Shown piece by piece: positions 1 through 37,384 of a DNA stretch of 37,384 nt. The notes below the pieces were generated by a model. It was given only the letters and a program-made list of their open reading frames with translations. It searched no databases and was not told the origin of the DNA. The translations under genes were made by a program, and so were the position numbers. Position 1 is the stretch's first letter, and every line of letters begins with the position of its first letter. The stretch comes from Acidobacteriaceae bacterium (lineage in GTDB: Bacteria; Acidobacteriota; Terriglobia; Bryobacterales; Bryobacteraceae), in NCBI GenBank assembly GCA_019243205.1, contig JAFAUR010000627.1:1-37384 (forward strand), given 5' to 3'.

Positions 1-725
1 GCCGCGGCCTCGGGATCGACGTGGAAGGGCTGAGGATCGAACGCCTTCGCGAAGCGGATAATGTTCTCGGCTGTGAAGTGGTACGAGCCGATCTCATTCG
101 TCTCTCCCGCGACGAGGTCGTCGAAATACGCGAGCTTGGGCGTGAGCTTCGGCGTGGCGAGTTGCGCCTTCGTTCCGGCGGCCGGCGACGTGCAGGGAGC
201 CGCTCTTCCAGTGCTCTCGAAGGAGGGCGTCGCCGTGCGCTCGCGCTCTTTGCCTGACGCGGGTTCCTTCGCAGGACCCGTGTTGCGCCGTCCGGCCATC
301 ATCCAGAAGCGTTGCTCGCAAGCCGTTTCGGCGCGCTGATTGAGAAGTTCGATGCGCAGCTGCACGAGTCCCATCTCCGGGCGCGAGCGGGAGGAACGCG
401 TGTCGAGCACGTTCCAGCGCGCGGTCAGAACGTCGTCGGGCCGCACGGGCTTCAGCCATTTGACCTCGTCCATACCAGGCGCGCCCATCGAGGAGGAGTT
501 GTGGATCATCCCGTCGAACATGATCCGCATCATGAGCGCGCATGTATGCCATCCGGAGGCAATCAGCTCGCCGACGAAGGTGTTCTTGGCGGCCTCTTCG
601 TCGAGGTGAAAAGGCTGGGGATCGAACTCGCGGGCGAAAGCGATGATCTCGTCGCGCGTCACGGTGCGGGGCCCGCACTCGCCGTTCGCCCCGATGTGAA
701 AGTCCTCGAAGAACAGTTTGGGCAT
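1..725 (-). CDS. Tandem MaoC-like (hot-dog) dehydratase, 3' end outside the window
   Basis: The frame is open from the ATG at 725 to the window edge, 241 codons, and continues beyond it. Residues 1-145 form one MaoC-type hydratase domain with the D-x4-H signature (Asp35, His40, in FDPQPFH). A low-complexity Pro/Ala/Thr/Lys/Glu-rich linker of about 50 residues follows. A second MaoC domain begins near residue 198 and repeats the signature (Asp230, His235). MaoC proteins hydrate or dehydrate enoyl-CoA-type thioesters. Ordinary members have one domain of about 150 residues, so this is a double-domain fusion, or two genes joined by loss of a stop. No clear ribosome binding site precedes the ATG. 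The start is chosen because MPKLFFEDF fits the family's N-terminus. In the island-free chromosome it would follow ychF directly. Confidence 0.8.
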   Translation of the reverse strand, partial: MPKLFFEDFHIGANGECGPRTVTRDEIIAFAREFDPQPFHLDEEAAKNTFVGELIASGWHTCALMMRIMFDGMIHNSSSMGAPGMDEVKWLKPVRPDDVLTARWNVLDTRSSRSRPEMGLVQLRIELLNQRAETACEQRFWMMAGRRNTGPAKEPASGKERERTATPSFESTGRAAPCTSPAAGTKAQLATPKLTPKLAYFDDLVAGETNEIGSYHFTAENIIRFAKAFDPQPFHVDPEAA

Positions 726-763
726 GCCGCGACCGTAACGGAGCTTTGTCTTCCCGTCAGGCG

Positions 764-780
764 TCAATTCGCAAATCTGA
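764..780 (+). repeat. Left attachment repeat (attL core)
   Basis: The 17 bases TCAATTCGCAAATCTGA are identical, in the same orientation, to the end of ychF at 36599-36615. The bases on either side differ, so the identity is confined to these 17 positions, as expected for an integrase core site. There is no tRNA here. The core is a protein-coding 3' end. Confidence 0.8.
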
Positions 781-803
781 GGCGGGGGGAAATCTCAATT
801 AGC

Positions 804-1100
804 ATGAGACGACCGTTGCGAAGCTCCAGGCTGCCGGCAGGGAAGGCTGATGCCGTCGTGTGGGATGACACCTTGCCGGGAATCGGCGTTCGGTTGAGGG
901 CAGGAGGATCGAACACTTTCCTCTGTCAGTATCGCATGGGCAAAAGGCATTTTCGAAAGAAGCTTGGAAGAACGGACAGGGTCGATGTCGAGGTGGCACG
1001 CCGTGAAGCCCGGAAAGGATTTGGCAGATGCTGACGCAGGGCGCAACCCTGCCGCACAAAAGGCGAGGCTAAGGCCGCAGCCACCCTCACGCTTGGTTTT
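804..1100 (+). pseudogene. Decayed tyrosine-recombinase (phage/island integrase) N-terminal fragment
   Basis: Pieces of the arm-DNA-binding N-terminal domain of the island-type integrase family are readable in three frames. The piece TTVAKLQ (frame of 806) is followed by LPAGKADAVVWDDTLPGIG and a continuation through CQYRMGK to VARREARK (frame of 804, stop at 1032-1034). Next comes LADADAGRNPAAQKAR (frame of 1018), and finally EAKAAATLTLG (frame of 1064). Put together these give the normal order of the domain, so at least three frameshifts have accumulated. The catalytic domain with the R-H-R-Y residues is absent, because the next gene begins within 100 bases. The fragment reads away from the left repeat, into the island. 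Assignment rests on the familiar WDD-LPG-G-R-R and ARREARK pattern. Confidence 0.75.
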
Positions 1101-1160
1101 CGCACCATGACTCGGTCCACAAGCAGGTCACCGGCCTTTAGTGGCTCCGCTGCAACCAGC

Positions 1161-2387
1161 TTAGGTGCTCGCGCCAACTCGCTCTGCAAACTCGATCCAC
1201 TGCGGCAGGCAATGTCGCTTGAGGTCGAACTTATCGATGATTGTGCGGCGAGCAGCCCTGCGCAGGTGGGAAAAGCGAGAGGGATGCGCGAGCGCGTCGA
1301 TGACGGTGTTTGACAAATGGTCGATATCGAAGAAGTCGACCAGTAATCCGTTTTGACGATGAGTAATAACCTCTTCTACTGGCTTCGTCCGAGAAGCAAC
1401 GATCAGGCCCTCTGTGCTCATGGCCTCCAGGACGGACCAGGAGAGTACGAATGGGTAAGTGAGATACACATGTGCTGCCGAAACCCGCATGAGATCAACG
1501 AAGTTCGGATAGGGGATTGCGCCGACAAGGTGAACCCGATCTAACGGCAGCCGATCTCTGACTTCTCTCAAGAAAATGTCTTTCCAAGTACTGCCCAGAG
1601 GAGCCGGCTGACCATAGGAGACCTTGCTTCCTCCTACGATTACTGCATGAGCCCTGGCGCGGCTGGCCAGGATCGCCGGTAAGGCGCGCATGAAAATGTG
1701 GTAGCCGCGATAAGGTTCGAGGTTGCGCGCTGCAAAGGTGATCACCTCATCGTTGCTGTCGAGAGTGGCGCCGTCGGGCAAGGCGAAGACGGAATAAGGA
1801 CGAGGTGAAAGAAGGTCGGTGTCGATCCCCTCATGCAGGACGATAATCTTGTCATGCAGCGACACCGGAAAGCGGCTCTTCTGCCATTGCGTTGGAGCAA
1901 CGCTCCAGTCTGCATCAGCCAACGCGAGCAATATCGGAGCATTGTTCAGTCGAACGGCGTAACGAGCGTCGAAGCTCAAGTCACTCGGGAACTCGGGATC
2001 GAAATTGATATTGGCGCCTTCTGAGCGGTAGTAGAATTCCGCATGAACGATTAGTTTGGTATGGGGCCAAACGTCCTTGACAGCGGACATCTCTCCCCAT
2101 CCCACGTGACCGAAAACGAGATCGGGGATAAATCCGCGCACTTTCAATTCCAGCATGGTGCTGGCGGCTGCCCTACCTTGGATGATCTTGCGCGACACCG
2201 AACGGGCCAGGGGATGCGGGTTCCCGATCGATCGGGCATCGATTTTGTAGCGGTGGGTTGGAAGGGGCTGAGGTTGGTTGTTGGCTTCACTCGTAATCGC
2301 AACAACTTCGTGGCCTGCGCGACGTAGCGCAGGCGCAATATGACGAAATTGAGCCGGGAAGTTCTGATGAACAAATACGACGCGCAT
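1161..2387 (-). CDS. GT4-family glycosyltransferase
   Basis: A 408-residue protein with the two Rossmann halves of a GT-B fold. The N-terminus (VVFVHQNFPAQFRHIAPAL) is the acceptor-side half. The C-terminal half has the donor region AARNLEPYRGYHIFMRAL and the conserved YPFVLSWSVLEAMSTEG stretch of this GT4 subgroup. It would transfer a nucleotide-activated sugar during synthesis of a surface polysaccharide or glycoprotein, at the cytoplasmic side of the membrane; donor and acceptor cannot be read. It is the last gene of a minus-strand run of three. Its stop sits about 60 bases from the integrase remnant. Base composition of this block looks more AT-rich than the catabolic genes. The ATG is preceded by AGGA only two bases away and by a strong hairpin, see 2391-2406. 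Confidence 0.85.
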   Translation of the reverse strand: MRVVFVHQNFPAQFRHIAPALRRAGHEVVAITSEANNQPQPLPTHRYKIDARSIGNPHPLARSVSRKIIQGRAAASTMLELKVRGFIPDLVFGHVGWGEMSAVKDVWPHTKLIVHAEFYYRSEGANINFDPEFPSDLSFDARYAVRLNNAPILLALADADWSVAPTQWQKSRFPVSLHDKIIVLHEGIDTDLLSPRPYSVFALPDGATLDSNDEVITFAARNLEPYRGYHIFMRALPAILASRARAHAVIVGGSKVSYGQPAPLGSTWKDIFLREVRDRLPLDRVHLVGAIPYPNFVDLMRVSAAHVYLTYPFVLSWSVLEAMSTEGLIVASRTKPVEEVITHRQNGLLVDFFDIDHLSNTVIDALAHPSRFSHLRRAARRTIIDKFDLKRHCLPQWIEFAERVGAST

Positions 2388-2390
2388 TCC

Positions 2391-2406
2391 TGGGAGGTGC
2401 CTCCCA
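2391..2406 (-). promoter_or_regulatory. Perfect inverted repeat at the ribosome-binding region of the GT4 gene
   Basis: TGGGAGG, two bases, CCTCCCA form 7-base arms ending three bases before the ATG at 2387. On the minus-strand mRNA the left arm contains GGGAGG, a Shine-Dalgarno-like sequence, and the right arm its complement. If the hairpin forms, the only strong ribosome-binding sequence is hidden. Function is inferred; the repeat itself is plain. Confidence 0.45.
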
Positions 2407-2453
2407 ATTTGAGGTACGTCATAATTTCCAAATCAAACAGATCTTGAGCCAAG

Positions 2454-3140
2454 TTAATTGGCTATAATTGGCGGTCCTGCCCGCTCGCCCGAGGGACGGG
2501 GGATGATCTTCATTCGCCCGAGTCCGTCATCGAAGGCGACGAGCGCAACTGGGCTGCCCGCAAGGTCCTCGCCTTCAGCCATTCTTACGATGACGTGCTT
2601 TACTTTTCCGTCAGCGAAGCGCGCGGGCAGGTCCAATGCGAAGCTGCGCAAGGGCCGCCCTTCTACATGCGTCCAGCCCGTCGGAGCCGCCCTCGCCACG
2701 ATCTCGTCGTCAATGAGCGCAACCACTGTGCGCGAAGGATGTTGGGCTGCCTGCGAGAGAAAGCCGGTCAGCCGCAGTCCCGAACGCCAGTACACGCGGC
2801 CGGGGCCGTCCACGTCATGCGGAACGCTTGGTCGGGTGAGCTCTAGAGGCACGCCGACCCGATCACCGAGATTAGCGATCCTCGCTTCAACGATCATTCC
2901 GTCCGCGATCGCGGATCGAGGCAGGAAGACGGAAAAGCCATTGCAGCCGTCGCCTTCGCCGGCTCGAGCGAGCTCGTGATCGTAATCCGCCGCACGGACG
3001 ATCTTGACTACATGACCGTCAACAAGCATTTCGACGACAAATTTGCGGGAGGGGTCCTCCGTCGTATACACGTAGCCTGAAAAAAGTAGCTCCCCGCAGC
3101 GGCGGAATCCGCCCCGAAGATTGCGACCTTTTTTACTCAT
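2454..3140 (-). CDS. Glycosyltransferase-associated beta-sandwich protein, function unknown
   Basis: A 228-residue protein without signal peptide or membrane segment. It seems to contain two copies of a small beta-rich module found attached to glycosyltransferases in alphaproteobacteria. The first is at about 18-105 (SGYVYTTEDPSRKFVVEMLV, then a GDG-NGFSV-LP segment). The second is at about 115-215 (TGFLSQAAQHPSRTVVALID, then SFALDLPARFADG). A related module occurs inside the neighbouring large glycosyltransferase. The gene starts 9 bases after that gene's stop, so the two are cotranscribed and probably act together. A carbohydrate-binding or scaffold role is an inference from context. The hairpin AGCCAA/TTGGCT spans its stop codon (2447-2463). 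Confidence 0.6.
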   Translation of the reverse strand: MSKKGRNLRGGFRRCGELLFSGYVYTTEDPSRKFVVEMLVDGHVVKIVRAADYDHELARAGEGDGCNGFSVFLPRSAIADGMIVEARIANLGDRVGVPLELTRPSVPHDVDGPGRVYWRSGLRLTGFLSQAAQHPSRTVVALIDDEIVARAAPTGWTHVEGRPLRSFALDLPARFADGKVKHVIVRMAEGEDLAGSPVALVAFDDGLGRMKIIPRPSGERAGPPIIAN

Positions 3141-3149
3141 GATATTGAC

Positions 3150-5720
3150 CTACCGCGTGCCGGCCTGCAGCACGGGGCCGCACCAGGAGCAAATCTCGCT
3201 GTTGACCCTCTCCTCGGCGAGGAATGGATCGAGTCTCAGGTTGCTCCCCCGAGTTGACAGTGCACCAAAAGACCAATCGAAGAAAGCCGTTGGAAGCCCA
3301 CTTCTTCGAGCGAATCTTGCGGCAGGATGTCCGAATAGCGCACCTCGCTCCACAAGGAAGATCCGGTCACAGTCGTAGTATTGGACCAGAGATTCATAAT
3401 CGTCGGGCACTACAGCACCACTCACAAACACGTTGCCAATAGACATCAACTCCAGATCATCAAGAGTTTCACCAAATACGACCAGCAATGATTCAGGATT
3501 TCGCCGTGCTAATTCCAGTGCAAGGCTCTTGATGGCTCGGAACGTCAATGCGTTGGCACTCACAGGAAATATGCCGACGGTGCCTCCCCGCCCGGCGCGC
3601 CGTGCCGGCCGCGCTAGCGGCTCGGGCTCGGGCGTCCGAAGACGGTTCGCGATATGCGGAAGAAATCGGCGGACAAAGTGGTAACCCATGTGATCAGCGG
3701 GTATTGCGCTCTCCACTCGCGAGATGAGTTCGTCATACAATTTGCCGTTCTTCCCGATCCTAGCCGCACAAGATCTACCTACGTCGTGAAACGACCCGCA
3801 GCACTCGGTTGCAAGGCTCGAGGCACGCGGGCAAACAAGTTCCGCATTCGCCACATAAACATCAATCTTCGCGCCGAGGCTTTTCAGAAGGTCGAACACG
3901 GTTTGCGTCAGAGCCGACGGATTAAAAATTTCGATGCGCGCAATTTCAAGTTTGGTTAGATACGAGCGCAGCTTGTCCATTGCGGAACTATCGGCAGGAT
4001 CGAAGCTCAACGATTGCGGCATCTCTCCGTTGGGATTCGTAAGCGCAAGCAGGCCGGGTGAAAGTGCTGACGGCAATTCCAATATCAAACTGGCAGCGCC
4101 CTTCAAAAACCATTGCTGCGACCTGCGTTGAACGTCTGCCCATCCAGGTCCGCGGCTAGCTACGAGCAGGTGAGAAACGATGTGCGGCGTCGCTGACGCG
4201 AGTTCGAGCGCCGCGCGCGCGATTCTGAGGGGATCTGCCTTAACGAAGATCGCGGACTCAGTCTGATAGTCGGGAAAGCGTGAATTGATCTTTCGAGTAT
4301 TCTTCAGGACTAATCGACGCTTCCTGGAGCCGAATGATAAAGCACCAACGTGGCCGACATAAACGTTTGCAGCACAGATGTTACGAAAGCCCAGATGGCG
4401 GCCGCGCAAGCAAAAATCGACTTCCTCCAAATATCCATGTCCGAATTGCGGATCCAGAAATCCGACTGCGTCGAGACAGGCGCGGGTGATATAAAGACAA
4501 AAACCGATCCCGCTTGGAATATCGACCACGAGGCCTTTGTTTGCCGCTGCGGCGCGCCGGTCGAGATCTCGGACCACGCTCGCCTCCGGAATGGCATTTT
4601 CCACAAACGCTTTTGGAAAACTCGTGAATTGGCCGTTGTTGGAAAGGGGAGTTACGGTGCCTATTCGCTCAGACTGGTAAGCGGCCGCTGATAGCCGACC
4701 GATCGCGCCAGCCGGTAATAGGGTATCCGCGTTGAGTAGTACAACATCCTCATGATGGCAAAGCGTCAACGCCTTGTTGACCGACCTTGTGAACCCCAGA
4801 TTTTCGTCGTTCCAGAGGACGCGCAGCCGAGGTGATTCGTGCAAGGACTTGAGATACTCGACCAACTCCTTTTCAGGAGGATCATCGGCAACGATGATCA
4901 CGTCGTATTGCTCATATTTCTGACCGTCCTGTAGCCATTCTAGGGAGTTTCTGGTGGCCTGAAAATGCCCATAAACGGGAACGATCACTGCAACAGGTCT
5001 GTCGTCGATTGAAGCCACTGAATCTCCGGCGGGCGACGACGGTCTAACCGGGGTCGAGGCGCGAAAGGAATGTCGCATCACTAGGAAGGATTGTTCTTGC
5101 CAGGTGAGGCAAATGCGCAAATTCTCCACTTTTTGAACTGCAAAATCGAAATTAGCGGCCCTTCCGAGACATCTTGCAAGAGGATGATCTTGGCTCGAGC
5201 TGATCACGGACTCTCGCCTTGAGCCTTCGTAGTCGATCACGAGGCCGATTGTCTCCACACCGCGCCAGACCGCCCATCCTGAAACGTTTCGTTCCCCGAC
5301 CACAACTCTGCCGAATGCCGGTAGCTTACGTTCACCGATACGAAGGGCGTCGATGCTGAGCGCAAGGCACGAAGGATCCAAGCTTGTAGACACCATGGCT
5401 TCAGCAGCTGCTCGACGTTGAGTGTCGCTTCCCCATTGCAAGAGGCGACGATTGGCCTGTTCATCATCGGGGGCCATTTGCACACAACGCAAAAGCTCCG
5501 AGATCGCGTCCTCCTTTTTGCCTAAGCGGAACCTTGCCTCCGCTCGCAATATCAAGTCGGCGACTTCCGGGTGAGGCCGAGAACGACAGAGTCGGTCGGC
5601 CAGCATGAAAGCAGATTTTGCGTCTGCCCCCATCAAGGCCCTGGCAGCAAAAAGCGACAAAGTCGCCATGTGAAAGTCGCGATCAAACAACGCGGTTCGC
5701 AGGGCGGCGGGGGTATCCAC
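3150..5720 (-). CDS. Large multidomain glycosyltransferase: helical repeats, beta-module, GT2 domain, C-terminal region
   Basis: An 856-residue protein. Residues 1-120 are helical and TPR-like (ARFRLGKKEDAISELLRCVQ). Residues about 130-225 resemble the beta-module of the next gene (GRVVVGERNVSGWAVWRG). A GT2 family domain follows at about 245-500, with VAVIVPVYG, the metal-site region VVLLNADTLLP and GYLEEVDFCLRGRHLGFRN. The last 330 residues look like a second Rossmann-type, GT-B-like half with no motif I can name. GT2 enzymes add sugars to rhamnan, O-antigen or capsule chains; substrate unknown. The start is GTG, preceded only by a weak GGGAAAA. It is the first gene of the three-gene minus-strand run. 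Confidence 0.8.
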   Translation of the reverse strand: MDTPAALRTALFDRDFHMATLSLFAARALMGADAKSAFMLADRLCRSRPHPEVADLILRAEARFRLGKKEDAISELLRCVQMAPDDEQANRRLLQWGSDTQRRAAAEAMVSTSLDPSCLALSIDALRIGERKLPAFGRVVVGERNVSGWAVWRGVETIGLVIDYEGSRRESVISSSQDHPLARCLGRAANFDFAVQKVENLRICLTWQEQSFLVMRHSFRASTPVRPSSPAGDSVASIDDRPVAVIVPVYGHFQATRNSLEWLQDGQKYEQYDVIIVADDPPEKELVEYLKSLHESPRLRVLWNDENLGFTRSVNKALTLCHHEDVVLLNADTLLPAGAIGRLSAAAYQSERIGTVTPLSNNGQFTSFPKAFVENAIPEASVVRDLDRRAAAANKGLVVDIPSGIGFCLYITRACLDAVGFLDPQFGHGYLEEVDFCLRGRHLGFRNICAANVYVGHVGALSFGSRKRRLVLKNTRKINSRFPDYQTESAIFVKADPLRIARAALELASATPHIVSHLLVASRGPGWADVQRRSQQWFLKGAASLILELPSALSPGLLALTNPNGEMPQSLSFDPADSSAMDKLRSYLTKLEIARIEIFNPSALTQTVFDLLKSLGAKIDVYVANAELVCPRASSLATECCGSFHDVGRSCAARIGKNGKLYDELISRVESAIPADHMGYHFVRRFLPHIANRLRTPEPEPLARPARRAGRGGTVGIFPVSANALTFRAIKSLALELARRNPESLLVVFGETLDDLELMSIGNVFVSGAVVPDDYESLVQYYDCDRIFLVERGALFGHPAARFARRSGLPTAFFDWSFGALSTRGSNLRLDPFLAEERVNSEICSWCGPVLQAGTR

Positions 5721-6023
5721 AGTTTTCCCGAAAGGTTCAGTTCATTTAAAAAAACAAGTATCGTTTTTGCCATTGCTGCTGCCGGGCTGCAATATTTCTG
5801 ATCGCGACGGCTTTAAAGCTCCGTAGCGTGGCGGCTCTGACGCTAGGCCAGCATGTATCCGCTGACCTAACGATCGCCCCTCGTAACCGCGGCACCGCCG
5901 GCTCAAATTTGCCGGAAAATAAGGAAGTAGCCGACGAGGCCTGCGCCATTCAGAAAGAAGCTTCCGGTGCGGCACGGTAGGCGGTTGGCTGTCCAGAAAG
6001 AATCGCCCGCGACGTGGTTTAAC
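5721..6023. other. Gene-poor interval upstream of the glycosyltransferase run
   Basis: I find no convincing gene here. The stretch carries the promoter side of the glycosyltransferase run, including a homopolymer-rich patch (aaaaaaacaag at about 5747-5757) with an AT-rich flank. Short overlapping frames on the minus strand show no family resemblance. Confidence 0.4.
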
Positions 6024-6260
6024 TCACGGATTCGACAGCTGGCGCGAGGGCCGGGCCGGATGATCTTGACGCTGAGAGCCGGCGCGAAAGATGACCTCCA
6101 TGACGCGCTGAATTCGAATGCGCACATGTTTTCCCGGAAGCCGGATGTGTTCGGCTTGGGCCGGCTCGAGTGAGGCGACCAGCTTACGGATGCCGTGGTC
6201 CACTGCTGCCATTTCGTCGGGTGATGGCCAGTTGCGGGTAATGGGCTTGCGCTCGTGCAT
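6024..6260 (-). CDS. Possible small hypothetical protein (78 residues)
   Basis: Reading from the ATG at 6260 gives a charged 78-residue protein starting MHERKPITRNWPSPDEMAAV, with an amphipathic segment (IRKLVASLEPAQAEHIRLPG) and a basic tail. The frame is open further upstream to 6398, but that part is poor in protein-like composition. There is no clear ribosome binding site and I recognise no family. It lies 137 bases downstream of the GlxA-type regulator on the same strand and could be its second cistron, or noise in a decayed stretch. Confidence 0.3.
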   Translation of the reverse strand: MHERKPITRNWPSPDEMAAVDHGIRKLVASLEPAQAEHIRLPGKHVRIRIQRVMEVIFRAGSQRQDHPARPSRQLSNP

Positions 6261-6397
6261 GATGATTGACTTATAGGCAATCAGGGGTGTTGGTCGCAAT
6301 AAAAAATCGCCGCTGACGGGCGCTTCGCGGGATTTGATTGCTGAGGATCTCACAGTAGGCCGACGAAACCGCCCCCAAACGGCACGCGGTTTTGGCA

Positions 6398-7363
6398 CTA
6401 GGGTTGAGGGGCGCGATCCTCACGCGGCCGCCTGCCATATTCGGCCGAGTAACGGCGTGCGAAATGCGACCCAGAAACAAAGCCATTGGCGACTGCAACA
6501 TCGAGGATGGAACGGGTTCCGTGCATCAGCATCTTGCGAGCGCTTTGTAACCGCAACTGACGATAAAAGCTTTTCGGGGAGCGCCCGAGGACTTGCCGAA
6601 AGCGGCGCTGAAGGTGCCGAAGCGAGAGCCCAGATATCTCGCACAGCCGCTGTAAGGACAACGGGTCCTCCACATTGTTTTCCATGGCCTCGATTACGAC
6701 CAGCAGTCGGGGGTCGGTGACACGAGTCCGAAATTGGAGAGACATGCGCTGTGGATCGCGTGCGCTGCGTACACCATGCTGGAGAAGCTCCTCGGCGGTG
6801 TCCCAGGCGAGATCGCGGCCATGCTGCTTTTGGATTAGAAAAAACATCATGTCGAGCGAGGCTGTGCCACCAGGACAAGTCATGCGATCGCGATCGACCT
6901 CGAAAAGATTGGTCGTTAGCAGCAGATCCGGGAATTCGCGGGAGAAGCGCTCGATTTCCTCCCAGTGCAGCGTGCAACGATAGCCCTTGAGCAGTCCAGC
7001 GCGGGCCAGCGCATAGGTGCCGGTGCCAATGCTGCCCAAGGTCACCTTGTTTCGCGCCAGGCGTCTCAACCAAGCGAAGACGCGGCGATTGACGTATTTG
7101 CTTCCTCCAACACCCGCGCAGAAGAACACGATCGGCAGTCCCCCGGCATCGGACATGGCCGCATGCGGATGCATGGCAATGCTGCTGCTCGGAATCACGG
7201 GCCCGCCATCTTCAGATATGAGAACCCATTCATAAAGTGTCCGGCCGCTCACCCAATTGGCGACGCGCAGCGCCTCGATCGCTGCCGTGAAAGCAAGCAT
7301 CGGAAAGTCGGGGACGATAAAGAATCCCACCCGAAAAGGGACGCGGGGAGGCGCCTCTGTCAT
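6398..7363 (-). CDS. GlxA-family transcriptional regulator (DJ-1/PfpI-like sensor plus AraC HTH)
   Basis: Residues about 10-185 form a class-I glutamine-amidotransferase-like (DJ-1/PfpI) domain (VGFFIVPDFPMLAFTAAIEA). Residues about 215-310 are an AraC-type double helix-turn-helix (LSLQRLCEISGLSLRHLQRR, ending YSAEYGRRPRE). In family members the elbow reads SICTG. Here it reads GSIGTG, so the nucleophile Cys is Gly and the domain can only be a ligand sensor. Relatives such as GbdR and CdhR activate catabolism of glycine betaine and carnitine, so an amine or amino-acid-like inducer is a fair guess. It diverges from the SDR-aldolase-Dpp operon, its probable target. The ATG at 7363 is preferred; a GTG at 7375 is in frame but only 3 bases from the AGGAGG. 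Confidence 0.85.
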   Translation of the reverse strand: MTEAPPRVPFRVGFFIVPDFPMLAFTAAIEALRVANWVSGRTLYEWVLISEDGGPVIPSSSIAMHPHAAMSDAGGLPIVFFCAGVGGSKYVNRRVFAWLRRLARNKVTLGSIGTGTYALARAGLLKGYRCTLHWEEIERFSREFPDLLLTTNLFEVDRDRMTCPGGTASLDMMFFLIQKQHGRDLAWDTAEELLQHGVRSARDPQRMSLQFRTRVTDPRLLVVIEAMENNVEDPLSLQRLCEISGLSLRHLQRRFRQVLGRSPKSFYRQLRLQSARKMLMHGTRSILDVAVANGFVSGSHFARRYSAEYGRRPREDRAPQP

Positions 7364-7396
7364 CAATATCCCCACTCTCCTCCTGTGGCGTTCTCA

Positions 7397-7440
7397 GACA
7401 AATTCGTGGCGCATAGCGACCAGACCAGGCCAAATTTGTC
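7397..7440. promoter_or_regulatory. Interrupted inverted repeat between the GlxA-type regulator and the SDR operon
   Basis: GACAAATT at 7397-7404 faces AATTTGTC at 7433-7440. The arms start 36 bases apart, with further matched positions inside. The 124-base gap between the divergent starts must hold both promoters, so this is the best candidate operator for the AraC-type regulator. Not experimentally known. Confidence 0.4.
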
Positions 7441-7487
7441 AATCTAGAGTGCGCCGCAAACTGCCACAGACATGCCGGATAGACGAA

Positions 7488-8330
7488 ATGAGCGACAAGT
7501 ACTTAGCGGGAAAAGTGGCGTGGGTAACGGGAGGTGCCTCCGGCATGGGGCGCGCGACGGCGCTCGCGCTGGCGCGAGCCGGGGCGCACGTCGCGATCGG
7601 CTCGCTGGTCGCTTCGTCGCGCGGCGCTGCGGTTCTGCCGGGCCAGAACTGCCACACACCCGCCGATGATGCGCTTGAGGCGACGAAGTGCGCCATTGAG
7701 TCCGTGGGAGTGCGGGCTATGGCGCTGCCCCTTGACGTCTGTTCAGATGAGTCCGTGCGTGCCTTCCACGCGGTCATACGGGACACCCTTGGCGAGGTTG
7801 ATGTGCTGATCAACGCCGCGGGATCCTCCGTGCGTCAGTTCATCGCCGATCATTCGGACGAACTTTGGTACCGCATGCTCGATGTGAACCTCACGGGGCC
7901 CTACCGCACCATCAAGCTCTGCTTGCCAGGCATGATGAGCCGCCGCTGGGGACGGATCGTCAATTTCGCGTCGACCGCGGCGAATATCGGGTACCCGATG
8001 CACGGCGCCTATTGCGCATCGAAATCGGGCCTGCTGGGGCTCACCCGCTGCGTCGCTCTCGAAGGCGCGCCGTTTGGCGTGACCTGCAACGCGATCAATC
8101 CAGGGTTCGTCGACACCGAAAGCAACTACGCGGCTTCCCAAATGGAAATCGAGATCGCCGGGCTTGACACCACGGTCGACGCATACCGGGCCGGCATCGC
8201 GGCCAGCCTGCCGCAGAAGCGATATCTGAAGCCCGACGAAGTCGCCGCTTTCGCAGCTTTTCTGTGTCGACCCGAAGCGCTCGGCATCGAGGGACAGGAC
8301 ATCACCATCGCGATGGGCTCCCAATGGTAA
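7488..8330 (+). CDS. Short-chain dehydrogenase/reductase
   Basis: A 280-residue classical SDR. It has the NAD(P)-binding TGGASGMG near residue 15, INAAG for the central strand, the catalytic Ser in NFASTAANIG and the Y-x3-K pair in AYCASKSG. It ends with the usual C-terminal GQDITIAMGSQW. The segment between the second strand and the next helix is about 20 residues longer than normal and contains a Cys-His pair. It would oxidise or reduce a hydroxyl/keto group of the compound handled by this operon. The start is the ATG at 7488, because upstream sequence in the same frame has no homology. Its last codons overlap the start of the aldolase gene (ATGGTAA), indicating translational coupling. Confidence 0.9.
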   Translation: MSDKYLAGKVAWVTGGASGMGRATALALARAGAHVAIGSLVASSRGAAVLPGQNCHTPADDALEATKCAIESVGVRAMALPLDVCSDESVRAFHAVIRDTLGEVDVLINAAGSSVRQFIADHSDELWYRMLDVNLTGPYRTIKLCLPGMMSRRWGRIVNFASTAANIGYPMHGAYCASKSGLLGLTRCVALEGAPFGVTCNAINPGFVDTESNYAASQMEIEIAGLDTTVDAYRAGIAASLPQKRYLKPDEVAAFAAFLCRPEALGIEGQDITIAMGSQW

Positions 8331-9106
8331 GTCGCAAACCCGCGCATTCCGCAGCCACGCGGCCCGCGACCGCCAAGCGCTCCGTTCCGGCACTCGCCTT
8401 CTGGCTCGAATATGCCAGCTTGCCCGCTTGCGAGATCGCGGCGCAGGCCGGCTACGACGCGGTGATCTTCGATCTCGAGCACGGGATCATTCCCCAGCAG
8501 GACGCCGATCGACTTGCCTTTGCCTGCAAGAAGCTTGGGCTCACCGTCTATTCTCGCGTCGCTGCGGCCGGACGTGTTTCCATTCAGCATGCGCTCGATT
8601 CCGGGGTCGACGGTGTCATTCTTCCGCAGATTTTGAACGCAGCGCACGCGCGTGAGGCGACCGCCTATACCAAGTATCCACCGCTTGGTACCCGCGGCGT
8701 CGGCTACAGCAGGACCATGAATTACGGCGCCGTCACGCCCGGGTTCTTCGACGACGAGAACGCGCGCTGCCTTTGCTTCCCGATGATCGAGACGGTTGGC
8801 GCATTGGCGGAAGTCGACGCCATTGCAGCCCTCAATACGGTCGACGGCTTGTTCGTCGGCCCGAGCGATCTTTCAATGGCGCGTGGGCGAGGAGCCTTCG
8901 CGGCGACGGATGACGACTTGGGCGATCTGGCAGCGGTCGCCACGGCTGCGGCGAAGGCCGGCAAAGTCTGGGCGCTCCCAGCGCCGAGCCGAAAAATCTT
9001 CAATTTTGCTGTTCGACATGCGGCCGCGCTTGTGACCGTTTGCGACGATCTTACTGCGCTGGGACTCGGCTTTGCTCAGGGTCTCGCGGTGGCGCAGCGA
9101 CGCTGA
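8324..9106 (+). CDS. HpcH/HpaI-family aldolase
   Basis: A 260-residue class II (metal-dependent) aldolase of the HpcH/HpaI or 2-dehydro-3-deoxyglucarate aldolase family. Visible signatures are YDAVIFDLEHG (base/loop), GVDGVILPQI, the metal-ligand Glu in FPMIETVGAL and the Asp in FVGPSDLSMARG. Family members cleave 2-keto-4-hydroxy acids into pyruvate (or a small keto acid) and an aldehyde. The N-terminal 20 residues are a basic, poorly conserved extension. The ATG overlaps the SDR stop codon, so SDR product and aldolase substrate may be consecutive. The exact substrate is not readable. Confidence 0.88.
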   Translation: MVSRKPAHSAATRPATAKRSVPALAFWLEYASLPACEIAAQAGYDAVIFDLEHGIIPQQDADRLAFACKKLGLTVYSRVAAAGRVSIQHALDSGVDGVILPQILNAAHAREATAYTKYPPLGTRGVGYSRTMNYGAVTPGFFDDENARCLCFPMIETVGALAEVDAIAALNTVDGLFVGPSDLSMARGRGAFAATDDDLGDLAAVATAAAKAGKVWALPAPSRKIFNFAVRHAAALVTVCDDLTALGLGFAQGLAVAQRR

Positions 9107-9133
9107 AGCCATGATGTCTTCCAATCGCAGCAC

Positions 9134-9973
9134 ATGGGTCGGACAATGACGAGCCGCGACGTAAATGAGGCGGCCGCGCATTATCGCGCAACGTACGACA
9201 CCGCCCTATCCGAGCTGCTTAGCCGCATCTGGGGCGGCAACCTGCATCTGGGACTTTTTTCAAATCCAGACGAAGCGTTGCCTCAAGCCCAACTGCGCGC
9301 CAATCACCACATGGCCGCAGCTAGTCGTTGCCAAGCGGGTCAGGTGGTCGTCGAAGCCGCTTGCGGGGTGGGCAGCACGGCGCGTTATCTCGCGGAGAAT
9401 TACGGCGTTCGCGTGCGCGCCACGAACATAGCCGAGTCCCAACTCACCGAGGCGCGTGAGCTCACGGAGCGGGCCGGTCTTGGGCACCTGGTGGACTTCT
9501 CCTTCGCTGACTATCACGAGCTGCCCTTCGCCGACGCGAGCTTCGATGTCTGGTGGTGTCAGGAGGCGTTGCTCTACGCCGTCGACAAGCGTCGGGTGCT
9601 CGAGGAGGCTATCCGCGTCGTGCGTCCGAGCGGCCGCCTCATCATGTCTGACCTTCTGCTAGGCGATGGTGTCGCCGGTAGCGAACGCGAGGACTTCACG
9701 AGCAAGTTGAAGGCCCCTCACATGTGGTCCATGGGCCATTGGGACCGGCTTATTGCTGGCCTGCCCGTTTGCGTGGCCGAGCGGCACGATTGGGGAGCTC
9801 ATGCGGCGCCGACCTTTCGCAATGTGCTCGCCAATTTTGAAGGTGTGCGGGACGAGTTCACCGGGCGGCTCGGAACTGCTGCGATGGAGGCCGCCAGAGA
9901 ACGCCTCTCGATACAATACGAATTTGCGCAGGCAGGGAAGCTCAGCTGGTGCTTCTATGCGCTCGTGCGCTGA
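9134..9973 (+). CDS. SAM-dependent methyltransferase, sarcosine/dimethylglycine-methyltransferase-like
   Basis: A 279-residue class I methyltransferase. Motif I is VVVEAACGVGSTARYLA at residues 71-87. The segment after it (DYHELPFADASFDVWWCQEA) holds motif II. The N-terminal YDTALSELLSRIWGGNLHLG and the post-motif arrangement resemble the sarcosine/dimethylglycine N-methyltransferase and cyclopropane-synthase-like branch. It may methylate a small amine, but a catabolic operon is an unusual place for betaine synthesis, so the acceptor is uncertain. A second ATG at 9146 (MTSRDVNEA) is an equally plausible start; neither has a clear ribosome binding site. It follows the aldolase by 27 bases. Confidence 0.78.
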   Translation: MGRTMTSRDVNEAAAHYRATYDTALSELLSRIWGGNLHLGLFSNPDEALPQAQLRANHHMAAASRCQAGQVVVEAACGVGSTARYLAENYGVRVRATNIAESQLTEARELTERAGLGHLVDFSFADYHELPFADASFDVWWCQEALLYAVDKRRVLEEAIRVVRPSGRLIMSDLLLGDGVAGSEREDFTSKLKAPHMWSMGHWDRLIAGLPVCVAERHDWGAHAAPTFRNVLANFEGVRDEFTGRLGTAAMEAARERLSIQYEFAQAGKLSWCFYALVR

Positions 9974-10117
9974 GGAACGTAGCGTTTTGCGACCGGCGGC
10001 CTATGCGTGTATCAGCGATGCAAAGAATAAACTTGCCAGTCTGCCGAAGACGCACAAGGGGAGGTCAGCGAGGATCGGATGACAGGAGCCGGGTTTGAGT
10101 GAGGCCAAGGTCGAACC

Positions 10118-11068
10118 GTGCTGCTAAAGCTCGTTGGCTATCGGCTCGCGCGGGGATTGACCACGCTTTGGCTTGTCTCGCTGCTGATCTTCGCCAGCAC
10201 CGAGATTCTTCCAGGTGACGTGGCGACAGCGATACTCGGCCAGTCGCGGACACCCGAAACGGTTGCAGCCATCCGCAATTCGCTTGGCCTCAATCGCCCG
10301 GCCTATATTCGCTATGCTGACTGGCTTGGCCACTTCGTCCGAGGCGACATCGGAAAGTCGCTGGCGAACCAGCGGGACATCGCGCCGGAGATCCGCGAGC
10401 GGCTCGGCAATACGCTCTTCCTTGCAGGCATCGCGGCCTGCATCTCGGTGCCGCTTTCCATCTTGCTTGGCTTGCTGGCGGCAATCCGCCACGAGAGTTT
10501 CTTCGACCGGCTCGTCAGCGCCGCTACGCTTGCGACAATATCCTTCCCCGAATTTTTCATCGGATACGTGCTGATCATCGTCTTCGCGGTCAAGCTCGAC
10601 TGGTTCCCTAGTCTCGCGATGATCGACTCACAAATGGGCTTCTGGGCTCGGTTGGATGCGATTGCGTTGCCGGCGGCAACGCTCGTCCTGGTCGTGCTCG
10701 CCCACATGATGCGGCAGACCCGGGCCGCAGTCCTCAACATCCTTGGCCATCCTTTCATCGAGATGGCGGTTCTCAAAGGGGTTCCGAAGTGGCGCATCGT
10801 GCTCGAGCATGCCGTGCCGAACGCGCTCGCCCCGATCGTTAACGTGGTGGCGCTTAATCTGGCGTATCTTGTTGTCGGTGTCGTGGTGGTTGAGGTCGTG
10901 TTCGTCTATCCCGGTATGGGCCAACTCATGGTCGACTCGGTCGCGAAGCGCGACGTGCCGGTGGTCCAGACCTGCGGCCTGATCTTTGCGCTCACCTATG
11001 TCGGGCTCAATATGATCGCAGATCTCGTCGGCGTGTTGTCTAATCCGCGCCTAAGGCACCCGCGATGA
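10118..11068 (+). CDS. Dipeptide/oligopeptide-type ABC transporter permease, DppB-like
   Basis: A 316-residue inner-membrane permease with about six hydrophobic segments. The first is at 9-30 and is followed by the long periplasmic loop typical of DppB/OppB. The cytoplasmic EAA loop is EMAVLKGVPKWRIVLEHAVP. The GTG start has AAGGT seven bases upstream and gives the standard N-terminus. It forms the pore with the next gene's product, with which it overlaps by four bases (ATGA). The family carries di/oligopeptides, nickel, glycosides and opine-like compounds, so substrate cannot be fixed from the permease. Confidence 0.9.
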   Translation: MLLKLVGYRLARGLTTLWLVSLLIFASTEILPGDVATAILGQSRTPETVAAIRNSLGLNRPAYIRYADWLGHFVRGDIGKSLANQRDIAPEIRERLGNTLFLAGIAACISVPLSILLGLLAAIRHESFFDRLVSAATLATISFPEFFIGYVLIIVFAVKLDWFPSLAMIDSQMGFWARLDAIALPAATLVLVVLAHMMRQTRAAVLNILGHPFIEMAVLKGVPKWRIVLEHAVPNALAPIVNVVALNLAYLVVGVVVVEVVFVYPGMGQLMVDSVAKRDVPVVQTCGLIFALTYVGLNMIADLVGVLSNPRLRHPR

Positions 11069-11907
11069 GACCGGGCGCGATCAAAGTCTTCAGAACCCGT
11101 TTGTCGATCGGTGCGCTGCTGGGCTTCACTATCGTCGGGATCAACTTGGCGGCGGTCATCCTCGCTCCCGTCATCGCGCCCTACGGACAAGCCGATCTCG
11201 TCGGCGACGTCTGGGCGCCCCCGAGCGCCCAGTTCTGGCTCGGACTCGACAGCCTCGGCCGCGACATGCTGTCCCGGCTTCTCTATGGGGCGCGCACGAC
11301 CGTCAGCATCGCGCTGCTGATCACAGTCTGCTCATTCGCGATCGGCATCATGACCGGTTTCACCGCAGCGGTCATCGGTCGCTGGGTTGATATTGCCTTG
11401 AGCCAACTCGTCGACGCGGTAATGGCCATTCCCACCTTGATCTTTGCGCTGGTTATCCTCTCTGTGCTGGGCACCTCGGTGCCTGCCCTGGTGGGCACGA
11501 TTGCCGTGTTGGATTCAACGCGCGTTTTCCGGCTCTGCCGCGCGATCGGGCTCAACATCGTTGTCATGGATTACGTTGAGGTCGCACGGCTGCGCGGCGA
11601 GAAGCTATGGTGGATCATGAGCCGAGAGGTGCTGCCGAACAGCTTACCGCCCCTGATCACCGAATTCGGCCTACGGTTCTGCTTCGCCTTTCTATTCATT
11701 GCGGCATTGAGCTTCGTGGGGCTTGGCATCCAGCCGCCGATTGCTGATTGGGGCGGCATGGTCCGTGACAACGCGCCAGCTATCAACTTCGGCGGATTAG
11801 CTCCCCTCATTCCCGCGGCGGCGATCGCGCAACTCACGATCGGGGTCAATCTGCTCGTCGACTGGTATTTGTCGATCCACAGCCGACCGCATGGGTTGGC
11901 TGCATGA
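11065..11907 (+). CDS. Dipeptide/oligopeptide-type ABC transporter permease, DppC-like
   Basis: A 280-residue permease with an N-terminal transmembrane helix (about 11-33) and the DppC signature FWLGLDSLGRDMLSRLLYGA. About five further helices follow, with the EAA loop DYVEVARLRGEKLWWIMSRE. It pairs with the DppB-like protein in the inner membrane. Both ends overlap neighbours by ATGA, so the three transporter genes are translated as a unit. Confidence 0.9.
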   Translation: MRPGAIKVFRTRLSIGALLGFTIVGINLAAVILAPVIAPYGQADLVGDVWAPPSAQFWLGLDSLGRDMLSRLLYGARTTVSIALLITVCSFAIGIMTGFTAAVIGRWVDIALSQLVDAVMAIPTLIFALVILSVLGTSVPALVGTIAVLDSTRVFRLCRAIGLNIVVMDYVEVARLRGEKLWWIMSREVLPNSLPPLITEFGLRFCFAFLFIAALSFVGLGIQPPIADWGGMVRDNAPAINFGGLAPLIPAAAIAQLTIGVNLLVDWYLSIHSRPHGLAA

Positions 11908-13547
11908 GCGCCGAGATTTTACGGATGGAGCGCTTATGCATTGATGCGCAGGCCGAGCACGGGGGTCCGGCGCGGCGCATCGTCGACAGCGTCAATCTTG
12001 TGCTCGATCGCGGTGAAGTGCTGGGGCTTATTGGCGAGTCGGGAACCGGCAAGTCTACGATTGCGCTGGCCGCTCTCGGATATGTCAGGCCGGGCTGCAC
12101 GATCGCAGGCGGACGGGTCCTGTTCGGTGGCACCGATCTGCGGACGCTTTCCTCGGAGCAACGCCGCCAGCTTCGTGGTCGGCGAATCGCCTATATCGCG
12201 CAAAGTGCCGCCGCCGCCTTCGATCCGGCTAAGCGGCTCTATAGCCAAGTCTGCGAAGCACCGATCCGCCACGGGATGATGGGCCGTGATGAGGCGCGCG
12301 CTCAAGCGGTGCAGCTGTTCCGAGAACTCGATCTTCCCGCGCCGGCAACGTTCGGGGAACGTTATCCCCACCAGGTTTCGGGCGGCCAACTGCAGCGGGC
12401 CATGGTGGCGATGGCCATGTCATGCCAACCCGAAATCCTCGTCCTGGACGAGCCAACGACTGCGCTCGACGTCACAACGCAAATCGAAGTCCTTGCCGCG
12501 ATCCGCAACACGATTCGCAAGCACCACACGGCAGGTCTCTACATTACCCACGATCTCGCCGTCGTCGCCCAAGTCGCGCATCGGATTATGGTCCTCCGCG
12601 ATGGCAAAGTGATCGAAGAAGGCCGCGCCGAGCAGATCCTTCACCAGCCGAAGATGGACTACACGCGGGCCCTCGTCTCACTGTATCAAACTAGAAGTCG
12701 CAAGCATCACCCATCGCCTGTGGATCGCGAGCCGATCCTAAAGCTGACCGATCTCGGGGCGAGCTACGCCAAGCTGACGCGCGTCATTGATGACATAAAC
12801 CTTTCGGTTGGACCGGGTGAGACGGTGGCTGTCGTCGGCGAATCCGGGAGCGGGAAAAGCACCTTGGCGCGGGTCATAACCGGCTTGTTGCCACGCGAGA
12901 AGGGGGAGATCCGATTCCGGAATGCGGTGTTGCCGCCAGCTCTGGCGCAACGCGGCCCCGATGTCCTGCGCCGGATCCAGATGATTTATCAGATGCCGGA
13001 CATCGCGCTCAATCCGCGCCACACAGTAGGCGAAATCATCGGCCGTCCGCTTAGCTTCTATCTCGGCACTGACGGAGCCAAGCGCGAGCGTCGGATTATC
13101 GAGCTGCTTCATTCCATAGACCTACCGCCCGAATTCGCCCATCGATTGCCCGGTGAGCTAAGCGGCGGACAGAAACAGCGCATCTGTATCGCTCGTGCGC
13201 TCGCGGCTGAGCCCGATCTTGTCATTTGCGACGAGGTCACATCGGCGCTCGATCCGTTGGTGGCCGACGGCATTCTTAACCTCTTGGGACAATTGCAACG
13301 CGAGCACGGCTGCGCTTACCTCTTCATTACGCACGATCTCGGCATCGTGAGGCGGATGGCGGACAAGGTGGCGGTGATGTTTAAGGGCAGAATAGTTGCG
13401 CAGGGTCCAGTCGAAAACGTATTCGCACCACCGTACCAGCCCTATACGGAGTTGCTGCTATCCTCAGTGCCGGAGATGCGCCTCGATTGGCTGGATGGCG
13501 TGTTGGCCGGCCGTGCCCGCGCGCGAGCCACCGTAGCGGTTGCCTAG
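11904..13547 (+). CDS. Fused double ABC ATPase (DppD-DppF type) of the peptide-type importer
   Basis: A 547-residue protein with two complete nucleotide-binding domains. The first has Walker A GESGTGKST (about 43-51), signature VSGGQLQR and Walker B LVLDEPTTALD. The second has GESGSGKST, signature LSGGQKQR and VICDEVTSALD, where Glu-Val replaces the usual Glu-Pro. In most organisms DppD and DppF are two genes; the fusion is common in Hyphomicrobiales. It powers the DppB/DppC pore from the cytoplasm. Start overlaps the DppC stop by ATGA. No substrate-binding gene follows on this strand; the likely one is at 14504-16105 on the other strand. Confidence 0.92.
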   Translation: MSAEILRMERLCIDAQAEHGGPARRIVDSVNLVLDRGEVLGLIGESGTGKSTIALAALGYVRPGCTIAGGRVLFGGTDLRTLSSEQRRQLRGRRIAYIAQSAAAAFDPAKRLYSQVCEAPIRHGMMGRDEARAQAVQLFRELDLPAPATFGERYPHQVSGGQLQRAMVAMAMSCQPEILVLDEPTTALDVTTQIEVLAAIRNTIRKHHTAGLYITHDLAVVAQVAHRIMVLRDGKVIEEGRAEQILHQPKMDYTRALVSLYQTRSRKHHPSPVDREPILKLTDLGASYAKLTRVIDDINLSVGPGETVAVVGESGSGKSTLARVITGLLPREKGEIRFRNAVLPPALAQRGPDVLRRIQMIYQMPDIALNPRHTVGEIIGRPLSFYLGTDGAKRERRIIELLHSIDLPPEFAHRLPGELSGGQKQRICIARALAAEPDLVICDEVTSALDPLVADGILNLLGQLQREHGCAYLFITHDLGIVRRMADKVAVMFKGRIVAQGPVENVFAPPYQPYTELLLSSVPEMRLDWLDGVLAGRARARATVAVA

Positions 13548-13601
13548 CCGATTGCCGCAGAGAAAGCCCCTCGAGCCGCTCCAAGCGCGAGGCTACAACG
13601 C

Positions 13602-14477
13602 TTAGGCGTAGTGCGGCACGACCAGGAAGGCAAAGGACAAGGGCTGATCAGTGTAATTCCAATACTGGTGCCGCGTCTTGGGCGGAAGGTAGAGCATGTC
13701 CCACGTGTCAAGTTCGAACCAATCATAACTGTCAGGTAGGTAAACATGCAGCTTTCCGGTTGTGACGAACATAATCTTGTCACCAGGATGAGACCGATCG
13801 TCAGAGCGAGCCCCCGGCATGAGTTCCGCTACCCCTGCGGTCAGCTTCTCGGTGCTCGCAAACAGCAACTCGAGCACCGGATGCTCATCGCCGTGAATAA
13901 AGGGCAGCGCGTCGCGTCGTGTTAATGTGATCGGGCCGCCGCTGTTCGCCGCTTCCGCTCGGGCACTTGCAAGAGCTTGAGGCCACCGTTGAAGCAGATC
14001 CGAGCGGCCGTCCTGCTCAGTGCCGAACCTGGGCTTGGTCGCGCCGAACTCGAGCTCGCTTACATGCGGCGGGCGTTCCTGCGGGCCGTACCAATCGAGC
14101 ACCGCACATTCCTCTGTTCTGAAATTGTAGCCGAAATGCCACCGCGCACCGCGAAAGAGCACTGCCTCGCCCGCACGTGCGATCGCGGTGTCGCCTGTTG
14201 ATGGATCTTTGACCGCGAGTTCACCTTTTAGAACGTAGTAAAACCGGTCCTGGTCGAAGAATGACTTCCAACTATCGGATGATTTGAAGTAACCGCCCGG
14301 TTTCAGCTTGTAGATCAGCGTGGCGATTTTCTCGTTGCGACCGTAGACGATATCGGCCACTTCGCCGGATTTGCCGTCCCCCCAAAGAAACCTTGAGGCG
14401 TCCTGATGGCGCACGACGGTCGGTCCCTTTAGCGGATTGACCTGTTTGGGTGCGTTCTTGGGTTTGTCGGTTGCCAT
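13602..14477 (-). CDS. Bicupin-domain protein
   Basis: A 291-residue soluble protein with two cupin barrels. In the first (about 60-135) the segment FYYVLKGELAVKD is followed by AGEAVLFRGARWHFGYN. In the second (about 200-290) SHPGDKIMFVTTGKLHVYLP is followed by YLPPKTRHQYWNY. Metal ligands are only partly conserved in the first barrel. Bicupins include dioxygenases, isomerases and binding proteins, so the activity is not fixed. It is the second gene of a minus-strand pair with the substrate-binding protein, 26 bases apart, which suggests that it acts on the imported compound. It converges with the ABC ATPase gene across 54 bases in which I see only an imperfect GC hairpin and no T-run. Confidence 0.75.
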   Translation of the reverse strand: MATDKPKNAPKQVNPLKGPTVVRHQDASRFLWGDGKSGEVADIVYGRNEKIATLIYKLKPGGYFKSSDSWKSFFDQDRFYYVLKGELAVKDPSTGDTAIARAGEAVLFRGARWHFGYNFRTEECAVLDWYGPQERPPHVSELEFGATKPRFGTEQDGRSDLLQRWPQALASARAEAANSGGPITLTRRDALPFIHGDEHPVLELLFASTEKLTAGVAELMPGARSDDRSHPGDKIMFVTTGKLHVYLPDSYDWFELDTWDMLYLPPKTRHQYWNYTDQPLSFAFLVVPHYA

Positions 14478-14503
14478 ATGGTCGCCTCAAGCTCTGCAGC
14501 GCA

Positions 14504-16105
14504 TCATACATGCCACCAGCGCTGTGCGATCCGAAAACCGTCGAGATCCAGGCTCGACAGCAGCGGACCATGGGACACCTTACCGGAATGCGCGGTGACG
14601 AATGTCGTGAACATGATGACGATCACGCCATTGTCGTCGTGCATGAGCTGCTGACATTCAGCGTACATCGTCGCGCGCTTCTTCTCGTCGAGCTCCGAAC
14701 GGGCGGCGACCAGCAGTTCATTGAAACGTGGATTCTTCCAGAACGTATCGTTCTGATTGGAGTCAGCGGCATAGGCGAAGGTGAGAGTCCCATCAGCCGT
14801 CGGGCGCCCTAGCCATTCGCTGGCGCAGAACCCCTTGTGCTGCCAAACATTGTCCCAATAGCCGTCATTCGGTTCGCGCACCACGGTAAGATCAATGCCG
14901 GCTTTGGCCGCACTTTCGCGGAATATAGTGGCGGCGTCGACCGCACCGGTGAACGCAACGTCGGCCGCCGAGAGCTCGATTTTCAGGTTCGGCATGCCGG
15001 CCTTTTTAAGCAAGCTCTTCGCCATGTCGGGGTCGTACTTATGGACTGGCTGCGGATCGATCGCGAACTTGACCGAGGGTGCCACGGTATTGTCATTGCC
15101 TGGCACCCCGATGCCGCCGAACACGCGCTGAATGATTGCTTCCCGATCGATGGCGAACTTCAAGGCATTGCGCACATCAGCATTATCGAATGGCGGCGTC
15201 GTAACCAGCATGGCGAAGGTGTTGTGCTCGTAGCCGGTCACTTTATCGACTGCGATCCCAGGCTTCTGTTCAATGAACTTGAGGGTCTTGGCGTCGCACC
15301 GATCCATAACGTCGAGCTGACCCGACAGCAGCGCATTGGTGCGCGCGGTTGGGTCGATGATTGAAAGCAAGCTCACGTCGTCGAACCAAGTGTCTCGGTA
15401 GTAGTTTGGATTACGCTTGGTTCGGGTAATCGAGCCTGGCTTAAACTCCTCGAGCGCGTACGGTCCGGTGCCAATGCCCGATTGCCAGTCAGCCTCGCCG
15501 TTGTCCTTGGCCGGCATGATCGCCAGACGATGCTCAGCCATTACGTACGGAAAGTCGGCGTTGCCGCCAACGAGATTGAAAATGACGTGATCACCGTCGG
15601 CCTTCACTTCGGTGATTTGCTTGGCGGTCGCCTTAAGGGCGGATTTCGAGTCGGCACCCAAATGGTGTCGAACCGAGGCAACGACATCGTCTGCCGTGAC
15701 GTCCCTGCCGTTATGGAACGTCACCCCTTTTCGCAGCTTGAGGGCCCAGGTCTTGGCGCCGTTGGACGGCTCATAGGATTCCGCCAGGTCGTTGGTAATG
15801 TTGCCATGCTCGTCGACCTGCGTGAGAAGGCTTCTGATGGTCAGGTTCACGGTTCCCATGTAGCTATCGAGAATGGCGCCCGGATCGAGTGTGTTGGAGG
15901 TCGCGCCCCAGCTGATCCCGACTCGCAAGCTGCCGCCTTTTTGAGGTGTTGCCGCCAGTGCCTGGGTAAAGCTTGCCTCGGCAAGGGTCACAGTTAGGCC
16001 GGCGGCGAGACTTAGCTGAATGAACTCTCGGCGGCTCATCCGGCCAAGGCGCGCTTCCCGCGCCATCCATTCCTCTCGTTCACTGGCTATCATGGACGCA
16101 CTCAT
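14504..16105 (-). CDS. Family 5 (peptide/nickel-type) ABC transporter substrate-binding protein, Tat signal
   Basis: A 533-residue periplasmic protein. Residues about 20-52 are a Tat signal: SRREFIQ, a hydrophobic stretch, then AQALA-like cleavage at SFTQALA. The mature part starts KGGSLRVGISWG and contains the SBP_bac_5 signatures WALKLRKGVTFHNGRDVTAD and GTGPYALEEF, and a late WNKP-like WKNPRFNELL. It delivers a peptide-like or amine-containing solute to an importer, most likely the DppBCDF-type one at 10118-13547, which has no binding protein of its own. A good ribosome binding site (GGGAG) lies 5 bases before the ATG. The gene diverges from an enolase-superfamily gene across 223 bases. 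Confidence 0.9.
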   Translation of the reverse strand: MSASMIASEREEWMAREARLGRMSRREFIQLSLAAGLTVTLAEASFTQALAATPQKGGSLRVGISWGATSNTLDPGAILDSYMGTVNLTIRSLLTQVDEHGNITNDLAESYEPSNGAKTWALKLRKGVTFHNGRDVTADDVVASVRHHLGADSKSALKATAKQITEVKADGDHVIFNLVGGNADFPYVMAEHRLAIMPAKDNGEADWQSGIGTGPYALEEFKPGSITRTKRNPNYYRDTWFDDVSLLSIIDPTARTNALLSGQLDVMDRCDAKTLKFIEQKPGIAVDKVTGYEHNTFAMLVTTPPFDNADVRNALKFAIDREAIIQRVFGGIGVPGNDNTVAPSVKFAIDPQPVHKYDPDMAKSLLKKAGMPNLKIELSAADVAFTGAVDAATIFRESAAKAGIDLTVVREPNDGYWDNVWQHKGFCASEWLGRPTADGTLTFAYAADSNQNDTFWKNPRFNELLVAARSELDEKKRATMYAECQQLMHDDNGVIVIMFTTFVTAHSGKVSHGPLLSSLDLDGFRIAQRWWHV

Positions 16106-16148
16106 GGCTTCTCCCTTCGATTATCAAGCTCGCCTCGGAGGACATTGG

Positions 16149-16163
16149 CATGCTCGCAGCATG
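16149..16163. promoter_or_regulatory. Inverted repeat CATGCT-N3-AGCATG in a divergent promoter region
   Basis: Perfect 6-base arms separated by CGC, 44 bases upstream of the substrate-binding gene start. Such a site could be an operator for the divergent pair; the binding protein is unknown. Confidence 0.35.
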
Positions 16164-16249
16164 TCCAAAACAGGCTTCCCGCTGTTAAGTTTTGTGCATA
16201 TTCACGCTAGGGCGGGATGGGTTGTGGCTTGAGCCTGAAAGCGACACTG

Positions 16250-16269
16250 TATGGCTTAAACGCGCCATA
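16250..16269. promoter_or_regulatory. Inverted repeat TATGGC-N8-GCCATA in the same divergent region
   Basis: Perfect 6-base arms with an 8-base spacer, 60 bases upstream of the enolase-superfamily start at 16329. The two half-sites are 14 bases apart from first base to first base. It is a second candidate operator in the 223-base divergent gap and is unrelated in sequence to the one at 16149. Confidence 0.35.
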
Positions 16270-16328
16270 ATGGGAACGTTGCTGAGCTGTCATCGAAGCG
16301 CCCTGTTTTCGACCCGGAGGACGGGTGC

Positions 16329-17441
16329 ATGCGGATTGCGGAAATCGATACCTTTATGCTGCGCGGTCACGGGAAGCAGGGCGCTTACGGTGCGCCATAC
16401 GGCGTCGTCGTTCGGGTAACAACGGACACTGGCATCGTCGGCTACGGCGAATCCGACAGCATGCCCAACGTCGTAAAGGCAATCATCGAAGCGCCGTTCC
16501 TGCACGAGATGATGTCAGGCCTGAAATGGGTGTTGCTCGACCAGAACCCGCTCGAAATTGATGACTTGTGGACGCGAATGGCGCGCGCGACGTTGAACTA
16601 CAGCCGCGACGGCGCAAGCCTCGCGGCAATGGCCGCCATTGATCTTGCGCTGTGGGATATCAAGGGCAAAGCACTTCAGCTGCCGGTCTATGAATTGCTC
16701 GGCGGCGCGCGGCGACGCGAAGTCCGGTGCTATGCCACGCATCCACTTGGGACGACGCTCGCTGAAACGCATCGCCTCGCGCGATCCTTGTGCGATGCGG
16801 GGTTTTCCGCCGTTAAATTCGGCTGGCATCCTCTCGGCCCCAATTCACAACGGGACGACGCTATCGTCCGGACGCTGCGGGATGCGATCGGACCGGAGCG
16901 GGATCTTCTTATCGATGGCGGGCTCGCCTGGGACGTAGAAACAACGCGCACCAGGCTGAAGCATTTCGAACGTTATCGGTTATTCTGGTTGGAGGAGCCC
17001 CTCGCCCCGTACGATTTCCAAGGTTACGCTGCCCTTGCGGCAAGCGGCATCACCCCGATCGCAGCCGGCGAGCTCGCCTCAAGCACGCTCGAGTTAACAC
17101 GACTTGTTGAAGAGAAATGCGTCAACGTCCTGCAGGTCGACGTGTCGCGAGTTGGGCTTACGCAGGCGATGAAGGTGGCTGCGTTTGCGGCAAGCCGCCG
17201 GATTCCGTGCGTCAACCACAGTTACAACTACGGGATCAATCTTGCGGCATCCCTCCACTTTGCTCTTGCGATCGAACTGACATCGCTCTTTGAGGTGCCA
17301 ATGACACCGAACGAGATTCGCAACGCGCTCGTTCCTAATGCGCCCGCGCCGCACCGGGGAATATTAACCCCGAGCCAAGAGCCGGGCTTCGGCATCAAGA
17401 TCGATGAAGCCGCCCTGGATCGTTTTACGATCGCCAACTAA
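16329..17441 (+). CDS. Enolase-superfamily enzyme, mandelate-racemase-like (acid-sugar dehydratase type?)
   Basis: A 370-residue mandelate racemase/muconate lactonizing family protein: capping domain about 1-125, then the TIM barrel. The strand-2 base motif reads Lys163-Phe-Gly165, so the second Lys of the usual K-x-K is Gly. Metal ligands are Asp196 (LLIDGG), Glu222 (WLEEP) and Glu248 (IAAGE). An Asp271/His297 pair (LQVDVSRVG, VNHSYN) matches the Asp-His dyad of the mandelate racemase subgroup. One-base chemistry by His is therefore expected, as in acid-sugar dehydratases. GGAGG lies 8 bases before the ATG. It diverges from the substrate-binding gene and converges with the next gene, 15 bases apart. 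Confidence 0.88.
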   Translation: MRIAEIDTFMLRGHGKQGAYGAPYGVVVRVTTDTGIVGYGESDSMPNVVKAIIEAPFLHEMMSGLKWVLLDQNPLEIDDLWTRMARATLNYSRDGASLAAMAAIDLALWDIKGKALQLPVYELLGGARRREVRCYATHPLGTTLAETHRLARSLCDAGFSAVKFGWHPLGPNSQRDDAIVRTLRDAIGPERDLLIDGGLAWDVETTRTRLKHFERYRLFWLEEPLAPYDFQGYAALAASGITPIAAGELASSTLELTRLVEEKCVNVLQVDVSRVGLTQAMKVAAFAASRRIPCVNHSYNYGINLAASLHFALAIELTSLFEVPMTPNEIRNALVPNAPAPHRGILTPSQEPGFGIKIDEAALDRFTIAN

Positions 17442-17456
17442 AAGTGCGCCTCCGGC

Positions 17457-18626
17457 TCAGAGGGCTACGAGCCACGGCCGCAGTGCTTGTTCGTCCACAT
17501 CAATTCCGAGGCCAGGCCCATCGGTCGGCTCCGCCATTCCATCCTCGACGTGAAAAGCGGGCTTTCTGAGCAAGTTCTCCCGCCAGGGCAGTGGGTCCTG
17601 ATCGCACTCAAAGTAGTCACCGTTCGGCACTCCAAAAAGCAGCTGCAGGCAGGCGGCGGAGCTTACGACGGTACTGTAATTTTTGCTGGTGATGGGCAGA
17701 TGCCTAATCTGGGCGTATGCGGCGATCTTGCGTGCCTCCGTGATGCCGCCAACCTGTACAATGTCCGGTTGTGCGATTTGGATCGCACCTGCATCAATGA
17801 GGCGTGCAAAGGCGTCGCGTCCAGTCTCTGTCTCGAATCCCGCGATGGGAATCCTCGTTCGCCTGGCAAGCTCTGCGCAGCCAGCGACGTCCTCGGCCAT
17901 CACCGGTTCCTCGAACCAATGAATCTCAAGCGGCTCGAGCGCTTGCGCGTAGCGCATAGCAACTCGCGCGGAAAGTGAGGTCGTAGCGTCGACCATCAAG
18001 TAGTCATTCCCCATAGCTTCCCGCGCGACTTCCACTCGCTTCAAATCGTTCTCGATCGAGCCTCTCAGCGGAACGTCTAGGATGACGTTCTGATGTGCGG
18101 CCTCTCGAATGTTCCCAATTTTCATTTTGTAGCCGCGAAACCCGGCTGTGCGAGCCGCCGCGACGTCGGTAGCAAAGTCGTCCAGTCCATAGTCGTGTCG
18201 GTAATAGCCGGATGACGCGTAGGTCTGAACGGGCCGGCCGAATCCACCGAGAATGCGCCAGAGCGGCTCGCCCGCCGATTTTCCGAAAATGTCCCAGAGA
18301 GCGATGTCGATGCCGGAAAGAGCCGCCATCAGAATGCCGCGCCGGCCATGATAGTAGGTTTGCTGGAATACCTTTTCCCAGAGGTATTCAGGCCGCCTTG
18401 GATCCTCCCCGACAATCAGAGGGAAGATCTCGCGCTCGATCACCGCTGCCGTGACCGCGTGCGGTCCTCCCCACATCGCAGACTCGCCCCAGCCGAATAG
18501 CTGAGGATCGTCAGTTTGTATCTTGAGCAGCAACGCCTCGCGCACATTGTATTCGCCACGAGCGTAGGTGAGTGGATATGGCATCTGATATCGCAAGGGG
18601 AAAATCTGAATGCCGCTGATCTTCAA
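17457..18626 (-). CDS. Enolase-superfamily enzyme with an altered catalytic dyad
   Basis: A 389-residue family member when read from the TTG at 18626, which has GGGAGAA just upstream; the longer frame to 18704 adds residues without family resemblance. Visible residues are K-x-K (Lys167, Lys169 in YKMKIG), metal ligands Asp213 (MVDATTS), Glu239 (HWFEEP) and Glu265 (AGFETE), and Asp288 (QPDIVQVGG). Where mandelate-racemase-type members carry His, this one reads TSKNYST (Lys315, Asn316), so the Asp-His dyad is broken. It should use the K-x-K pair, perhaps with the new Lys as second base. It is the last gene of the long minus-strand operon. Reaction unknown; racemisation, epimerisation or dehydration of a carboxylate is expected from the family. 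Confidence 0.85.
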   Translation of the reverse strand: MKISGIQIFPLRYQMPYPLTYARGEYNVREALLLKIQTDDPQLFGWGESAMWGGPHAVTAAVIEREIFPLIVGEDPRRPEYLWEKVFQQTYYHGRRGILMAALSGIDIALWDIFGKSAGEPLWRILGGFGRPVQTYASSGYYRHDYGLDDFATDVAAARTAGFRGYKMKIGNIREAAHQNVILDVPLRGSIENDLKRVEVAREAMGNDYLMVDATTSLSARVAMRYAQALEPLEIHWFEEPVMAEDVAGCAELARRTRIPIAGFETETGRDAFARLIDAGAIQIAQPDIVQVGGITEARKIAAYAQIRHLPITSKNYSTVVSSAACLQLLFGVPNGDYFECDQDPLPWRENLLRKPAFHVEDGMAEPTDGPGLGIDVDEQALRPWLVAL

Positions 18627-18836
18627 TTCGTTCTCCCAGTGCGGCTTGGTCTGCGTGTTTGAAACGCTTCGCCTTATGCGCCAAAGGATTACGGCGCGCG
18701 CCAATGCTGTGAGTTGTAGAACCCCGAGAGTCCCGCGTCCAGGAGCAGCTCTCGTGCGCTGCGACTCATTTGTCGCTGCGGTCGCCAGTCTACCTAGCTC
18801 GGCGCTAATATTCCCAAGGGGAGCGCGAGGGAGAGC

Positions 18837-20018
18837 TTATCTCGCGGAGGAAGAAAGGGCGCTCCGGCTTTGGTGCGCTGCCAACGCTTTCCAGTCGACA
18901 TCGACCCCCAGACCGGGGGCATCCGGCAGTTTGGCGTGGGCGTCCTTGATCGAAATGCCCTCGCGGAAGAGGTCCGGATCCCCAATTTCGAGGAAGCTGA
19001 TGTGCCCCTCGCAATCTACCGGATACGGCGTGCGCGCAACAGCCGCGATGTGGCAGACGGCAGTGTCACCGACGATCGTATAAGGGTTCGTGTCTACGCT
19101 CACGCCAACCCCTGCCGCCTCGCAGATGGCAATCGCCTGGGCAGCCGGATAGAAGCCTCCTAGCCGATTGAGCTTCAACACGATGCGGTCGCAAGCCTCC
19201 GAGCGGATGATGTTCATCAGCGCCTCTGGCGACCAGACCGATTCATCTAGGATGACCGGCACGCCGGCATGCGCCCTAACGAATGCGGCGCCAGCGATGT
19301 CGGCGTACGGAAGCGGCTGCTCGATGGAAAGGTTTTCGTGATCGGCGAAGCGCTTCAGCAAGGACACTGTCCATTGCGCGCTTCGCCAGCCTTGGTTCGC
19401 GTCCGCATCGACGTACACGTTCGGCGGAACGACATCTAGCGCGGCCCGTAGAATGGCCAGCTCGGACATGAGATTTTCACGGTTCCAGCCTTTCGCAAGC
19501 ACTGTATCCCCGACTTTCACTTTGAGGCCCTTGAAACCCTCTTTGACGCACTCACTGCACGCCGTAGCCATTGCGTCGGGAGTTTTATGATAAAGATTAG
19601 TCAGCATTTCGAACTCGGTGCGGTACGCCCCGCCGAGCAGGCCATAGACGGGCACGCCGAGTGTTTTGCCGACCAGATCGTAAATCGCCATGTCCACACC
19701 GGAGCGGGCCCCCCGACTACCAGGCATGCCGCCACTTACCTGCGCGTCCATCAATTGATGGACGCGAGCAAAGTTGCGAGGGTCTCGGCCCCGCAATGCG
19801 TTCTCATAGAGGCGGACGCACGCCTCGATATGAGCCGCAGTCTCGCCAAGGTACCAGACCTGGCTCGTCGCCTCGCCTACGCCATAGTCGCCGTTCTCGG
19901 CGGTAATCTTTATCAAGAAGCTCGGCGGCTGGCTCGGCCAAACATACTCATCATCGACCCATGCCTCCTTGATTACCTTCGGATAGAGGCGGAACGCGTC
20001 GATCTTGGCGATCTTCAT
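18837..20018 (-). CDS. Enolase-superfamily enzyme, muconate-lactonizing subgroup (two-lysine racemase/epimerase type)
   Basis: A 393-residue protein from the ATG at 20018, which has GGAG seven bases upstream; further upstream codons in frame lack homology. Barrel motifs are K-x-K (Lys166, Lys168 in LKVKVG), ligands in DADANQGW, Glu233 (SIEQPLP), Asp258 (VILDES) and the second catalytic Lys282 (VLKLNRLGG). Opposed lysines on strands 2 and 6 define the muconate-lactonizing subgroup. It includes dipeptide epimerases, N-succinylamino-acid racemases and the hydroxyproline-betaine 2-epimerase HpbD. Next to a proline-racemase-family gene and a D-amino-acid dehydrogenase, an amino-acid (or betaine) epimerase is the favoured role. 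The C-terminus ends in a Ser/Ala/Arg tail that looks unconserved. Confidence 0.87.
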   Translation of the reverse strand: MKIAKIDAFRLYPKVIKEAWVDDEYVWPSQPPSFLIKITAENGDYGVGEATSQVWYLGETAAHIEACVRLYENALRGRDPRNFARVHQLMDAQVSGGMPGSRGARSGVDMAIYDLVGKTLGVPVYGLLGGAYRTEFEMLTNLYHKTPDAMATACSECVKEGFKGLKVKVGDTVLAKGWNRENLMSELAILRAALDVVPPNVYVDADANQGWRSAQWTVSLLKRFADHENLSIEQPLPYADIAGAAFVRAHAGVPVILDESVWSPEALMNIIRSEACDRIVLKLNRLGGFYPAAQAIAICEAAGVGVSVDTNPYTIVGDTAVCHIAAVARTPYPVDCEGHISFLEIGDPDLFREGISIKDAHAKLPDAPGLGVDVDWKALAAHQSRSALSSSAR

Positions 20019-20198
20019 TCTTTTCTCCAGTTTCTTAAGGCCTCGAAGCGGCGACTGTTGGAGTTTCCGCGTGTCCGTTCCCCTCGACCAGCAAAAGTTA
20101 AGTTTGGTGAACAAGCACCAGCATGTAGAACGCCGATAGGCGTCAAGAAAACTATATGAGCTTAGCGCTGCAAGCTGGGAGCACAACAGGCCATCCGC

Positions 20199-20498
20199 TC
20201 AGAGGCTGCATTCCGGAGCAGCAGAATATGGCGGTTTCAGATCAGCAGATGCAACGTGCTTGCCTCGTCGCGCATGTGCGTCGCCTGCGCGGTAGCGCTC
20301 CGCTCTTTCCCACTCGTCGAGTTCTCTGATCTCTCCCGAGACAAGACTTTCGCCCTCTCGCTGATCGCGCTGAGGGATCTCGACGAGTCTGTGAGATCGC
20401 AATCGACATGAGATACCGCCGCGCCGTACGATGACTAACTTGACGCACAAAGATCCGCCCAAGTGCGCGGCGCCGACACGGTGTCTGTCACCCGCCAT
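20199..20498 (-). pseudogene. Possible regulator remnant in the 642-base gap between the racemase and enolase-family genes
   Basis: The gap between 20018 and 20661 holds no confident gene. A 99-codon frame ends with LDEWERAERYRAGDAHARRG, which faintly recalls the end of a GntR-family FCD ligand domain (the RAGDAEAA-RRH segment). The rest does not match and there is no DNA-binding part. It may be the eroded tail of a regulator. Two short hairpins, TGGTG/CACCA at 20105-20120 and ACGCC/GGCGT at 20130-20143, lie upstream of the enolase-family start. A TTGACG box at 20141-20146 (minus strand) could be part of an internal promoter. Confidence 0.2.
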
Positions 20499-20660
20499 TC
20501 AGAAGGCGATCTCGCCTACCGTTCGGCGGCTCGATGAGTCGGATTTACGGTGGCGAAGATAAGTCGCTGTTGGCTCCTGGCCATTACATGGAAGACAAGA
20601 CGATCTGGTTTCAGCTGCGCTGATCGAATCGGGGCTCCCCTTTTCGCACTCGATCTGCGG

Positions 20661-21725
20661 TCAGGCCGCTTTCTTTTTGTTCGTGGCTTTCGCTGCCTCG
20701 CCCGGCCAAGTGTCCCCCAACCGAAAGCCGTTCGGGAAAGGATCGGTGGGGTCAAGGACATACTGATGAAAAGCCGTGATCCATCCGCTGCCCGTGATAG
20801 CCGGGCGGATCGCGGGTTCAGCTCCCGCAGATGCAGTTCCCAGCACCGTCCCGACAAATTCGGTGCCGAGGATGGATTCATGCACGAACCGTTGACCAGC
20901 GGCGATCTGACCACGCGCATGCATGACGGCGAGGCGCGCGCACGTCCCGGTACCGCATGGCGAGCGATCCAGCCGGCCGGGTGAGACGACCACCGCATTG
21001 CGGGCGCGTCGTTCCCCATTCACATCGCCCAACGGCCCGGCAAAGAGCACCTGGTTGATCGTGTGTATCTCCGGGTTCTCCGGGTGCGATGCCGGCACCT
21101 GCTCAGCTGCCGCTGCTTTGATTCGCTCCCCGACAGCCACGAGGTCGGCGCCCTCGGAACTAACGAGCTCGAATCCCAGTGAAGGCGCATCGACGAGCGC
21201 GTAGATCATCCCGCCATAGGCCACGTCGACCATGATTGTGCCGAGCCCCTGCACCTCGACCCCCTTGCCAAGTCCAAAGACGAACGCGGGCAAGTTCTCG
21301 AATGTGACGCTTACACACTTTCCGTTCCGGCATTCTGCCGAGACCGAGACGAGACCCGCTGGCGCCTCGAGGACAAGATTAGTGACCGGCTCCCGCATGG
21401 GAAGCATGCCGGTCTCCAAGAGAGCCGTCACAGTGCAGATCGTGTTCGTCCCCGACATCGGCACATAGTAGTCGGACTCGATGATGACGAAGCCGATATC
21501 GGCACTCGGATCCGTGGCGGGCACGACCAGATTCACGCATTGGGTAATTCGGCCTCGCGGCTCCTGCAGGAGGAACTGTCTCAACCAGTCGTCCTTGGTC
21601 TCAAGATGACGCATCTTCTCAAAGACTGTGCGCCCGGGCACGTCGCGCACGCCTCCCGTGATCACCTCGTTCAGCTCGCCGGCGGCATGGACCCCGACGA
21701 CATTAATCATTCTGCTGAATCGCAT
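20661..21725 (-). CDS. Proline-racemase-family enzyme with Ser in place of the first catalytic Cys
   Basis: A 354-residue member of the proline racemase/hydroxyproline epimerase family. The first catalytic motif, Met-Cys-Gly-His in proline racemase, reads Met-Ser91-Gly-Thr here. The second keeps its Cys257 (DRSPCGTGTCA). Members with a Cys replaced include trans-3-hydroxy-L-proline dehydratases and some hydroxyproline 2-epimerases, so the substrate is more likely a hydroxyproline or a related imino acid than L-proline. AGGAGAGG precedes the ATG. It sits between the DadA-like oxidoreductase and the two-lysine enolase-family gene in one minus-strand operon, which suggests that its D-product is oxidised by the former. 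The C-terminal Lys/Ala tail is a short extension. Confidence 0.88.
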   Translation of the reverse strand: MRFSRMINVVGVHAAGELNEVITGGVRDVPGRTVFEKMRHLETKDDWLRQFLLQEPRGRITQCVNLVVPATDPSADIGFVIIESDYYVPMSGTNTICTVTALLETGMLPMREPVTNLVLEAPAGLVSVSAECRNGKCVSVTFENLPAFVFGLGKGVEVQGLGTIMVDVAYGGMIYALVDAPSLGFELVSSEGADLVAVGERIKAAAAEQVPASHPENPEIHTINQVLFAGPLGDVNGERRARNAVVVSPGRLDRSPCGTGTCARLAVMHARGQIAAGQRFVHESILGTEFVGTVLGTASAGAEPAIRPAITGSGWITAFHQYVLDPTDPFPNGFRLGDTWPGEAAKATNKKKAA

Positions 21726-21824
21726 CGCACCTCTCCTTTGGGTCAGCGTGTTTATTTTGGCAGCACGTGTATGGTTCTAGCGAGCTAAAAGCCGCCGGCC
21801 GTTGCATGTAGTTTCCAAAAAAAA

Positions 21825-23051
21825 TCAGCCGAAGCGCGAGATAGCGAAAGGAGCGAGGTCGAGCGAAGAACCGCGCCCGGTGACTAGCTCGGCAATAAGG
21901 CGGCCGGTAGTCGGGCCGAACGTGAGACCGGTATGCCCATGCCCAAACGCGTAGAAGATGTTCCGCCGTTTCGATGATCGCCCGATGACCGGCAGCGTGT
22001 CCGGTGTGGTGGGACGATGCCCCATCCATTCCGTGCCCCCATGTGGGTTAAGCCTGGGAAAGTAGCGCTTCGCCAGCGCGACAAGTGATTTGGCGCGGGC
22101 AAAGTTTGGCGGCGTCTCGAGCCCGGCGAACTCTGCCGCGCCGCCAATTCTGAGGCCCATCGCGAGCGGCGTCGCGACGAAGTTTCGCTCCGTAAAAATC
22201 ACCTCGCCGCGGAGTTCGACCTGTGGGTCGGGCAGTGTCGTGTTATAACCGCGCTCACTTTCGACAAGCGCGCGGTCGCCAATAAGCTTCGCGATTTGGC
22301 CCGACCAGGCACCCGCCGCGACAACAAGCGCATCAAATGGCCAGCTGCCGCCCTCCCGGGTTCGCACTGCGGTCCCCTCAATGGCAACTACCTCCCCGCG
22401 CTCCACGCCCACGCCGCGCTGCGAGAGCCACTGACGTAGTCGATCCAAAATCGCCCTCGGATCGGAGACGTGCGCCCATTCCGGAATTGAGATCGCGTGC
22501 TGGACAATCGGACCAAGCGCAGGCTCGCATTCGCGCGCTTCTTCTCCGCTCATTTCCTCGCAGACCACCCCGAAGCGGCGCTTAAGCTCCCATTCCGCGC
22601 GGTCGCGCAGAAATCCCTTCGTTGTCTCGTAGACGGAAAGGGCGCCCACACGATGGAGATCGCCGGAGAGGCCGATCGTTTCCAACATCGGCACAAGGTC
22701 GTCGTAACAGGGCCGGGCGAGCGTCGCGAGCGCCATCGTGACGCGCTCCGTCTCGGCGGTTGTACCAGAGCGCACGAACCGCCAAAGCCACGGGAGAAGG
22801 ACCGGCAAATGCGAGAGCTTGAGCGACAGCGGCCCGAGCGGGTCGAATAGCCAGCCGGGCACGCGCCAGAGAACGCCCGGCGCCGATGCTGGCACGATCT
22901 CGCTGATTCCGATGCCGCCAGCGTTACCCAAGGACGCCTTGTCTCCTGTCGGGTCGCGATCGACCACAGTGATGCGATGCCCGTCGAGGACAAGATGATA
23001 AGCCGCGGAAAGCCCGACGATGCCAGCCCCGATCACTACGATTTCCGCCAT
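21825..23051 (-). CDS. FAD-dependent D-amino-acid dehydrogenase/oxidase, DadA-like
   Basis: A 408-residue DAO-family flavoprotein. The N-terminal dinucleotide-binding fold (VIGAGIVGLSAAYHLVLDG, then VVDRDP) begins at residue 5. The C-terminal FAD contact is YAFGHGHTGLTFGPTTGRLI. Length and architecture match small-subunit-less D-amino-acid dehydrogenases and the D-hydroxyproline dehydrogenases. It would deaminate or dehydrogenate the D-imino or D-amino acid made by the neighbouring racemase-type enzyme and pass electrons to the respiratory chain or to oxygen. It starts 130 bases after the transporter ATPase gene and ends 99 bases before the racemase-family gene. Substrate specificity is inferred from context only. 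Confidence 0.87.
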   Translation of the reverse strand: MAEIVVIGAGIVGLSAAYHLVLDGHRITVVDRDPTGDKASLGNAGGIGISEIVPASAPGVLWRVPGWLFDPLGPLSLKLSHLPVLLPWLWRFVRSGTTAETERVTMALATLARPCYDDLVPMLETIGLSGDLHRVGALSVYETTKGFLRDRAEWELKRRFGVVCEEMSGEEARECEPALGPIVQHAISIPEWAHVSDPRAILDRLRQWLSQRGVGVERGEVVAIEGTAVRTREGGSWPFDALVVAAGAWSGQIAKLIGDRALVESERGYNTTLPDPQVELRGEVIFTERNFVATPLAMGLRIGGAAEFAGLETPPNFARAKSLVALAKRYFPRLNPHGGTEWMGHRPTTPDTLPVIGRSSKRRNIFYAFGHGHTGLTFGPTTGRLIAELVTGRGSSLDLAPFAISRFG

Positions 23052-23181
23052 TAGAACCGGTCTTCACTATCCATGCTTCTATGTGATCTTGAACGCTCGG
23101 CCCGATCGGTGGATGGCGATGCAACGACGGTGCAAAGCTCGGTGTTCAGCGCTTCGTCGGCTCATATGGGATTGGCGGCGC

Positions 23182-23922
23182 TCAGACCTTGGGCAGATAT
23201 GCCTCGCGCAACTGTGGATCGGCTTGCAGCTTCGTGCCCGGCCCCGACATCGTTGCAAAGCCGTTTTCGAACACATACGCATAGTCGCAGATCTCCAAGG
23301 CGAAGTTCACGTTTTGCTCGACCAGCACTATGCTGATGCCCGATTCAGCCAGCTTCAGCACGATCTCCAGGATCTGATTCACGATCCGCGGTGCGAGCCC
23401 CAGCGACGGTTCGTCGAGGAGCAAGAGCTGCGGCTGGGCCATTAAGCTGCGAGCGACCGCGAGCATCTGCTGCTGACCGCCCGACAGGCTACTGGCCAAG
23501 CTCGTCCGCCGTTCCGGGAGTATCGGGAACAGGGCGAATGCTTCCTCTCGCAATTCGGCGAAGCTTTTTCCGCGGCCCGGGATATAGCCTGCGACGAGAT
23601 TCTCCTCCACCGTCAGGCGCTGAAAGATGCGCCGACCCTCCGGGCAATGGCTAATGCCGCGGCGACTGATGCGGTATGCAGGCCAGCCGGTGATGCGTTC
23701 GCCAGCAAAGCGGATCTCACCGCCGTGGACCGTTGTTAGCCCGCTGATGGTGTTGAGGAGCGTCGTCTTGCCGGCGCCGTTGGGTCCGACGATGGCAACC
23801 ACCTCGCCTTCAAACAGGCGCAGGTCGACGCCTTTCAATATTCGCGTTCGACCGTAGCCGGACTCGATTCGCTCGATTTCGAGCAGCGACGCGGATGCCG
23901 TCGACGTCTCCTGGGCTGCCAA
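23182..23922 (-). CDS. Branched-chain-type ABC transporter ATPase, LivF-like (first system)
   Basis: A 246-residue ATPase when read from the TTG at 23922, which has a full AGGAGG six bases upstream; the ATG at 23943 adds seven unconserved residues. Walker A is GPNGAGKTT, the signature LSGGQQQM, Walker B LLLDEPSLGLAP, and the H-loop region IVLVEQN. It couples with the LivG-like protein to drive import through LivH/LivM. Its 5' end lies inside the last 113 bases of the LivG-like gene in another frame, an unusually long overlap. Confidence 0.9.
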   Translation of the reverse strand: MAAQETSTASASLLEIERIESGYGRTRILKGVDLRLFEGEVVAIVGPNGAGKTTLLNTISGLTTVHGGEIRFAGERITGWPAYRISRRGISHCPEGRRIFQRLTVEENLVAGYIPGRGKSFAELREEAFALFPILPERRTSLASSLSGGQQQMLAVARSLMAQPQLLLLDEPSLGLAPRIVNQILEIVLKLAESGISIVLVEQNVNFALEICDYAYVFENGFATMSGPGTKLQADPQLREAYLPKV

Positions 23923-24664
23923 GGTAAGCCTCCTGAACGGCAAAGTTAGCTTGCACCTCGGCCGGCGTGCCCTCGAAGAGCAGCCTGCCCTGGTGGAGGA
24001 CGAAGATGTGGTCCGAAAGCGTCATAACGAAGCTCATGTCGTGCTCGACGATGATCATGACGCGGTCAGGGCGAACCAGGCTGCGCAGCGTTTCCTTTAG
24101 GTGATCGGTCTCGCCGTGGTTGAGGCCGGCCGCGGGTTCGTCAAGCATGAGCACCTTGGGGTTGAGCAGCGTGGCGCGGGCGATCTCCAGGAGTTTCTGG
24201 TTGCCGTAGGAAAGATCGGCGGCGAGCGTTTCCGCGAAACGGGTGAGCCCGAAGCGTGCCAACGCCTCGCGGCAGAGTGCGGCGCGTTCATTCTTGAACC
24301 GCTGCGACACTCCGGGGACGAAGACCTCCGCAAATGTGCGCCCCAAATAGGAGGAGAATAGGCAAACCTCGAGGTTCTGCTGCACCGTCATCCCGTCGAA
24401 AAGGCGGATGTTCTGATAGGTGCGGGCGACGCCGTGGCCAGCGATCTGGTGCTTTTTCAGGCGCTGCAATTCGACATCCTCGAATAGGATGCGCCCGCTG
24501 GTCACCTTGTAGGAACCCGCGCACATATTGATGAGTGTCGACTTGCCAGCACCGTTTGGGCCAATGATTGAGGTGATCTTTCCCGGCTCGAATACCAGAT
24601 CAACCCCATCGATCGCGATGAGGGAGCCAAAGCGCTTCCTCAGGCCAACGAAACGCAGTGTCAT
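23810..24664 (-). CDS. Branched-chain-type ABC transporter ATPase, LivG-like (first system)
   Basis: A 284-residue ATPase from the ATG at 24664, which overlaps the LivM-like stop by ATGA; an in-frame start at 24691 is less likely. Walker A is GPNGAGKST, the signature LSYGNQKLLEIA and Walker B LMLDEPAAGLNH, all typical of LivG. LivG proteins normally end near the AVQEAYLG seen at about residue 250. This one continues for some 35 Arg/Asn-rich residues read out of frame through the start of the LivF-like gene. The ancestral stop was probably lost. The tail is likely tolerated and non-functional. Confidence 0.9.
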   Translation of the reverse strand: MTLRFVGLRKRFGSLIAIDGVDLVFEPGKITSIIGPNGAGKSTLINMCAGSYKVTSGRILFEDVELQRLKKHQIAGHGVARTYQNIRLFDGMTVQQNLEVCLFSSYLGRTFAEVFVPGVSQRFKNERAALCREALARFGLTRFAETLAADLSYGNQKLLEIARATLLNPKVLMLDEPAAGLNHGETDHLKETLRSLVRPDRVMIIVEHDMSFVMTLSDHIFVLHQGRLLFEGTPAEVQANFAVQEAYLGSPGDVDGIRVAARNRANRVRLRSNANIERRRPAPV

Positions 24665-25680
24665 CGCCAGCCGAGCTTCTGCATGATCCACGCAGGGTTA
24701 TGGTGGCGCCCCACGATGCCGCCCGGCCGCACCAGGATAATTGCAACGAGCGCGCAGCCGTAAAGCAGCATTCGGTATTCGGAATACTCGCGCAGCAGCT
24801 CGGGCACAACGATCAGCACAGCGGCGCCGACAACGACGCCCACGAGGTTGCCTACGCCGCCAATCACGATGATCAGGACAATCGTCAGGGATTCCCAGAA
24901 GCTGAAACTCACTGGATCAACAAAGCGCTGGAAGGCGGCGAAGATCACGCCAGCAAAGCCGCCGAGCGTCGCGGAAAGCCCGAAGGCAAGGAGCTTCGCC
25001 AGGGTGGTGTTAATGCCGATACCGCGCGCGGCGTCCTGATCTTCACGGATCGCCGCCCAGCCCAAGCCGAGAATGGAGCATTCGAGTCGCCAGGCGAGCG
25101 TTACGGCGAATATGGCAATCGGCAAAAGTATGAAGAAGAAATCCCGTGGCGTTTTGAGCGGGAATCCGAAGAGAAAAGGCTGATCGATCCGCGATATTCC
25201 CTGGGGTCCGTTCGTCACCGAGACGAGGTTGTTCATCAGCAAGCGTATAATCTCACCGAATCCGAGCGTCACAATAGCGAGATAATCGCCGCGTAGCCGC
25301 AGCACGGGAATGCCCAGGAGGACGCCCGCCATGCCTGCCAAACCGCCGCCAACCACAAGGATCGGCCCGAATGGCAAGTGAATGTCGAACTGCCCGCTCG
25401 CGAGCAGCGCATACGAATAGGCGCCGATCGCATAAAAGGCGATGAAGCCAAGGTCGAGCAGTCCCGCATACCCGACCACCATGTTTAGTCCGGTGGCGAG
25501 AAGCAGGTAAATCAGCACCATGTCGATGATGCGGACGTAATAGGTGGGCAGACTCGGCACGAAATAGACCAGGGCCACGAGCATCGCGACTATGACCGCC
25601 GCAGCGCGGACGCGCCCCAGCCAGTGGATCTTGCCACCCGGATCAATCGAGACGGCGCGGGATGTCGCCTCAGAAGTCAC
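24661..25680 (-). CDS. Branched-chain-type ABC transporter permease, LivM-like (first system)
   Basis: A 339-residue inner-membrane permease with about eight to ten hydrophobic segments. It has the LivM landmarks TGLNMVVGYAGLLDLGFIAF, LRLRGDYLAIVTLGFGEIIR and WAAIREDQDAARGIGIN (the cytoplasmic coupling loop). It starts with GTG inside the last 11 bases of the LivH-like gene. With LivH it forms the pore of a hydrophobic-amino-acid-transporter-type importer. Confidence 0.9.
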   Translation of the reverse strand: MTSEATSRAVSIDPGGKIHWLGRVRAAAVIVAMLVALVYFVPSLPTYYVRIIDMVLIYLLLATGLNMVVGYAGLLDLGFIAFYAIGAYSYALLASGQFDIHLPFGPILVVGGGLAGMAGVLLGIPVLRLRGDYLAIVTLGFGEIIRLLMNNLVSVTNGPQGISRIDQPFLFGFPLKTPRDFFFILLPIAIFAVTLAWRLECSILGLGWAAIREDQDAARGIGINTTLAKLLAFGLSATLGGFAGVIFAAFQRFVDPVSFSFWESLTIVLIIVIGGVGNLVGVVVGAAVLIVVPELLREYSEYRMLLYGCALVAIILVRPGGIVGRHHNPAWIMQKLGWR

Positions 25681-26671
25681 GCTTGTAGACCATCCCTTCT
25701 TCTGTGACCACCTCGCCTAGAAAGCCGGCCGGGCGGAAGATCAACACCAGCACGAGGACCGAAAAGGCGAAGATGTCGCGATATTCCGAGCCAATGACGC
25801 CGTTCGTCAGCTTCGGCAGCAGGCCAGCACCAAATGTCTCAAGCACACCCAAGACAAAGCCGCCGAGCATCGCGCCCGAAATTGATCCGATGCCACCGAG
25901 AATCGCTGCAATGAACGCCTTCAATCCGACGACGAAGCCCATGCTAAAGACGACGATGCCGTAATAACTCGCATAGAGAATGCCCGCGAGCGCGCCCAAG
26001 CCTGGCCCAATAAAAAAGATGAGACGAATGGGCGTGTTCACGTCGATGCCGAGCAGTTGTGCTGTCCGCGGGTTTTCCGATACTGCGCGGATCTTGACGC
26101 CGAGAGTTGTTCCATTGACGAACCAGGCGAGCGTCACCATGAGCGCCACCGCAAATACGACAATAAAAATCTGGTCGAGTGTGACGACGGCGCCAACTAC
26201 ACTGAACGAGATCGGCGGCAGGAACGCTGGAAAGGGCAGCGGCCGACGGCTTACGAACAGCATCACGGCATTTTGCAGGACGATGGCTACGCCGAGCGCG
26301 CTCAGCATCGGCGCTAATCTTGAGGCGCGTCGCAGCGGGCGGTAGGCCGCTTCCTCGATGCCGACACCGAGGAGCCCGACCACGACGAAGGTTGCGGCGA
26401 ATACACCAAGCGTGACCAGCACGCCGAGTGCGCTCCCCGATAGGCTGGCCGATGCCGCAAACAGGAAAAAGGCAACATGGCCGCCCACCATGAACATTTC
26501 ACTGTGCGCGAAATTAATAAGGCGCAGAACGCCATAGACCATCGTGTAACCCAGCGCGATCAGCGCATAAATCGCGCCGATTGTCAGCGCGTTGACCAAT
26601 TGTTGAATGAGGAAGCTGGTCACGACTGGCTTGATGCGTTGGAGGGAGCGACGGGTCCGCGATGGAAGCAT
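25670..26671 (-). CDS. Branched-chain-type ABC transporter permease, LivH-like (first system)
   Basis: Up to 333 residues, strongly hydrophobic, with the LivH signatures GAIYALIALGYTMVYGVLRL, NFAHSEMFMVGGHVAF and the coupling segment IRAVSENPRTAQLLGIDVN. The family normally begins right at FLIQQLVNALTIG. The GTG at 26623 (317 residues) therefore fits better than the ATG at 26671, whose AGGAGG lies 17 bases away. The first 16 residues of the long form are basic and unconserved. It follows the binding-protein gene after 30 bases. Confidence 0.9.
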   Translation of the reverse strand: MLPSRTRRSLQRIKPVVTSFLIQQLVNALTIGAIYALIALGYTMVYGVLRLINFAHSEMFMVGGHVAFFLFAASASLSGSALGVLVTLGVFAATFVVVGLLGVGIEEAAYRPLRRASRLAPMLSALGVAIVLQNAVMLFVSRRPLPFPAFLPPISFSVVGAVVTLDQIFIVVFAVALMVTLAWFVNGTTLGVKIRAVSENPRTAQLLGIDVNTPIRLIFFIGPGLGALAGILYASYYGIVVFSMGFVVGLKAFIAAILGGIGSISGAMLGGFVLGVLETFGAGLLPKLTNGVIGSEYRDIFAFSVLVLVLIFRPAGFLGEVVTEEGMVYKRDF

Positions 26672-26701
26672 TCTGCGGCGCCGTCGGTCCTCCTGGGAGA
26701 A

Positions 26702-27820
26702 TCAGCTCTTCGGCCATTCGAGGGTGAAGTCGTTGCCCTTCACCTTATAGAGGAAAAGCGACGGGCTCTTCAGCTCGCCCTTATCATCGAACTCTACTGG
26801 GCCCATAAGTCCGTCGAACTTGGTGTTGTGAAGCTCCTTAACGATGCTCTCGCGCGTGACGCTGGTCCCCGCCCGCTTCATCGCCGCGATAATGATTGCC
26901 GCTTCATTGTAGCCATACGCAGAATAGGGACCGGGGTCATCATTGAAGGCCTTCTTATAGTCGGTCTTGAATTGCATCAGCTTGGGGCTCGAATCGTACG
27001 GCGGTGCCTGGAAGGAGATGATGGCGCCCGCTGCATTCGCAGGACCCGCCGTGGTGATCAAGTCGGGCAGGAAGGCGGGATCCGCGGCGAAGAAGGTGCT
27101 TTTAACGCCGAGCTCGCGCAGCTGCTTCAGGAAGAGGCCAACACCTGGCATCGTGCCGCCGTAATAGACGACATCAGGATTTTCGGTCTTGATCCGAGTG
27201 ATGACGGCGGAAAAATCGACGTCGGTTGCCGCGACGCCCGAATATGACGTGACCTGGCCCCCGCCCTTCTCAAAGGTCTGACGGAAGACCGTAGCGACGC
27301 CGTCCCCAAAGGCCTGTTTGTCCTGGACGATCGCCGCCTTTTTCGCACCTAGCGTTTTGAGGGCATAGGCGGCCGGCGCGCCGCCCTGCATGAAGTCATT
27401 CGCAATCGGACGGAAGAGATTGTCGTAGCCGGCTTGCGTGACCTTTGGGTTCGATGAGTTGGTGACCTGCGGCAGGCCGCAGCGGTTGTAAACATCGGAT
27501 GACGGGATGGTCACGCCGCTGTTAAAATTGGCGATTACCGCGAGAACTCCGTCGTCGTCGCAGAATTTCTGGGCGAGCAACGTCCCTTGTTTGGGATCTC
27601 CCTGGTCGTCCTGACGCACGAGCACAAGTTTCTGGCCATTGATACCACCGGCGGCGTTCGCCTCGTTAACGGCGAGCTGCATCCCGTTCTGCCAAGTATT
27701 GCCGAAGAGAGCCTCCGCATTGGAGAGCGGTCCGGCGGTGCCGATTTTGATATCGGCGAGCGCCGGCGAAGCACCGAGAGCCGTTACGCCGAACACGGCC
27801 GCAAGAAAAATTTTGATCAT
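26702..27820 (-). CDS. Branched-chain-type periplasmic substrate-binding protein, LivK-like (first system)
   Basis: A 372-residue protein with a Sec signal at 1-22 (IFLAAVFGVTALGASPALA). The mature part starts DIKIGTAGPLSN and has the periplasmic-binding-protein type I fold. Ligand-pocket segments such as NFNSGVTIPSSDVY and the hinge YNEAAIIIAAMKRAG are recognisable. It is the first gene of the minus-strand operon that runs through LivHMGF-like genes to the flavoprotein, racemase-family and two enolase-family genes. Its ligand is probably the substrate of those enzymes. GGGAGG stands 7 bases before the ATG. Confidence 0.92.
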   Translation of the reverse strand: MIKIFLAAVFGVTALGASPALADIKIGTAGPLSNAEALFGNTWQNGMQLAVNEANAAGGINGQKLVLVRQDDQGDPKQGTLLAQKFCDDDGVLAVIANFNSGVTIPSSDVYNRCGLPQVTNSSNPKVTQAGYDNLFRPIANDFMQGGAPAAYALKTLGAKKAAIVQDKQAFGDGVATVFRQTFEKGGGQVTSYSGVAATDVDFSAVITRIKTENPDVVYYGGTMPGVGLFLKQLRELGVKSTFFAADPAFLPDLITTAGPANAAGAIISFQAPPYDSSPKLMQFKTDYKKAFNDDPGPYSAYGYNEAAIIIAAMKRAGTSVTRESIVKELHNTKFDGLMGPVEFDDKGELKSPSLFLYKVKGNDFTLEWPKS

Positions 27821-27884
27821 GTCTGTCCTCCCTTTCGCAAGGAAATTTGCCTCACCTGGAAAACCCTCACTGCACTAACGGCGG

Positions 27885-27902
27885 CTTGGCACATGTATCA
27901 AG
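27885..27902. promoter_or_regulatory. Imperfect palindrome upstream of the LivK-like gene
   Basis: CTTGGCACATGTATCAAG matches its own reverse complement at 14 of 18 positions, with the palindromic core ACATGT. The half CTTGGCAC recurs at 27994-28001. It lies 65 bases before the start of the first Liv operon and resembles GntR- or LacI-type operators. The regulator is not known. Confidence 0.35.
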
Positions 27903-28119
27903 TTACCCGCCTCGCGGGCGGCGTAGGCAGCACGTAGGGGCCCGGCATGCGATTGCTGATGTCAGTCAATTCACATACGATCGAAGACAATATCTTGGCA
28001 CGCAGTTGCTCTGCAGAAAAAGTGTAGAGACCTTTACGACCGTATACAATGATCATTGCGATCACATCGGGAGGTGACGCGGAATGATCCGACATACATC
28101 GGAAACTATTACGTCGCAC
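27898..28119 (-). pseudogene. Possible C-terminal remnant of an IclR-type regulator between the two transporter operons
   Basis: A minus-strand frame reads KGLYTFSAEQLRAKILSSIV followed by CELTDISNRM. It has the spacing of the end of an IclR-family effector domain (aromatic-T/S-F-S-E-L, then a helix ending in IS-R-G). No DNA-binding domain is present, and the flanking codons look like noise. The resemblance is weak, so I call it a possible remnant only. The interval also contains the divergent promoters. Confidence 0.2.
28047..28058. promoter_or_regulatory. Perfect 12-base palindrome before the second transporter operon
   Basis: CAATGATCATTG is its own reverse complement. It lies 26 bases upstream of a leader ORF and 98 bases upstream of the LivG-like start, in the 335-base gap between divergent transporter operons. 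That is a good position for a repressor or activator site. Confidence 0.4.
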
Positions 28120-28149
28120 AGCCGCAAGTCCGTATCGCGGTGCTACTGA
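28084..28149 (+). CDS. Possible 21-residue leader peptide ahead of the second Liv operon
   Basis: An ATG six bases after a very strong ribosome binding site (GGGAGGTGA) opens a 21-codon frame, MIRHTSETITSHSRKSVSRC-Tyr, ending in TGA six bases before the LivG-like ATG and in the same frame as it. The LivG-like gene itself has no clear ribosome binding site, so ribosomes terminating here may re-initiate on it. The peptide is rich in Ser, Thr, Arg and His but has no run of one amino acid. Alternatively the strong site serves the transporter gene from a distance. Confidence 0.35.
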   Translation: MIRHTSETITSHSRKSVSRCY

Positions 28150-28155
28150 ACTGCC

Positions 28156-28926
28156 ATGCTGGAAGTCCGCTCCCTCTCCAAATCATATGCGGCCTTGCGG
28201 GCCCTCCAAGATGTAAATCTACAGGTTTGCGAGGGCCAGATCGTTGGCTTGATCGGTCCGAATGGGTCAGGCAAGAGCACGCTTTTCGACATCGTCAGCG
28301 GCTTCCAACAGGGCGATGCAGGAAGCATCGTCTTCCGCGGTTCCTCGCTGCGAGGCGCCTCCCCAAATTCAATAGCCAGACGCGGCCTGGTCCGCACCTT
28401 CCAGCATTCGGAGGGCGGACATCGCATGACCGCACTTGAAAATCTATTGGCTGCCGCAGGCGATCAAATCGAGGCAAATCTGTTTGCCGCGCTGCTGCGG
28501 CTGCCGCAGCTATTGAAGGTCGAGAACGCCAACCTGGAACGCGCCAGAGAGGTGCTGGCGCTGCTCGGGCTCACGCATGTCGAAAACGAATATGTTGGAA
28601 ACCTTTCGGGCGGCCAGCGCAAGCTGATCGACCTGGGCCGCGTCCTGATGGCGAGACCGGCGTTATGCCTGCTCGACGAACCGACGGCCGGTGTCAATCC
28701 GTCGCTGATCAATGTTATTGTTGACGCGCTTATCACCATGCGACGCGACGAGGGAATTACGTTGCTCATCGTCGAGCACAACATGCGCGCTGTGACCGAG
28801 TTGTGCGAGCGAGTTTACGTGCTCGCGGCGGGCCGGGTTATCGCAGAAGGTACTCCTGCCGAAATTCAGAGCGATGAGCAAGTCATCACCTCCTACCTTG
28901 GTCGCAGCCGACCGGTGCATGCATGA
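28156..28926 (+). CDS. Branched-chain-type ABC transporter ATPase, LivG-like (second system)
   Basis: A 256-residue ATPase with Walker A GPNGSGKST, signature LSGGQRKLIDLG, Walker B LCLLDEPTAGVNP and H-loop TLLIVEHN. The region RTFQHSEGGHRMTALENL is the LivG-type substitute for the Q-loop. First structural gene of the plus-strand operon, with the LivF-like gene overlapping by ATGA. In this operon the ATPase genes come first and the permeases last, the reverse of the minus-strand system. Confidence 0.92.
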   Translation: MLEVRSLSKSYAALRALQDVNLQVCEGQIVGLIGPNGSGKSTLFDIVSGFQQGDAGSIVFRGSSLRGASPNSIARRGLVRTFQHSEGGHRMTALENLLAAAGDQIEANLFAALLRLPQLLKVENANLERAREVLALLGLTHVENEYVGNLSGGQRKLIDLGRVLMARPALCLLDEPTAGVNPSLINVIVDALITMRRDEGITLLIVEHNMRAVTELCERVYVLAAGRVIAEGTPAEIQSDEQVITSYLGRSRPVHA

Positions 28927-29684
28927 GCACGCTTCTTAAGGTCGTCTCATTGTACTGCGGCTACGGCGCGGATGAAATTATTCACGGCGTAGACCTCCAC
29001 GTCGCCCCGGGCGAGATCGTCACGATCCTAGGTCCGAATGGCTGCGGCAAGACCACGCTTGTCAAGGCGATTCTCGGCTACGTCCGCGCAAAAAAGGGGT
29101 CGATCCTCTTTCGCGATGCGAATATCACCCAACTGCCTCCAACGGAGCGGGTGGCGCGTGGCATTGGCTATGTTCCGCAACTCCTCAACACTTTCAAACC
29201 ACTGACCGTCGTTGAGAATCTCGAACTCGGAGGCTATCGCCTTTCCTCGGCGGGCCGGCATGCTGCGATCGAGCGTATGTTTGCCCTATTTCCGCTGCTG
29301 GCCGAGCGACGCTCGCAACGGGCTGCCACGCTGTCAGGGGGCGAGCGGCAGCTCCTCGCAATGGCACGCGCGCTGATCGTGTCGCCGAGCTTAGTATTTC
29401 TGGACGAGCCGTCGGCTGGACTGTCGCCGGTGCGCGCTGACGAAGTGTTCCAACATGTGAGAGCTATTGCGGCGGCCAATGTGGCGGTCGTCATCGTTGA
29501 GCAGGACGTGCATCGCGCCTTGGAAGTTTCGGATCGGGCCTATGTGCTCGTCACCGGACGCGTCGTCCTGCATGGTCCGGCCGCTGACATTGCTGTCGAC
29601 GAGCGGGTTCGCGGCGCCTATCTCGGCGTGCGCGAGACGCCCAGGCCAAGCGAAGTGATCCAGCAGGAGAGACAGGGAGGATGA
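28923..29684 (+). CDS. Branched-chain-type ABC transporter ATPase, LivF-like (second system)
   Basis: A 253-residue ATPase. It has Walker A GPNGCGKTT, the LivF-type region GIGYVPQLLNTFKPLTVVENL, signature LSGGERQLLAMARA and Walker B LVFLDEPSAGLSP. It partners the LivG-like ATPase in front of it. The last bases carry GGGAGG, the ribosome binding site of the binding-protein gene, whose ATG begins one base after the stop. Confidence 0.92.
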   Translation: MSTLLKVVSLYCGYGADEIIHGVDLHVAPGEIVTILGPNGCGKTTLVKAILGYVRAKKGSILFRDANITQLPPTERVARGIGYVPQLLNTFKPLTVVENLELGGYRLSSAGRHAAIERMFALFPLLAERRSQRAATLSGGERQLLAMARALIVSPSLVFLDEPSAGLSPVRADEVFQHVRAIAAANVAVVIVEQDVHRALEVSDRAYVLVTGRVVLHGPAADIAVDERVRGAYLGVRETPRPSEVIQQERQGG

Positions 29685-29685
29685 A

Positions 29686-30960
29686 ATGAAGAATTTGAGC
29701 AAGGATGCTTTGATTGGTCGCCGTTCGATCCTTAAGGGAGCGATCGCGGTAGGAGCAGGCGCGACGGCGCTGCCGTTATCAATTGCCGCGCAGGCGCAGT
29801 CGAAAGAACCAGTCAAGATCGGGGTGATCATTGGCCTGACAGGGTCGGCGGCGGTCGCAGGCAACGACAGCTACAAGGCGATTCAGCTCGCAACCGAGGA
29901 GGTGAACCAAGCTGGTGGTGTGCTCGGGCGGTCAATCACACTCGTCGCAGAGGACGACGAGGGACGACCTAAATCGGGCGTCGAGGCCGCCAACAAATTG
30001 GCCGATGTCGACAATGTGGCAGCCTGCATCGGCGCCTACCAGAGCTCGATTGCGCTACCTGCCGGTCGCGTGCTGAACGACAAGGGCGTCGTTTGGGTGA
30101 CCGACGCTACGACCAATGAACTCAAGACCGTCGGTCCTTATTGCTTCGACACTGCCGGAATCGCAGAGCAGGCTGTGGCGCTCGTCGATTTCGTCAAATC
30201 CGACAAGCCCGACGCGAAGAAGTTGACCGGCATTTTCGAGAACAACCCGATCGGCCAGGACCGTCAGAAGGTCAGCGAAAAACGCGCCAAGGAGCTGGGC
30301 CTCGAATGGCTGCCGGCACTGCTGTACCAGCCCGGAGCGGCCGATTTCCGCACTGAGCTACAAAACGTCGTTGGCCTCAACGCGGACGCCATTCTTACTG
30401 ACATCTACGACAACGACGCACCGATCATTCAGCGACAGCTGGTAGAACTCGGGATGGGAGACTTCCGCAAGGTCTATTCCTACAATCCCGGTGCCTACGG
30501 CACCCTCGAGCCGAACCTGACGGAGGGCATCAAAGGTCTCAACTACATCACGGGTGGCATTCGCGCAGCCGCCTTCGGCAAAAAATTCCAGGAGAAATAC
30601 GGGCACATTTTTACCGACGCCTGGGGCGGGCCGCCGTTCTACGATGCTCTTTGGATTGTGGCGACCGCGATCAACTTGGCCAACAGCCTCGACCGCAAGA
30701 AGATCCGCGACAGCATGTGGCCCGCGGCCTATCACTACTTCGGTGTCTCTGGTAACGGCGACAAGGGTTTCAATAAATGGGGCAAGCAGGCTTCCGACCA
30801 ATACGAAAAGCTTGTTTTCAAGGGGGGCAAAATGGTGCCGCTTTCCACCGGAGCCGAAAATATCGTGGTGTTTCGCTACCCCGATGATCAGGGGACGCCG
30901 CTGCAGTTCGCGCCGAGTGAACAGCAGTTCCAGCAGCTCTATCCCTCCTACAAGCCTTGA
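29686..30960 (+). CDS. Branched-chain-type substrate-binding protein with Tat signal (second system)
   Basis: A 424-residue periplasmic binding protein, type I. The N-terminus carries a twin-arginine signal (GRRSILKGAIAVGAGATALP) with cleavage near AAQAQS; the first system's binding protein has a Sec signal instead. The mature part begins PVKIGVIIGLTGSAAVAGND, as in the ABC-type amino-acid/amide-binding group. YDNDAPIIQRQLVELGM and DAWGGPPFYDALWIVATAIN line the cleft region. Export folded through Tat may mean a bound cofactor or fast folding. A very strong hairpin follows the stop codon. Confidence 0.9.
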   Translation: MKNLSKDALIGRRSILKGAIAVGAGATALPLSIAAQAQSKEPVKIGVIIGLTGSAAVAGNDSYKAIQLATEEVNQAGGVLGRSITLVAEDDEGRPKSGVEAANKLADVDNVAACIGAYQSSIALPAGRVLNDKGVVWVTDATTNELKTVGPYCFDTAGIAEQAVALVDFVKSDKPDAKKLTGIFENNPIGQDRQKVSEKRAKELGLEWLPALLYQPGAADFRTELQNVVGLNADAILTDIYDNDAPIIQRQLVELGMGDFRKVYSYNPGAYGTLEPNLTEGIKGLNYITGGIRAAAFGKKFQEKYGHIFTDAWGGPPFYDALWIVATAINLANSLDRKKIRDSMWPAAYHYFGVSGNGDKGFNKWGKQASDQYEKLVFKGGKMVPLSTGAENIVVFRYPDDQGTPLQFAPSEQQFQQLYPSYKP

Positions 30961-30966
30961 TCGGTG

Positions 30967-30989
30967 GGCCGGGGCCCGAGGCCCCGGCC
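30967..30989 (+). terminator. Strong GC hairpin after the binding-protein gene (attenuator or mRNA stabiliser)
   Basis: Ten-base arms GGCCGGGGCC and GGCCCCGGCC with a CGA loop begin six bases after the stop codon. No T-run follows, so it is not a classical full terminator. In transporter operons such a hairpin typically protects the upstream message and lowers the downstream one, giving more binding protein than permease. Confidence 0.6.
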
Positions 30990-31024
30990 GGATCTCCGCA
31001 CGTTCGTCGGGAATCGCCGTATCA

Positions 31025-31942
31025 ATGAACTTTGTCCAGGTTCTCGTCAACAGCCTCATTACGGCTTCGGAGCTCGGCATCATTGCCATCGGCCTGACGC
31101 TATCGCTGTCGCTTCTGCGCTTCGCCAACTTCGCCCATGTGGAGACCGCGGTCGCAGGAGCCTACATCGCCTGGCTACTGAATTTCCCGCTGAAGCTGAA
31201 TTTCGCCCTCGCCGTGCTGGCGGCGGTCCTCGTCATGGGCGTTGCTGGCGTGGTCATCGACCGTTTGGTGTTTCGAATTTTCCGCAATTCAGACGACATG
31301 GCCCCGATGATTGCCTCACTGGGCCTCTCCATCGCGATCCGCTACACGGTGCAGGCAACATTCGGCCCAGGTTTCCTGCGCTATGACTTCGGCATTGCGC
31401 CAGGCATGCGGCTGCTTGGCGCTTTTGTGACGCGTCAGCAGCTGTGGATCCTCGCCATTGTCAGCATCTCCCTCCTCTGTTTTCACCTGCTCCTGCAATA
31501 TTCGATGATCGGCAAGGCGATGCGCGCCACAGCCACCAACCGCGAGCTTGCTCAGGCAAGCGGTGTGGATACAGAGCGGGTCATCGCCTGGGTATGGTTT
31601 CTGGGCACAGGCTTTGCCGCGCTCGGCGGCGCGCTCGTCGCCTGGGATACTCAGCTCGTACCCGATCTCGGATTCAACCTCGTCATTCCGATCTTCTGCG
31701 TGGTCCTCATAGGAGGAGTCGGATCGGTTTATGGTGCGCTTCTGGGCGCGCTTGTCGTCGGCTTTGCTCTAAATTTCGGCGTGGCGATCGACTTCGGCCA
31801 GCTGGTGAATTGGATCAGCGGCAGCGACCTCCTCGGCCATCTGCGCATACCGGCCGATTATAAACCGGCGATCGTCTATGGAGCCGTCGTGCTGGTCCTG
31901 CTGCTGCGCCCAAGTGGGCTGATACGCCGGGAGCTGGACTGA
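31025..31942 (+). CDS. Branched-chain-type ABC transporter permease, LivH-like (second system)
   Basis: A 305-residue inner-membrane protein starting at the ATG of MNFVQVLVNSLITASELG; an open frame continues upstream through the binding-protein gene but is not conserved. LivH landmarks are IIAIGLTLSLSLLRFANFAH, the coupling segment MRATATNRELAQASGVDTER and the late IFCVVLIGGVGSVYGALLGA. About eight hydrophobic segments. GGGA lies 12 bases before the ATG, a weak site, in keeping with lower expression behind the hairpin. Confidence 0.9.
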   Translation: MNFVQVLVNSLITASELGIIAIGLTLSLSLLRFANFAHVETAVAGAYIAWLLNFPLKLNFALAVLAAVLVMGVAGVVIDRLVFRIFRNSDDMAPMIASLGLSIAIRYTVQATFGPGFLRYDFGIAPGMRLLGAFVTRQQLWILAIVSISLLCFHLLLQYSMIGKAMRATATNRELAQASGVDTERVIAWVWFLGTGFAALGGALVAWDTQLVPDLGFNLVIPIFCVVLIGGVGSVYGALLGALVVGFALNFGVAIDFGQLVNWISGSDLLGHLRIPADYKPAIVYGAVVLVLLLRPSGLIRRELD

Positions 31943-31954
31943 AGGATCGCGCCC

Positions 31955-32818
31955 ATGGATCAGCTCACCAACTTCGCCGTCTACATGATAGCGATCACAA
32001 GCATCTCCTTCATTTTGGCGATCAGCCTCGATCTGCAGGTGGGAAATTGCGGCATTGTCAATTTCGGCCAGGTCGTTTTCCTCGTGGTCGGCGCCTATGC
32101 GACGGCGATCGCGATTGCCGCCGGAACCGGCGTCGCCACGGCCATTTTGATCGCGGTCGTATCTGGGGCGCTATTCGGCATCCTCATGTCTCTCTCAGTG
32201 CGGAACATGAGCGGCACCTATTGGGGCATCCTGTCGCTCTCGATGGCCGAGATCGTGCGAATTGTCGCGCTGAACGAGCAATGGCTCACAGGTGGCGCCA
32301 ATGGCATTTCCGTGCTGATCTCCGTGCCCGGTCTGCCGTGGATCATCGCTGCCTCGGCGGTTGCCGCGTTTGGCCTCGTTCGCCTCCTCATCGCCTCGCC
32401 TTTCGGTCGGACGATCCGACTTATTCGCGAGGGCGATCGGCTGCCGCTGTCGCTTGGCAAGAACGTCCTCCTCTTCAAAATGGAAACGATGGCAATCGGT
32501 GGCGCGATCGGCGGGCTGACGGGCGCCTACTACGCCCTCATGCAACGCTACATGAGCCCAGATGACGCCAAGCCCATTGAGACCTTCGTCATCTGGGCGA
32601 TGGTTATCGTAGGAGGCCGCGGCAACGTCTGGGGTATCGTGCTTGGGACAGTCGTCATCCAGGCCTTTTATACCGGCACCCGCTTCCTGACAGGCCTCTT
32701 CGGAATTGAAGCCGACACGATGGCGGCGCTGCGGCTCGTTGTCATCGGGCTTCTGATCATGGTGGTGTCCATGTTTAGGCCACAGGGACTGCTACCCGAG
32801 CGCCGCCGCATCTATTGA
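31955..32818 (+). CDS. Branched-chain-type ABC transporter permease, LivM-like (second system)
   Basis: A 287-residue permease, shorter than the LivM-like protein of the first system because it lacks the N-terminal extension. Landmarks are LDLQVGNCGIVNFGQVVFLV, GTYWGILSLSMAEIVRIVAL and WAMVIVGGRGNVWGIVLG. The usual coupling loop is shortened to IRLIREGDRLPLSLGKNVLL. A good GAAGGA site lies 8 bases upstream. The stop is followed after 17 bases by the flavoprotein gene. Confidence 0.9.
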   Translation: MDQLTNFAVYMIAITSISFILAISLDLQVGNCGIVNFGQVVFLVVGAYATAIAIAAGTGVATAILIAVVSGALFGILMSLSVRNMSGTYWGILSLSMAEIVRIVALNEQWLTGGANGISVLISVPGLPWIIAASAVAAFGLVRLLIASPFGRTIRLIREGDRLPLSLGKNVLLFKMETMAIGGAIGGLTGAYYALMQRYMSPDDAKPIETFVIWAMVIVGGRGNVWGIVLGTVVIQAFYTGTRFLTGLFGIEADTMAALRLVVIGLLIMVVSMFRPQGLLPERRRIY

Positions 32819-32835
32819 TCCGGGAGAACGCAATC

Positions 32836-34404
32836 ATGAAGACTTACGATGCCGTTGTGGTCGGCGCCGGTCACAATGGCTTGGTCGCGGCGAGTTACCT
32901 TGCGCGCAACGGACTTTCAATACTGGTCGTCGAGCGCAGCGATCGAATTGGCGGCGCCTGCATCACAACCGAGATTATTCCAGGCTTCAAAGTATCTATG
33001 GCGGCCCAGCTCTTAGGCATGCTGCGGCAGCGCATTATCGATGACCTCGAACTTGAGCGTCACGGGCTGCACTTTCGGTTCCGCGATCCGGAAATCTTCG
33101 TGCCATTTCCGGATGGTCAGCATGCCTTCTTCTACCCGGACGTTGCGCGCACAGTCGCAAGCCTTGCCGGCATTGCGCCCAAGGACGCTGCCAGTTACGC
33201 CCAATTCGACGATCACACGACGCGGATCGCCCGTATCGTCGGCGATTTTATGCTGAGGCCCCAGCCGACCATGGCGCAATTTGCCGCGGCATTCAATGCG
33301 CCGGACGGCGCCCAGATGCTCAACAGCGTGCTCTTTTCTAGCATCGCAGATTATCTGGAACGATTTTTCGAATCCGACTACGTCCAAGGCCCGATGGCTT
33401 ATGGCGCGATGTCGGGTTCTGATCAGAGTCCCTACGCCGCGGGGACGGCGTTCTCGAAATTTTATCACGGCGCCGCCGAACTGGGGGGCCGCTTTGGCCA
33501 CTGGGCAATCGTCGAGGGCGGGATGGGCTGTGTCACACAGGCGCTCGCGCGCGCCCTGCACAGCTACGGCGGGATCATCCGCCTCGAAGCTCCCGTCTCT
33601 CAGATCCTCTTCCGCCACGGCCGTGCCGCAGGCGTTGTGCTCGAAAATGGCGAGGAGATCGAAGCAGCCGCTGTGCTTTCCAATGCCGATCCCAAAACAA
33701 CTCTCCTGAAGCTGACGCCAAGGGCGGCGCTCGATGAAGAGCTCCGCGGTAGGGTCGCGCGGTTGAAGGCCAAGGGCTCCGGCGTGAAGATCAATTTTGC
33801 GCTCGCCGAACTCCCCGATTTTAAGTCCCTGCCTGGAAAGACGCCCGGTCCGCAACATCGTGGGGGCATCATGATCGCGCCCTCGCTCGACTACTACGAT
33901 CGCGCCTGGGACGAAGCGCGGCGCGGACTGCCCGCAACTAGTCCATTCAGCCAAATGGTTATTCAATCAGCGACCGATCCGACCGTGGCGCCCGAGGGCA
34001 AACACACTCTTTCTCTATGGTGTCATCACTTTCCCTACGCGCTCGCCGAAGGCGACATCGACAATGAGCGCGAAAAGATCGCCGATCGTATGACGGATAT
34101 TTTGACTGATCTTGCCCCAAATTTCCGAGCCTCGGTGCTGGCCCGACAAATCTTCGTGCCAGTAGACATTGAGCGCGTCTACGGCATCGAGGGCGGACAG
34201 ATCTTTCACACGGAGCTCGTGCCCGAGCAGGTGCTCTGGAACAGGCCGATTCCCGGCCACAGCGGCCATGGCGATCTGGTGCCTGGACTTTACCTTTGCG
34301 GTGCGGGAACCCATCCCGGCGGCGACGTCAATGGCGCCCCGGGCTTCAATGCGGCACGCGCCCTTCTCGGCGACATTGCCGGCGCTCAGCTTAAGCGGAG
34401 CTAA
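32836..34404 (+). CDS. Phytoene-dehydrogenase-like FAD-dependent oxidoreductase (COG1233 type)
   Basis: A 522-residue flavoprotein. The FAD-binding fold is at the N-terminus (DAVVVGAGHNGLVAASYLAR, then VVERSDRIGGACITTEIIPG). A C-terminal FAD contact is LYLCGAGTHPGGDVNGAPGF. This branch of the carotenoid-desaturase superfamily is widespread outside carotenoid pathways and oxidises unknown small substrates. No carotenoid gene is nearby, so carotenoid synthesis is unlikely. The start ATG at 32836 has GGGAG nine bases upstream; an earlier TTG overlaps the permease stop. Its place directly after the transporter suggests it acts on the imported compound. Confidence 0.82.
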   Translation: MKTYDAVVVGAGHNGLVAASYLARNGLSILVVERSDRIGGACITTEIIPGFKVSMAAQLLGMLRQRIIDDLELERHGLHFRFRDPEIFVPFPDGQHAFFYPDVARTVASLAGIAPKDAASYAQFDDHTTRIARIVGDFMLRPQPTMAQFAAAFNAPDGAQMLNSVLFSSIADYLERFFESDYVQGPMAYGAMSGSDQSPYAAGTAFSKFYHGAAELGGRFGHWAIVEGGMGCVTQALARALHSYGGIIRLEAPVSQILFRHGRAAGVVLENGEEIEAAAVLSNADPKTTLLKLTPRAALDEELRGRVARLKAKGSGVKINFALAELPDFKSLPGKTPGPQHRGGIMIAPSLDYYDRAWDEARRGLPATSPFSQMVIQSATDPTVAPEGKHTLSLWCHHFPYALAEGDIDNEREKIADRMTDILTDLAPNFRASVLARQIFVPVDIERVYGIEGGQIFHTELVPEQVLWNRPIPGHSGHGDLVPGLYLCGAGTHPGGDVNGAPGFNAARALLGDIAGAQLKRS

Positions 34405-34406
34405 CC

Positions 34407-35141
34407 ATGTCGCGGGTTCTCATCGTGACCGGCGGAAGCCGCGGCATTGGGGCAGCGATTTCGCGCCTAGCCGCGGGCGATGGCTGGGATGTTTGCGTCA
34501 ACTATGTCGCCCATGCCGAGCGCGCCAAGGAGGTTGTCGAGTCCGTGCGCGCTTGTGGACGCGAGGCAGTGGCAGTCGAGGCCGACGTTTCGCGCGAAGG
34601 AGACGTGCTGGCGCTCTTTGCTGCTTGCGAGGAAGCGCTCGGCGCGCCGACCGGCCTGGTCAACAACGCCGGGATTATTACCGGCTTCGGGCGGCTCGAT
34701 AATCTGGCCGATGAGGACCTGCGCCGCACCTTCGAGGTCAACACGATCTCGTATTTCCTATGCGCGCGCGAAGCGATAAAACGGATGTCCACGCGCCATG
34801 GCCGCCGGGGCGGCGTGATCGTGAACATCTCCTCGCGTGCCGCCACGTCAGGAATGCCTGGGGAATATGTGCACTATGCCGCCTCCAAGGCGGCTGTTAA
34901 CGGCCTCACCAGGGGACTTGCGCTGGAAGTCGCAGCGGAAGGCATCCGCGTCGCGTCAGTAAGCCCCGGGCTAATTGATACGGAAATCCAGCGGCCCGAG
35001 CGCTTCGCCCGTATCGCACCAACGACACCTATGCAGCGTGCCGGCACTCCGGACGAAGTAGCAGAGGCGGTAGTCTGGCTTTTGTCTGACAAGGCATCCT
35101 ACGTCACTGGGGCGGACCTCTCCGTCACAGGCGGCCGCTGA
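34407..35141 (+). CDS. Short-chain dehydrogenase/reductase (second)
   Basis: A 244-residue classical SDR with NAD(P) motif TGGSRGIGAAI at residue 8, central NNAGI, the catalytic Ser in VNISSRAATSG, Y-x3-K in YVHYAASKAAV, and the end GADLSVTGGR. It is close in pattern to 3-oxoacyl-ACP or sugar/polyol dehydrogenases and not closely similar to the SDR at 7488. It begins two bases after the flavoprotein stop, with GGAG inside that gene as ribosome binding site. Last gene of the plus-strand operon. Substrate not readable. Confidence 0.9.
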   Translation: MSRVLIVTGGSRGIGAAISRLAAGDGWDVCVNYVAHAERAKEVVESVRACGREAVAVEADVSREGDVLALFAACEEALGAPTGLVNNAGIITGFGRLDNLADEDLRRTFEVNTISYFLCAREAIKRMSTRHGRRGGVIVNISSRAATSGMPGEYVHYAASKAAVNGLTRGLALEVAAEGIRVASVSPGLIDTEIQRPERFARIAPTTPMQRAGTPDEVAEAVVWLLSDKASYVTGADLSVTGGR

Positions 35142-35333
35142 AGACAACTCGGTCATCAGCTCACCGCCAAAAATTCAGACTATTGAAATAAGACGATCCG
35201 TCCGACCATACAGCCATGTCGGGGCAATCAGCGACCGAGACGCCGATCGGAACAAACAACCGCGCACGCGGAAGAGTGTAGCCCTTCCTGTCGGACGGCA
35301 GGCGACCACCTCGCGCTTAAACAGTTCGCGGCG

Positions 35334-36236
35334 TCAGGCGGCACGGCTCTCGCGTGAGGCGTAACCTTCGCGCACTATTTTCATGGCCTTCTCGACTTGC
35401 GCCAGCTCGGAAGGTGTGAGCGGTAGGACTGGCCGGCGACATTCGCCAACCGGCCTGCCCGATAGGTTGGCCGCAGCCTTCGCGACCGGGTTGAAGGGAA
35501 GCGTCCAAAGCAAAGTATTGAGGGGCTGGAGGCGTCGCCACAGCGAAACAGCTTCGGACAGTTTCCCCGCCAAAACGTAATCATACATCTCGACGAGTTC
35601 GCCGGCGATCGCGTTGCCTGCACCAGTGAAGCAACCTGCAGCTCCGGTTATGAGGCTATACAGATTCAGGTAGTCGCAGCCGTTAAAGACCGCCGCCCCC
35701 TGTGCGGCCAACTGCTCAATTCGCAGCATGTTCGACGTGCTGTCCTTGATGTAGCGAATCGTCTCGATCTCACAAAGACGTTGATATACGGCCGGCGTGA
35801 TATCAAATCCCGTGAACTGGGGAATATTGTAAACCATTATGGGTGTGGGCACGGCTCGGGCTATCTGTTCGTAGTGCCATCGGACACCGCTCTCGCCAGG
35901 TCCCTCAAAAAAAGGCGGCAGAACCAGCAGCGCGTCGGCTCCGACGCCTTCCGCATGCTTTGCAAGCTCGATCGCGTTTTCTGTGCGTAGCGCCGAAGTC
36001 TGGACGATCAGCTTCGCCCGCCCATCGATGCGCTTTGCTGCTATTTCCGCAATTTGTCGCTTTTCCGGGTCAGTCAGGAAAGGAAATTCCCCTGTTCCAC
36101 CATTGACAGCTATGATGTGGACCTTGGCTTTGAGCATGGAGTCAATGTGTGCTTCAAGAGCGTCCACGTTGAGCGACTCGCCCTTGGTCGTAAATGGCGT
36201 GCAGATTGGCACGCAAATGCCTTTGAGCTCACTCAT
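35334..36236 (-). CDS. Dihydrodipicolinate-synthase-family lyase/aldolase
   Basis: A 300-residue TIM-barrel class I lyase (DapA/NAL family). The Schiff-base Lys164 lies in YIKDSTS, the Tyr136 in VYNIP, and the keto-acid-binding loop reads GGTGEF (residues 46-51), where DapA has G-T-T-G-E. Family alternatives are 2-keto-3-deoxygluconate aldolase, 5-keto-4-deoxyglucarate dehydratase, 4-hydroxy-2-oxoglutarate aldolase or the pyrroline-4-hydroxy-2-carboxylate deaminase of hydroxyproline breakdown. The catabolic setting argues against lysine synthesis. GGAAGGA lies 7 bases before the ATG. It converges with the SDR gene over 192 bases in which I see no convincing terminator, and it is the last confident gene of the island. 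Confidence 0.88.
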   Translation of the reverse strand: MSELKGICVPICTPFTTKGESLNVDALEAHIDSMLKAKVHIIAVNGGTGEFPFLTDPEKRQIAEIAAKRIDGRAKLIVQTSALRTENAIELAKHAEGVGADALLVLPPFFEGPGESGVRWHYEQIARAVPTPIMVYNIPQFTGFDITPAVYQRLCEIETIRYIKDSTSNMLRIEQLAAQGAAVFNGCDYLNLYSLITGAAGCFTGAGNAIAGELVEMYDYVLAGKLSEAVSLWRRLQPLNTLLWTLPFNPVAKAAANLSGRPVGECRRPVLPLTPSELAQVEKAMKIVREGYASRESRAA

Positions 36237-36427
36237 TTTCGTTTCCTTCCCGAATAGCGGACTTCACGAACCAGGCAACGCGATGTCCTAAGTGCACATA
36301 ATTCAAGTCTCGTAAATTCCAAAAGTTCTCAATCGGCCACTCAAGTTTCACGTGTTCGGTGGGCTGGCAGCAACTTCGGTAGCTGCGTTAGGCCGTCGCC
36401 ATGTCAAATCGATTTTAACAGCCCGCG

Positions 36428-36577
36428 TTATGCCGCGATACAAGAGATCGAAGGCACGCCTTTGACCGTTTGAACCGATGAGGCTCCTTCCAAGCAGCTC
36501 TGGATCAGTTCTTCCAACTCTCTGTCGTCAGCCAAATCTCTCTCGGCCTTCAACTCGCGTTCTGCCTCCGCTTTCAA
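36428..36577 (-). CDS. Possible 49-residue small protein at the right island junction
   Basis: A TTG with AAGGAGG four bases upstream opens a 49-codon frame starting 21 bases after the ychF stop. The product is acidic and helical in its first half (KAEAERELKAERDLADDREL, then EELIQSCLEG) and has a short C-terminal tail with a Cys. I recognise no family. Being just inside the right attachment repeat, it would be transcribed by read-through from ychF. The strong ribosome binding site is the main support. The remainder of 36237-36598 holds the upstream region of the lyase gene and nothing else I can name. Confidence 0.35.
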   Translation of the reverse strand: MKAEAERELKAERDLADDRELEELIQSCLEGASSVQTVKGVPSISCIAA

Positions 36578-36598
36578 CCTGCCTCCTTGTTTGCGATT

Positions 36599-36615
36599 TC
36601 AATTCGCAAATCTGA
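36599..36615 (+). repeat. Right attachment repeat (attR core) inside the end of ychF
   Basis: Identical to 764-780. On the minus strand it spells the last residues of YchF (Arg-Phe-Ala-Asn) and the TGA stop, so insertion to its left leaves the protein unchanged. The C-terminal HFRF of YchF is strongly conserved, which makes a reliable target for an integrase. Confidence 0.8.
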
Positions 36616-37384
36616 AATGCAGGACATCCCCGTCGGCGACCACATATTCCTTTCCCTCGAGGCGAAGCTTCCCCGCATCGCGTGCCCCTGTCTCTCCCTT
36701 GAGCGCGACGTAGTCGTCGTAGGCGATGGTTTCGGCGCGGATGAAGCCCTTCTCGAAATCGGTGTGGATCACCCCTGCCGCCTGAGGCGCCTTGGCGCCC
36801 TCGGTCACCGTCCAGGCGCGTGTCTCCTTTGGTCCCGCGGTAAAGAAGGTCACAAGTCCGAGAAGCTCGTAGCCGGCGCGGATCACTCGATTGAGCCCGG
36901 GCTCGGTGAGCCCGACGGCCGAAAGATAGTCGGCTTGCTCCTCGGCAGGCAAAACGGCGATCTCACTCTCGATCTTGGCCGAGACCACGACCGCCTTGGC
37001 TCCCTCCTCGAGCGCGCGCTGAAGCACGAGCGCCGAATAGGCGTTGCCTTTGTCGGCTGCGCTTTCATCGACGTTGCAGACGTAAAGCACCGGCTTCGAG
37101 GTAAGGAGGCCGAGCATACGAAATGCCTTCTCCTCCTCGGACTTGCGCGGAACGAGCCGCGCCGGCTTTCCTTCGCGCAAGAGAAAGAGTGCGCGCTCGA
37201 TCAGCTCGAGCGCTTCCTTGGCCTCCTTGTCGGCGCTCCGAACTCGCTTTTCGAGCGAGGAGACCCGCTTCTCCAAGGATTCGAGGTCGGCGAGCATCAG
37301 CTCGGTCTCGATCGTCTCGATGTCGGCAATGGGGTCGATGCGACCCTCGACATGGGTGACTTCGCCGTCCTCGAAACAGCGCAC
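36599..37384 (-). CDS. ychF: Redox-regulated ATPase YchF (Obg family), C-terminal 260 residues
   Basis: The 5' part lies beyond the window; the first codon here is internal (the Val of VRCFEDGEVTHVEG). Visible are the end of the G domain (PIADIETIETELMLADLESL), the helical coiled-coil insertion (EKRVRSADKEAKEALELIER), the base-recognition segment VLYVCNVDE, and the TGS domain ending YVVADGDVLHFRFAN. YchF is a universal ATPase that binds ribosomes and the proteasome-like degradation machinery and acts in stress responses. It is a single-copy chromosomal housekeeping gene, so it marks the edge of the island. Its stop lies in the attachment repeat. Confidence 0.95.
   Translation of the reverse strand: MRCFEDGEVTHVEGRIDPIADIETIETELMLADLESLEKRVSSLEKRVRSADKEAKEALELIERALFLLREGKPARLVPRKSEEEKAFRMLGLLTSKPVLYVCNVDESAADKGNAYSALVLQRALEEGAKAVVVSAKIESEIAVLPAEEQADYLSAVGLTEPGLNRVIRAGYELLGLVTFFTAGPKETRAWTVTEGAKAPQAAGVIHTDFEKGFIRAETIAYDDYVALKGETGARDAGKLRLEGKEYVVADGDVLHFRFAN

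Follow-up and report, generated by a model that had tools for sequence, protein, structure and literature searches.

Islands occupy the 3' ends of several protein-coding genes, guaA, prfC and icd among them, and ychF is a gene present in most bacteria. SGI1 inserts in the 3' end of trmE (PMC8409611), and islands of this kind, inserted by a tyrosine recombinase, restore the 3' terminus of the conserved gene that they enter and are marked by short direct repeats. Islands with dusA-targeting integrases extend the principle to an integrase family that is specific for a conserved protein gene and occurs in many bacteria, acting at the 5' end of its target (PMC4482086). Pneumococcal prophages adjoin ychF itself, with direct repeats of 14-26 bp; they are placed upstream of the gene, in intergenic DNA, where they alter the promoter region (PMC6375853, PMC8637289, PMC10383233).

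Here we analyse a window of 37,384 nucleotides, the whole stretch of DNA under study, in which an island occupies the 3' coding end of ychF. The type of island is already known, and it shares with SGI1 and similar elements the rebuilt gene end and the short repeats, but here the target is ychF, the integrase is decayed and the cargo is metabolic. Within the portions of the literature examined, we found no description of the ychF 3' end as a target. In contrast to the dusA family, our case for ychF draws on distinct integrase sequences equivalent to two islands.

Results

The two ends of the island are marked by TCAATTCGCAAATCTGA at 764-780 and 36599-36615, direct repeats identical at 17 of 17 positions, with starts 35,835 bp apart and 35,818 bp between the copies (Table 1). 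Read on the opposite strand, the right copy equals the final 17 nt of ychF with the stop codon, so that one repeat is supplied by the target gene's own 3' end, as in other islands of this type. Under a first-order Markov model, 5.5e-6 chance copies of such a 17-mer are expected elsewhere in 36.6 kb, per strand. The ychF frame runs intact to its C-terminus (...DVLHFRFAN, then stop), and the insertion is precise and leaves the YchF end whole; the initial annotation had proposed just such an island of about 36 kb with exact 17-base repeats, and both copies bear it out. The right core carries a 7-bp inverted repeat whose folding was not significant (z -1.41).

Table 1. Features of the window, with positions counted from its first nucleotide
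Feature	Position	Strand	Basis or remark
MaoC-type dehydratase gene, 3' end cut	3-725	-	PF01575, 5.5e-23; adjoins ychF in the empty site
Distal att-site copy, maoC side	764-780	.	Matches the ychF 3' end at all 17 bp
Integrase relic, from the N-terminal arm-binding region onwards, stop at 1032-1034	804-1097	+	Arm-DNA-bind_3-like; PF13356 below cut-off
GT4 glycosyltransferase, protein without Pfam match, GT2 glycosyltransferase	1161-5720	-	GC 56%
AraC-type regulator with DJ-1/PfpI-like N-terminal match (below cut-off)	6398-7375	-	Pfam
Short-chain dehydrogenase, HpcH/HpaI aldolase, methyltransferase	7257-9973	+	
Peptide/nickel-type ABC transporter, two permeases and a double ATPase	10118-13547	+	Pfam
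Cupin protein and family-5 substrate-binding protein	13602-16105	-	Pfam
Three enolase-superfamily (MR/MLE) enzymes	16329-20186	one +, two -	
Proline racemase/trans-3-hydroxyproline dehydratase-like enzyme and FAD amino-acid oxidoreductase (DAO)	20661-23051	-	
Branched-chain-amino-acid-type ABC transporter, set 1, 5 genes	23182-27820	-	Pfam
Branched-chain-amino-acid-type ABC transporter, set 2, 5 genes	28156-32818	+	Pfam
Flavin amine oxidase/CrtO-like (+), short-chain dehydrogenase (+), DapA-family enzyme (-, 35334-36236)	32815-36236		
ychF-side att-site copy	36599-36615	.	Last 17 nt of ychF with stop codon
ychF 3' part, 261 codons, 5' end cut by the contig end	36599-37384	-	PF06071, 1.1e-38

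The site without its island is preserved in a near-identical relative, G385. Window positions 1-780 and 36599-37384 align there to adjacent DNA (97.6% and 98.1%), and the two alignments overlap by exactly the 17 repeat bases, giving in a close relative the single-core empty site of a gene-3'-end island and the ychF-maoC adjacency that had been predicted for island-free strains. In the more distant relatives G408, G323 and G358, maoC lies 39, 39 and 146 bp past ychF, and 20 of 38 family loci have it within 2 kb. The contig is most likely mis-binned alphaproteobacterial (Beijerinckiaceae-like) DNA and is therefore uninformative on its nominal host genome; the source bin has an estimated contamination of 6.08%.

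An integrase remnant beside the left repeat, also part of the initial annotation, is indeed present. Its frame of 76 aa (804-1034) begins 23 bp inside the repeat, and alignments to related integrases run past its stop to about 1097, in one case to 1148 and in another to 1250. The best 25 rows from these integrases match the stretch at E values of 1.2e-19 to 3.4e-7, and PF13356 scores it at 20-22.9 bits, against a curated cut-off of 27. Neither a catalytic domain nor a PF00589 match was found in the relic, and the related integrases used as queries hit nothing elsewhere in the window (E up to 0.01). With no catalytic domain recognised, the island is probably now fixed, barring a recombinase acting in trans.

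Neither the ychF-tail pattern (up to 500 bp upstream) nor a YchF match accompanied the integrase at any of the 42 best-scoring relative-integrase loci, which include two pairs sharing a contig. In this comparison the window's own row reflects the MaoC protein, and the other rows begin at the integrase match. The ychF specificity of the relic's clade is therefore unsupported beyond the window. ARAGORN called no whole tRNA in 40 relative-integrase loci, and at three of the loci (L130, L131 and L133) a tRNA-end-like stretch lies 192-201 bp upstream of the integrase; in the window, the core is only 23 bp from the relic.

Islands at the same gene end are found in E. coli. Two dhaR-ychF islands carry an integrase 213-214 bp past ychF and are bounded by ychF-end repeats of 12-13 bp, 26,058 and 38,142 bp apart. 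Comparison of the empty-site strain A21 with FDAARGOS_1266 and HCM-27C-1 gives overlaps of 12 and 13 bp, respectively, at the ychF 3' end, and Seattle 1946, likewise empty, overlaps by 12 bp with FDAARGOS_1266. The adjoining integrases have PF13356, PF22022 and PF00589, all over cut-off. An integrase-ychF junction occurs in 627 of 5,426 genomes, a figure that counts lineages and not events, and an empty junction in 682. In a phage collection, the E. coli integrase drew 436 tblastn records, every one below 60% identity.

Like the window island, the E. coli islands duplicate the last codons and stop of ychF, are of similar size (26 and 38 kb) and have a PF13356-type integrase. They differ in a shorter core of other sequence, in a complete integrase that sits on the ychF side, whereas the window has a relic beside the distal att site, and in cargo that is defence-like by annotation (retron Ec67, ABC-three component, helicases), in contrast to the metabolic cargo here. 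A blastp search of the relic against the E. coli integrases, a weak test with 76 residues, gave no match at E up to 10, and sequence kinship on so short a stretch did not place the relic in the ychF-specific E. coli clade; the PF13356 domain type is common to both, below cut-off in the relic.

Whether ychF is a recurrent hotspot, as initially suggested, receives different answers in different groups: no second ychF-end copy was seen at any of 136 loci among relatives, within the downstream DNA examined, whereas in E. coli integrase islands lie exactly at the ychF 3' end. The expectation that the conserved YchF tail offers the same site across bacteria needs correction at the DNA level, since the cores differ in sequence and measure 17 bp in the window but 12-13 bp in E. 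coli. The FRFAN-stop pattern matched 160 of 248 family genomes, the other 88, with different YchF tails, falling outside its coverage. At least two matches occurred in 12 genomes; in nine of these, among the matches listed, the copies differ in sequence and either belong to separate contigs or are over 0.8 Mb from each other. Positions for the remaining three (G375, G514 and G521) are not among the matches listed, and G375 has no second copy in the 15 kb past ychF.

Fifteen IMG/VR contigs contain a ychF relative, six of them with an integrase match past the gene. Of these six, we rejected L283 and L288, with a tRNA-Met between ychF and integrase, and L287, whose integrase is preceded by a tRNA-Arg, which leaves L280, L281 and L286. 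In these three and in IMG/VR contig L245, the integrase genes start 53-217 bp downstream of ychF, and no intervening tRNA was found; the L245 integrase (58% identical) lies 192 bp past another ychF end. For a distal ychF-end copy, the search returned nothing convincing, only 12-base matches (L280, L286 and L287 being covered in part, along with L245, L281 and others), and these cases therefore count as adjacency only. We also rejected L103 and L108 as ychF islands, because the integrase, about 3 kb past ychF, is beside a tRNA-Ser. Phage record MT835517, which carries a whole ychF, looks like bacterial DNA and was set aside, and E. coli YchF as a query against IMG/VR yielded no confirmed relative.

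The recognised cargo is for the most part metabolic or transport-related. The Pfam scan covered 35 island ORFs (37 proteins minus ychF and a wrong-frame flank ORF), of which 30 had a match and five had none. It recognised no relaxase or secretion gene, which an integrative and conjugative element (both) or a mobilizable element (a relaxase) would carry, no phage gene of the structural, packaging or replication kinds expected of a prophage or phage satellite, and no transposase. Megablast of the island against plasmids gave no match, and PADLOC had no model for five proteins.

Discussion

Together, the duplicated core, intact ychF end, empty site and terminal integrase relic make it very probable that the island entered the ychF 3' end by site-specific recombination with an Arm-DNA-bind_3-type tyrosine integrase. 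A circular element would have recombined through its 17-bp core with the same 17 bp at the end of ychF; the integrase now reduced to the relic beside the distal att site may have catalysed the insertion, and cargo for taking up and degrading compounds that resemble hydroxyproline, sugar acids and amino acids could be the reason for retention.

How the cargo came to be there is less certain. Tentatively, and with somewhat less than an even chance, site-specific insertion was followed by stepwise change, in which half the integrase and the transfer genes were lost and metabolic genes accreted later by recombination. The fading of integrase homology by about 1097-1250, a glycosyltransferase block with a GC content of 56.1% against 60.0% in the rest, the lack of relaxase, secretion and phage genes among the 35 scanned ORFs and the presence of parts of the central cargo in six of 248 family genomes (64-75% DNA identity) all fit such a history, but both island ends are still exact and no transposase was recognised inside. 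It is unlikely that a different recombinase inserted the element and that the relic stems from an older, unrelated insertion: the lack of ychF at the 42 loci of the relic's relatives would agree with this, but the relic, 23 bp inside the repeat, occupies the position at which an element would carry its own integrase, and no other recombinase trace was found in the window. A transposition that duplicated a 17-bp target, or a chimeric assembly, for which the contamination of the bin might speak, is highly improbable, given that no transposase was recognised, both flanks match one G385 locus at about 98% and the duplicated unit stops exactly at the stop codon, as in the E. coli islands with a complete integrase.

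The ychF 3' end has been used more than once, in an alphaproteobacterium and in E. coli, and the presence of different islands in the same gene end indicates that an ordinary protein gene can repeatedly dock mobile DNA. The four IMG/VR contigs suggest, by adjacency, further use of this end. We give an even chance to the broader view that this gene end is the protein-coding equivalent of tRNA 3' ends, in that several integrase lineages from different bacterial classes converged on a widespread, conserved tail, each restoring the YchF C-terminus. Use of a conserved gene tail in separate classes predicts where to seek cargo, defence-like genes in E. coli and metabolic genes here, and offers a site that most bacteria possess. 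It also provides a clear-cut way to test what makes certain protein genes attract integrases as tRNA genes do.

The window itself, probably a mis-binned contig, holds a metabolic island that is probably immobilised. Among four of its proteins compared with PHROGs, only that at 3150-5720 matched, to a glycosyltransferase and weakly to a tail chaperone (E 0.0086).

A precise island at the end of ychF

The 3' end of ychF in the window holds a real genomic island, precise and decayed, of an already known kind. Both copies of the exact 17-bp direct repeat described in the initial annotation are present in the window sequence where it had placed them (see table), the right one being the end of ychF with its stop codon, and the chance expectation for one further exact copy is 5.5e-6 per strand. 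At the right attachment core lies an inverted repeat, TTTGCGA-7 bp-TCGCAAA, not significant as a fold; an inverted repeat around a spacer is the form expected of tyrosine recombinase core sites. The integrase remnant claimed beside the left copy was also recovered, as a 76-codon open frame 23 bp inside it, akin to Arm-DNA-bind_3 integrases at a level below the Pfam cut-off. Alignments of related integrases run beyond its stop, single rows reaching 1148 and 1250, and gave no other integrase match in the window.

Is this an insertion or ancestral gene order? An island-free relative with ychF next to maoC and a single copy of the 17 bases had been predicted, and the near-identical genome G385 fits: ychF adjoins maoC without the island, the two alignments of its locus L155 to the window have an overlap of exactly 17 bases, and that contig contains a single copy of the core, counted at up to 2 mismatches. 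The ychF stop lies 39 bp from maoC in G408 and in G323, and 146 bp in G358. Across 38 family loci (38 of the best 40 places), the distance from ychF to the start of maoC is no more than 2 kb in 20 loci and 2-7 kb in 8; no maoC was found in the other 10, and two of these have less than 5 kb of downstream DNA. On these comparisons the island is derived and precise; it is not core synteny, which would have counted against insertion. Nine loci (L043, L160, L168, L171, L177, L179, L180, L181, L184) have a ychF-maoC gap of 2.9-7.2 kb with no integrase detected, which points to a plastic site that has taken up small inserts from other sources. The empty-site contig also carries an integrase near tRNA-Gly, ~8.5 kb away on the ychF 5' side, probably another island.

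Coordinates of features at ychF loci
Feature	Position	Remark
Left 17-bp copy	764-780	window
Integrase relic	804 to ~1097	window, end from alignments
Inverted repeat	36590-36610	window
Right 17-bp copy	36599-36615	window
Left flank, 1-780	L155 18235-19014	97.6% identity
Right flank, 36599-37384	L155 18998-19783	98.1% identity
Integrase near tRNA-Gly	L176:8324-8398; G385:C426:29803-30303	empty-site contig
E. coli annotated cargo	L243:22220-48265
E. coli annotated cargo	L244:1166-39294
K-12 ychF region	L273:2980-6721
ychF-bearing record	MT835517.1:13000-20500 (L292)	filed as phage

Cargo and origin of the contig

Pfam matches (E up to 0.001) were obtained for 30 of the 35 island ORFs scanned: glycosyltransferases, an AraC-type regulator, a peptide-type ABC transporter, three enolase-superfamily enzymes, a proline racemase/hydroxyproline dehydratase-like enzyme, an FAD amino-acid oxidoreductase, two branched-chain-amino-acid-type ABC systems, short-chain dehydrogenases, a DapA-family enzyme and others. 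Pfam recognised no phage structural, conjugation or transposase genes in the island. Among the matches listed, none of ten proteins exceeded a curated NCBIfam cut-off (the top one, trans-3-hydroxyproline dehydratase, scored 417.9 of 550 bits), so we can only infer the exact substrates. Parts of the central 19.9 kb occur in 6 of 248 family genomes (E up to 1e-80) at 64-75% DNA identity.

The window takes up the whole of contig C1118, whose assembly has an estimated contamination of 6.08%. Among the matches listed, no YchF from the assembly's own order exceeds 54% identity to that of the window; the best named matches to the window's protein, at 76-79%, come from Microvirga, Methylobacterium, Beijerinckiaceae and others, and the YchF of G385, taken from the family of a Microvirga genome, is 99% identical. 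The same assembly holds a second ychF, whose product is 51% identical to that of E. coli and 49% to the window's. Together these identities indicate that the contig is most likely mis-binned alphaproteobacterial DNA.

Recurrence of the site

The initial annotation proposed the ychF end as a recurrent hotspot, which found no support in the relatives' loci covered but held in E. coli. The final 17 nt of ychF recur downstream of the gene, allowing up to 2 mismatches, in 0 of 136 loci, comprising 79 of 80 named loci (those with a ychF stop; mostly, not all, labelled Alphaproteobacteria), 38 family loci and 19 further hand-picked family loci, with the named and family sets possibly overlapping in species; downstream DNA in the first 118 reached at least 9 kb in 91 and at least 14 kb in 33, so larger islands could escape this search. 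Similarity to 59 integrases and those of E. coli revealed an integrase-like gene downstream of ychF in 2 of 137 loci, L103 and L108, both ruled out as ychF islands since their integrases adjoin tRNA-Ser. The relic has relatives in 55 of 248 family genomes; in the 42 best-scoring loci, the 500 bp upstream contain no ychF tail.

In E. coli, searching with the K-12 ychF end gave matches in 5,372 of 5,426 genomes, and 5 of the 40 matches listed end no more than 2 bp from the stop codon of ychF. Strains FDAARGOS_1266 and HCM-27C-1 carry islands between ychF and dhaR, with a tyrosine integrase starting 214 and 213 bp past ychF, respectively. Against the empty site of A21, their halves overlap at the ychF 3' end (FNV-stop) by 12 and 13 bp, and the 12-bp overlap of FDAARGOS_1266 recurs against the empty strain Seattle 1946. 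Copy-to-copy distances are 26,058 and 38,142 bp. Of 5,426 genomes, 627 have the integrase-ychF junction and 682 the empty one, counts of sampled lineages rather than events, because the integrases of the two fully opened islands are 96.7% identical and two more strains carry one or the other. Annotated cargo includes retron Ec67, an ABC-three component system, helicases, a NACHT protein and a second recombinase beside radC, and is defence-like by annotation. K-12 keeps ~90 bp of island end beside ychF, followed by the autotransporter ycgV; with the distal junction lost, this stretch resembles what is left of an island.

Comparing empty with filled sites in both shows that different islands use the ychF tail in two bacterial classes, a more interesting result than the window island itself. 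Among the matches listed in full-text searching, no paper named the 3' end of ychF as a target of islands. The text covered of an E. coli defence-island paper (PMC10121019) does not contain ychF; earlier notice of the E. coli locus is possible. Pneumococcal prophages integrate upstream of ychF, and an S. aureus table includes YchF in the gene set of a predicted prophage clade also containing RpsF, RpsR and an integrase (PMC8460829).

On an IMG/VR contig, a 58%-identical integrase lies 192 bp past another ychF end. Three of 15 further ychF-bearing IMG/VR contigs (L280, L281, L286) have an integrase starting 53-217 bp past ychF; neither an intervening tRNA nor a distal att copy was found in these three. 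The record MT835517.1, filed as phage, contains ychF in full and resembles chromosomal DNA of a bacterium.
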